Origin: Bolinopsis microptera | Taxonomy: Eukaryota > Ctenophora > Tentaculata > Lobata > Bolinopsidae | DNA length: 64,000 nt | Reading direction: 5' to 3' | Assembly (NCBI RefSeq): GCF_026151205.1 | Contig: NC_087082.1 | Location: 15,905,365 to 15,969,364 of the forward strand | Translations under genes and position numbers: made by a program | The notes under the pieces: model-generated | Seen by the model: the letters and a program-made list of their open reading frames with translations, nothing else | What the model was told of the DNA's origin: nothing | Database searches by the model: none | In this document: in pieces, positions 1 to 64,000 of the stretch | Position numbering within the stretch: the first letter of the stretch is position 1 | Layout of the letters: each line of letters begins with the position of its first letter

Positions 1-3000
1 AACTTCTGATAGCTGAATCTCACGTTTGGTGTCCACCTTCTTTCCTCGGTACCCTCGTAGAGCAATAAGAGGAATCCACTCAATTCTCTCTGTGAACGAA
101 AATTTTACAGCCTACTATAAGAGCCCAGATTTGCATAATCACCATTCCAGCTCAGAGCAGTGCCCCATCATGCAACAGGCATTGAATCGGTATAAACAAA
201 ACATCCTTACTTCAAAAAACTAGCTACAAACTCTAAGTCAGAATGTCAGAGTATGAACTTTGCCCTGTTCAATTGCAGATCCATCTGCAATAAAACTGCT
301 GGAGTCATGCAATTGCTTGAAGACTTTGATACTGATATTTGCTGTGCTACAGAAACTTGGCTGAGAAAAGATGACAATGCTAAGTTTTCTGAGATGAAAG
401 AACTTGGATATTCCATTCATAGCCAGCCAAGAGCTGGGCGGGGAGGAGGTGTTGCTGTTCTATATAAGAAAAGTCTTAAAGTGACTCCTCAGAAGTGCAA
501 GCGATTCAAAACGTTTGAGTCTTGTGAATGTACCTTCAAATCATCTTCTGGAGATATACTACGAATTGTTTCAATTTACCGTTCTGGCACCTCCACATCT
601 CAGAGTGCTAACATCCCCCAATTTCTAACTGACTTTGAGCAACTCTTGGTTGATTTAGTAGACAAACCTGGAAAGCCCTTGATCATGGGTGATTTTAATA
701 TCCACATTGAAGACGAAAATGATTCAGTTGCACAAAGGTTTAATTCACTACTTAAGTCTTGTGGGTGGGTGCAACAAATTTCAGCTGCAACACACAGAGA
801 TGGGGGCATATTAGATCTTGTAATTACCAGGGATGGTTCTTTTACTCACGATTGCATTGAAGTTCTAGATCCTGTCATTACTGATTCTGGTACATCGTCT
901 GACCACTACTTTGTTGCTTTCAATTGCAATGTATCTCCAGCACCCATAGGCACTCTAGAACCAATTATTTACAGAAACATTGCTTGCATAGACCTAGATG
1001 CTTTTGTTGAGGACATTCTTAAGTCAAAACTATGTGACACTGATTGCTTCAATGACCTCGATAGTGCAGTTGATATCTATGAGTCTGAGTTGAGCAGTAT
1101 TTTGGACAAGCATGCTAAAGAAAAAACTTTCATCCCAAGAAAAGATCATAACGCTGAATGGTGGTCTACACACTGTCAACAAGCAAAAGCAATGAGAAGA
1201 AAGATTGAGAGACTGTATCAAAAGAATCATGATTGCCCAGATTATAAACGACTGTACAGGAAAGCATCAGAGAGAGCATCCTCAGTCATTGTATCCACAA
1301 GAGATCACTTCTACAAAACAAGGTTACAAGATAGTGCAGGTGATGCTAAAAAGACTTATTCCATCGTTAATAAGTTGCTCAATAAAGAAAAAGTTAGTAC
1401 TACTACACCTTCTTGCTCTTCAAATCTTGAGAGTGCTAACAACTTTGCACAGTTCTTTAAATCAAAGGTCGACAACATATACAACAACATTTATTTAGAA
1501 CAACAATCCCAAGATTCTCCTAACTCAGATGAATTTGTTCCTCTTTCTAATAGCCCAAAGATAGTACAATTCCGTCATGTGTCTGATGAAGAACTAGTAA
1601 GCATCATAAAGAATATGTCTAACAAATTCTGTGATCTTGACCCCATACCTACAAAGATTCTCATCAAGTGTCTCCCAGAACTCCTTCCTCTGATCTCATT
1701 TATAGTCAATGAATCATTAGTTAAAGGTGAGTTTCCTATAAAACTTAAGGAGGCTCTCATTCGTCCAAGTTTGAAGAAACGTGGCCTTGACGGTGAATCT
1801 CTATCTAACTATAGGCCTATTAGCAATCTCTCATTCTTGTCAAAAATCATTGAGAAGTGTGTATCTATACAGCTCACCAGTTATCTTGAGGATAACAACT
1901 TGCTTTCTAAAGTTCAGTCCGGCTATAGGAAGTTTCATAGCTGTGAAACTGCAACAACCAGAATCCATAACGACATCTTGATAACTATTGACAAGAAAAC
2001 TAAAGTTGTTCTTTTACTTCTAGATTTGAGTGCTGCCTTTGATACTGTCAATCACCCAAGATTAATCAAGAAGCTAAGATCTGCTTATGGCATTACAGGC
2101 ATTGCTCTTACATGGATCAGGTCCTACTTGGCTAACCGTTCATTTTGTGTCAAAGTCAAGGATTCGTCTTCCTCAGCAACTGTTCTTGAGATAGGTGTGC
2201 CACAAGGTTCAATCCTTGGCCCCCTGCTATTCATATTGTACACCAAAGATCTTGAGAACATTGCAAGTATGCATGGGTGCTGTATTCATTTGTATGCTGA
2301 TGACACCCAGCTGTATTTCACTCTTGATTCTGATGACCCATCACAGCTAGAGCACAATATGGAACACTGTATGTCTGATATCAAGAAATGGATGACAAAC
2401 AATTTCCTTCAACTGAATTCTTCTAAGACTGAAGTCATCGTTATATCCTCTAAATTTGACTCAACAAATATTCCAGCCTCTCTACAGATTGTTAAGGATC
2501 AAGAGCCACATGTTGTTAGTGGAACTGTGAAGAGTCTTGGGCTGTATTTGGACAGTTATCTTTCAATGAGTGATCAGATTACGTCAGTGGTTCAAGCATG
2601 TAATATTTAGATCAGAAATTTGTGGTTTATTGCATCAAAACTGTCTTTTAACCTTAAGATTCAGCTTGTTCATGCTCTAGTACTCTCTAGAATTGATTAT
2701 TGCAATAGCGTATATTTTGGACTGAGCTCTTATGATTTAAGTCGTTTACAGAAGGTGCAAAATTCTGCTGTAAGATTTATTTTCGGGAGAGGAAGAAAGG
2801 CACACACTACTCCACTTCTTAAGAAAGTTCATTTTCTACCAGTTAGATTTAGAATAGATTTTAAGATTGCCCTACTTGCCTACAAGTGTTTAAATAATAT
2901 AGCTCCTCCTTACTTAAAAGAGTTGATATCTCCTAGGCAGCAAAGTTTAAAAAATGTACGTCTTGATAATGATTATTTTTACCTTAGTTTTCCGCCCTCT

Positions 3001-3320
3001 CCTAACTATGTAAACACAGAGAAAGCTTTTAGTCACTGTGCAGTTAAAGTATTTAATTCCTTGCCATACGACATAAGATCAGCTGAGTCAGTTACATCTT
3101 TCAAGACCAAACTTAAAACATACTTCTTTTCTCTAGCATTTGATTGATTTTGCATTTACATATGAACTTGTCATGTCTAATTTTCAATTAAACTAAGCTC
3201 AGTTAATGTAAGAGCCGCTTTAGAAAGCACTGGAGTTTATCTCCAGGATTAAATTATATCGAGTTATATGATTTAGCTATAAGGCGGTTTATAAATGTTG
3301 TATTTATTTATTATTATTAT
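1..3320 (+). mobile_element. CR1/L2-like non-LTR retrotransposon, 5' end not seen
   Basis: This is a LINE on the plus strand. Its endonuclease-reverse transcriptase frame fills 253-3147. A short 3' UTR follows and ends in an A/T-rich (TTA)n-like tail near 3300-3320, as is usual for these elements. No ORF1 is visible in bases 1-252, so the element is either 5'-truncated or begins before the window. The right boundary is estimated from the tail; no target duplication could be identified. Confidence 0.8.
253..3147 (+). pseudogene. LINE ORF2: AP endonuclease + reverse transcriptase, one in-frame stop
   Basis: The product would nick target DNA and copy the element RNA by target-primed reverse transcription. 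The frame opens MNFALFNCRSICN. The apurinic-type endonuclease has an ETW motif near residue 35, GDFN near 146 and SSDH near 215. The reverse transcriptase has SNYRPIS, a DLSAAFDTVNH block, GVPQGSILGPLLF and YADDTQLY near residue 680. A single TAG at 2608-2610 interrupts the frame. The same frame resumes and runs to 3147 with the usual thumb and C-terminal region (LSRIDYCNSVYFG, then AVRFIFG). Without the stop it would be about 964 residues. The rest is open, so the insertion is young or the stop is a sequence error. The clade (CR1/L2) is inferred from motif style. Confidence 0.85.
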
Positions 3321-3455
3321 AATGCTATAGGACCTCAAAAATAGTATTATAAAACATTTCTATTTTATCCCTACACATTTGTAAATAACTAGAATTGTGT
3401 AACCTTAAATTATTTCAGAATTATAACTATTGTGAATTCAATAAAATAATTATCA

Positions 3456-3492
3456 CTTTTGTATCCTTGTATCCTTGTATCCTTGTATCCTA
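3456..3492 (+). repeat. Octamer repeat GTATCCTT
   Basis: About four copies of the 8-bp unit GTATCCTT lie in tandem just downstream of an AATAAAATAATT stretch. CR1-type elements typically end in short octamer repeats, so this may be the 3' tip of another, otherwise eroded, CR1 insertion. That reading is an inference. Confidence 0.5.
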
Positions 3493-3854
3493 GATAAATG
3501 CAAAATTAAGCAGCCTTTGAAGGACACTATAGCAATGTTATTCAGTGCCCTCCACATTTTATTCCGGGTGATATGATGTTAAGAAAGGTGAATATTCAGG
3601 GTACTGAAAAATAGTATAACAGGTCAACTCTATTAGGATGACTCTCCTGAGTGTTTCTCCAGTTATAGAGGGTATGCAAAAGTTCTTCTTCCAGAGACAG
3701 AATGATTTCTACCAGCTGGATAATTTTCACCAGCCGATCCCTTTTATTATTTTCCTTTATCTTGTCTCCAAGTCCAACCCCCGGCACATTCCTTGGTCTG
3801 AATGTAGCCAAGCAGCTCTTTAGAGTAGAGATCCCTCCCTATCAGTCAACTCTT

Positions 3855-4290
3855 TGGTGTACTCTTTTAGATGTAAGAGTATTTCATGCTCAAGCTCCTT
3901 CCAATAAGGCTCTTGGATCTCCAATGAGTATGTACACTAGCCATGAGAGACAGAAGCAAAACATGTACAACAAAAGGATTGTCGAAGTAGAACATGGAAC
4001 ATTTACACCAATAGTCCTATCAACAACAGGTGGAATGGGAAGAGAAGCAAATACTTTTTCAAAAAGTTAGCTGATAGAATGTCTAGAAAATCAGGACAAA
4101 GATACAGTGAGGCATTGAAAACAACAATTATAGCTCTTAGAGGAGAAAGAGGGATAAAAAGTGGTAGCGCTGTTAAAATATCAGAACTAGATTTTAAATT
4201 TTCTACTACTTAAAGGGTTTTTATAAAATTTACTAAGATTTTTTATTGAATTTCATATTGAATTTTTATATAGGGTCAATGCTATACATT
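3855..4290 (+). pseudogene. 3' end of a retroelement, possibly with restriction-like endonuclease
   Basis: The translation holds LLDVRVFHAQAP, HERQKQNMYNKRIVEVEHG and FTPIVLSTTGGMGREA. It aligns by eye with the C-terminus of the larger element at 48.2-49.9 kb (FFDVRIFNPKSP, then FVPLVFTTTGGMAPEA). A one-base shift near 4057 moves the frame. It then continues KLADRMSRKSGQRYSEA and ends SELDFKFSTT at the TAA of 4211-4213. The following UTR, about 4200-4290, recurs inverted at 41830-41955. The D-V-R, K-Y and TTGG pattern resembles the restriction-like endonuclease of R2-type retroelements; this assignment is inferred. Everything 5' of about 3855 is missing. Confidence 0.7.
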
Positions 4291-5535
4291 ATGTGTATTT
4301 TGTTTGAATTTTTTCCATCGCCTTAAAAAGGCAATAGATGGTTAGAAGTGGTAGGATTTGAGAATGGGTATAGTGGGTATAGGATTTTCGTGGTGTCACA
4401 AAGCAAAACATGCATTACCCTCCGCAAACACGTGCTCCTTTACAAATTATCACGTGATGGTCGCGCGCGCGCATTTTACACTGCTTTTATGTCAAGGTGT
4501 ACTCTATACCAAGAATAGAGCTAATGAATCGTGTGAGTCGCGCATGTATATCTCTTTTCGCTATTATACATTTTGTTTCGCATTGATATAAATGTCGTTT
4601 AAGCTTTCGTTAACTTCATGCGATACAAACTTCTCATTTTGTTGTGGGTGCTTGGTGCAACCACAGACTTGGCTCCCAATATTAGTTATCCGTTATGTTA
4701 TTTATATAACATTTAAACTATTGTCCAATTTTTTACATTAAATGAAAATAAACTATGGTAGAGTTCAGCTCAGGTCATATCTCAGTTCAGATCATGTCTC
4801 TAATTGGAAAATTCGGTGTCCGGTCGTTTAACTTTCGGTTCAAATAATTGACAACGGCAACCCCTCCATTTTGTTCTCTGTAATTCTCTGGTAATTTAAC
4901 CATTATGAAACGATTGTTAATTGTAATTAATTACGGTCGATGGAAATCTAGCGTCCGCTAACCGGCGCAATTCTTGTTAAATTTTAAATAGGTGACATAT
5001 TTTTGAAAAAAAAGTTTTCCAATCTAGGTGGATCTTCACGGATTTGCTATGATTTACAATGTTGTCATGCTTTATCGACGTCATTTCAAAGTTTTCACTC
5101 ATGGGTTATGTTCTAGAACCATAATATAATATATCACACTTCTCAAATTTAGTATGTTTTATACTTTCTTTTTTTTTCACTCTTTGGTGTAGTCCAATCT
5201 TTTCTTGTCCTTGTAGGTGTCCCAGTGGAATAAATATTTAAAAAGCACTTTTTTGTCACACCTTAATGGGGCGAAAGTTGTCCAAATTTTCTGTTTTTTT
5301 AGGGGGTGCAAAATATGCTCCCAGGGCTGGCCAAAACTGTAGGGGCAGCAAAAATAATGTATGACTTGCATTTTTATCGAACATCAGACAAATTTAGCAG
5401 GCGGCACACAGGTATGTTTCGCCACTGTCTCAGTTGTATACATCACAAGTCACAATATGCCATCAGCCAATTTCAACAAACACAGATTGTATGTGACAAG
5501 ATAATCAGTCTTAACCTAGACTAACAATCCTAGTG
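4291..5535. other. Noncoding spacer upstream of the BTB array
   Basis: No convincing exon or RNA gene was found. The last ~60 bases (from about 5470) match the sequence before exon 1 of the other BTB copies, for example CAAACACAGATTGTATGTGA, so the tandem duplication unit begins at least there. Confidence 0.5.
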
Positions 5536-8500
5536 ATGATCCCGACAGTAAGAGTTCCTGCCAACTTTGGAAGAGAATTGATAAACTCCCCAGTACATGG
5601 TAACCTGGTGCTGAATCTGAGAGATGGATCAGTGTTGAGGGTAAACTCAATCATAATGTCCCTCAACAGTCCAGTTATTGGAAATATGACCACCAATCTT
5701 GGTCAGGTACTGAGAGAAAATATAATGCAGATTTTGATAAGTTACAGTTATAAAATTTAAGTTGTTAAACAAAGTAAGTGTTATTTAAAGATATAATATA
5801 ACTTGTGTTTCATATTTCCATTACCTACTCGTATTTTCATGACGTTTTAACTCGTAAAAATCAAATTTTTTAAGTTTAACATTTTGTATTTCAGTCTTCA
5901 CTAGAGATGGACGACTTTAGTGTTGAAGCAGTACATTGTTTTGTGGATGCTATGTACTCTGGTGAATCTGAGATGCTGGAGAGAGTAAACTTTGAGGACG
6001 TTAACAAGATGGCCCACGTTTTTGGTGTGGGGTGGTTTAGAAAGAAATGTTTAAAGTTCTTTAAAACACATGTCTTGAACTTTGAAAACAATTCTTATGA
6101 GGAGATTTTGTTTGCCTGCGAGATTGCCAGTCGTGCAAACTTCAACTTGAAACAGAGCAAGTTTGTGGGGTTATTTGTCAGAAACATGACATCCAGGAAC
6201 ATTGGAAAAAGGCTATTTCTACGGAAATACATGTCCAACTTTGCTGAGCTGTCAAAACGTCAGATAGACATGTCAATTCAGATAGCAGGTAGAGAATTGA
6301 ACATTCTGTTTGATTGTTTAATAAGTTATCTCACGTTTGGGTTGAAGTACACAGGATTTGATGAGAACTCTCTGTATTTACTCGAACAAGTAGATATGAG
6401 GCTATTTCAGCAAAGATATCCGGACCAGTTTGTTGAAGTAGTAGACCTGATGACTGAACTGTCGGGAGGATCTGAGAGTAGTAAAGTGAAAGAGTTGGTA
6501 GAAAAGGTGGTCAAGTTGAGGAGTGAAGGTGGTGGTTCTAATGAGGTGCTAGAAGACAGTCAATGTAGTGGAGATCCAGAAGATAGTGATGATGAAGATG
6601 TACAGGAGAGTTGTAGACACGTTGCTATCCAAACTGATGAGGTTAAAATAGGTAAATGGAATGTTTAAATTGGAAGGGTGAACACTGAACTTACCTATTA
6701 TTTAATTTTAATTTCTTATGTTTGTAATATGTCTGCTAATTTTGCTTTTAAATAGAGCAAACTTAGCAGATCTAATATAAATGGACACGTTCATTTGAGT
6801 TTGAGGATATTGGTAAACAAAAATGATAGCGTTTTCGAGGATAGTGGCTTAATTTTGACATCTATTAAGCTAGCACGTTCAGAAGTTCTGAACATTAGCC
6901 ACGTAACCCATACTCCCATATGCACTGCTCAGAAAGAAAATCTATTGTTGTTAGGCACTATAATGGTTCAAATGTCACATTTTGTGTGACTTAGTTAACT
7001 GCAGTTGTCTAATTATCATTCCTTGGTCTAAAATATAGTAGATTAGGTCAATCTAACAATTATGATACAACATTGGTTAAAGGGCACGGATCGAACGGTT
7101 ACAAGGCAATATTTGGGTAACTTTGTCACACTCAGAATACCAAACCTCTATTCTACTGTGAGGTGTCCTCAAAAACCTTTTAACTCATTATTTGATGGTT
7201 GATCTACCAATCATAGCCCTAAAATATGTTGTTTCGAATAGTTAGCTAATACAGGAACTTGGTTATTGGGAAATGAGGTTAATTCTGTCACAATATATGG
7301 AATTTTAAATTTTGGGCGAATTATTTATATCTGTTTTTGGTTTGAAAGGCGGGAAAACTTTACATGATGACAATGTAGTTGATGCAAGTTAAGATCAGTG
7401 ATGTTTACATTGTCACAAAAAATGATACGAAATCGTAAATAGGTTAAAAACAATGATTATAGAATGAAATAGTCTCTTATAATAACTCTTATAATAACTG
7501 ATGTGACAAAGTAAACATGTCTTGCCCCTATTTTAAAGATCTATATATTCTATGACTCTATTAGAATTCAACATTCTTTCAGAAAAAAATCGGTAGAATA
7601 TTGTCCAGAACATCAGAGCTCAAGTTTAACAATTTTAGGTTAAATTTGTCAGTCACCAAAAATGTGACAAAATTAACTTTTCCTGCCCCAAAAATTTCAA
7701 GATAGTGTGTAAAAATTAGCATAGGCTGCCTTATTACCTATATAAATCAATCCCAACTACGAAAAGATCTGTTAATCTTATGACGATTACCTAACTCTTA
7801 TAATAACTGATGTGACAAAGTAAACATGTCTTGCCCCTATTTTGAAGAGCTATACCTCTATTAGAATACTATGTAACTTTATCATCAATGAACTAGTTAT
7901 TTAGCCAGCAAGGAGCTAACAGAGTTATAATAATTTGTTTGTGACGAAATTACCCTATTTTTGACCATGTTGCAGTAGTTTAATTGTGACACTGTTAACA
8001 TATTACCACCCGATAATGATTTATGTGACTGGTGCGTGGTACATGCAGTGTTGTTTGATCCATAGTACGTAATATAAGGGGTTTAAGCTAATATATCATT
8101 ATTTGTTCAATTTCACACATGTTCAGATATCATCAAGATTATGTGACAAAGTAAACTTGTTTGTGCCTTCTGTGTTTTAATCCTTACGACTATATGATAT
8201 AATAACAATTCCTAGCACTTCCAGGCCATCAAATAAACCTACACTACTCAGCATTGCTTATCAGGGTGCCCTAAACATTCTTCACATGTTTTCTTAAATG
8301 TGTGACAGAGTAAACCTGAGTGCACCATCTAACGAAAAAACTCGTCAAATATGTAGGTAATGGTCATATGTACCCATCCAATCAACTGGACACTTAAAAA
8401 TTTGGTCAAAAACGGCAGCAAGGGGTCCATATTTACTCCGTCACATGTTTATAGTGTGACAATGTAACCATTTCCGTGCCGGCCGTATTTAAGCGATATC

Positions 8501-9611
8501 TTATCAGCTGATTAAGATATCGTTAAGTGACAAAGTTAGCCTAGAGGATGAGACGATTATCCTAACCATCAAGGGTTTGTGTAATTTCATAGTGTGACAA
8601 AGTCAACTACACTGTGCCTTTTAATAGGGTCACTTATATTTACCAATATCCTCAAACTCAAATGAACGTGTCCAAATATTATAATAAATTACAGGTTGTA
8701 TACAGCCTTTAATTGATACATTGTTTGTTTAGTTTGAGTACATTTGTTCAGATTAATGTCCCTGCTAATTATAGTTAATAACTAATTTATTTTCAGGTCA
8801 GATTGCTGTACAAACTGATGAGGTTAAAACAGGTAAATAGAATGTTTACATTGGGAGCGTAGGGTAAACGTAACTGTTACTTAGTTTGAATACAGCTGTT
8901 CATAATTTTTCAGCTAATTATAATTGATATCTAATCAATTTGCAGATTGCATTACCATAGAAACTGATGAGATTAAAACAGGTAAATATAAATTTATTAT
9001 TATCAGTTGGTACCTACTAATGAACATACACATTTAACTTTTAACTCAAATTTTATGTCTATAGTTAGTTATATTACTAATTTTTGAGTTAATCATTTAA
9101 TTGTCAGTTACACGTCGTGTCACTTTATTTGTTCATTGCAACTAATTTATTTGCAGGTTGGATACAGCCTGTGATTGGCACACACTATCCCCTGTTACCA
9201 GACGAACCAGTACAGTTAATAACAACAGATAATGAGTTACAGAGAGGTATTGTTGTGTTGTATACTCTACGTGTAGAGGGTAGTCCTTATGAGATGGTGT
9301 TTGCGATGAGATGTGAGAATATAAACACCAGTCAGTGGAGTTATGTTATTGATAATTGTACTGTATTTAGTTATAATACACAGTACTTAGACAGTGTTCC
9401 ACCTGACAAAGTAAAACACTGGATTATTACTAAAACTTGTACCCACCTAAAGGTTGTGTGTAACAATGTGACAGTACTCAGCTTTAACTTTGCTACTGAC
9501 TACTCAACAGGTTATGAGACTAGTCACCAGGTTTGGTTGAGAAGATTCAGTAATTTGAGATTCCTTAGCTATTACAACATGACTAATATTCTTTTAAGAA
9601 CTGTAAGTTAA
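5536..9611 (+). CDS. BTB-BACK protein with unknown C-terminal module, copy 1
   Basis: Proposed exons are 5536-5706, 5895-6651, 8797-8832, 8946-8981 and 9157-9611. All have GT-AG borders and compatible phases and give 484 residues. Exon 1 and the start of exon 2 encode a BTB domain (NLVLNLRDGSVLRVNS, then AHVFGVGWFRKKC). The rest of exon 2 resembles a BACK domain followed by an acidic linker. Exon 2 ends in HVAIQTDEVKIG. Exons 3 and 4 are 36-nt mini-exons repeating that peptide (QIAVQTDEVKTG, DCITIETDEIKTG). Exon 5 encodes about 150 residues I do not recognise (YNTQYLDSVPPDKVKHW). BTB-BACK proteins are commonly CUL3 ubiquitin-ligase adaptors; this role is inferred. The ATG at 5536 gives the BTB its normal N-terminus. 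An AATAAA lies at 9813. Intron 2 contains a TIR element. Confidence 0.75.
6782..8674. mobile_element. Nonautonomous TIR element with interspersed TGTGACAAAGTAAAC motifs
   Basis: Perfect 36-bp terminal inverted repeats begin TGGACACGTTCATTTGAG (left 6782-6817, right 8639-8674). The empty site is seen in BTB copies 2 and 3. The flanks suggest a 2-bp AA target duplication. No transposase frame is present. The interior contains about 14 close variants of TGTGACAAAGTAAAC on both strands (for example near 7120, 7502, 7664, 7810, 8140, 8300, 8595), and one ~60-bp block is repeated at 7485 and 7795. The superfamily was not identified. Confidence 0.8.
8691..8733 (+). other. Possible alternative terminal exon of BTB copy 1
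   Basis: After an acceptor (AAATTACAG), the sequence GGTTGTATACAGCC copies the start of exon 5 (GGTTGGATACAGCC). It then reads GCIQPLIDTLFV and a stop in the phase left by exon 2. The same feature lies near 11865-11907 (reading GCIQPLIDTIFVQF) and 14825-14864 (GCIQPLIDTLFV). Splicing to it would give a protein lacking the C-terminal module. It could equally be a relic of a duplicated exon 5. Confidence 0.4.
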
Positions 9612-10586
9612 TGTACTACAATCTGAACAACCTTATGAACTGATCGGTAATATTTCAAAATGTTGTTACGATTTAATGTATGTACTTAGACTAACTTACG
9701 TATTGTATACTTACGTATGTTATATGTATACTTATATACACTATACAGTTAGTTTATTTAAAGTCTGTTTTAATTAAGTTCAGGTTTAAATAGAATTTCC
9801 TTATTTCTAATTAATAAATTCTGAGAACTCATCGTCTAGTTTACCGAAAATGAGTGAACTTCGATTTTTAGGGGAGTTTTGGAGGAAACTGTAATCTTAA
9901 AATGTAGTACCATTTTCATTTACATTGTCAATCAGTAATTAATATATTTATGAATTTAATCAGTTGTACTGCGAGGATATTTACATCTTCCCACACTCAT
10001 GATTGTCAATTATTTTGGCCCATATTGTTAAATTTTCTGTATCAAAATATCAATATCACTTGATTTTTAATATCGAATTTATAACAAACTAAACTTCAGC
10101 AGATCAAGCTGCTCTGGGTTTTATTTCTTCAAGTTATAATTTTAACTGTGAGTCCAATATTTATTGTGCTATTTAATTTTAGGAAGGAATAAATAGGCTC
10201 CCAGTAAAAATAAACTTTCAGTAAAAATCTTTATTAGCTTAATGTTTTACAATTAATATTACGGTTGGAAGAGACCCTTCCTTTTTAGTTATGATTTATA
10301 ATTTTAAGACATTTTTCTCGAGTCTTCTTTTTAAGTGACAGTTACAAAATAAGTTTACTGTTCTTATTTTTGCTGTTCCATGCTTTACACTACTTGTATT
10401 TTTTGTATCTATTATATTTTTATTTGTCTCTGGGGTTAGTATGGGCTACAGCGAATAATTGAACTCATATTTCTAGTAGCTGAGTTGTATACATCACAAG
10501 TCATAATATGTCATCATCCAATTTCAACAAACACAGATTGTATATGACAAGATAATCATTCTTAACCTAGGCTAACAATCTTAGTG
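9612..10586. repeat. Spacer between BTB copies 1 and 2, duplicated after copy 2
   Basis: This AT-rich noncoding spacer largely recurs at 12806-13550, for example the run TTCAGGTTTAAATA and the CTCATCGTCTA segment. It is therefore part of the tandem duplication unit. It holds a candidate poly(A) signal for copy 1. No separate gene was seen. Confidence 0.6.
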
Positions 10587-12805
10587 ATGATCCCGCCAGT
10601 AAGAGTTCCTGCCAACTTTGGTAGAGAATTGATCAACTCCCCAGTACATGGTAACCTGGTGCTGAATCTTAGAGATGGATCTGTGTTGAGGGTAAACTCG
10701 GTCATAATGTCCCTCAACAGTCCTGTTATTGGAAACATCACCACCACTCTTTGTCAGGTAATGAGAGAAAATATAATGCAGATTTTAATAAGTTACAGTT
10801 ATAAAATTTAAGTTGTTAAACAAAGTTAGTGTTATTTAAAAATATAATATAACTTGTATTTCATACTTCCATTACTCATATTTTTATGACGTTTTAACTC
10901 GTCACTATAAAATGTATTTAAGTTTAACATTTTACTATTTCAGTCTTCACTAGAGATGGACGACTTTAGTGTTGAAGCAGTACATTGTTTTGTGGATGCT
11001 ATGTACTCTGGTGAATCTGAGATGCTGGAGAGAGTAAACTTTGAGGACGTTAACAAGATGGCCCACGTTTTTGGTGTGGGGTGGTTTAGAAAGAAATGTT
11101 TAAAGTTCTTTAAAACACATGTCTTGAACTTTGAAAACAATTTTTATGAGGAGATTTTGTTTGCCTGCGAGATTGCCAGTCGTGCAAACTTCAACTTGAA
11201 ACAGAGAAAGTTTGTGGGGCTATTCGTCAGAAATATGACATCCAGGAACATTGGAAAAAGGGTATTTCTACGGAAATACATGTCCAACTTTGCTGAGCTG
11301 TCAAAGCGTCAGATAGACATGTCAATACAAATAGCCGGAAAAGAATTAAACATTCTGTTTGATTGTTTAGTGAGTTATCTCACGTTTGTGTTGAAGTACA
11401 CAGGATTTGATGAAAACTCTCTGTATTTACTCGAACAAGTAGATATGAGACTATTTCAGCAAAGATATCCGGACCAGTTTGTTGAAGTAGTAGACCTGAT
11501 TACTGAACTGTCGGGAGGATCTGAGGGTGGTCAAGTGAAAGAGTTGGTAGAAAAGGTAGTCAAGTTGAAGAGTGAAGGTGTAGCTGGTGGTTCTGATGAG
11601 GTGCTAGAAGACAGTCAATGTAGTGGAGATTCTGAAGATAGTGATGATGAAGATGTACAGGAGGGTTGTAGACACGTTGCTATTCAAACTGATGAGGTTA
11701 AAACAGGTAAATGGAATATTTGATTTGGAAGGGTGAACACTGAACTTACCTATTATTTAGTTTTAATTTCATATTATGTTCGTAATATGTCTGCCAATTT
11801 TTCTTTTAAATAGAGCTTTAGAGCAAACTCAGCAGATCTAATATAAATATAAAAATAATTTACAGGTTGTATACAGCCTTTAATTGACACAATATTTGTT
11901 CAGTTTTAGTACACTTGTTCAGATTAATGTCCATGTTAATCATAGTTAATAATAATCGATATTTATTTTCAGGTCAGATTGCTGTACAAACTGATGAGGT
12001 TAAACCAGGTTAATAGAATCTTTACATTGGAGCGGAGGGTAAACGTAACTGTTGCTTAGTTTGAATGTACATCTATTCATAATTTTTGAACAGCTAATTA
12101 TAATTGATATCTTATCTATTTTCAGATTGCATTGCCATAGAAACTGATGAGATTAAAACAGGTAAATGGAATGTTATTATTATCATTTGGTACCTACTAG
12201 CACTAATTAACATACACATTTTAAACTTCACTCAAATTTTATGTCTCTAGTTAGTTATAATATTACTAATTTTTGAATTAACCATTTAAGTTTTAGTTAC
12301 ACGTACCGTCTTGTCACTTAATTTGTTCATTGTAACTAATTTATTTGCAGGTTGGATACAGCCTGTGATTAGCACACCCTACCTCCTGTTACCAGACGAA
12401 CCAGTACAGTTGATAACAACAGATAATGAGTTACAGGAATATATTGTTATGCAGTATACTCTACCTGTAGAGGGTAGTACTGATGAGAGGATGTTTATTA
12501 TGAGATGTGAGAATAAAGACACCAGTCAGTGGAGTTATTTTATTGAGGGGTGTACTGTATTTAGTTTCAATACACAGTTCTTAGACAGTGTTCCACCTGA
12601 TAAAGTAAAACACTGGATTATAACTAAAACTTGTACCCACCTAAAGGTGGTGTGTAACAATGTGACAGTACTCAGCTTTAACTTTGCTACTGACTACTCA
12701 CCAGGTAATGAGACTGATCACCAGATTTGGTTGAGAAGATGCAGTAATTTGAGATTCAATAGCGAGTACAATATGACTTATATTCTTTTAAGAACTGTAA
12801 GTTAA
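10587..12805 (+). CDS. BTB-BACK protein with unknown C-terminal module, copy 2
   Basis: Exons are 10587-10757, 10944-11706, 11973-12008, 12126-12161 and 12351-12805, giving 486 residues. The order is the same as in copy 1: BTB (exons 1-2), BACK-like region, acidic linker, three successive TDE peptides (HVAIQTDEVKTG, QIAVQTDEVKPG, DCIAIETDEIKTG) and the C-terminal module. By hand count exon 2 differs from copy 1 at about 6% of residues and exon 5 at about 19%, so the C-terminal module diverges faster. Intron 2 lacks the TIR element found in copy 1. A candidate AATAAA lies at 13016. No frame damage was seen. The donor after exon 3 is GTTAAT, weaker than the GTAAAT used elsewhere. Confidence 0.75.
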
Positions 12806-13550
12806 TTTAATACAATCTAAACAATAACCTACCCTATAAACTGATCGGGAATATTTTCATAATTTTGTTATGATTTAATATAATATGTACTTAGACTACT
12901 TACGTATTGTATACTTACATATGTTATATGACGTGTACTTATACAGTTTAGTTAGTTTGTTTAAAATCTGTTTTAATTAAGTTCAGGTTTAAATAAAATT
13001 TCCTTATTTCTAATTAATAAATTCTGAGATCTCATCGTCTAATTTACCGAAAATTAGTGAATTTCGATTATTGGGGCAGTTTTGGAGGAAACTTTAATCT
13101 TAAAAATATGTAGTACCATTATCATTTACGTTGTCAATCAGTAATTAATATATTTATGAATTTAATCAGTTGTACCGTGAGGATAATTACATCTTACCAC
13201 AGTCATGATTGTCAATTATTTTAGCTTAACGTTTTACAATTAATATTATGCTTGGAAAAGATGCTTCCTTTTTAGTTCTGATTTATAAGTTTTTTAAAGT
13301 GACAGTCTCAAAATAAGTTTACTGTTGCTATTTTTGCTGTTCTATGCTTAACACTTCTGGTTTTTTTTGTATCCATTATATTTTTATTTGTCTCTGGGGT
13401 TAGTATGGACTACAGCAAATAATTGAACTCATATTTCTAGTAGCTGAGTTGTATACATCACAAGTCACAATATGCCATCAGCCAATTTCAACAAACACAG
13501 ATTGTATGTGACAAGATAATCATTCTTAACCTAGACCAACAATCCTAGTG

Positions 13551-15602
13551 ATGATCCCGCCAGTAAGAGTTCCTGCCAACTTTGGTAGAAAATTGATAAA
13601 CTCCCCAGTACATGGTAACCTGGTGCTGAATCTGAGAGATGGATCAGTGTTGAGAGTAAACTCGGTCATAATGTCCCTCAACAGTCCAGTTATTGGAAAT
13701 ATAACCACCAACCTTTGTCAGGTACTGAGATAAAATATAATTTAGATTTTAATAAGTTACAGTTTTACAATTAAAGTTGTTAAACAAAGTTAGTGTTATT
13801 TAAAGATAATATAAAATAACTTGTGTTTCATATTTCCATTACTCATATTTTCATGTTGTTTTAACTCGTAAAAATAAAATTTGTTTAAGTTTAACATTTT
13901 CTATTTCAGTCTTCACTAGAGATGGACGACTTTAGTGTTGAAGCAGTACATTGTTTTGTTGATGCAATGTACTCTGGTGAATCTAAGATGCTGGATAGAG
14001 TAAACTTTGAGGACGTTAACAAGATGGCCCACGTTTTTGGTGTGGGGTGGTTTAGAAGGAAATGTTTGAAGTTCTTTAAAACAGATGTCTTGAACTTTGA
14101 AAATAATTCTTTCGAGGAGATTCTGTTTGCCTGTGAGATTGCCAGTCGTGCAAACTTCAACTTGAATCAGAGCAAGTTTGTGGGGCTATTTGTCAGAAAC
14201 ATGAATTCCAGGAACATAGGAAAAAGGGTATTCCTACGGAAATACATGTCCGACTTAGCTGGCCTGTCAAAACGTCAGATCAACATGGCAATTCAGATAG
14301 CTGGTAGAGAATTGAACATTCTGTTCGATTGTTTAATCAGTTATCTCACGTTTGGGTTGAAGTACACAGGATTTGATGAGAACTCTCTGTATTTACTCGA
14401 ACAAGTAGATATGAGTCTATTTCAGCAAAGATATCCGGACCAGTTTGTTGAAGTAGTAGACCTGATTACTGAACTGTCGGGAGGATCTGAGAGTGGTAAA
14501 GTGAAAGAGTTGTTAGAAAAGGTGGTCAAGTTGAGGAGTGAAGGTGTAGCTGGTGGTTCTGATGAGGTGCTAGAAGACAGTCAATTTAGTGAAGGTTCTG
14601 AAGATAGTAATGATGAAGATGTACAGGAGGGTTGTAGACACGTTGCTATTCAAACTGATGAGGTTAACTCAGGTAAATGGATTGTTTGAATTGGAAGGGT
14701 GAACACTGAACTTGCCTATTATTTAGTTTTAATTTCATATGTTTGTAATATGTCTGCTAATTTTTCTTTTAAATAGAGCAAACTAAGCAGATCTAATATA
14801 AATATTACCTATAATAAATTACAGGTTGTATACAGCCTTTAATTGACACATTGTTTGTTTAGTTTGAGTACACTTGTTCAGATAAATGTCCCTGCTCATC
14901 ATAGTTAATAACTTATTTATTTTCAGGTCAGATTGCCAGACAAACTGATGAGATTAAAACAGGTAAACAGAATGTTATTATTATCATATTTTGGTACCTA
15001 CTTATTAACATACACATTTTACTCTTCACCCAAATTTTATGTCTCTACCAGTTGGTTATATAATTATTAATCTTTTGAGTTAACCATTTAATTGTCAGTT
15101 ACACGTCGTGTCATTTTGTTTATAATTCATTTTCATTAATTTATTTGCAGGTTGGATACAGCCTGTGATTGGCACATTGTATCCCCTGTTACCAGACGAA
15201 CCAGTACAGTTCATAACAACAGATAATGAGAAACAGGAATATATTGGTGTGGGTTATACTGTACCTGTAGAGGGTAGTACTGATAGGAGGTGGTTTAATA
15301 TGAGATGTGAGAATATAAATACCAGTCAGTGGAATTATCTTATTGGGGGGTGTACTGTATATAAATACAATACACAGTACTTAAACAGTGTTCCACCTGA
15401 TAAAGTAAAACACTGGATTATAACTAAAACTTGTACCCACCTAAAGGTGGTGTGTAACAATGTGACAGTTCTCAATTTTAACTTTGCTACTGACTACTCA
15501 CCAGGTAATGAGACTAGTCACCAGGTTTGGTTGAATAAGTGTACAGATGTAGATTTTATCCCATATTATCAAAATCTCCTTTTCTTGAAACCGGTTGGTT
15601 AA
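13551..15602 (+). CDS. BTB-BACK protein with unknown C-terminal module, copy 3
   Basis: Exons are 13551-13721, 13910-14672, 14927-14962 and 15151-15602, giving 473 residues. This copy has only one mini-exon, encoding QIARQTDEIKTG. Its 5' half matches exon 3 of the other copies, while its 3' half and following intron match exon 4 (GATTAAAACAG, then ATGTTATTATTATC). The two mini-exons appear to have recombined into one. The C-terminal module is the most diverged of the three (start KQEYIGVGYT, end TDVDFIPYYQNLLFLKPVG), whereas the core around SVPPDKVKHWIITKTCTHLK is unchanged. The linker contains EGSEDSNDEDVQEG. Function as for the other copies is inferred from the BTB-BACK region only. Confidence 0.75.
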
Positions 15603-15804
15603 ACCCTCGATAGCACTCTCTTTATGTTTTATAATTATTTGTACGGCTTTTGGTATAAATTTACACTTTTTACGTATACTAATTGTGTATTATGTTGAGA
15701 CAAGTTCTCCTCGAGTGATTTTACACAAAAAACTATTTAAATTCATATTGCTTTTGATATAAGCTTCATTTTTGTCGTATTTTAACTTAGACAACATAAT
15801 ATCA

Positions 15805-16132
15805 TCAGCCTAATGTTGACTGTTTTATTGTAAGTAGTTATCAGCTATGAATCCACCCTAAAGTTGACTGTTTTATTGTAAGTAGTTATCAGCTATGAAT
15901 CCACCCTAATGTTGACTGTTTTATTCTAACTACATATGTCAGCTATGAATCCACCCTAAAGTTGACTGTTTTATTGTAAGTAGATATCAGCTATGAATCC
16001 ACCCTAATGTTGACTGTTTTATTCTAACTACATATCAGCTATGAATCCACCCTAAAGTTGACTGTTTTATTGTAAGTAGTTATCAGCTATGAATCCACCC
16101 TAATGTTGACTGTTTTATTCTAACTACATATG
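15805..16132 (+). repeat. 48-bp minisatellite, alternating A/B units, ~7 copies
   Basis: Tandem units of about 48 bp share GTTGACTGTTTTATT and CAGCTATGAATCCACCC. Two versions alternate: A has TAAAG...GTAAGTAG, B has TAATG...CTAACTACATAT. The array is therefore a dimeric (~96-bp) higher-order repeat. The copies are nearly identical, and the same family returns at 29.2-30.1 kb. Confidence 0.9.
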
Positions 16133-18549
16133 TCCAGCAAGAGAGTTTAATGTTTTCTCCTCTTTATTGCTTCTGTCTGGAGAGTTAGGGTTTGTGTTAG
16201 GTGGTGTTGTGATGTTATAGCTCTCACTCGTGGAGAATTCACTTCTATTAATGAACAAGGAAATTTTCAATGTTTAAGTATTTAAGGACGGTCATGACTT
16301 AAACACTATAATGTTGAAGTTTGATGTTGGTTAATGGGTAATTGTCTGTTGTTTCTGAGGGAACGAAATGTTGAGAGACGATTGTGGCATTTTGTTATAA
16401 CAATAGGACAATAGCAGTATTTAAATTTAAGTAACGCTGCGTTACATACAGCATAGCTATATTTTCTTACATAAAAATTATGGAATCACACCAATTAGAT
16501 ATTTAAGCCACGGTCTGCGTTGATGATTATGAACGTGTAGAACTCTCGATTATTCAGTCTGACGTAGATGAGACTTGCCTTGTAACTACTGACAGTTGAG
16601 CGATTCTTTGAAATATTTTTTATTCTGCTGCAGGATTTATTAAAATCCTCTAACTTTAAAAATATCCTCCAGATAGTAATCAGATCTTAAAAATCGAGGG
16701 AACAAACCAGGAAACTGGGCGAAGTTGTTTTACCATGTGGTTGACACATCACCTCAGCTGTCTGGAAATACCGCCCTCTCAACAGATATTGCTTTCAGTT
16801 CGATGTCTGGGGCCACGATTATCAGGTTGTTAGGTTTTTTGGATAAATTAGTTGGATGTCGCGTACTCTGCAGCATTTTCGTGCTAATTTTCGGTTAAAT
16901 ATCGAAGTTAAATCTGTGTGCTTTTATTCGGTTGGGTGCTACGCTAATGATTAAATCTACGTATTAGTTTAGGTCCGTCCTAATCCAGTTATCTATATTT
17001 AGAGTGGCTTGATGTTGACTGACTTTTTGGATATAATCTTGGCAATTAGAAAATTAAATTCTTACTCGGTAAATACTGATGTACTGTTCATTCCTCCATT
17101 ACTTGATCAAATTGTATACAATTAGTGACCTAATACAGTGTAATCGTTAACCGCCATCTTTCCCGGAACATCCCGAAGAAACTCTCGCTTTAATGTACTA
17201 CATTATGAACAAGATGGAGTTGCTACGAGTTTAGCTCTCTGTATCCAACAAATAGGGGTTCCAAAACTTCGTCAACGTCTACTGTCATGTCATCATATCA
17301 TTTTAGATGTAAGGTTGTTTTGTTGTTGTCCATGTCTTTTTTTATAACCTATGATACAGCCATTTAAGGTCATAGTTGTTTTGTTAGAAGATTAAGTCCG
17401 TGTGTAAACATGATTATCATCTAACATTCTATGGATCGATCATTTTTATATGGTCAAGTTTTTTCGATTCATTCACTCAAGTATCAGGTATCTTAATATA
17501 ATAACTACATATTAGAGCTTATTATCTTTTTAGAATTGAAAAATATTCGTCATATTATGGACTGGTTACATCTGGTTAAATAGCTTCCATTTCATTACAA
17601 TGATACTAATAAAATCTTTTAATAATCGTTAAAATGTAATAGATTTGTAGAGTTTTATTTAGTTTTAAATATTTAAATATATTTAAAGAAGGTATTGTGT
17701 GTTTATCTGCTCAATGGGGCCCGATGTAAGAGTTTTATCTCACTACCGTTGATCTAGTTTTACTATAATATAAGCGTCAAAAGGAATCCAAAACCGCAGG
17801 GTTGGTGTTTTCTTTAAGTTCGACAATAACAGCTGGCAAGTCTGTTACGAATTTACAAGTGCTAACATTACCAGGTGGGTCACTAAACAGTTATTTCCAG
17901 GTGACATAACAGTTCATTTCCAGGTGACACTACAGTTATTTTCAGGTGACACCGAGATCGGGGTTCACAGTATCGCAATGTTGATATAAGGAGCTGGTTG
18001 ATACCAAACACGCCTCAATGATAACATGTAAATTGTTATAAATGCTATCTTCTCGGGGTTTGTTATCTACACTTACAGTGGGGAGGATACTACATTCCTT
18101 ATGTTCTAAAAGGCGCATTAATACCGTTTGCTAGACTTTAAACACGGAGCCTGCAACGCGTGCAACAAGCTGCCTGAACCTGGTCACTGACCAGGGCTTT
18201 ACAAATGTCTCCTCTATAGAAATAAATAAATCCAAATCATTGGATCTAAACCTCATTAACCTAGCAATCTAAACACACTCTTAAATAATCTCACTGTCGC
18301 TTCGTGAGGTGTTTTCACCGACACCATTATAGCCGTATAATGCAGACAATCCGTATAATGCAGACAATCCGTATAATGCAGACATAGAATAAGACAGATC
18401 CTCTCATAATCGTGTCAACACATTATAACCCCCTAATTAACATTAATTACCCCATGAAGTATCCAATTAAGTACCCAATTAAATTACCTAATTACCCCAG
18501 GATACCACCTCATTACCAGACAGTGGCCTCAGCTCGCTCCTCCCCCCAG
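16133..18549. other. Noncoding stretch between BTB array and kinesin exons
   Basis: No gene could be established. Short tandem repeats are present: about three copies of ACAGTTATTTCCAGGTGAC-like units at 17888-17950 and three copies of an 18-bp unit CCGTATAATGCAGACAAT at 18333-18386. Two open stretches with plausible splice borders (about 16693-16829 and 17175-17312) were not recognised. Confidence 0.5.
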
Positions 18550-21500
18550 TCACCGCCCCCAAACTGACGGCATTTGCGGTCACGTACTTATAGGAACCGC
18601 TAAACTCTTCCTTCATTGTCTCCGGCACGACATCGGCGCAGCTACTCTCCCCTACGTCGACAAAAACGGACAGGTACGGGTTGGAATTTTAATTGAAATA
18701 ATAATAAAAATCAGTGCTCAATTCTGCCTTCAGACAAGGCTCCCCAATTAGGTTGGGGGTCCTGTCGAAATGCGCGAAAATTTTTGCGCGCAGGTAGTAC
18801 AACATTTGAGTATTTTGCGCCACAGGCCACAGGTGGGCCCTCAAAATTGAGTTAACATCAGAACCTGTATGAGATTTAACCTGATAGTGATTACTGAGAG
18901 GTCGCTTCTTTTTGGGTTCTTTTGTTTTCAGATCAGCTTTTTTAAACAGAAATGCTTCCTTTTACAATGCCCATGAATCTCTGATGTGAGTCCTATAATT
19001 ATCTCTAGCATGATTTTTTTTAAATTTCAAAATTCAAATGAACTTTATATCAAGGATACAGTTATATTTAGAAAAGACCACAATATCTCCTGTGAGGGCA
19101 AAAACATGAAAAAAGAGAGCTAGAAAAATATTCATGTGCATGAGACTCAACACTACCAGACTGCAGCTGGAGTGAGAAACATTATGTAAACATCATAGTA
19201 AAATTTATTTCGCTGAAACAAAACACGGCGGTAAAACCATAATTACATTGGTGCCGACCCTACATAAAATCATTATAAATAATCAAGAGAACAAATTAAA
19301 ATGTAACGATACCTTCTTGCTACACTCTACAAACTCACACGATATAACAACAAAATAACATAATTATATATTATAATATACCAATCTATCTAACCACTCA
19401 ATGGACCTTCACGTACTGCGTGACGCGCTTTGTTTCAAAGAAGAAAAACGGCGCTTTCTAGTGCAGGTGAATAAAATTTAAATAAAATATTATAATATTC
19501 CAGGCCAGCAATACGTCAGAAGACAAATTTTCTCAGTCCTAGTCTAACATAGGCTGGCAATGCATTCCACAGAAGCATTGTTCTATAACTGACGTTTCAG
19601 TAACAACAACTTAATACTTAGTCTAGAGTATTGGCTATTATACTGGCTCAATACTGGCTCAATACGGCTCAATACTGGCCAATACTGGCTCAATACTGGC
19701 TCAATACTGGCTCAACCTTAACTACAGTTCATCTGCAAATAACTCTCGGTTATTCATAAAAATATAAAAGTTGGTTTTCATCAATAATAATGAATTTATA
19801 TAATATCGTATTTTAAATAATACCACAAAGTATATAGCTATGTAACAGTATATAGCACTTGTCTTCACTAGTTACTGGTATCAAATTTCGGGGGAAAATA
19901 GTTTATAAATTTGTAATAGGCAACTGTAACTCTTGTTCTCCATGCTCAGCGTTTCGCTGACACCTTGAAAATGACCTATTATCAACCAACAGTTACGGAG
20001 GGGTAGGAGCTTTGTATCATGCAGTTTGTAAAGCTAGGGTTTATTTTCCGGTTTTTTTTTAGGTTCCAGGTTTCCCTAATTGTATCTCTTTCGGTATTCT
20101 TCTTTTTGTTTGTTTCTTGTTTTTTTAATCTAAAAGTGTTTTTTTTTCCGCTTGGGTATTGATTGATCACGTGATGCTTTTTATCAAGTATGAACAAAAC
20201 TTTAGCTTACCCGGTGAAATTGAGCATCTTATTGTTCCCTGAGCCAATCGTAAGAAACGTGTGAAGTACGTCGGAATATTGGAAGAAGAGTGGATGAAAA
20301 AAAAAAATAACAAGATCACATTGTTTAAAATCCTTACAGTAAGAAGCGAAACCAATTTTTAATTCCCCCAAATAAATAGTTATATACCCTGGTGAATTCA
20401 GAAATGGCGCGGCAACTGCAAACATTCAGCTTTGAAGTATCGATAATAATCGTTTGTAATTTACAAAATCCCGCATTTTGGTTGGCTCGGTAATAATTTG
20501 GCTTGGGACTAGCTGGTGACTGGCTTTGGTAAACATTTTGTGTAAGAGTTAAGTTAGTATCTGTTTGTTTACTTTAACGTTTTTTTTCCTTAGATGTTTC
20601 TGATCCGTATTAAATTACTTTTTTCATGGATTAATGAATGTCCTTAATTTTTCAATCTACGTTTAAAGAGCGACGTTGACCGTGCAGGGCTGGATTAATT
20701 AGGTTCTGGAATGTGGAAATGTAAACATCTGCCCTTAACGGGTAGAAAAATTGGCAACGGTCCAGTTAAAATGTACTGTGATGGGGATAGGCGATGTTTT
20801 TTGAAAGACAGTGGAGGTCGGCCCAAAATAGACTTCTTTTGATCATGCACCGTGGTCAAATCATTGCTTTAGAATTGTAGCAGTAGCGCACTGAAATATA
20901 CATGTAGGCCCTCCTTAAACACAGGGCAGCCTAATAGAAAGCAAGCTATTCTGCTTAATAAACTGATAAATTTTAAGGAACTCATATTAGTGGAGTTTGT
21001 ATCAAAAGAAAAGCGGATAGGTATTATGATATGTAGGATCTTTTTGAGCGTACCAAAATGCTTTTAAAAAATCATTCAAAATTTAAACAATTTTTAATCT
21101 TCGTTTAGAAATTATAATGTCAAAGTAGCGTATTTAAAATACTTTAAATGCTTCAGGCATTTACTTCGGTAAGCTTGTTTTTTTAAATTTGAAATTGGAG
21201 CGGTTTGTCCGCTGGAATTAAACCATGTCATTAATTTTAAATTAAGCCAATGCTTGATGGCCTTAATAAATAAATCAAATTTCCCGACGCGGTCGATTGG
21301 TTTAAGTCCAATTAGTAATCCTGCACGTTGTTTAAATACTGCGATGGACCAATTATATTATATTTGATACTTTTATTTGTTCTTGCTGCAGCTTAGGTGA
21401 TATTAAGTCGGCAAATAGTGGCGATACCAACCGGCTATTACAGCTGTCTTAACAGCCGACGCTTACTTTTAATTAATTTCTACCCCACCTCGCGTCGGTC

Positions 21501-24500
21501 AGCTCTTTGTTTTAAAGGAAAAAAATCAAAACAGCCGACGCTTGTTTGTGTTCTGTTATGGCTATTGGCCGGCTATTAGCTGGTTAATAGCTGGTCGGTA
21601 CAGTACCTTTTTGCCATTTAGTCTAAGAGGCATATTGATATCAGTAAACGATAAAAACGAGGAGTAACCAAGATCATTATAAGATATTTGTATACAAATG
21701 TAAGGGCAAGGTTTTTACCCAAAAATAGATGGATTTTAAATAATCATGAATCATGATCTAGTGAGACCTTTTCTATATCAGTTCTCAGCTTATGTTATTA
21801 TTGTACACAATTATTACTAGCTAGTTTATCTTGTTAGTCCGCTTGTTATCCAGTTTAGATAATATAATACGGATATTATTACCAAATTATATCATCGAAT
21901 TATCCTTTTATTTTTTATTCTAAGCTTTTTGTCCTTGTGGATAAGTCATTACTTGTATCCATGTCTAACAATCTCCACTAAAAGCCTGGAACACAGATAA
22001 TCTGTCCCAACTTTCTCAGGCTTAAAATCGTAGGGACTACGGGTGGAAGATGAATAATTGAAATTTCAACAGCATCTTGTTCCCTTCATTGTGCTGATTA
22101 CAGGAAGCATTCTGTTTACGCTCATTCTGTAGAATGAGATATCGTTCATTTAAATTGGGTAAATCGTCTGTAACTTCCTAAACTACTAAAACCTTGACTA
22201 CTATACTTTGTTTCCGACCAGAGCACAGTGTAACAGTTAACTTCTTATAATCTTGACATTAATTTCATAATGTTGGACCAATCTCGCTTAAATCTCCACC
22301 ATCTCATGAATTTATAGTCCACTAACCACTTAGCAACCACTTAGAAACCAAACCTGCATTTACTCTGATGTCGATTAAATATAACTTAAACAAAGTGTCG
22401 TGGTTTGTTTTTTCGTTTGTTGATAAGGTAGCCGGAAGTTTTATCTGCAATTTGTGAGTAAGTTTTTCTAGCAAATTTTTAGTGTGTTTTGCTGTGGTTT
22501 TCTACTACATACATCCTCAAGACAAAACACCTTTTCAAAGATACACATGACTCCATGATGGACTTTAGCACGAACGCGCTGACGACCGAGGAAGAGTGAG
22601 GAGATGAAACACTTCTTCACAACATATGATGTAGACGAGAAATGGTATGTTAGAGTTGGATGAACTGCAAGAAAATGTTTGCTAATTTCAACGTCATCGC
22701 GTTGAAAAAAGGAGACATAAAGGGCTTCTTTTGAAAGGGTAACTATGGATCTTTAAGGGTTAACTAATGATTTACTTTTACTAGTCTTTTAAAATATCTG
22801 TTTATATTTCATTTTGGTACCCGATATTTGGACCAGCTAAGATAGATTTAAACGTTAATCAGTAAATTTTGTAGAAATGCCGGATACTTTCTGTCTTTTG
22901 ATTGGTCAATGATGGAAGCTGATTGGTCCACTTGCTGGCCCGCTGGGTCACTTTCCAGGAAGAAGTATTTCACCCACCAGTATCCATAATCAATTATGCA
23001 ATTACATAATTATGTAATTAATCGCTTTAAGGTTGAACACTGACCGGGGACGGAACTGTAGACTTTGATGGAGCTTGATGCAGTTATAGAGAGGATAAAT
23101 GGCAAGAAGTCTAACCTCATGATAAGTGGTTGGACGCTTTTAATCTTGATAGACGAGGGGATGGGTAGGTGGGGAGGTGTCACACGAAGAGGTCAGTGTT
23201 CTAGGGGCCGGGGGGAGGCGCACACGAGGAGGTCAGTGTTCTAGGGCCGGGGGAGGCCGCACACGAGGAGGTCAGTGTTCTAGGGGCCGGGGGGAGGTGT
23301 CACACGAGGAGTCAGTGTTCTAGGGGCCGGGGGGGGTGTCACACGAGGAGGTCAGTGTTTCTAGGGGCCCGGGGGAGGTGGTCACACACGAGGAGGTCAG
23401 TGGTTCTAGGGGCCCGGGGGAGGTGTCACACGAGGACTGAGGTCAGTGTTTCTAGGGGCCGGAGGAGGTTCACACGAGAGGTCAGTGTTTCTAGGGGCCG
23501 GGGGAGGTGTCACACGAGGAGGTCAGTGTTGTAGGCCGGGGGGAGGTGCACACGAGAGGTCTGTTCTAGGGGCCGGGGGAGGTTCACACAGGAGGGTCCC
23601 GTTGTAGGGCCGGGGGAGGGTGTCCACACGAGGAGGGTCAGTGTTCTAGGGGCCGGGGGGAGGTGTCCACACGAGGAGGTCAGTGTTTAGGGGCCCGGGG
23701 GAGGTGCACACGAGAAGGTCAGTGTTCTAGGGGCCGGGGGGTGTCACAACGAGGAGGTCAGTGTTCTAGGGGGCCGGGGGGAGGTGTCACACGAGGAGGT
23801 CAGTGTTCTGGTAGGCCGGGGGAGGGTGGTCACACGAGGAGGTCAGTGTTTCTAGGGGCCCGGGGGGAGGTGTCACACGAGGAGGTCAGTGTTCTAGGGG
23901 CCGGGGAGGGTCACACGAGGAGTCAGTGTCTAGGGGCCGGGGGGGTCACACGAGGGTCGTGGTTCAAGGCCGGGGGAAGGGTCCCACGAGGAGGTCAGGT
24001 TCTAGGGCCGGGAGGTGCACACGAGGTCATGTTCTAGGGGCCGGGGGGAGTGTCCACACGAGGAGGTCAGTGTTCTAGGGGCCGTGGGAGGTGTCACACG
24101 AGGAGGTCAGTGTTCTGGTGGCCGGGGGAGGTGTCACCACGAGGAGGTCAGTGTTCTAGGGGCCGGGGGGAGGTGTCACACCGAGGAGTCAGTGTTCTAG
24201 GGCCGGGGGAGGTGTCACACACGAGGAGGTCAGTGTTCTAGGGGCCGGGGGGAGGTGTCACACGAGGAGGTCAGTGTTCTAGGGGCCGGGGGAGGTGTCA
24301 CACGAGGAGGTCAGTGTTCTAGGGGCCGGGGGGAGGTGTCACACGAGGAGGTCAGTGTTCCTAGGGGCCGGGGTTGACTCTTCTTCTTTAATTTAGAACC
24401 ACACCTGCACTGTGCCCACATTCTGTAGATAAAAGTAAATTACGCCCTCTTCAGTTATGTGGCCATTAATATCTCTTTCCTTGAAGGTAGCGGTGGCGAT

Positions 24501-27500
24501 GTAGAAGGCAGACGTTGGAATCCCAACAGAAGACATAAAGTTTTCTTTTGGAGGAGGCAGATCTCAACAATGACGGGGACCATCAGCTTCTCAGAGTTCC
24601 GGAGTATAATCCACGGACTGTGAACAAATTGTAATGGGTGTTAAATGTGTTAAATGTGTTAAAAATGGGTGTTAAATGTGTTAAAATGTTTGTTATTTGT
24701 TCACAAATTTAAAATTTTGCCTTCGATATCACGATAATATGTGGTCTCTCTCCGCGCTGAAAAATGAAGAGTTTTGTTGAGCAACTTAACATATAAATGA
24801 GATCGTGAATCGTGATAATATGTTTGTAAATTAAATTTGAAATTTGATATTTTAATTTTACATTTTGTTAGCGAATAACGGATTCTCATTTTGTTATGTG
24901 ACATGATCATCAAAATGTATAATGGCAAATTCAGCATTCGGCTCAGCACAGCTGCCTTTACAATAAATATTATCTATATTTTATAATTAATATACATACG
25001 GTCTATTTATACCTTCGAATTACTAAAAGCCCTTGCCATTTTTATCGCATAAAGAAGTGCTCACTTAAGTATTTATACTTGGTCGCAACAACCGGGATAA
25101 AGAGTAATTTTTACCCAGAATACATTAAACAATGCGACTCATAAATAATACTCCAATCCGATTTTACATGTAATTTTATACAGTTTTATGATAGTAACAC
25201 CATAGAGAACATGCTACAGTAACCTTATAATCTTAAATCGTCTGGTTGGATATTGTCTACCTTCCTTGTTTTGTATCCGCTACCCAACACAGCATATGTC
25301 TCATGATCACCCTATGACATATGATGTTAACCAGTACTTAAATAAATACCAATCTTACCAAGTTGGGAGGTTTAACGAGCCACAATCGATCTAATGACAA
25401 AGGTCTTGATATCACCATTATTTCATTGTCTGTGACTGTATATCACAATGACAAAGGTCTTGATATCACCATTATTTCATTGTCCTTGTGACTGGTATAC
25501 CACTGGCCCAAATCCAAAGACAGATCGAGTTTTTTATGTTTTGCCGTCTTTGGCTCAACCGTATTGACAAATTTGTTGAAGATCTTTCCACTTTGGAAGA
25601 AAGTTTGTGCTGCTCTTTTAGACAAAAACAATGGACTTGTCATCATGACAGAAATTGTACTCCTGTGGCCTGTCCCCAGAAGAAGAAGAAGAAAATGAAA
25701 CACTTCTTCACAACGTACGAATGTGAATGAGAAACGGAATGCTAGAGTTTGATGAACTACAGAAGATGTATGCTAACTTCAATGTGATTGCACTGAAAGA
25801 GAGACAATTGTAGGCTTTTGATCGAAAAGGTAACTAGGGTAACTAGGGTAACCTTCTTCACCCTTGTTTCATTTCCTTATCCAGCTCAGCATATTAATAT
25901 GAAAGTATTGGCCGTGAGCAATCGTTTGGCTTTTTTACGTTTGATTACTTAATACCCAATAAACTAATTAATTATACAATTAATTAAATTAATTATGCAA
26001 TTATGTAATGAGCTCCTCCAAAGAGGTGGATACCGATCAGGACGGAACTGTTGACTTTGATGAGATGATGGCATGTCTCGAGGAGATACTATCAGAAAAA
26101 ACCAACTACAGATGACGTTATGGACCTTATTTAACTTAATAGATGAAGATGGAAATGGGAGAAGTATCTCATGAGGAAGTAATTCCTTAACTTATTTTTC
26201 CGAAATCGATATTTTTAATGATCAATTCAGGGGATTTTCAGCGACAAATTTTACTGATATCAGCCAACAAATTTCAGTGATTCTACTACTAGGTCGAGCC
26301 CTGGATCAATTAAGTGGATATTTGTATTTTCCATAGTTGAATCTTTTCCTTTCTTAAAGGTTGCGGTGGCTATGCAGAAGGCGGATGTTGGAATCTCAAC
26401 AAAAGACATCATGTATCTGCTAGCCGAGGCAGATCTCAACGTTGACGGCGGACTATCAGCTTTTTCGGAGTTTCGTAGTCTCATCTACGGACTCTGAAGA
26501 GTTCGTTGCCAGTGGGACACTGGTTTACTAGTTTACCATGGTTTACTAGTGGACCACTGGACCTGGAATCGGCTGGAATGTAAGGAATTTATTACCAGTT
26601 GACTAGTGGTGTCAGATGAGTAGGATTCTATGATCAGCAGGAAGTTGCGGTGGTATTTTAAAGCCAAGATGAGCTATTGAATGTTTGTGGAACTATTGCA
26701 TAGCTATTTTTTGCATTTGCTAAGTGGAGGATATTTAAATATTTTATTAATTCCCCGAATTTCTGAACATGGTTCTGAGATCCTTGAGTTATCAAGTATT
26801 GGAGCCCTTGTAGATTGGACAGTTTTTGTAAAAAAAGTTAACTTTGTGCTGCTGAAAGTAATGTATTGTGGCAACCAATTAGACTGTCCTCTTCTTATAT
26901 ACTTTTGTTTTAGAGTTTAGTTTGTTGTTGAAAGTCCACTCGATGATTCTGTTTAATGATTATTAATGTTTAATCTTTTTTTTTCTGAATAAATGATTTC
27001 CAAACATATAAAACAAAAATTGTTTGAATTGATTTGTCCTCTAAAAATGTATATGTCCTGCGATAAACACATTAAATAACGATTAAAAGACAATGTAAAC
27101 CTTTACTTCCTTTAGCTGATATTCTAAAATCCTAATAAAATATTTGAAGTGATACTCCAAAAAGCAACGAATGCATTGCTTTTTTTAGACTTGCAAATTG
27201 TTTTTCGAAATGTACCCTACATTAAATCCCAAAATTTTACATGATATTAAAAGGAACAGACGCGCCACTTGCTTTGCTTGGAAAAATTTAACGTCAATTA
27301 GTTGAACGATAACATTATTTTTAAATATTACATGTTTGAATTATCTAGAAAAATTGGAATTTTGATGGCTATGGAATCGTAAATCGGATAGGGAGTAAAG
27401 ATTTTTTTAAAGCGCGCATTCTTTGACATTTAGACTTCAGAGTCAACTCTAATCGTGAGAAGACTATCAACTTATTTAAAATTGTCTCTTTCAGGTATTC

Positions 27501-29008
27501 GGGGCCATTTGAAGGTGAAACTGCAGCGTCTGTTCTTCGTCCCCGCCACCCTAACAACACCCACAGCAGAACTGGAACTGATTCAGCTTTCGATAGGTTG
27601 ACCTCTCAATCGGCAGCAAGGTAAGCAGGGTCACACTACTTAAAGGGTAGTAGAGCTGTGTTTTTAGTTGATATCCTAGTGTTAGTTTAAGTTACTCCCT
27701 GAAATCAAACGCAATGCTTAGGTAATTCTCCCCTATGCTATCTCTATTAATAATAATTTGAATTCATTGTTATTTCCTCTATCCTAGAATATTTAAGTAT
27801 ATAATCAATTTTCCCAACGTGTGGTTACATTACACATTTAAGATTCACTCAGCAAATTTTGAGTTAAGTTTAAAGTTTCGTTTTCCTTCAGGTGACAGTT
27901 CACATAGGTGTTATTGAAGCTAACGGAATCCCCACAAAACTGAACAACTATGTATTTTGCCAGGTATGTCAGTAATTCAGTATGTCAAATAATTGTAATA
28001 TAACACAACCATGTTTCATTAAACCTTTTATCTGTGGTCCGTGAATATAGTAATCCGACACAATAGTTGCTTCGGAATTATTCGTCCATTGAGTATATTA
28101 GACTGAACCGAATGGTTTGCCACCAATTCACAGTGACAGCCGGGACTGGTGAAACATCACCCTGGTCTTCTGCTAAAAGCCCCATATTCGGATAACTCAA
28201 CCAAACCTGTCACATTGTAAAAACCTCAATGACCCTGGGGTAATGAGTTCTTGTAATGAGTTCTTGTGCATCTTCTTAACACAATTAAACCACAAACATT
28301 TAGTTGCTTAGTAAACGGGGGTAATTACCGTTTTTAAATCTATTTTATCTGGACATTGGTCCTCCACTCTACCGGACCGATTGTTTGAGAATTTCTTGGG
28401 ATTTTTCATAAACTCTGCTAATATATGGAGAAAATTGGAGTATTTGGAGCGACTAAGAAATCCCAGAAAATTGTAAATCTTTGATTATGAATGGTAAATT
28501 TAAAAAGTTTGCAAAATCTTTCTTTAAATATATTTTAATACACCGAGTGACTGAAAGCGACCCTTTTCAACTTTGCAGTTAAGAACGTTAAGTCTGGTCT
28601 GAAAGTCCTGACTAAATCTATTTATAATGTGCTGGTCGCGGATCTGGGAAAATCAATTTAGATAGTTTAAAAACCACTGCAGCTGTTCTTCAGTTCTTCA
28701 TTTAGACTCAAGTCATTTACTTTGGCATCCTCCCAAACTCTACCATTATTTAATCACCTACATAATTACATAATCACCTACCTAACTAACTAACTTATCA
28801 CCTAATGACCTACCTAATTAACTAATTACCTATATTGGCAGTACAAGTTTCTGGGATCCCCAAGGACATGAATCCTGCCCTGGTCTAGAGTTCCAGCAAC
28901 CACCCCCACGAACCAACACAGCCGTATTTGAGCACCAGAGACCTACACTGTTAACGTTACTCTAAGCTTTCTTAACTATGTCCAACACGAGGGTTACTCG
29001 CTGTGGAG
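18550..29008 (+). CDS. KIF13: Kinesin-3 (KIF13-type), middle-of-tail exons, partial
   Basis: Four plus-strand exons read in kinesin-3 order. Exon 18550-18673 gives VLIGTAKLFLHCLRHDI and PYVDKNGQ. Exon 27495-27620 gives RGHLKVKLQRLFF. Exon 27892-27963 gives VTVHIGVIEANGIP and NNYVFCQ. Exon 28842 to about 29008 gives YKFLGSP, then TNTAVFEHQRP and FLNYVQHEGYSL. I recognise these as the stretch of the KIF13 tail just before the KIF1/DUF3694-like region; kinesin-3 motors carry cargo along microtubules. The frame breaks at the start and middle of exon 2 and within exon 4. The first intron (8.8 kb) contains two EF-hand genes. Motor and FHA exons are not in the window. The continuation is on the opposite strand at 61.0-54.1 kb. 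Frame breaks may be sequencing errors or decay. Confidence 0.6.
18674..22557. other. Kinesin intron 1, first part: no gene seen
   Basis: This is AT-rich noncoding sequence. A short tandem repeat of AATACTGGCTC units lies at 19635-19715. CAGCCGACGCTT occurs twice near 21450-21545. No coding or RNA gene could be supported. Confidence 0.5.
22558..24623 (+). pseudogene. EF-hand (calmodulin-like) gene copy A, damaged
   Basis: Exon 1 (22558-22738) starts MDFSTNALTTEEE, shifts frame, then resembles MKHFFTTYDVDEK...MLELDELQ, an EF-hand with a degenerate loop. Exon 2 starts at 23032 and carries a D-x-D-x-D-G-T-V-D-F-D loop with a base change or indel. It continues to LILIDE and GGVSHEE at about 23190, the third loop. 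Exon 4 (24487-24623) reads VAVAM, a stop, KADVGIPTEDI, and after an indel LNNDGTISFSEF. A four-EF-hand calcium sensor of calmodulin or troponin C type is the likely ancestor. Several single-base indels and a stop break it. They may be errors, since the area is noisy. The ~1.2-kb minisatellite sits exactly at the end of exon 2/3. Confidence 0.6.
23170..24375 (+). repeat. ~40-bp G-rich minisatellite built from an EF-hand exon end and its splice donor
   Basis: About 30 tandem copies of a 39-42 bp unit, GGAGGTGTCACACGAGGAG followed by GTCAGTGTTCTAGGGGCCGG. The first unit is the end of the third EF-hand exon (GVSHEE) plus its 5' splice site (GAG/GTCAGT). Copy B has the single homologous junction GAAGTATCTCATGAGGAA/GT. 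Indels are frequent among units, especially in G and C runs. Confidence 0.85.
24624..25689. repeat. Spacer between EF-hand copies, with a local duplication
   Basis: No gene is supported. A ~53-bp segment containing ATGACAAAGGTCTTGATATC is repeated in tandem at about 25394 and 25447. The stretch 25490-25690 stays open into copy B but resembles no known domain. Short TTAAATGTG repeats lie at 24635-24690. Confidence 0.5.
25690..26497 (+). pseudogene. EF-hand (calmodulin-like) gene copy B, damaged
   Basis: Exon 1 (to 25829) contains MKHFFTTYE, then LQKMYANFNVIALKER in another frame, so an indel lies between. Exon 2 (26036-26178) gives VDTDQDGTVDFDEMMACLEE, a good EF-hand loop. After a shift it gives LFNLIDEDGNG, the next loop, ending at donor GAGGAA/GTAATT. 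Exon 4 (26360-26497) is intact and reads VAVAMQKADVGISTKDIMY to LAEADLNVDGGLSAFSEFRS and ends LIYGL. It is a tandem paralogue of copy A, lies within the kinesin intron on the same strand, and lacks the exon-end minisatellite. At least two indels break the reading frame; correction could restore a normal four-EF-hand protein. Confidence 0.6.
26498..27494. other. Noncoding, remainder of kinesin intron 1
   Basis: No gene or repeat of note was seen, apart from three GTTTACTAGT-like repeats at 26518-26555. The pyrimidine tract before the acceptor at 27494 is TTGTCTCTTTCAG. Confidence 0.5.
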
Positions 29009-29059
29009 GTTTGTTTTTCGGAGTCCTAAGAATACTCTAATTCTTAATTTTCCCCGCTA

Positions 29060-29200
29060 AATCGGGTACTGGGAAATAACTTTACTTTAACTGTTGAAAA
29101 TGTAAACCCTTTCCCCCCCAAAAAGTGTACAAAAAAAGTCTTTAAACTGACTTAAAAGGGGAAACTGTCCCCAAATGTTGATTTTTGGAGGACCCTAATG
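29060..29200. other. Suspect sequence after the last plus-strand kinesin exon
   Basis: This homopolymer-heavy stretch (runs of C, A and T, such as CCCTTTCCCCCCCAAAAAG) is unlike its neighbours and similar in style to 60.2-61.2 kb. It may be a poorly assembled join. Confidence 0.4.
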
Positions 29201-29204
29201 ATGA

Positions 29205-30110
29205 CTGATTTATTCTATCTAACTACATTCAGCAATGGAATCCACCCAAAAGTTGACAGTTTTAATTATAAGTAGATATCATCTATGAATCCACCCCTAA
29301 TGTTGACTGTATTATTCTAACTACAATATGTCAGCTATGAATCACACCTAAAAGTTGACTTGTTTTATTATGAGTAGATATCAGCTATAATCCACTCCTA
29401 ATGTTGATGTTTTATTCTAACAACTACATATTCAGCTATGAATCCACCTTCCTAAAGTTGACTGTTTTATTAATGAGTAGATATCCTCTATGAAGTCACC
29501 CCCTAAATTTGACTGTTTTTATTTATAAGTAGATATCAGTATGAATCCACCCTAATGTTGACTGTTTTATTCTAACTACGAGTAATCAGCTATGAATCCC
29601 ACGCTAAAGTTACTGTTTTATTGTAGAAGATATCAGCTAAGAATCACACCCGTAAAAGTTTACTTGTTTTATTGTAAGTAGATATCAGCTATGATTCCAC
29701 CCTAATTTGAACTTGTTTTTATTTGTAAGTAGAATCTCAGCTATGAATCCACCCAAGAAGTTGGCACTGTTTTAATTGTAAGTAATATCAGCTATGAAAT
29801 CCACCCTAAGTGACTGTTTTATTAGAGTAGATATCAGGATGAATCCACCCTAATTTGACTGTTTATTCTAACTACATATCAGCTATGGATCCACCCCTAA
29901 ATTTGACTGTTTAATAATAAGTATGATATCACTTATGAAATTCCACCCTAATGTTGTACTGTTATTTTTTTTAGTCTAACTACATATGTCAACTATGAAT
30001 CCACCCTAAAGTGACTGTTTTATTATGATAGATATCAGCTATGCATCCACCCTACTGTTGATGTTTTATTCTAACTAACATAGACCAGCTATGAAACCAC
30101 CCGTTATGCT
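29205..30110 (+). repeat. 48-bp minisatellite, second array, ~19 noisy copies
   Basis: This is the same repeat family and orientation as 15.8-16.1 kb (GTTGACTGTTTTATT, CAGCTATGAATCCACCC, alternating A and B units). Almost every unit carries different small insertions or deletions. The error pattern, rather than steady divergence, suggests unpolished long-read sequence. Confidence 0.85.
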
Positions 30111-30626
30111 GTCTCCACCTCGGTTGAGCCGATTCTGAGGATCCTATTCTATGAAATATGATTGGTATAACCCATAATATTAAATATTAGGACTTTGGAG
30201 CAATTAAAAAGCATGAGAGGGTTAGTTCTAGTCACTTATATTAGCTCATGTAGTCAGTGAGCTGCTCCACCTGTGTTGAGCAGACAAACCTGCTCAACCG
30301 GCACTTTTTGAGTACCCACCTGTCTTACCTAACTTTAAATTGTGAAATTTGGAGTAAATATTTTTTTCATAAGTGATTTACAGCTCCTTTATTTTTGTAA
30401 TTTTCAGGTGGCCACTGTCTCCACCAAGGTTGAGTTATTTAAATTTTGAACCCAGATATCATTATAGAAAGGTTAGGAGTATAATATCTGAAGAGCCTGT
30501 ACCCCTTGGACTGTCAGAGGAATTATAATTAATTTTACCGTTTATGGCAGTGAAATGAGTGTAATTAGTGACTGATTTTATGTACAGGTTGTCTCCGAAC
30601 TTGACCATATAGCAAATAATTTGAGA
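30110..30626. other. Noncoding with three CTCCACC..GTTGAG motifs
   Basis: No gene was seen. The motif CTCCACCNNNGTTGAG occurs at about 30114, 30265 and 30420, roughly 150 bp apart, which suggests a loose tandem repeat. Confidence 0.4.
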
Positions 30627-31634
30627 CAGTTATATTATATCTTTAAATGACACTTACTTTGTTTAACAACTTAAATCTTATAACTGTAACTTATTAAAAT
30701 CTACATTACATTTTCTCTCAGTACCTGACAAAGATTGGTGGTCATATTTCCAATAACTGGACTGTTGAGGGACATTATGACCGAGTTTACCCTCAACACT
30801 GATCCATCTTTCAGATTCAGCACCTGGGTGTCCTCCACGAAACAGTTACGATCAAACTTAGGCTGTAATATTTACGATCGTGAGACATCCACTGTCAAAG
30901 TTACTATCAATCTGTCCACGAAACGTTAATCGATTTAAGCCTTACGATTGAACTTTAGCTACTTACGATATAACTTTACGATCTACATATGATATCCTAC
31001 TACCACCTTATTAACCCAAATAAGGAGCGTGATGGTTGCGTGAGGTGAATCACGCGATCGTAGATTCAAAATTTGATCGTAAGTTGAACTTTTGGTTGAT
31101 CGTAGAAATGGCCACTTACGATATAACTCACGACACCTATTTGTCAACTTTTAGGGACTTACGATCAACTTAGAGGTCGATATTACGCTATTACCGAATC
31201 TTCTTCCTATATTCTTAAACGTTTAATGACTTTAAATGGTACTGATCAAAATAGTCTGTGATCGGATAAAAGTGTTTATAGTTATATTATTTCAATAACA
31301 ATAGAGGACATGCTAATATACCCATTGAACGAAATTAAAAATTATTACCATTCTGCTCATACGGGTAATGATAAAAATATGATGACCTCACAGTTAACAA
31401 AATATAATTGCGCATTTAACCAAAGAATAATCATTCTGACTCTGTGCTGTACTAATTTCAGTTGTAAAAATCATATTTTCATTACGCGTCTAATCTTTGA
31501 GCTCTCTTATCTTTTTAAGTTTTTAGTACTTCGCCTTATCTTACTTGTCAATATTCATATTCCCTAGTGGATTTCTAAGATTATTTCCAAGATTATTTCG
31601 TAAATTCATACTCAAGTCCCTTTAATACTGTATA

Positions 31635-32381
31635 ATGGAAACTATACTGGCCGGTAAACTAGCCACTCTGAACTCACTTGGTCCTCGCCTGGACAGTCTC
31701 CAAATTACTGATCCAGCGCTTATAGAACTTAAATTTATTTTAAATACTGTGATTACGCAGCTTATCGAGGTTAAGACCGACCTTGTTATTTCGTCTATCA
31801 CTCAGCAGGAAAGTTTTATCCGTACTGCCAAAACTGAGCAGTATAGTCGACGAAATACGTGTGTTGTTGTTGGATTAAAGGTTGATGCATCTGAATCAAA
31901 TAATACACACAGTAAGCTTGCTGATAATGTTTGTAAAACTCTTTCTACGGTGTCAGGTACCCCGGTTAAGCCGACAGATTTATCTGCCGTACATCGTAAT
32001 GGCAGTGGTAAAACACAGTCGCAAGAGGGTCGTTCTACCCGATCTAATAATAAAACCCCTCCGTCGGTCACCGTTTGTTTCTATAACAGTAATTTGAAGG
32101 ATAAAATTATGCAAAACTTCTCAAACTTTGACTCATCAGCTGATAAGCCACGTGATGTCAGACTTTATCAATCGTTAACTAAGTTCTATTCTGATCTCAA
32201 GACCCAAATATCTGGTCTAGTTGAGTCTAGTCTAGGTAAGAACAAGGTTCGTTGGATCCACTGGAGATCGCAGTCTGCTGGTTTAGTCGTAAAACTGAAA
32301 GATAGCAATCAAACCGTCATCAAGAGTATCTTCTGCTTTGATGATTTCAAGAAGCAATTTCAATCTCTAAACCTAAACTAG
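31635..32381 (+). CDS. LINE ORF1 protein (RNA-binding, nucleic-acid chaperone type)
   Basis: This 248-residue protein has an N-terminal helical or coiled-coil stretch (about residues 1-60). Next comes EQYSRRNTCVVVGLKV near 70-85, the start of the RRM-like fold in many LINE ORF1 proteins. A conserved pattern VTVCFYNSNLKDKIMQNF and a C-terminal basic region (RWIHWRSQSAGLVVKLKD) follow. Family ORF1 proteins bind the element RNA and help assemble the retrotransposition particle. The frame is intact. It lies 696 bp before ORF2, and the A-rich spacer between them includes a poly(A)-like stretch at 32880-32985. Confidence 0.75.
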   Translation: METILAGKLATLNSLGPRLDSLQITDPALIELKFILNTVITQLIEVKTDLVISSITQQESFIRTAKTEQYSRRNTCVVVGLKVDASESNNTHSKLADNVCKTLSTVSGTPVKPTDLSAVHRNGSGKTQSQEGRSTRSNNKTPPSVTVCFYNSNLKDKIMQNFSNFDSSADKPRDVRLYQSLTKFYSDLKTQISGLVESSLGKNKVRWIHWRSQSAGLVVKLKDSNQTVIKSIFCFDDFKKQFQSLNLN

Positions 32382-33077
32382 TCAGATTTCGATATTTTCT
32401 TAATTCTCCATGGTTCTATCAGCTAACCATTTGATTCACTAATACAGTTTTGATCTCTATAGTTTACCGCTTGGAACTGTCTAATACGGTTTAAACTACG
32501 ATTTTTAGATTATTACGGTGCTAACTATACCACACGTTATTGACCGCTTGATTACGTCACTAGCTTTTATTGCGTCACCCGATGTCTTGTTTTCCCGCGC
32601 TGGTCGTATTATTGTGAGTTTTTATCTACATTTTATCATCATTTAATCATTTAGTTTTTCACCCTCTGTCTATTGTTGAACAACCTTATCTACTTTACTG
32701 CCCGTTTAATCACCATTTTCACCATCTTTTCCCATTAAGTTGATATCTAATCTGACATTTTATCTTTTCATCGCTGAAAAACTTAAATATGAAAATCTTA
32801 TTTCTGATCGACAAGGTTCGAGCTATTTCAGCAAATTGTGGGGTTTTAAGGTTAAACCTTATAATTTCGCTTCAATAATTTATAAAAAGAAAAGAAAAGA
32901 AAAAGACAAAAAAAAAAGAAAAAGAAAAAAATACATTGGTAAAAAAGTCGTAAAAAAAAAAAAAAAAGAAAAAAGAAAAGTTGAATTAAATAGACAGTTT
33001 ATGCAAAACATGTTTTAAAATAAAGTTTCCATTACTCAAGTGTACGTTAACATGGTTAGGGACTTGCTTTCGATACT

Positions 33078-36000
33078 ATGTCACATTCAATATACCTTAA
33101 AACCAACGAGGTAAAACGTGAAAATTGTTACGTTTGCTCAAAGCACGTTTATCTTCATGATTCGGTAGTTGTCTGCTCACTTGACGGCAGAATTTATCAT
33201 AGCAGATGTTTTAAGATTGACAATTACTCCGCATCGGAGATTCGTAGATATGACGATTGGTATTGTCCTCTCTGTTGCAGAGAGATGTTTCCATTTTTTG
33301 ATGATACCACTGATTCAAATGTTGATAATTCAAACCAAATGTTTTGTGTTCAATGTAGTAGAATAATCTCACAAAGGCGTGATAAAATTACTCACTGTAC
33401 TATCTGTTTGAATGCAGCCCATGCTAGCTGTATCTCTTCTATTTGTAACAAATGCGAGAATCATTCTCCTAACAATACTGATTGTACCGATAGCAGCTTA
33501 TTCTTTAACCCTTATAACCAGGACTTTGATCAAGACAAGTTTGATTTCGATCAGGATGAAGTTGAAGAGTTTTGTTCAACTTTTTCAGTTGCTTCGGCTA
33601 TTTTGAACGACTGTGCTTGTATTACACCAAAACCTGACACTGTAAAATCGTTATCAAATGCACGTTCCTTTACTAGTAAACACACTAATTTGTATTATCA
33701 CAACATCGATGGTTTTCAAACTAATTTTACCGAATTTCTTAATCAACAACTGATATTTAAAGGTATTGATTTTCAGTTTTATTGCTTTGTTGAAACTAAT
33801 TTACATGAAGGTGTGCCTCATGATTATAATATCACCGGTTTTTCTGCTGAACATTTATTTGCTATCGAAGGTAAAAGGAAAGGCTCAGGTATCTCGATTT
33901 TCTTTCGTGACAGTTGTTCCTTTAAACGTAGCCGTGACCTAGATATCCGTAACAGTTATTTTGAATGTTTGGGTGGGTCTTTTGTAACTGATGTTGGCAA
34001 ATGTTTTTTAATCGTTTTGTATCGATTCAATAAATCTGCTAATGATGAATTTTTCACCAAGCTTAACAATATCATTGAAAAGTACGCGCATGGTCCGTGC
34101 ATTGTACTCGGGGACTTTAATTTTAACTGTTTTAATCATGAAACTGATTCGTCAGTGTCGCGTTATTGTGAACTCTTTTTTAATTTCGGTATGTCTCCGC
34201 TAGTTAGCAGGAAGACTCACACATTTCGTGGAGCAACTACTTTAATTGATCAGATCTGGTCGAATTATTTTACTGAGGACACGAGTACATATGTTATAGA
34301 TAATTCTATTTCCAATCACAGACCTTTAGTACTCTCAGTTCCACTCAATCTTAATTCGTACGCTGACAATAACTCTGGGGGTGATAATGGCACTAAACCC
34401 TTTTTACTTCACAATGTTTCCCCTGAAAATTATGAAAAGTTTGGTGTTGAGTTTAATTCTTATTTTGCTAACTTTACTAATTTGATTGCCAACAACCCAG
34501 ATTCAGTAAACTCAGCTGTATCAGCGCAATCTTGCTTTACAGATTTCTTCACTACATTCAAACAATTGTATTTTGAACATATTGTGGAAGAAATTGACTT
34601 GAATAGTAGTAAGCGTAATCACTACTTCAAACCTTGGATTACAATAGCTATTGCCAAGTCCTGTATGACCAAAAATACGCTGTATAATGCATGGGTTAAT
34701 TCGAGAGGTTCTCCGAATGAAACCATAGCCATGACTGTTTATAAGTCATATCGCGCAAAACTACGTGATATTATAAGATTTCGAAAAAGTTGTTATTTTC
34801 GTGATAAATTCACCCGTGCTTCTGGCAATATCAAAAAATGCTGGCAAATTATCAACGAGATAAGATGTAAAACAAACAAACTAACATTTCCAGATTACAT
34901 CTCTGAGAACGGTCAACTTATACGTGAACGTCGTGTTATCTGTACCCACTTTAACAAGTATTTCACTTCTATCGCTGATAAACTTAACGAGAAGAAGTAT
35001 GATGATAATTCTAACCCAGTCCTGGTCCCTGATTTTCGTGACTTTCTACATTCTCCTGTTACAAACACTATCTTTCTTAAACCCATAGTATTTTCTGAGA
35101 TTAGTGAGATTATTCGTAAACTTAACAGCAACAAGTCATCAGATTTCTCTCCTAGAATTCTTAAGTTATTTAATTATCAGTTTTCCACCATTCTTACTCA
35201 TCTTTTTAACAACTGTATGAACAACTCATTATTTCCTTCGGAACTTAAAATTGCCAAAGTTTTACCGCTTTTTAAAAGTGGTGACCGTAACTCTGTTTCA
35301 AACTATCGACCAATTTCTATACTTCCAGTTTTTTCCAAAATCTTTGAAAAGCTGATACAGTCAAGGTTAATTTCGTTTTTTACAAAGGAAAATGTTCTCC
35401 ACGAGGGTCAGTTTGGATTCAGAAGTGGGCGTTCGACCATACAGGCACTTAACACGTCTATCTGCAACATTTTAAAAAGTCTGGATCAGAAAAATCACAC
35501 TTTAGCTATCTTTATAGATTACTCTAAAGCTTTTGATACTATCAAACATTCTATTTTACTTCAAAAGCTGTATCATTACGGAATTAGAGGGAAGGCTAAT
35601 GAACTTCTTGCAAGCTATCTTACAGGAAGATCTCAATATGTTCATTTTGATCAGGACACTTTTTCCGATTGTCTCCCTATAACTTGTGGCGTCCCCCAAG
35701 GCTCTGTCCTGGGTCCACTACTTTTTATTCTGTATATAAATGACGTAACATCTTGTCAATGTACTTGTGACAATACTGCAGTCTGTACGAGCAATTGTGC
35801 AGATAGAAACTTGTTCGTCTTATTTGCAGACGACTGCAATACGTTTATTACAAATGAAACTCTGGGTGGTGCTTTTGAAAAAGCGAACGCACTTCTTTGC
35901 AATCTTAAATCTTATATTGATGCCAACTACCTTCATATTAACCTTACTAAATCTAAATTCATGCTCTTCAGAACACCTCGCTCGAAGCCTAATTTTGAGG

Positions 36001-36767
36001 CTGATAATTATACTTTGACCTATGATGGCTACAATTTACAGCGAGTTAAATGTATCAAGTTTCTGGGGGTGTTTATTGAGGAGTCGCTAAATTGGTCAGA
36101 TCATATAAACTATATCGGGAAGAAGGTTTCCAAAGTTAATGGTGTGCTTTATCAACTTCGTAAAACCGCCCCTAAAATGTTAAGAATTGCTATTTTTAAT
36201 GCACTCGTACAGTCGCATCTTTCCTATGGGATCACGGTTTGGGGAAGCAGCACAGCAACTAATAAGTTGAATAAACTTTTTATCAATCAAAAAAAGGCAT
36301 TAAGAAATGTGTTCGGGATTCGCAGAGTTAACAAACATCAGCAAGGAAATACGAAGCGTGTTTTCAGTGAAAACAAAGTGCTTACCATGTATGGACTTTA
36401 TCATAAATTTATTCTCACTGAGGGATTTCAGGTAGTGCATGCTGGTGGTTACCCAACGTTACTAAGAAAACACTTTCAAACTTCAGCTGTTAATGATAAA
36501 CGGCTTATTTGTCCTAGAGTGTATTATAAAGATAATATGCACAACATGTTATACGCTGTTCCCAGAATCTGGAATGCTGTTAACAACTCAAGTTATCTCA
36601 CTAGAAATATCACCACAATTTCATCCTTCAAGAACAATATTAAGCAGTTCATTCTCATGTACCAATCTAATGGTTCAAATAACACATGGGAACCATCCAA
36701 TCTTGATGCGCAAACATTTTTTGTCACTGCATCTAAGAACCCCGAGTCATACTCAGTTACACGTTAA
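33078..36767 (+). CDS. LINE ORF2 protein: PHD-type zinc fingers, AP endonuclease, reverse transcriptase
   Basis: This is an intact 1229-residue polyprotein. Residues ~15-70 form a PHD-like zinc finger (CYVCSKHV, then DDWYCPLCC). A second Cys/His finger follows at ~95-130 (FCVQCSRI, then ICNKCE). The AP endonuclease spans ~205-425, with GDFNFNC near 345 and SNHRPLVLS near 412. The reverse transcriptase spans ~690-1000, with SNYRPISILPVFSK, FGFRSGRST, IDYSKAFDTIKH, CGVPQGSVLGPLLF and active-site FADD near residue 916. The C-terminal region (YGITVWGSST, then ALRNVFGIRR) is normal. PHD fingers are known in some LINE proteins but usually in ORF1. The frame has no defect across 3.7 kb, which argues for a recent insertion. 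The exact clade (CR1/Jockey-like) is unsure. Confidence 0.88.
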   Translation: MSHSIYLKTNEVKRENCYVCSKHVYLHDSVVVCSLDGRIYHSRCFKIDNYSASEIRRYDDWYCPLCCREMFPFFDDTTDSNVDNSNQMFCVQCSRIISQRRDKITHCTICLNAAHASCISSICNKCENHSPNNTDCTDSSLFFNPYNQDFDQDKFDFDQDEVEEFCSTFSVASAILNDCACITPKPDTVKSLSNARSFTSKHTNLYYHNIDGFQTNFTEFLNQQLIFKGIDFQFYCFVETNLHEGVPHDYNITGFSAEHLFAIEGKRKGSGISIFFRDSCSFKRSRDLDIRNSYFECLGGSFVTDVGKCFLIVLYRFNKSANDEFFTKLNNIIEKYAHGPCIVLGDFNFNCFNHETDSSVSRYCELFFNFGMSPLVSRKTHTFRGATTLIDQIWSNYFTEDTSTYVIDNSISNHRPLVLSVPLNLNSYADNNSGGDNGTKPFLLHNVSPENYEKFGVEFNSYFANFTNLIANNPDSVNSAVSAQSCFTDFFTTFKQLYFEHIVEEIDLNSSKRNHYFKPWITIAIAKSCMTKNTLYNAWVNSRGSPNETIAMTVYKSYRAKLRDIIRFRKSCYFRDKFTRASGNIKKCWQIINEIRCKTNKLTFPDYISENGQLIRERRVICTHFNKYFTSIADKLNEKKYDDNSNPVLVPDFRDFLHSPVTNTIFLKPIVFSEISEIIRKLNSNKSSDFSPRILKLFNYQFSTILTHLFNNCMNNSLFPSELKIAKVLPLFKSGDRNSVSNYRPISILPVFSKIFEKLIQSRLISFFTKENVLHEGQFGFRSGRSTIQALNTSICNILKSLDQKNHTLAIFIDYSKAFDTIKHSILLQKLYHYGIRGKANELLASYLTGRSQYVHFDQDTFSDCLPITCGVPQGSVLGPLLFILYINDVTSCQCTCDNTAVCTSNCADRNLFVLFADDCNTFITNETLGGAFEKANALLCNLKSYIDANYLHINLTKSKFMLFRTPRSKPNFEADNYTLTYDGYNLQRVKCIKFLGVFIEESLNWSDHINYIGKKVSKVNGVLYQLRKTAPKMLRIAIFNALVQSHLSYGITVWGSSTATNKLNKLFINQKKALRNVFGIRRVNKHQQGNTKRVFSENKVLTMYGLYHKFILTEGFQVVHAGGYPTLLRKHFQTSAVNDKRLICPRVYYKDNMHNMLYAVPRIWNAVNNSSYLTRNITTISSFKNNIKQFILMYQSNGSNNTWEPSNLDAQTFFVTASKNPESYSVTR

Positions 36768-37110
36768 CACCATGCATGTTGTTACCATATTGCATGTTTT
36801 TGATATTTTGGCATGTGACTGCATGTACATTTACATGTTCAAATTGGACATTTTTTAGATTCTTATTCAAGCTGGGTAATTCCGACTGCATGTGCATGTT
36901 CATGTTCAATTTGTGACAATTCTTATTCAGTGTGTGTGATCATTTGAGCTGCGTTTTTAGCTGTTTTACCTTGCTTAATGTTCTATTTTGAATCTTAAAT
37001 TACCCCCTGAGGGGCATAGCTCCAACACTTCCCCCTCATTAAACGCCCCGTTTCTTTACTATGTGGGGGTTTGATAACCCCACCACTTTCCGTAACCTTA
37101 TTTCAGCAGC

Positions 37111-37162
37111 TTTTCTCACTTGGTGTCGCACAGTACATGTATTGTGCGACACCGGGTGAGAA
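37111..37162 (+). other. Hairpin in LINE 3' UTR
   Basis: CTTTTCTCACTTGGTGTCGC pairs with a near-perfect complement beginning GCGACACCGGGTGAG, around a short loop GTACATGTAT. It may be the 3' RNA structure recognised by the reverse transcriptase. That role is inferred. Confidence 0.55.
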
Positions 37163-38003
37163 GAGTCAAACGGGGTTCGAGATGCTCGGGTTTAAGATCA
37201 CCAGATTACCTGATCTTACTGGAAGTCACAACTTTGACACTACGCCTAAAGCATGGACGCATACGGGAAAACTCTCTGCATCCTGATGCTGACTATTCCC
37301 TCATCTTTCTCACTGATAGCAAATTTATCCCTACTCTGCTATTACTACTAAGTTACTGCCTACTACTCTAGTTACCCTGTCTTGACTACCTTTTGATTGG
37401 GAAGCTAGTTGAACTTTATTATTTTATTATGGACACATTGGATCTCTGTTAATAACAATTTTTGACATCTGTTGTAATACAGTAATGTATGTGATTTTCG
37501 CGTTTTTCCTCATTTATTCTGATCATGGATATTGATTGATACTAAGATTTTCACATTTATGAGAGTTTTTGAATTTTGGTCGCGTAATTTTGATTTTATT
37601 TGATTTTTGAACAAAATCTTTATTTAATTAGATTTCACTTTGTTTTTGACCAGTGGCTTACAAGCTTCTGGGTCCTGTTTTGAATTTTTTGGAGTGGATT
37701 GTTAGGGCCCTGGCATTTGCCGACAAAGCGGTTTTTATTTTTATGTTTTATAATCCTGTTGATTTGTATATACCGTTTTGAAAATTTTTCAAATCTAATC
37801 TAAAAATCTAATTGCTCAAGTATCAGTCTGCTGCACTGCCACTGTCGCTTTGTCACTGCCTGACCCTGCCCGTAAATTTATTAGTAGATAGTAAAAATTT
37901 TACCATGATTAATATTTTGTCGAATTTTCATAGAAATATGGTTATTTTGAACCATGTGATATGATGTGTTATAGTCATCAAATAAAATACAATTATATTA
38001 AAC

Positions 38004-39212
38004 TTAAAGGTGTATTGAAATTAACCTTTTCTTGGAGCTGAAGTGAGTAACCATTAGTTTGTTTCTTGCCACGATCCCGCGGATGCTGAGCGTCTTATCG
38101 GATTGTGAGATAGTAGGTGGTGGTCGGATCGACACATTAGCAATGTTCTCAAGTTCTATGCTCTTCTTCACATGCTCTGAAGTTGTCATCGGGAAATTCC
38201 GCTCAATGCAATAATTATGCAACACCATGCAGCTCACGATTATAGCGCATGCCATATCAGGTGCAAACATCAGGGCACCCCCACTCTCCTTGCAGAGGCA
38301 TCTGAAGCGAGATTTTAGTGCCCCAAATGCCCGCTCAATTACACACCGAGACTTCTTGTGGCGTCCATTATATTTTACCTTTGCCGTGGAGTCCGGTTCA
38401 AGATACGGTATCATCATTTCTTCTCTCTGAGCATACCCCGAATCCCCAATGAGCCAACCTTGGTAGTCAGAGGGTTTTGAAGCGAGGAAAAGCCCCAGTT
38501 CTTCTCTGAAAGAGCAATGCTCCCATATTGTAGAATCATTTACGCTCGCAGGCCACCGAACAGATGCTTCCAAAAACTTTAATCTATGGTCACAAATTGC
38601 CTGACAGTTAATGTAGTGTCCGGGATGCCGACCCACATACGCATCTTCGTCAACTGACGGGGCTCTTATCTTTATCTTAGTCCCATCAATTGCCCCAAGA
38701 CACCCTGGAAACCCACCATAATCCAGGAAACCTTGTTTAGTCGCAACAACCGAGCTTGTTTCCCACGAGTTAGTGATATACTCACTCGCCAATGACGACA
38801 AGGCAACCGAAACATTCTTTACACAATTCTCGACAGAACCAAGTGACAGTTTGAGGTCGGCAGTGCTGCGAAGTGAGCGAAGTGAGTTGCCAGAGGAATA
38901 GAAGCTAAGGGCAACCATGAGCTGAGTCTCAACAGGGAGGCCAGATTGAGTCTTCCGCTCAATCAACTCGTGTTTTCTGATTTTTTCTGCGAAATGATGG
39001 ATTCCGACTTTGTCTAAACGAAAATTATCTATTATTGAAGTATCAGTAGAGCGGTCAAGAAAGTCAGTAACAGACTGATGAGTTCGACTGACGACCGGAT
39101 GGCTCTGGACGGTGACCCTGTTGCTATACCAATGATAAAATGCCATTATTGATTTCGTGAATTCCTTAAATGCAAATAAATTAAGTTGATTGTTGAGGGA
39201 GTGTGGTATCAT
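38004..39212 (-). CDS. Harbinger transposase (DDE_Tnp_4, HARBI1-like)
   Basis: This intact 402-residue protein has the catalytic triad of the PIF/Harbinger family: D176 in CLGAIDGTKIKI, D257 in GWLIGDSGY and E293 in RCVIERAFGALKSRFRCL. The N-terminal part (residues ~50-160) is helical, as in HARBI1. It would cut and rejoin the element ends, normally together with the Myb-like partner that guides it to the nucleus and to DNA. That partner is encoded divergently at 39992-41152, 780 bp away. The start chosen is the first ATG; a shorter start at residue 23 is possible. All residues needed for catalysis seem present, so the protein may be functional. Confidence 0.92.
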   Translation of the reverse strand: MIPHSLNNQLNLFAFKEFTKSIMAFYHWYSNRVTVQSHPVVSRTHQSVTDFLDRSTDTSIIDNFRLDKVGIHHFAEKIRKHELIERKTQSGLPVETQLMVALSFYSSGNSLRSLRSTADLKLSLGSVENCVKNVSVALSSLASEYITNSWETSSVVATKQGFLDYGGFPGCLGAIDGTKIKIRAPSVDEDAYVGRHPGHYINCQAICDHRLKFLEASVRWPASVNDSTIWEHCSFREELGLFLASKPSDYQGWLIGDSGYAQREEMMIPYLEPDSTAKVKYNGRHKKSRCVIERAFGALKSRFRCLCKESGGALMFAPDMACAIIVSCMVLHNYCIERNFPMTTSEHVKKSIELENIANVSIRPPPTISQSDKTLSIRGIVARNKLMVTHFSSKKRLISIHL

Positions 39213-39991
39213 AAATTATAGTCATATGTGTATTTATTAGTTAAAATTCCTTATTATATATATACAATATATATATATGAAAGAGAAATATATATATATA
39301 TAATAATTATAATAGGTAATCAACTCAGAAAGTGCTGGAACTGATCCTGGAAGTAATGTAAGAATTCAAGTAATGTAAGCAAAATCACACACACTGAATT
39401 TGGTTTGGTTTGGTTTGGTTTAGAGAGCTTAGACGTGAGGTCTAAACTGGGTCGATTGAAAAGTGAGCTACAGATTAGCGGCTGGGAAAAACAAAGAGAT
39501 GGAGATTAGTGATTAACTATGCTGGTAATCAGCATCAAAATACCTGTAGGTGCTGAGTGAACGTTTGGCAGACCATAAAAACCGGAAGAAAAACTGTTAA
39601 TGACTTAAACATCCTAGAATTAAGTGCCACAACCATGAGGTTAAAGTCAAGAAGGTCTAAAATGGATCTAATTGTATAATGTGCTACCGAGAAAAGTACT
39701 TAGCAAAGTAACATGAGGAAATTAAACTACTATAAGGGGATAAATGGTGATCGTGAGATAATAACTACAAACCATGCCTCATGATAGACGATAAAGTGAG
39801 TATATGAATGGAAAGAGCTAAATAATTAACTCCGGTAATTAAATACTGGTATTACATAAAATAGTGAAGTCCACACATTTAAAATTCTGTCCATTATAGA
39901 AACTGTGCCGGGGTAATTTAAGCGGGAAAAAACTAACAGCAGGAGCCGGGATTATCAGAATCTATCCCGCCCGCCCGTTCTTCGCTCAAAT
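39213..39991. promoter_or_regulatory. Divergent intergenic region of Harbinger
   Basis: Transposase (minus) and Myb-like gene (plus) are read away from here, so both promoters should lie within it. It has a TATATA-rich microsatellite at 39252-39305 and (TTTGG)n at 39398-39421. No specific promoter element can be named. Confidence 0.45.
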
Positions 39992-41152
39992 TTGTTTTCT
40001 GTTATAATTATCAGTTATCAACCTTCATCATGCAGACGGACCGTATCTGATATTACCGCTATTACTCCACCTTCTGATCCTATAGACCGGCCTTCCTCAT
40101 CCAATACTGAACAGATCTCATCGGATTCGACAGGACCTCCTTTGGACACTGACCTAACTACTTTAGACGCTGAACTCGCTACTTTAGACACTGAACTCGC
40201 TAGAATTACATCAGATGGCGACCTCACTACTTCGGACAATGGAATAACCCCGCCGATAACCATCATCAATGCCTCACTAGGGAAAAGGAAAAGAAAGAAA
40301 CAGAAGGCGGAGCCCGTAACTGCAGTTGTCAAGAAGGAACGAGCACGGAACTTCACCTCGGAGGAGGTGCAAGTTATTATGCAGGAAGCGGGGAAGAACA
40401 CAGCTATTATCAAAGGCCGATTCACGCCTACTATAACCAGCGAGGCAAAGGAGAAATTGTGGTTAGCAATAACTAAGTCGGTGAACGCGATCAACAGTAA
40501 AGGAGACAGAGAATGGAAGGATGTTAGGAAGAAATGGATCGACACTTCATGCTCTGCTAGGTCCAAGCTTCGCAACATTGAAAAGGAGCAGCGAAAGACT
40601 GGTGGTGGCGCCAGCTCAGCCCCCCCTCTCAGCAAGGTGGAAACCCTTGCTTTGGACAGTATATCAGGAACAACTGTTCGGGGTATTCCAGGAGGAATCG
40701 ACACTGCAGATGTGTCACGTTCTTGTGGAATCATTGGAAGTTTGATAGCTCACTCAAACCTGGTGCTAAACGACAGTAACGACTCGGAAATATCCTTTGA
40801 CCTGAACAGAAACCCGAGATCCAGCACCCCGAGATCCAGCACCCCGAGATCCAGCACCCCGATTCCCTCCCCCGACTCCTCTATTCAGAGTCCCTTCTCT
40901 CTATCAACACCACCATCCTCCTTTCAACTGCAACCCTCTCCACTAGCCACACAAACCTCCTCTCAGAATCCTCCTGCTAGAGCTACAACTGGCTCGATCC
41001 GCTCAAGCAGAACGGTTACAAGAGACGTCCGAAACGACGAGTTTAAGCAGTTGCTGGCAGAACAGAAACGGACAAACGACATCCAGGAAGGCATGCTTAG
41101 ACTGCAACGAGCGAAAAATAAACGATCAGTGAAATACATTTCATTGTGGTAG
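39992..41152 (+). CDS. Harbinger Myb/SANT-like DNA-binding protein
   Basis: The frame is intact, 386 residues. Residues ~110-200 form a trihelical Myb/SANT-like domain of the NAIF1/Harbinger kind (ARNFTSEEVQVIMQEAGKN, then REWKDVRKKWIDTSCSARS). A basic stretch GKRKRKKQK just before it is a likely nuclear signal. The region after it is Ser/Pro-rich with three perfect RSSTP repeats encoded by a 15-bp tandem repeat at 40819-40863. In known Harbinger systems this protein binds subterminal sites and recruits the transposase. TGTCCACGAAAC repeats near both ends are candidate sites (inference). The true start may be later, for example an ATG near 40029 region or 40215, because the first ~100 residues are low complexity. 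Confidence 0.85.
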   Translation: MFSVIIISYQPSSCRRTVSDITAITPPSDPIDRPSSSNTEQISSDSTGPPLDTDLTTLDAELATLDTELARITSDGDLTTSDNGITPPITIINASLGKRKRKKQKAEPVTAVVKKERARNFTSEEVQVIMQEAGKNTAIIKGRFTPTITSEAKEKLWLAITKSVNAINSKGDREWKDVRKKWIDTSCSARSKLRNIEKEQRKTGGGASSAPPLSKVETLALDSISGTTVRGIPGGIDTADVSRSCGIIGSLIAHSNLVLNDSNDSEISFDLNRNPRSSTPRSSTPRSSTPIPSPDSSIQSPFSLSTPPSSFQLQPSPLATQTSSQNPPARATTGSIRSSRTVTRDVRNDEFKQLLAEQKRTNDIQEGMLRLQRAKNKRSVKYISLW

Positions 41153-41832
41153 TTGTACATATCTCAGTGACTGAGCATATAATTATAAACGTTTGATCTA
41201 TTATGGTATATATAATCTTTAATCTTACAGTTAAGTTACATGGTACGCATGGAATTTATCATATTATTTTATATTGTTGTAACATACTTGTTTATTTTTG
41301 TCTCTAGCTCTTGATGAATGATTTAAAACGATTTAAATTACATTTTATAACACATCAATAAACTTGATAGAATTACATTAGATACACTTGAAATAAAGTA
41401 AGAACAAGAAATAAAGACCGCCATCAATTCTATTAACACAACGCAAAACGAGTTCAATTTATGATTAAAATGGCGTTACACAAGAGCTGCGCGTTCCGAC
41501 TGCGTGAATTAACTTGTGTTGCGAATCTCCTATTGGTCAATGTACCGCGTCACGTGATAAAACAATTTGCTCTACGATCAACCTTGAACTGAGTTTCGTG
41601 GACAAGATTCCGGAGGCTAATTAAATTGATTTACATGATCTCAGATTACAAAATGTTTCGTGGACACTTTTTAGGCGCGATCGTAAAGTTACGATCGATC
41701 TTAGAGTACACGATATAACTTACGATATAACTTTCGTGGAGGACACCCAGGTTACCATGTACTGGGGAGTTTATCAATTCTCTACCAAAGTTGGCAGGAA
41801 CTCTTACTTTGGGGATCATCGCTAGGATTGTT

Positions 41833-41960
41833 AGTTTTAGATAATTTCCCCGAATAAAGTATTCAAACAATATACACATAATATTACAATGACCCTATAT
41901 AAAAATTCAATAAACATCTGAGTAAATTTTAAAAAACCCTTTAAGTAGTAAAAGTAGCCA
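41833..41960 (-). mobile_element. 3' UTR scrap of the retroelement seen at 4.2 kb
   Basis: Reversed, this sequence reads CTACTTAAAGGGTTTTTT and then TTGAATTTTTATATAGGGTC, matching 4203-4285 on the plus strand. It directly abuts the split BTB exon. Only the extreme 3' end of the element is present. Confidence 0.75.
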
Positions 41961-42049
41961 ATTCAATGTAGGCAATTCAATGTACTGGTTAGTTTGAAAT
42001 AATATTAAATTAAATTATTTGCTTGATGACCAGTGACCTTAAATTAATT

Positions 42050-45000
42050 GGCAATGCTGCTGACAGTAAAAGTGTTACTGAGTATTTACATGAATTAGAA
42101 ATCTGGGAAAGTATTTTGTTACTTAGAGTAAAGTAAAGTAGTTTGTCTAGTTTGTCGGTCAAAGCACCAGTTTTACTCTTTAAAACTTGCTTTGCAACGA
42201 AGTTCATAACAAAATCAGGGCAGACATTTTCCTCGTACCTAAAATATACAATGAGGAAGTTTAGAAGTAAAGACAAAATATAAAGCTCAACATATCTAAA
42301 TAACAATAGATAAGCAGCGACCAAATTTATCATATTCAGGTTGCGATAAAAATTTGAAATTTTATTAAAGATTTAACACACAGATCACACAACTAAAATC
42401 CTAGATCCTCACTTGAAAAACATCAACCTGGAATCCAGGCACGTAAAGGGTGAGCCTTGTTGAAGTCTTCACTCTACAACAACACCATAATCCTCACAAA
42501 ATAGCTTGGAAGTACTAGTTATAGTTCCCGCAAAATATGAAAACTACTCGCAAACATTCCACTAGTATCCATCGTCGGAGTCCTGAATATACTCTAGCTC
42601 CAAGTTAAAGGATTTGCCAAATCTGTGGGAGAACTGTTTAGATCTAACAAAGAGTTTGTACGGAAAATATGTGGAGAATTGCTCAAGGTGACATTTTAGT
42701 ATGTACGAAAGATGGTAAACATACACGATTCAATAGCTTCATAAAAGGTTTAATTCGAGGCGGAAAATCATCAAACCTCTGGGGTGTTTCATTTCGTGAA
42801 TAAGGAGATGAGAAGCGCGAATAGCGTGGAGCTCCTCGCTTATCAGGGAGATCTGCTCCTATAAATTATACAGAATATATTATGTAATTATATACAAAAT
42901 ACATATACATACAGCAAATAGAAAGTACATAAATCATCAGCCTACTCCTCTGTAGAACCTTTTAAAAAACTGGGGATGGCCCTAGGGGGTATCTAATTAT
43001 GGTGAAAAATGGTGAATGATTTTTATGGTGAATCGGGTTTCCAAATTTTTGAAAAAATGTCACCAAAATTTCACCATTTTTCACCATCGGATCGGATACC
43101 ACCGTACCTGGCGCCATATATTGCGCCAGGTACGGTATATTATATATATATCAGGAGCAGTATTGGCTTGCTAGTTTGCTTAAATAGTTCATTCAAATCC
43201 GATAACACTGTCGTCATTGTTTCTTCGAAAAGTTAAATTCTGTACTTAAAGTTTACTACATCACTGTCCCTACTTATAATTGATGATAGAAAATAAATCT
43301 GACGGGATGGCTTTAGTTGGCTCAGGCTGTCCCTCTAAATCGTCGTAAAGTCAGTCAGTCAATTAATGAATACGTCGATTGGTTTATTGATTAATTTATT
43401 GCCAGCCTAACTGCAAAGCACTGGCCTCCATACCGTAAAAACTTACTTGATTTAGATTCCCTGCTGCTTGAAGCTACGGCAGCCTCCATCTTCTGCAGCT
43501 CTTCCTGCTCTTCTTTTGCGTGTTCTCTGTGTATACCATCTATTCTCTGTGGTCCAGACACAATACGGCGCGGCACCCAGTTATTATCACGCAACTCCAC
43601 GACGTCTTGTATCATGAACCGGATACGGTACGCGTAGTTCGAATCTACAAAAGGATAACATTTAGAATATAGTAAACGTAGCTGGAATCTTAACAATTAA
43701 ACAAAGAATAATTATATTATGCAAGTGTTCTAGAAGAGGTCACCTAGCTAATCTTATCAAAAGTTGCTAAACATACTTGATCCCAATTCTTTGAAGTCAC
43801 CGAAACTTTTCTCGAAAGCTCGTTTCTTAAGTTCATCCTTGCACTCGTTCTCAAGTTTTAGTCCGACGGTAGAAAACAACTTAGCGAGACATTCCACCAC
43901 TTCCTCATCCAACTTTCCTTGTGCTCGTTTAGCCAGCAGGTTACCAACACACTGAAAAGGTGTTACCATGGTAACCAAAAACAGTGGATATTGATTACCT
44001 CGGTAAACTAGATAGGGGTTGCCATGGTTTCTGGATAGGAGTCAGAGGCATTGGTTTTATTTTAGATATGGATATAACTAATTCATCACACAGTGGAGTA
44101 AGAAATTCTCTTCTCAACAAAACAATAGTCTCTAGAGTCTAACCTGGCTGAGGATGATTTTAGAGGACAACATGCCCAAATTGAAGAGTTCCCCAATGAA
44201 GTTGATGTTACCCAGCATCCTTCTTTTAAATTTGCTGCTCTGGAACAACAGCTCCTCCATTTGTGCCTGCTTCTCGTTCTCGGCCAAATCAGCTGAGGGT
44301 AATTGTATTAGTAAGCATGAGTAGTGGACGGGGTTTCCGGTTTGGATTGTTGTATGTTGTTTGTATCTTTGTTGTATTTATGAAACTCACTACGGGCTTG
44401 AAGTTCATCCATCTTTTTGTTGAGTTTATCCCCATCGCTCTTTTCTCTGAAAAACTCCTTCTGACATCTGTTCAGCAGAGTCTTTCTGAACGGAGACACT
44501 TTGGAGTTCTGCTCCTCCGGAAACTTAATCGCTCCCATTATCTGACAAAATAATCATTATAAATTTGATAAGTACTAAATTTGATAAATAGAAACTACAA
44601 AGTTTTCCATTCACCTGGCAACCGGGCCGAGCGTACCCACTTTTGAAAGGTAAGCTTAATAAAATAAGAATATCAAATTATGAATGGATAATAGACAATT
44701 ACCGTGTAAACTTAAGGTTGGCATATATCATACAAACTAACCTTACAGAGGTTAGCATAAGTCTGACTGTAGAGTGGCTCCAACACGGCTTTCTCAAAAA
44801 TAATCTCCACTGCTATCTCCAGTTTTTCCATGTTATCAATACCCAGCTGCAGTATATGCGCACATAAATCCTTGAAGTTTTGTGGAGTAATTTTGTTGAG
44901 AATAGCCAGGATGTCACCGTGCAGCATTTTCGACTTTTTCAAGTCCCGTAATTCTCGTTTAGAGAGCCACGTGTTAGAATTCTTCTTGTGAGTCTGCAGC

Positions 45001-45359
45001 AATAAGTTATTGAATAGTGAATAGTGCAAGTGAATACTCCTAGTATTTAATTGGCTAAACTACTATACATAATCATTCTGGTAATCAAAAATGTTGATAT
45101 ATTGTGCAGTGTGCACAAGTTAAAGCATTAAATACTTATACTTTCAACGCGAACAAGTCAGTCAATAAATTATTTAACAAATTATTGAACAAATTAGTTG
45201 ACAAATTATTGTATTAATTAAAATTGTACCTGGATTAGTGCGAGAGTATGTTTGGTGGGGTTGATGGAGTGGCTCATTTTCATACTTTTCATACTCCTTT
45301 CCTCTCTTTGTGAAATGTTGCTGCCTGGCTTCTCCCCAGTTTTAATACTTTCAACACTA
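42050..45359 (-). CDS. EIF4G: eIF4G, MIF4G domain and probable MA3 domain, partial
   Basis: eIF4G is the scaffold that links eIF4E, eIF4A and the ribosome in translation initiation. Exons read downwards: ~45359-45230 (tentative), 44993-44742, 44541-44394, 44292-44144, 43951-43777 and 43644-43447. From the second onward splice sites and phases agree. Diagnostic sequences are [64 protein letters not shown] and [18 protein letters not shown], matching the animal MIF4G domain in order. An exon starting 42861 ([19 protein letters not shown]) is likely. One at 42238 to ~42050 ([19 protein letters not shown], then LSNKILSQ) resembles the start of MA3. The N-terminal part is not found; a LINE fragment abuts at 45.4 kb. 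The remaining C-terminus is missing where the retroelement/Harbinger block begins. Confidence 0.8.
42993..43136. other. Two adjacent hairpins in an eIF4G intron
   Basis: The first pairs ATGGTGAAAAATGGTGAA (42999-43016) with its exact complement at 43070-43087, with GGTATC/GATACC further out. The second pairs ACCGTACCTGGCGC (43101-43114) with 43123-43136. This could be a small snap-back insertion. Confidence 0.65.
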
Positions 45360-45386
45360 CTATATAACAAATAATTTGAGTTCAGG

Positions 45387-47003
45387 GATGGAGCCAAAGA
45401 CTCAAAGAATGTACCCGAAAGGGCGTCGACACGAAGCAAAGTGACGATGAGCCCCCCAAAGGAGGATTCTACCATCAATGTTCCAAAGTCTGAAGAGAAA
45501 TATTGTCAGTGCGAAGATTACATTTCGGAGCAGCTTTCAGTAGAGTGTGAATCCTGTAAAATTTACTGGCAACTCAGTTGTGTCGGCTTGACAGGTCTAA
45601 AGGAGGAAATGCTTGAACTTCTTATCAACTGGAAGTGTCCGTATTGTTTCGTGGTACCCAACACCTCACCAGACTCTGTTGAAAACAGATCAATCAGGGC
45701 TATCCTCAAAGAAGAGATCAAGCTTATTACACCAGCTCTGACAAACTCTCTCAAAGAAGCCCTCAAAGGCAGTGCAGAGAAAACAGTTGATAAAGCTGTT
45801 TGTCTCTATTCTGAGGTAACAGCACAAACCCAGAAGAAGGTTCTTGATGACATGAGTCGTGAACAAGCTTCTGAAACTGTTATTTCGGAAGTGCAAATGA
45901 AGATGCACACTGATACATTTGAGCGAAACAAACGAAAACTCAATCTGTGTGCTCAAGGTTCCAGAGAGCAAAAAGACTACCACTAAGCAACGCCAGGAGG
46001 ACGACTCCAAGTTCTGCAGGGAGACCCTAAAGATTAAGAAGGACGACATGATAAGCTGCCATCGCTCTGGCAAGCTTGATGCTGTTATGTAAATTCATCA
46101 TTAGAGGTGCAAGAAATGAAGATTTTGTGATTTTTGGCTCATATCTGCACAATTAACAGATATATTTAAAAGAGATGAATGACTTAATTATGTGACATTT
46201 GAATCTTTTTGGACCACATTTTAAATTTGGTTAACTTTCATAGCATACTCCTTGACATACAAGTATTTTAAAATGCTTCACACAATTTTGGCAGTGAAGA
46301 ATCAATCTCTAGTGCCACCTTTTTATGAACGTGTCCATAAGGTAAATGGTATAGAACTTGAAGTATCTGCACCGGAAAAAGATTTGGGGGTTATTACCCA
46401 TAGCTACCTGCTTTGGAACGGACAGATCAAAGCATGTATTGCTAAGGCAAATCGTATGATTTCTTGGATTGTAAGGAATTTAGTTATTAGAGAAAAGGTT
46501 GTTATGATTGCTATATATAAAGCTTTAATAAGACCTCATCTTGATTTCAGAGGCGGTTTACCCGTCTGATTGATGAGGTGGGTACTCTTCCTTACAGCCG
46601 TAGACTGGAAATCCTCAATTTGACAACGCTGGCAGAGCGGCGAATACGTGGGGACCTAATTGAAGCTTATAAGGTAATTAATGGTATGACTTATTATGGT
46701 CCAGACTTGTTCAGACCAAGCAGATCAGGTCTTAATCTGGTTTCATCCAATAGATGTAGTAAAAGTGTGACAAAGGTCAAGAATATCCAGAAGTCCTTTC
46801 TCCCGGAGCGAGTTATTCCATATTGGAACAAACTCCCTCCGGACGTCAAGAACTTTGTGACAGTTTTAGGTTTTAAAATTAAATTAGAAGGATATAAGAT
46901 AAATATGATTTCTAAAAGCATTACAAATGATTGCTTTTTTTGGAATGTTTCTAATGAAGTTTTAGTAAGAATTGATAGAGCCATAACAATTATCTTTGGT
47001 TAA
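45387..47003 (+). mobile_element. Internally deleted CR1-like LINE with PHD-type ORF1
   Basis: ORF1 (45441-45986) has a PHD finger (CQCEDYISEQLSVECESCK, then WKCPYCF), a helical region and, after a one-base shift near 45945, CRETLKIKKDDMISCHRSG. The reverse-transcriptase core is absent. The sequence jumps to the C-terminal part: 46252-46569 (EKDLGVITHSYLLWNGQIK, YKALIRPHLDF), then a shift and 46578-47003 (SRRLEILNLTTLAERRIRG, then IPYWNKLPPDVKNF). The element is dead. It lies antisense to eIF4G, directly upstream of that gene's first visible exon. Confidence 0.8.
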
Positions 47004-48057
47004 TGGTTCCATCCTTATGTGGCAAAGACGTGTTTTATAAATCTTTATTCCACTGGAAAGTTTTTAAAATAGGATAATGTTTTTGATAAAATTGTTTTTA
47101 AATATTGTATTTGATAAATGATTAATGTTGGTGGGGAAATATTTATTATATATTTTTTCACATAGTGCGATGATATTTTGTAAAGTAGTAAAACAAAATT
47201 TTTTTTAGTAAAACAAAATTTTTATTTACCACAAAACAATCAATACATATTTAATATTATTATACATTTACAAATAAATCTAAATTTAAATTCAGCTATA
47301 TACACAATACACAGCCCGCCGCGCAGACAGCCACACTTTGCTGAGAGATTCTCAGGTGCAGATGTAAGCGCCGCGCGCGAGGTTTGTTATCTTACAATTA
47401 CATGTCACGATATATTATTAATTATCAGAGAATTTTAGAAGCACAATAATAATTGCATATTGGGAAGATTTCGGTCGTTAACGCAGTACAGGGCGTGGAC
47501 ACTGCAATGCTAATAACGGAAAATTTTGAGGCACGAGTTTCATTCAGCTACCCAATTTATATGTGACATGTACTTTTATTAAATTCAGATAAATGTTAGT
47601 AACAATCGACGTCAACATTGTGCAACTGTAAACTGCAAAATGTTAACGTCGATTATCACTAAATCACATCTCGCAAGTTACTAATTCTTTGCACTATATA
47701 TGTTACGTCACTATAGCATATGTCATTCATATTGTACGTTATATAAGATAAAAATAAACATTTTATAACTGTTTCAATGTTCAACACTGCTAAAAAACAA
47801 ATACCTACTTGCCCATCGATTAAGCAGTCGCCAAAACAAGGCTCAAAGTTAATTTACCTTCACACCTCGTTTTGGAGACTGAAGGATGTCAATAAATAAA
47901 TAATGGATAACATTAATACTGAATATGATGGATAATAAATAAATTAGTTTGATTTGGGTACGGTTCGACCGGGAAAGTGGTCGGGATTAGTTCTCATAAT
48001 GAGTGATCACTGTCGTCAGATATATTAGAGCGGGAACTCCCCCAGGTTCCGGACGAA
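47004..48057. other. Noncoding; no gene seen
   Basis: This is AT-rich sequence. AGTAAAACAAAATTTTT is duplicated in tandem at about 47186-47222. No exon of the eIF4G 5' part could be recognised. Confidence 0.5.
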
Positions 48058-49944
48058 ACGCGCACAGTATTTTTTTTTTTTTTTTTTTTGAAAAGGAGAA
48101 TGTCAAACAGTATATATATACAATAAATTAAATCAAGTGATGCAATTGGCAGAGCACAATCGTAAATCCTGAGCAATAGATATCATCTATCCCTCGTAGC
48201 TCTTCTCCTCAGGTATCAGGTTGAAGGAGACGTTGGATATAGGGGCGGTCCATGCCTTCTTTGCCTTTCCACGTACACCTCTAACTGCTACTAGCACACT
48301 CCTCATTATATCCATGCTCAGGCGTGTCCTGATGTTACACATCACCTGGCTGTAGTCCACCTTTGTCTTGGTGGCTATCAACACAGCAAGTCTCCTTATG
48401 AAACGCTTGGCCTCCGGTGCCATTCCTCCTGTAGTGGTAAATACAAGGGGGACGAATGACCCTTTCTCCAATTGTAGCACTCGGTTCATGTACTGGTTCT
48501 TTTTCTCATTCTCGTGCAGAGTGTAGAGCTGTGGCATGGTCTTTCCTTGATATGTAGGCGATTTAGGATTGAAAATGCGCACATCAAAGAAAGTCCTCTC
48601 AAATGTGCTCCACACTCCTCTTGCTGATATATCAAGCCTAGCCTTATCAGCATTGTTGCCCTTTTGTTGGAAGTTGGCCGATTCTATAGGTGTTAAAAGG
48701 GGCTCAATCCTCACATCCTTGGTCACCAGCCTAAGGTATTCAGCAACGGAGTCTCTCACGTTGTTATGACGGTAGTTCACATACCCCCCTCTCTTACAGT
48801 TGAGGATATGATTGTGATCATTCTTGGCTCCATAATCGCAGAATCTTGGGGTGTTAGGGATGTCCCAACCATACCGGAGATGAACAGCATCTCTGAAGTC
48901 TTGCTTGCTGTAAGCATACCCTAGCTGTTGAATGGGAAGACATGTTAGCCAAGCTCCTGACCCATGCTCTTGTACCAGCTGCAATGACTCCCTGGTATTC
49001 TCATCCACTTCACTCATTATCTCAGCAAGCTCCTTCTTCAAGCGTAATTCTTTAACTAACTTGAGGCAATCTACTCTGCCCTTTATCTTAATTTTATCCA
49101 ACTTCATCAGGGATGTCTCCTGGTGATAGATAAGGTCAACCAGCTCCTCTGTTATCTTGAGTGACGTCTGGTATTCCTTCTCCGCGATCTCTACTGGATT
49201 AACAATACCAAGCCCCCCTAATCTTACAGGTAGCGCAAACATTCTCCTGTGCAGATCAGACACATTCCTACCAATGATTGCAGGGATGAACTTTTCTCTT
49301 ATACACTTCTTCAATGGGATGAAGAGGTCTTTAGTGTCTTGGATGGTACGCATCACAAAGGTCCACCGATGACATAGGGCTTTGGTATACCCTGATAGGG
49401 CTGCCTGAGGTTCATCGAGGGCAATATCTGACAACTCTTCTACATCCTTCACCCATTTCTCTACTTTCTTTTTTACATATGTCTCTCTAGCCTCCTCTCC
49501 ACCTATCACTGCTCCCAGATGACGCTCCCCATCACATGTGATCTCTATACCAGTCTCTCCAAATAAAAACGTGGCTGCTGGTAGTAGCGATTTTTCTTTT
49601 AGGATAAGAATAGTCTTCACTGCTTTAGGGAAGTAGCCTAACTTGGGACCGTTCACACTGAGTAAATCCCACCACAGCCGGAGTTTCTTCAGGGTACCTG
49701 CTGCTGCAGAGTCATCTGCATACCACGCTTGCATCAATTCTCCTAATTTTGTCACGCTGGCCAGGATGTTGATAAGAGGACGAATACCGATAGCATACTC
49801 TGCCATTGCTGCCACATCCCCTTGCGTTGCCCCTTCATCAGAGTAAATTATCTCACACGAATATGTGTCGTTGACAATGAGTTTGGCTGATTTCTGATAG
49901 GTGTTTTTCAGGTATTGGTGAAACGGAGGACGCGCACAGTATTT
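48058..49944 (-). mobile_element. 5'-truncated retroelement with poly(A) tail and 15-bp target duplication
   Basis: The direct repeat ACGCGCACAGTATTT flanks the insertion at 48058-48072 and 49930-49944. On the minus strand the element ends in an A run (T run at 48073-48090) directly against the repeat, as expected for target-primed reverse transcription. It begins inside the reverse transcriptase, so it is 5'-truncated. Confidence 0.9.
48187..49917 (-). pseudogene. Reverse transcriptase (partial) with C-terminal endonuclease-like domain
   Basis: The open frame extends above the first start-like codon to about 49917 (YLKNTYQKSAKLIV, then EGATQGDVAAMAEYAIGI, RT motif). The YADDSAAAG active site follows. 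The C-terminal half has a Cys/His cluster (CDYGAKNDHNHILNCKRGG, then YRHN). After it come ADKARLDISARG, FERTFFDVRIFNP, ENEKKNQYMNRV and FVPLVFTTTGG. I read these as a zinc knuckle plus restriction-like endonuclease, comparable in layout to R2-type elements; this is an inference. There are no stop codons in ~577 residues, but the N-terminal RT and upstream region are missing, so it cannot move by itself. Confidence 0.75.
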
Positions 49945-50119
49945 AGAGTATCAGCGCGCAATGCTGTGCGCGTTCCCATATTGTTTTAAATCATTCGGCG
50001 ATCGCGTTCAACGTGACTGGTGAGGAAGTGCTATGTTGTTTACCTAAATTCAAGCATGGTATCCATAGATAAGATTATCAGTCAGTAAGTGGGAATAACA
50101 GGCAAGTATCACTTCTCAC

Positions 50120-50812
50120 TCAGAATTCAGTGAAATTTTTGTCACACCAATCAGTTCCATACCTGTTTTGAGCTCTTAGAAGTGACTGTTTAAGCAAATT
50201 CTTGACAGAGCTGCAAGGGGAGGTGAAATTCATCGGCCCAACTTTACGAAATTCGTTCCACAGCCATGCAGATTTGTACATAAATTGATTAGTTGGAGAG
50301 GGCGTGATTAACAAATTATCTTTCCTATTTGATAAGCCGAATAGGTAGTATAACGAAATTGGTACTCGTGACTTAATGATCTTAAACAATTCCATTAAAG
50401 AACGGTATCTGTATAGGTTCTCTATAGCAAGTAGTTCGTGTTTTGTGAATAGAGGTTTGGTGGACTCTTTAACATAGAATTCAGATCCTAGACGTTGAGA
50501 ATTAATTGGTCTTGCTCTAGCACATGTCTTGAACTTGTCTACATAGGCTTCAAAGTCTCCAAAGAGAATCCTGATACACTTCTTTTGAGTAATAAATAGC
50601 GGTTTCAACTGATTATTGGGAATACCTCCCCAGACAGAAATAGCATAACCTAGGTGTGATTCAAAGAGAGAATGATATATTTGCTTATATAGTGATTCTG
50701 GCAAGCATTTCTTAATACGGTAGATACGTCCACAAGCACTACTTAGTTTCTTATTGAGAGAAAATATGTGTGGTTTAAACATGTGTGATGTCATAAATTT
50801 TACTTTACTTTT
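50120..50812 (-). pseudogene. 3' end of another LINE reverse transcriptase
   Basis: This 224-residue open frame contains FESHLGYAISVWGG, then LKPLFITQKKCIRILFG and SAWLWNEF. This is the typical thumb and C-terminal part of a Jockey/CR1-like reverse transcriptase. Endonuclease and catalytic core are missing, so it is a 5'-truncated fragment. It is of a different family from the element at 45.4 kb. No poly(A) tail or target duplication was identified. Confidence 0.8.
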
Positions 50813-52207
50813 CTTTGTTTTACTTTACGAGTTTACGGTACGAGAACACGAAATGATTCCTAAAAATGGAGTTGTAATGCATTTATGTTTAGTTGACCTA
50901 ACATTTGGAATGAACTACTTTATTCGACTGTAGAAGAGTGTAATAAATTTTCCAATTCATTCATTATCACTTATAACTTAAATAATAGACTAGGTTGCTA
51001 AACATTCATAATAACGGCATTGGATTTATTGTTTATACACCATAATTAGAAACCGACCGGATATCCGGCTGAATCCGGATCCGGCCAGATATTCGGCTTC
51101 AATATCCGGTTCCGGCTCCGGTTTCAAAAAATTTGTCGGATTTTTGCTTGTATCACGTTGCGACCCCACGATCGTTTCACTATCGTCCTGACGATACAGG
51201 GGGAGCCGCGTACTTGATCGTGCGCGGCGGGTCATACAACGTATGACAAATTTTTGCCCGATATTTCTTTTTTAAAACGTATTTCTAAAATCTTGAATAT
51301 TTCTCGTCACATTTTAACTCGAATCCCTAAAAATCAAAAATTTTTGACTTATAGGTGCGGACTTTAAAAAACCAAAGTTCATATGATTATTTGTAGCGCG
51401 ATGCGTTACTGTGCCGCGCCGAGCTGAATTGACTTCATCAATTAAATGATTATGTATGTAATGAACATAAGTATAATAGCCTGAGGTCCTGTCTAAGGTT
51501 GACTTTTGGTGCCTTAGACTTTTCTAAGGTTGACTTAATGTGAAATAATTGGTCTATCATGATACGATCAATGATACGCGCGGCATCGTTGAGCTGAGTC
51601 AAAAATCAAGCCGCGCATGCGCGGCTTACGTATTTGAACATTAAAATGTATTTGCTGCTGCCGTAAAGTACCGATTTTTCCACACTTCGTGTGCCAGGCA
51701 AACGCGAAGGTGGCCTACATGACAGACCAAGCTTACAAACATAACAAGTTATCAGGTTTATAGCCACACAGTATCGAATTCAAACACCTTCTTCACTCAC
51801 CAAGAAATTTGCGAAATTAAAAACATAAATTAGAAAACAAATCTGCAACCAACCCGACCAATAATAGAGGTCGGTCTATCCAATAGAACAGTCGTATTAC
51901 GTTCACAAAACTAATCAGTTTCTTTATATAATCGACATACAACACCTGAACATATCTTTTAGGGAAACAATCTGATCAACATAGCTCACAACACAAATAA
52001 TTAAAAATCATAAACTCTCCCAAAATTTATAGACATATAAAACAGTGCTAAACATAAGATTTAATCAGAGTCCTGACTGCATTAAAATTAAACCAATCAG
52101 ATGTTTCGCAACTTTGTGATGGCTTATATAAGCAGCTGAATAAAATGTTCATGTGATAAAATTTAGTTGTCGTCTATGATTAAAACTTAGATTTGGTGTA
52201 ATGAACA
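50813..52207. other. Noncoding, with a CCGGA-rich patch
   Basis: At 51055-51125 variants of CCGGATATCCGG occur about six times. CTAAGGTTGACTT occurs twice at 51495-51540. No gene was seen. Confidence 0.5.
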
Positions 52208-53803
52208 TGGACGTGTTCAAACCTGGTTGGTGGTTTTGTTTCATTTTTCCCACTCATTACTTCTGGGCCCCCAGATTGAAATCTGTAACATTTTAAGAAA
52301 AACTGAAACTACTGACAAAAACTAGACCCTTTGACTGAGGGCACCCTTGAATCAGAATTTTTGTAACATATTCAGGTCCTGAGATATAGCAGTTTAGTTG
52401 GGGGCCCTGGATATTGAATTTTGTAACACATTTCTATGTTACACTTTTTCAATGGGTTTTTAGAGAAGCTTCTTGATAGTTTTTCAAGTTCAGACCAGTT
52501 TTTCTAGGTCACAAAGGGTTCCATCAATCATATTCTTGACCAAATTTTGTACTTGGGCCCAAAACATTGAATTCTGTAACATATTTATGTTTTCACTGCC
52601 AAGGTCATATCTGGAATATTCAATATATTTTTGTATTGGTAACATGGTTTTTAGATTCTCATACAAAATTGTAAAGCAATCCTTATTCGTATAATTTGAT
52701 AAAATGGCTGCGGAACTTGAATAATGTAACATTAGAAAGTAAATGTATAGAGTATAGTATATAGTATGTATCCTAGTGTGAGGGGTGTTAGGCAAGCTAT
52801 ATTATAGTTTTTGAAGTTCAGACCAGTTTGCCTACGTCATAAGGGTTCCATCAACCATATTATTGACCATAATTTGTACTTTGGCCCAAAACATTGAATT
52901 TTGTAAATCCATAGATGGACATGGAACTCTGCCATTTCAGTGGATAAACTCGTGACCTGGCATTTTATTGTTACAAATTTCAATATATAGGGCCCAATTT
53001 CTATTTTCTATACAATTTGATATATAAATTAAAAGTTTTTAAATATCCAACCTTTAATCTAATTAGCTATATTCATTTGATTAAATTTACCGCGTTCTGT
53101 CGCGGATTGTCAATTTAAATTACATTACATTTAAATTGTTACAAAATTCAATAATTTGGTCCCAATTATCATTTTTTTAATTTGTTAAGTTGTTTCATGT
53201 CTTTATTTTAATGCATCAACCAACTTAAAACCAATACTAGATCAAACAACTCTGTATAACATACTCATTTGTAACCATGTTACGTTATTCAAAGAAATGG
53301 GCCTTTTATTGATTATGAACCATATACCAAGATTGTGGTAATGCCTTTATACAAGAATTGCTGCACTAATAACCTGGTTTGAGAGTTAAATACATATCCT
53401 ACACTAGCTGTGGTTGTAACAAACTATAAAGATAGATTCATGAAAACAAGATGTTACAAAATGTCCATTTTGGGCCTTTTTGTGTAACCAAAAGTGGGCC
53501 TTTTTTCATTCTACAGCTAAGCAAATACCTAAAGTACATTTTTTGTGAAGCAAGAATCTTTAAAATTTAATAATTGGCTGAGCCATTGAAAAGTGTAACC
53601 AAATGTTACATTTTTCAACATAACTGAGCCATTTTACAATATTATTCATAGCCGATGACCTGAGACTATTTGTTATCACAATTTTAATCATCTCTGAAAG
53701 TTTCAAGACCATCGAGTAATTATTAATGGAGTTATTGTAAAAATGAGAAAATCGCCCATTTTGGCAGTGAAACAAAACCACCAACCAGGTTTGAACATGT
53801 CCA
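52208..53803. mobile_element. Nonautonomous TIR element with interspersed TTGTAACA motifs
   Basis: The 36-bp terminal inverted repeats have one mismatch, beginning TGGACGTGTTCAAACCTGG at left and TGGACATGTTCAAACCTGG at right. The flanks suggest a 2-bp CA duplication. No transposase is encoded. The interior is dominated by about 14 copies of TTGTAACA on both strands. Six of these are part of a longer pattern GGGCCC...GAATTTTGTAAC. A ~75-bp block at 52505 is repeated at 52833. The design matches the element at 6.8-8.7 kb. Confidence 0.8.
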
Positions 53804-54115
53804 CATAATTTACCACGTCTTTTGCATAAATTCAAAATCTTAATATCATAGTCCACCCTTTTTTGTTATATCCCTGGTTTCTATAGACCACGCCTTGCAT
53901 GCTCTCAGAACCAAATAACTTGAGAAATTTGTGGGTGCCATTTATAAATTAGAAATTATATAATACAGATAAAGAATCACAGATGAAGACACACAAGTAA
54001 TTCTTAACTACAGGATTCCAGAACACAAACTAAAAACTATCATCTGTTCTAAGAACGATACCATTTATCGCTCAACGATCGATAATCACCATCGGTCGGC
54101 GCTAATTTCACTATT

Positions 54116-57100
54116 CTAAAGCGGGTCAATGGAATCGTCCAACTCGGAAAGCCCGTTCGAATTAGAGTAATTGTTATCGATCTTCTCTACAACTTCAAAA
54201 TCATGATCTTCTCTTGAATTATTTTCACTACTATTGTTTTGGAAGGTTGAATGTTCGTTGCTGTTATCTTCAATCATGTCTGAGTCTTTTATTGGAGTTG
54301 ATGTTCTGAAATAGAAAAGAAATCATTATGCGTCAAAACAGTATTTTAAGGTTTGAATATGGTACGATGCAAAGCACAAACAAACCAATCAGTCCATGGA
54401 TACAGCATTTATTAAACGAAGAAATCTATTTGTTAGGACTGGTTACATATTATTACTGGTTATGATTATACATGTATTATGTATTATTATGGATAACAAA
54501 TTACATCATATTTATTGCAGATCATACTATTTAATACAACTCATTCGGCAATATTGCACAACTGGCGAGATGCCAATATTTATTGCAGGTGTGATCTCTG
54601 TTACAATTGTTAATCTTCGTACAAGGAATGAGGAATGTAAAATTGGAATGTGTGTATGATGAAGTTTACTGATCAAAATATCTTTTTACACTCCAAGTTT
54701 TAAATCAGGATATCATGAGATCTGCAGTTTTGAGAGTGTGCCAGTAAATTCTTAATTTTGGCTAAAAGTAGTGATGAAATCAAATGAGATACATTTGCAT
54801 CGATCAAAAATTAATGGTAAATTTAAGAAAAAATATCATGTTTCCAGCATTCCGCAAAAAGTTTTAAATCAGAATGTGTGTTCAAATTAAAACTGTGTTT
54901 GAGGTACTTCGATAGCTCAATTTAAGTTACACTACCTTTTATTCAAATTCTCGTGATAGAAGTTGGAGAAAGCAGGAATACCCGTGACCACCTCATACAT
55001 CACTCCACATCTGTAACAATCATTAATACTATGTAAAATCCGACATTTAATATCAAACATAAAAAACCAAACCCCAGGAGCTGGCTGATAACGGCATCAA
55101 ATTTCATCCAAATTGTTATTACCCTTAATTAATTAATTACAAGGAGAAGTCACGTACCGTTTAGGGATATCCTGCATAAACCCCCTCATGCTGTCCCTAA
55201 GACTCTTCTTCTTGTACACTCGCACACACACACGTTTACGTAACACCAGCTCCAGCTCCATCCCGTATGGCAGTGACACATCTACACCAACCTGCAAAGT
55301 AACATAACTGATGATATCTGATGATATCACGTGACATTACAATGCATTACAATACATTACAATGCATGGCATTTTGTAACACTGTACAATGTACATCACG
55401 CATCACAGCTTCAGTGTAGCATTGTGTAAATTGAAGAGGTTGAAGGAAGTTATATGTAGCACTTGAGCCAAATAACAATATACAGATCACACTATCCGTA
55501 GTGCAGCCAACAATATGATAGGGTAATAAAACCCCAATATAAAACCCCAATATAATCTACTTATTCACATCCTCACAACTAAAAGTAGGCTGACAACAGC
55601 TACTGAATGTAACTACAGTTTACCCAGGTGCGGTACATGATAAACTGAGTAGTAGCAAACCCTGTTATACACAAAGGACCCGTGTGTAGTATACACGAGT
55701 GTTTACACAATGCAATTACTAAACAGTAAAGCCAGATTTAGTAGCTTCTTTAGTAAGGAGTCCCCTGGGAGCCAAGTTAATACCATGCTCCAGATCTCTC
55801 TCTCTCTAATAAGCCATCTTATTATTATACATAATACATACTAATTAACATAATACAGTAGACTTGTGGTGGCTACCAGTCATGTTCCACAGAACGGATA
55901 ATTAAGAAGACAGACTGCACATGCACTAAGTGCCCTTTTTAAATGTGCCTTTAACCATAGTGCCGCTTACAAGATCTTGGATCTGACTCCAACTCTGTGT
56001 TTCCTTGAGTTTCTCAGCGGTTAGATATTATCCTCTTGTTCGCTAATTACCAACTTAGTGCCAGCTAATTACCCAGTATCCACTAATAACCAACTAATTA
56101 CCAACTAATTACCCACTAATTACCTACTAATTACCCACTAATTACCTGTAAAGTTAGGTAGATCCTCTGTTCAGGTTCAGTCAGGCAATTCAAACTCTCT
56201 GTCTCGTGAGTGGAGCTGTCCCAAGCGGAGATAGCACAAACTCTGTGCTGGTCGTGTTTTACCTGAGGAGGATAGTACTGTAACACGTTAGATAAATAGT
56301 TAATTAGTTAATTAGATAATTAGTTAATTAGTTAATTAGATAATTAGTTAATTAGTTAAGTGATTTTTAAACATTGTTTATTTAATTGTAAGGCCTGGAT
56401 TTTAACAATTGTATTGTCAAGCTTTTAAGAAATACACGGCACAATTTCTACTTGACTTGACAACAACAATTCCTCTGAGAAAATACTTAAACTTAACTTT
56501 GAGTCAATCTCTCATGATGTAAGTAAACATCCAGACTAACATTCCTTATAATTACTTAAAAGTATGAAATCACAAACACACTTAAAGAAGTCATGCTGTG
56601 AGATCACAAGGACAAGTAAGCTAAATTAACGGTTATTATAACGTCAAGCTAATGCCATCACATAGTGACAGCAGATGGCATTATACACGCACTAGCTACA
56701 TGATACATATTTAGTCTGATAGTAACTTAGTAAAGTGTAGATGCGTGGTCTTACACGTATTACCAAGCATGACTGAGGCCGTTACATGATGCATAGTTTA
56801 CATAGCGGAATAGTTGCAGCTCCCTTACTCAGTAAGGTTAAATAGTTCTGGGTTGTGAGATGTGCGGTATTGTGCGGTAATGCGCGGTATTGTGCGACAA
56901 TGTGCGGTATTGTGCGGTAATGTGCGGTAATGTGAGACTGGTGAGTGGTGAGGTATACTACTGTTATTACTAGAGAATAGTACTGTCTTTAGGCAGGCGT
57001 AGAGAAGAGAATGCTTACAATTCGAGTCATACGTGAGCATCAATCCAACATATTTAAATTGGATGATTCCTAATTATTTGATTGAATTAGATTAATAAGT

Positions 57101-60100
57101 TAAGAAAAATGAGAAGTGTAATCAATACAAGGCTAGATCAATAACTAAGGATAATTATAATGGTACTAAATTAAGGAGTAAGGGTAGTAAGATAATTGGA
57201 TAATTAAGCGTAGTAATATTATGATGAAATTAACTACTGAAAAGTAGGCTTACGGGAATTTATAATATGGTACATAACATAGCAAGATGACAACTAAAAT
57301 AACAACAAACTAACTGTAGTGAGTCTGATCATCTGGTTAGGATCCTGACCACTAACATTGCTCCTCTCCCGATAACAATCCTGTTTTTAGGGTTCTGTCT
57401 CAGCTGCTCGTTGACGTCTGCAAACAAGGTGGGTATACGGGACTCCATACCCTGGGGGACAGGGCGCGTGTCTCGTGCACCTGGTACACCGGAGTTCTCT
57501 TTAGGAAGGAGCACTGCATCACGCTCACGCAGTAATCTGGCAGGAATGTTGCGTTAATAATTGGTAGTCAGGATAAAATACTTAAGTCTGTCTCCGGCAC
57601 AGACTAAATAAACAAATATTCAATATACAGGGCGGGCCAGGATTAATTTCACGTACTGAAGAGCAATATCTTGTTTCTCTTATTACTATAGAGTGAGTAC
57701 TCATACGTGAACATAGCTACATTTAGGAGTATAAAAGCGGTGCCAGCCAATTTAAGCGCCCTAATCATCTCGCACACACATAATCATTAACTTCATGAAT
57801 AATAAAAGTATCCTGCACACAGACCACACAGTATACACACAGTATGAGTATACACAGTATCCACACAGACCTGATCCACTCCTCCAGAAGTTTCCCCCTC
57901 TCCTCCTCCTCCTCCTCTGTGAGAGCCTCCTTCTCTGTGAGGCGGTGCAGTTGTTCTCCTATCCTGTTCTGGACTGACTCAAGCGCTTCACTCCACGCAC
58001 ACCGCAGCTTTAGCAGATCCTGGGAGAAGAGAGTTTTAATATTATGTGCTGTGTCAACTATCTGTTAGTTCATGACTGGGAGGAATTGTTTCAATTAGTT
58101 TTCACGTGAAACTGTCAACACTTTCAGTATCTGTTTCAAGACTTGGGACAGAGCAGCAGAGCTGTACATGATTTGTTATTCGTCATGATATCATGTCGAA
58201 TGTTCAGCGTGTTTGGTACTACTTGTAATGTACAGATATTACATGTATTATAAGGTATTACTTGTGTTTGGTATCAGACTAAACTGTTTCTCTGATACTG
58301 AAATATATATTAAATCGCTACGTATAAGCACTAAGCGATCCGTCATCCGAGGGACCGAGTAGCAAGATTGAAGAAACTACATAATATACACCTGTAGTTA
58401 TGAAGGCTAAGTAGCAATTAAAATGAGCTGTCAGGAAACAGGCACACACTACATTTATTGTACGGAAATAGAGTATTTAGTAGGCTGTTTGTCTCCACAA
58501 TAAGTAATTGCAATAAGATTGGATTGTGAGGTATTTATAGTCAAACTCACATTCAACGAGCTTGTCAATATAATGGTGTCTCAAGAAAATGTTATTATAT
58601 TCTACTCCGAAATCCGAATATATAGAATATATTATATTGCCGATTACGCGTTTTAAAAGGATCACCTTATCGAATTGGCACATTCACCACTAATAACAGG
58701 AATTATTTAAATCCTATTTTACTTCAACTATGATCATTCTATTCGAAACCTTCCACAGCAATGCAAGAGATCCCTAATTAACAAAACAAAAAATTGTCTA
58801 TTGATTAATTAATTATTACATATAATTAACTACAAACCTCGTTCTGGTAACTGTCGAGAGCGGGCTGATGTCTGGTTTGAGTGTGGACGTTGCCGATGCT
58901 AATACTGCTGATGCTCTTACAGGCGATGTTACCTCCTGCCCCAACAGGTAACACTCGCACTAGGATACGGCGGGATAACCCCTGTCGTAGCTGAAAGGGG
59001 AGTGTTAAATGAGGTTAAGTGAGGCAAAGGGGAGTGTTAAATGAGGTTAAGTGAGGCAAAGGGGAGTGTTAAACGAGGTTAAGCGAGGCGAAGGGGAGTG
59101 CTATTCTAGAAGTTTTGTTATTAGATCGTGAACGTACAGCTCAGATAATAGTTTGATTTGAAAAAGAGATTAGAGTCAAATAGCGGGTCTCATAGTTAGT
59201 ATCATTGTTTATACTGTTATATCCGGTTATTATATGTTATATAACAGTATTATGCACACAAGGAAATAGTTTAGACGATAACATTCAGGTTAGAGTTGAT
59301 AAAACGTAAGGTATTTGGTTTGTTGTCTCTGGTATGTTGATATTTTAAGGTAAAACGCCCTTCTTGATGACAGATATCACAATTAATATCGTAAAGGTAT
59401 GGGAATAAAACTGGAGGCAAGTGTGATATTTGAATATAAAGGTACTGAAACTAAGTTTAACTTAGCCTTCGGCCGGACACTAAACTTCAAGTCTGGTAAC
59501 TCAGCTTTGAGCAAAGAAACTGAGATTTAAATTTAATATGATATAGTCCTCGGTCCACGTTTACAATAATCACGAAGATACATTTTATTTGATCGCTATC
59601 AGATCAAACCACGCATTTACGTTAGGCAATTAGAAAAAAGTTTACAAGAAAATTTCTTGTAAACATTTTTCTAATTGCCTAATGTAAATGCGTGGTTTGA
59701 TCTGATAGCGATCAAATAAAATTTATGCGTATTGGTCTGCATTTAATGCAGACCAATACGCATACATTTTAATGAGATTACAAAGTGAAGAATAAAAATG
59801 AAAGAATTACCAGAGTAACTCTAAAATGTAAAGTTTTACCTGGTAAATACCGCCAGTCTTGATATCATTCCTCTCCTGGACCTCTACTGCTGAGTATATC
59901 CCGTTATCGTTTATCTCCAATATCTGGAATTTAATAGGAATGTAAACAACAATGTATTGAGGAATGTACTTAACAATAAACATGGATTAGATGAATATTT
60001 TATGTTTACACTGAACGAATATTACACGCCTGTGCACCTAAGATCAGTGCACCTAAGATGGCAGTTTTAAATCCACAGCCAGGATCTTATCGAATATTCA

Positions 60101-61014
60101 AGTCAATTATCAAGTAGAGTTCAATAACCAGGAATTGTAGTTCTGGTGTTTAATTATAATACTGTATCTGACAGTACTGTGGAATGACGAACAACACGCC
60201 ATTCTCCTTTAAAAGGTTTTTTAACCGTTTTTTTAACACTTCTAACGGGTTTTAACGAAATTTTTTTAATACAAAAAGAAACCAGGAAGATAAAAATTTT
60301 TCGCGCCCCTAACAAACAAAAAGATACACTTTCCCCCTGTGGCGGGTGTTAAAATGAAAAATCCACTGAAATTCTTGACCGAAAACTTCCGACTTGAAAA
60401 ACTAAAGTCTTTCTATTAACAGTGAAAAAAAGACGTCCCAACATGTAAAAATTCTAAAACTTGGGATAAAATTTTAAGTTTGTGGGGAAAAGTTTTACGC
60501 CAATAACACCTTTATTAACGGGAACGACGCCCTGTGGCTTACACCCCGAAAAATTCAGTCACAAAGAGCCTTAAAAAATTTTCTTTCAAATGAAATTTTT
60601 TAAATTACTTTGATTTAAAGTAAAATGTAATTACATAGTGCCATGAATGTTTGGGGGGAAAAAACCTTTCCCTTTTCAAAATGTCTTTACGAGCTTATTC
60701 GCATCATGATTACGGGATTAGTTATTTGTGGGTTAATTTTAAATTTCCTTAATGTTACTTTTTTAGGATACCACACCATTATTTTCTATGTTAAACAAAT
60801 AACTTTACCAATTTCCTACTTGAGCAAAAAGACAAAGCTTTTCATCTGAAAATTCCGCCTACACACCCCAACAAACTCCCATTTTCTACACCCCACTTCC
60901 ACACCACTTTCAAAATTTTCAAAATATTACCCTTTTCCCCCGGGACTAAGGAGCCCCACTAGTTCACCCACCTCACACAACACACCTGTCCACTTGGGAC
61001 TTTCCCACACCACA
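54116..61014 (-). CDS. KIF13: Kinesin-3 (KIF13-type), C-terminal half, partial
   Basis: Exons read downwards: 61014-60986 (29 nt, tentative), 59923-59840, 58990-58838, 58019-57871, 57536-57350, 56277-56146, 55291-55158, 55010-54936 and 54305-54116 (stop). Phases agree from 59923 on. Diagnostic blocks are ILEINDNGIYSAVEV, TGGIYQLRQGLSRRILVRV, SISIGNVH, RERDAVLLPKENSGVPGA, CAISAWDSSTHETESLN, MELELVLRKRVCVRVYKKKS and CGVMYEVVTGIP. They follow the KIF13 tail (DUF3694 region) in order. The end is acidic (EVVEKIDNNY). There is no CAP-Gly domain, so it resembles KIF13A more than KIF13B in that respect. The preceding part of the protein is not found at higher coordinates but is on the plus strand at 18.5-29.0 kb. 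Confidence 0.85.
56030..56365. repeat. TAATTA-type short repeats flanking a kinesin exon
   Basis: CCAACTAATTAC-like units lie at 56045-56145 and (GTTAATTAGATAATTA)n at 56290-56362, either side of exon 56146-56277. Confidence 0.7.
56858..56935. repeat. TGTGCGGTAA-type short repeat
   Basis: About eight units of roughly 10 bp (TGTGCGGTAT / TGTGCGGTAA) lie in tandem within a kinesin intron. Confidence 0.7.
58993..59100. repeat. 34-bp tandem repeat in kinesin intron
   Basis: Three units contain AAAGGGGAGTGTTAAATGAG followed by GTTAAGTGAGGC, immediately upstream (in gene direction) of the exon starting 58990. Confidence 0.8.
59582..59764. repeat. Two adjacent near-perfect palindromes in a kinesin intron
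   Basis: Palindrome 1 (59582-59722) has 70-nt arms with about two mismatches and a one-base centre at 59652. Palindrome 2 (59724-59764) has perfect 20-nt arms, TATGCGTATTGGTCTGCATT. They are separated by one base. They could be a foldback MITE or an RNA hairpin locus. Confidence 0.85.
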
Positions 61015-61200
61015 CTGAAAGAAAGAGGGCAATGTTATAAACACTCCACAGCAGTGAATTTTTTAAATTTTTTCCAAATTTTTTCCTTTTAGGTAAAAAC
61101 ACACAAACTATGTCTTTATGTTGTGAAACAACGGTTCTATTATTGCCCCCGGGGAAAGGAAAACCGCGCGGGTTAAGGGTTTTTTTGAAAAAAAGCTCCC
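60200..61200. other. Suspect, homopolymer-rich sequence
   Basis: Dense runs of A, T, C and G (for example CCCCCGGGGAAAGGAAAACC) are unlike the neighbouring introns and resemble 29.06-29.2 kb. The stretch lies between the kinesin exon at 59.9 kb and the presumed breakpoint. A possible 29-nt exon at 60986-61014 is embedded in it. Confidence 0.45.
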
Positions 61201-61219
61201 TCTGGAGAACTGTCTGCAT

Positions 61220-62235
61220 TTACACGTTGTAAAGCGTTGTTGAGGAGTAACTAGGGTAATTACCACTGTTTCACAAGTCAATTAAGTGATTAAGTGATTA
61301 CACACGCAGAAGGTCCTGTGGTGTTTTCTGTCGTTGTTGTGTAAAATGTGATCTATTTATAGACGATCTGAGAGATGTTAAAACTAAGTTCATAAGTATT
61401 ACTAACAATAACATACCGTAACTAACGATAACATAGCGTAACTAACCTCTAGGATATATAATAATCACAGTATAACGGAGCCTCTTATCGAACAAATAAT
61501 ATTGACACGGATATTAACTCATAAAGTCTATGGAAGATCAACTAATTGTGAGTTCTTGTAAAGTATTGCGTAGTTCGAGCTGCTCAGTCTCCCAAGATAA
61601 CAATATTCATCTCAGTAAGTGCACTACAAATTATACCAAAAAACGGTTTATCTTTTCTACATAGTACATACAGTATTACATTGTATTGCTATGATAATGG
61701 TAGGACTTTGTGTATAAAATGTATAAAATGTACAATGTCACTAATTCTTTGTAAACATGTTATTATCAACAGTATAACCTCTAGCTACCAGACCTCTTGG
61801 TGAAAAGCAATCATGGAGAAGTGTGGTAGATCAACGACAATAAATTTTTTGACAGACAGGACAGCGAGATACTTCGTCATCAAAGTTGTTTGGTAATTTA
61901 TGGAGGTAGAATTAACATTAACAGATGAAAAATTGGGGAGAGGAAACAAGCCCGGTAAAATGTAAATGAAGTGGCCTGGTAATTAAAGCCCATACTTGTG
62001 CAGGAGGTGCATTTTGCTCTAAGGTTTTTTTAAACATATTTGATAGATTTACAGATCTGGCTTGACAAAAATTTTCAGAAACATCATGTTGCCGGGAAGC
62101 AAAAAATCCGATGAGTTTTTAGGGGGGTGGGGTAGGGGGTTTGAGGGGGGTTGGGAAGGGTTGTCACAATGACGAGAAATTTTTTGCAAAAAATTAAACA
62201 ATCTTTATTTGTTGATATTATTAACCCCCGTTGCC
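61220..62235. other. Noncoding; no gene seen
   Basis: No exon was recognised. The N-terminal kinesin part expected here for a minus-strand gene was looked for and not found. Confidence 0.5.
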
Positions 62236-62237
62236 TA

Positions 62238-64000
62238 GAGTGGTGGGTCTGCACTTGAGGAAGAGTGGGTCTGGCCGCTAGAATTGGTGGTCTGCAATCT
62301 AGAAGTGGGTCTGGCAAACCAGAATGGTGGGTCTACAATCTAGAAGTGGGTCTGGGCAACCAGAATGATGGGTCTGTACCCTTAAAGAGTGGTCTGACAA
62401 CCAGAGTGGTGGGTGTGCACTTGAGAATAGTGGGTCCTGGCAGCTAGAATGGTGGGTATGCAATCTAGAAGTGGGTCTGTTAACCAGAATTGTGGGTCAA
62501 CACCCTTGAATCGAAGAGTGGGTCTGACAACCAGAATGGTGGGTCTGCACTTGAGAAGAGTGGTTCTTGCGGCTGGAATGGTGGGTCTGCAATCTAGAAG
62601 TTGGTCTAGCAACCAGAATTGTGGATCTGCAATCGAGAATGATGAGTCTTCACTCTAGAAGAGTGGGTTCTTCTGACAACCAAATAGTGGGTCTGCACTT
62701 GAGAAGATGTGGGTCAGGCGGCTGGAATGGTGGGGTCTGCAATCTAGAAGTTGGTTCTAGCAACAGAATTTTGGATCTGCATTCGAGAATAATAAGTCCT
62801 TCACTGAGAAGAGTGGGTCTGGCAGCTAAGAATGTTGGGTATGCAATCTATAAGTGGGTCTGGCAACCAGAACGGTGGGTCTGCAGTCTGCACCCTTAAA
62901 GAGGTGGGTCTGACAAACCAGAGTGGTAGATCTGCACTTGAGAAGAGTGGGTCCTGGCCAGCGGAATGGTGGGTCTGCAATCTAGAAGGTGGTCTGGCAA
63001 CCAGAATGGTGGGGTGGTACGTACACCCTTGAAGAGTGGGTCCTGACAACCCGATGGTGGGTCTGGACTTGAGAATGATGGGGTCTTGCAGCTGGAATGG
63101 TAGGTCCTGCAATCTAGAAGTTGGTCTGGCAAACCAGAATGGTGGTGTACGTACACCCTTGAAGAGTGGGGGTCTGACAACCAGAGTGGTGGGTCTGGAC
63201 TTGAGAAGAGTGGGTCTGGCAGCTGGAATGGTGGGTCCTGCAATCTAGAAGTTGGTCTGGCAACCAGAAATGGTGGGTGTACGTACACCCTTGAAGAGTT
63301 AGTCTGACAACCCGAGTGGTGGGGTCTACACTTGAGAAGAGTTGGTCGGCGGCTAGAAGGTAGGGTCTGCGATCTAAAAGTGGGTTCTTGCAGCCAGAAT
63401 GGTGGATCTGCACTTGAGAAGAGTGGGTCTGGTGCAGTCTGCACCCTTAAAGAGTGGGTCTGACAACCAGAGTGGTAGATCTGCACTTGAGGATTAGTGG
63501 GTTTCTGGCAGCTGGAATGGTGGGTCTGCAATCTATAAGTGAGTCTGGCAGCTAGAATTTAGTGGGTCTGAAATCTAGAAGTGGGTCTTGCAACATGAAT
63601 GTGGGTCTGCACCCTTGAAGAGTGGGTCTGGCCAATCAGAAAGGTACGTTCTACTACTCTAGAAGAGTGGGTCTGGCAACCAGAATGGTGAATTTTCGCC
63701 CTAGAAGGGTGAGTCTGGAAACCAGAAAAGGGTGGGTCTACAATCTGGAATAGTGGGTCTGGCAACCAGAATTGCGGGGTCTGCATTCTAGAATAGTGGA
63801 TCTTCACTCTAGAGAGTGGGCCTGGCAACCAAATGGTAAGTCACACTCTGTCACCAGATTTGGGGGTCTATAAACTAGAATAAAGGAGATATGGCTACCA
63901 GAATTGTGGGGTTTGGACACCCGAATGGGGGGTCCTTCACTCTAGAATAATAGTCTGGTGGGTCTACACTTTAGAAAAGATGGGTCTGGCAACTAGATTG
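62238..64000 (+). repeat. ~42-bp minisatellite made of diverged 21-mers, runs off the window
   Basis: Units alternate AGTGGGTCTGGCAACCAGAA with TGGTGGGTCTGCAATCTAGA or a version with CACTTGAGAAG. About 40 dimers are present, with abundant small indels. Open frames on both strands here are by-products of the repeat. Confidence 0.9.

Follow-up and report, generated by a model that had tools for sequence, protein, structure and literature searches.

This locus raises the question of whether a kinesin-3 gene of Bolinopsis microptera has been broken by an inversion. In the window, which is the whole stretch of 64,000 nucleotides analysed here, exons of a KIF13 tail are found on the plus strand and further tail exons on the minus strand, and a preliminary description read them as one gene split by an inversion or misassembly of about 29-61 kb. 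We took in 40 kb beyond the window end for comparison; positions there continue the window numbering (window-scale), and C11 is the contig carrying the window. The arrangement is quite probably explained by one unbroken minus-strand gene and a misplaced, poorly corrected second copy of part of it, most likely an assembly artefact.

When the plus-strand exons were used as a genome-wide query, the matches other than the exons themselves were a minus-strand set (C11:15973874-15984031; exons A', D' and C' at E 8e-13 to 5e-9, B' at 0.13) and a weak match to a full-length KIF13 at C11 9.24 Mb. Prime marks denote minus-strand exons, and the unprimed A-D are their plus-strand counterparts. Exons A'-D' are located at window-scale 78.67-68.49 kb, 4-15 kb past the window end. 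On our best reading, a single unbroken KIF13-tail gene occupies the minus strand between C11:15984031 (window-scale 78.67 kb) and a probable end inside the window near 54.1 kb, with the following exons after D':

68068-68199 (window-scale, outside the window), minus strand: exon E0, in the joined frame with A'-G, without a partner in the plus copy
59840-59923, minus strand: exon E (ILEINDNG...), KIF13A match and frame join
58838-58990, minus strand: exon F, KIF13A match and frame join
57871-58019, minus strand: exon G, KIF13A match and frame join
57341-57536, minus strand: exon H, KIF13A match; no GT at the 3' end tried, so that this end is provisional
56146-56277, minus strand: exon I, KIF13A match
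55157-55291, minus strand: exon J, KIF13A match, ends good to a base or so
54938-55009, minus strand: exon K (CGVMYEVVTGIP...), weakly matching the full-length KIF13 of the same genome (E 1.0)
54119-54304, minus strand: probable last exon with the stop, placed by frame and acceptor only

It turned out that exons A'-B'-C'-D'-E0-E-F-G form a single open frame with AG/GT at every internal boundary, so the kinesin-3 tail gene is whole on one strand; A' at its 5' boundary and H at its 3' end lie outside the settled part of this frame. The joined exons contain the DUF3694 domain (Pfam "Kinesin protein") with 69.5 bits against a cut-off of 27, and A'-H alone reach 36.0 bits. Human KIF13A, which serves as a yardstick only, matched six minus-strand segments by tblastn (residues 989-1276, E 1e-6 to 0.007). 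The E0-E intron runs through noisy sequence (60-61 and 65-68 kb), so that E0 and E are linked by their strand, order and frame and not by clean DNA between them.

The proposed split of one gene by a 29-61 kb inversion is contradicted by this frame, in which the tail already stands in the right order, and inverting 29-61 kb would in addition omit exon E0. The minus-strand exons reported at 61.0-54.1 kb were found from 59923 to about 54119, but no kinesin-like match was obtained at 59.93-61.0 kb. Beyond 64 kb on the minus strand, where motor exons had been named as a finding that would refute the split, upstream tail exons were found but not the motor. The inversion was also said to hide the orientation of eIF4G, which needs no re-orientation: the minus strand carries a MIF4G match of 36.7 bits, over the cut-off, at 44.7-45.1 kb and a second one of 18.6 bits, below the cut-off, at 43.8-44.0 kb, and the eIF4G exons and the KIF13-tail gene are on the same strand.

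The KIF13 tail exons claimed for the plus strand at 18.5-29.0 kb are indeed present, inside a longer inverted copy:

18113-29192, plus strand: inverted, error-rich second copy of C11:15973682-15984501 (window-scale 68318-79137)
18581-18676, plus strand: copy of KIF13 tail exon A with internal compensating indels, by KIF13A tblastn and alignment with A'
27495-27621, plus strand: exon B counterpart of 127 nt (117 nt in B'), not in frame
27892-27963, plus strand: copy of exon C, frame intact, by KIF13A tblastn and alignment with the minus copy
28842-29011, plus strand: exon D counterpart of 170 nt (162 nt in D'), with stops in each of the three frames

By blastn, 18113-29192 aligned with 79137-68318 on the opposite strand over the full length, at 93.2% over 11,227 columns with 554 gap columns, and the copy ends about 120 bases short of the counterpart of E0. 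The plus exons match human KIF13A weakly (C, E 0.021, residues ~868-892; A, E 0.10, ~787-828; D, E 5.8, ~882-944), and B was located from its frame and position instead of a KIF13A match. The two exon sets do not overlap inside the window, as had been described; that there is no second copy is true within the window only, since all four plus exons match the minus strand past its end. The segment VFEHQRP/FLNYVQHEGY, reported at the plus-strand join, is partly artefactual, having been read across frame shifts, and the minus copy gives VFEHQETYTVNVTQSFLNYVNDGLLAVE in one frame. The suggestion of a misassembly survives in a different form, with a surplus, error-rich copy of the stretch at 68.3-79.1 kb lying inverted at 18.1-29.2 kb among further error-rich sequence. 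A third copy was sought genome-wide with window positions 19000-22800, and among the 40 of 459 candidates scored only the query itself and the minus locus matched over the full length, the others being a dispersed repeat in the first ~590 bases.

The main difference between the two copies is small insertions, which are 3.5 to 7 times commoner in the plus copy than in the minus copy and break the frame. The MAFFT alignment contained 413 mismatches in 10,640 aligned bases, with extra bases at 223 places in plus versus 58 in minus. With a gap-friendly alignment excluding the minisatellite, the mismatches fell to 133 in 9,331 bases and the extras were 266 versus 75, and BLAST over 24.42-29.2 kb only gave 97 mismatches in 4,579 bases with extras of 132 versus 19. 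The one-sided insertions thus hold with every aligner. The mismatch count varies with the aligner (413 versus 133), which leaves room for some true divergence between the copies. Isolated mismatches in the gap-friendly alignment amount to 43 (18 transitions and 25 transversions), and 102 of the 110 isolated one-base extras in plus repeat a neighbouring base.

The extra-in-plus events are spread in a Poisson-like manner (mean 4.06 and variance 3.18 per 200 columns, 48 alignment windows). Their rate was 3.5 per window in the 8 windows with 0-1 mismatches versus 4.0-4.4 in the others, and insertion density correlated with substitution density at only 0.20. Besides, the plus copy differs from the minus copy almost solely by inserted bases in the EF-hand exons within the copy, and a 41-bp minisatellite there has 11% indels in plus versus 1-2% in minus. 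The difference from a near-identical copy is hence dominated by indels and biased to insertions, which is the pattern taken to mark a long-read artefact, and judged from its letters the plus copy has the look of long-read sequence left uncorrected. The homopolymer index per kilobase (0.98-1.29 in plus versus 0.95-1.14 in minus) gives no clear separation, being a weak measure that flags the rawest stretches only.

Repeat copies from the same region served as controls. Four comparisons gave 46, 46, 32 and 33 mismatches with 14, 10, 2 and 6 gap events, and transitions outnumbered transversions in all four; three of them use BTB-like genes, with copies reused. A further control is a real-looking inverted duplication at C11:11.30/11.34 Mb, about 4.6 Mb from the locus, which involves another kinesin. 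Its copies differ by 16 mismatches and 6 gap events over 3,140 bp, and by 37 and 12 over 2,194 bp and 5 and 1 over 242 bp in further blocks. This pair had been considered as a further case of the artefact and was rejected, as both copies are clean where aligned. Neither the repeats nor this pair show the insertion-laden pattern of the plus copy.

To the left and right of the inverted copy, noisy sequence continues up to clean edges, and another noisy stretch is located in the E-E0 intron:

15809-16131, plus strand: ~96-bp minisatellite, clean (95% match, 1% indels), where the suspect stretch has its left edge
16139-18108, plus strand: noisy copy of C8:9426278-9428258, whose match stops 5 bases short of where the inverted copy begins to match by BLAST
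29193-30102, plus strand: same minisatellite family as 15809-16131, noisy (~100 bp unit, 74% match, 15% indels), abutting the inverted copy; 14901-18200 was compared with 29101-33500 for the shared family
30103-30611, plus strand: dispersed repeat, clean, 97-100% identical at at least 39 other places (40 of 131 candidates scored)
60001-61000, no strand: noisy stretch in the E-E0 intron, identical-dinucleotide observed/expected ratio 1.44

The suspect stretch therefore covers about 16.13-30.10 kb, with clean edges on both sides. Compared with C8 by BLAST, the left patch has 84 mismatches in 1,919 aligned bases, 72 of which are transversions (33 of them A to T), with 43 events extra in the window and 58 missing. 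The gap-friendly aligner left 46 mismatches in 1,462 aligned bases, one of them a transition, and a 24-bp repeat of this patch has 4% indels in the window versus 0% on C8. This error mix is unlike that of the inverted copy, so the 14-kb stretch need not share one origin. Further noisy stretches are found at 60-61, 65-68 and 88-97 kb with an identical-dinucleotide excess of 1.25-1.84, and the remaining kilobases of the 104 examined have an index of 0.84-1.18, except 1.29 at 20 kb inside the plus copy. The odd sequence noticed earlier near the presumed joins was confirmed by the ratio of 1.44 at 60-61 kb.

As the copies are near-identical save for small indels like those of uncorrected long reads, the plus copy is most likely an artefact, presumably missing from the animal. 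One possibility is that a long-read contig from this very locus, poorly corrected and stemming for example from the other haplotype, was scaffolded beside its own locus, and that the gaps of that misplaced contig were then closed with raw reads. Alternatively, a chimeric read could have filled a gap situated in a minisatellite. The assembly passage of the B. microptera methods names PacBio CLR reads, wtdbg2, HiRise, TGS-GapCloser, Purge Haplotigs and pilon (PMC10232365). In its paper, TGS-GapCloser is described as inserting raw long-read segments that need error correction, and misalignment through repeats or base-calling errors is said to be able to raise large misassemblies (PMC7476103). Together the methods and the caveats make it likely, without proving it, that the plus copy arose during assembly. 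Against an artefact, haplotig removal and short-read polishing are both named after gap closing in the methods (PMC10232365); these steps should in principle have caught such a patch and evidently missed it. Besides, the clean kinesin pair on C11 shows that real-looking inverted duplications occur in this assembly.

That pair also speaks for a rival reading to which we give a small but real chance, namely that the animal does carry a recent inverted segmental duplication (copies of 11 kb, separated by about 39 kb) whose plus copy was only poorly corrected. The 43 isolated mismatches in 9,331 bases would fit a young duplication, and a spanning raw read could be true in order yet poor in letters. 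The poor correction, we propose, could come from reads shared between near-identical copies or from a gap filled with raw reads. However, the errors span not only the copy but also its left neighbour (the chromosome-8 copy) and its right neighbour, between the clean edges, and the clean edge at 30103 opens the dispersed repeat with at least 39 other places, on which a filler cannot be anchored safely. It is very improbable that the plus copy is an old inverted duplicate in decay as a pseudogene. Such decay would account for the frame shifts and stops in plus exons B and D, but the small insertions far exceed the deletions and are nearly independent of substitution density, the EF-hand exons of the copy differ almost solely by inserted bases, and diverged repeats of the region lack this pattern; the indel spectrum rules it out as the main reading. 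For a true inversion of about 29-61 kb in a single kinesin gene, the chance is close to nil, since the plus and minus exons are complementary in order within the window but the same exons, plus E0, lie in frame directly upstream on the minus strand, which refutes it within this assembly unless the minus copy at 68-79 kb is the false one.

The claimed gene-breaking inversion is cleared by this analysis. About 14 kb (16.1-30.1 kb) and the other noisy stretches are unsafe for gene models and for structural-variant or synteny claims, and the indel-spectrum test with local repeats as controls offers a way to spot such patches without reads.

No motor or KIF1B-domain exon and nothing FHA-like was found from A' to 16.049 Mb, about 65 kb upstream, and no KIF13 motor exon at window-scale 64-144 kb, where gaps or noisy stretches could hide exons. 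A profile search of the genome with the kinesin motor PF00225 gave at least 109 matches (122 of 127 candidates scored), including 7 on C11 but none there beyond 11.35 Mb. The KIF1B domain PF12423 had five matches genome-wide (two on C1, one at C11:9.24 Mb, one on C7 and one below the cut-off on C6), none of them at the window locus. The full-length KIF13 query, which includes FHA, gave nothing with E <0.1 N-terminal of A' near the locus, but with the same query no FHA exon appeared for the C7 kinesin-3 either. Upstream on the minus strand at 79.7-83.9 kb, outside the window, there are reading frames of EF-hand/coiled-coil type, with EF-hand as the best Pfam match, below the cut-off; no link from these frames to exon A' was found. 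The kinesin at C1:8.55 Mb was considered as the missing front half and rejected, since it reads as a different kinesin-3, unlike KIF13 in its motor and KIF1B region; we take it to be KIF28-like. The kinesin motors on C8 (11.10 and 13.51 Mb) may still be candidates.

The only full-length KIF13-like gene found is located at C11:9234094-9239311, 6.7 Mb away. It is nearly intronless, with two open frames, 1015 and 766 codons long, which overlap but are not in the same frame, and contains motor, Kinesin_assoc, FHA, KIF1B, DUF3694 and partial CAP-Gly domains; a CAP-Gly domain at the C-terminus marks the KIF13B type. Going by sequence, we tentatively raise the possibility, rather doubtful at present, that the intron-bearing locus is tail-only ("headless", from about KIF13A residue 787, with motor, FHA and stalk lost) and that the motor comes from the nearly intronless gene, which may be a retrocopy that took the place of its parent. 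If true, a motorless KIF13 tail could serve as an adaptor or as a competitor of the motor, and the two loci together make a small testable question of their own. Among the best matches in the literature on KIF13, kinesin-3 and ctenophores none contained the word ctenophore, and among those of a further search none named B. microptera, by which no absence from print is claimed.

Compared with known systems, the plus copy would belong with gap-closing or haplotig-placement artefacts of the TGS-GapCloser type; the tool is named in the assembly passage of the B. microptera methods, and the step at work here is our inference. The tail of the full-length KIF13 at C11:9234094-9239311 is 44% identical to that of the window gene (query 26-286), but the former is nearly intronless and has a motor, whereas the latter is divided into about 13 proposed exons and no motor was found for it. 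Human KIF13A differs from the window locus in its motor, FHA and KIF1B domains, for which no exons were found there, and resembles it between about residues 787 and 1276 in the order and sequence of the tail segments, including the DUF3694 region.

No motor or KIF1B exons of the intron-bearing KIF13-tail gene were detectable in the ~65 kb upstream from window-scale 78667 (window numbering carried past the window end; L002-L004, L011-L014). Directly upstream of this gene, the same strand carries EF-hand/coiled-coil reading frames. The features in and around the window, and elsewhere on its chromosome (C11), are as follows:

C11:9234094-9239311 (L005:1695-6912), minus: full-length, nearly intronless KIF13-like gene
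Window 24430-26500, plus, and window-scale 70900-74884, minus: tandem pair of EF-hand genes within the intron that separates KIF13 tail exons A and B
Window 5.5-15.6 kb, window-scale 97.9-101.5 kb and C11:16.014-16.031 Mb: BTB-like gene family
Window 16139-18108: noisy copy of a chromosome-8 stretch (L010)
Window 38007-41149: transposon with DDE_Tnp_4 transposase (minus) and Myb/SANT protein (plus), arranged divergently
Window 196-2607 and 33060-36764: a pair of long non-LTR-type open frames encoding endonuclease and reverse transcriptase domains
C11:11299000-11308999 (L006) and C11:11333500-11343499 (L007): a different kinesin gene, duplicated as two clean copies in inverted orientation

The full-length gene encodes motor, Kinesin_assoc, FHA, KIF1B, DUF3694 and partial CAP-Gly domains, and consists of two long open frames, in differing frames, which overlap near L005:3865-3995. 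The tandem EF-hand genes are frame-shifted in the error-rich plus-strand copy and open in the minus copy, and a GC-rich 41-bp minisatellite extends into one of them.

Window-scale 88000-97000 (L002-L004) has an extreme homopolymer excess across 9 kb (obs/exp 1.49-1.84) and is apparently raw long-read filler. The mismatch spectrum of the noisy copy against L010 is odd, with transversions making up 72 of 84 mismatches (A to T, 33).

The KIF13/eIF4G block is flanked on either side by BTB-like genes, in one copy of which the BTB domain match falls slightly under the cut-off; an open frame of a second kind lies between the copies, at 9093, 12290, 15126 and 98877. The transposon is Harbinger-like.

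The inverted kinesin copies share 96.5-99% identity. L007 contains an additional 3.5 kb (3327-6852), homopolymer-rich at its start, and L006 an additional 1.3 kb (8436-9759).
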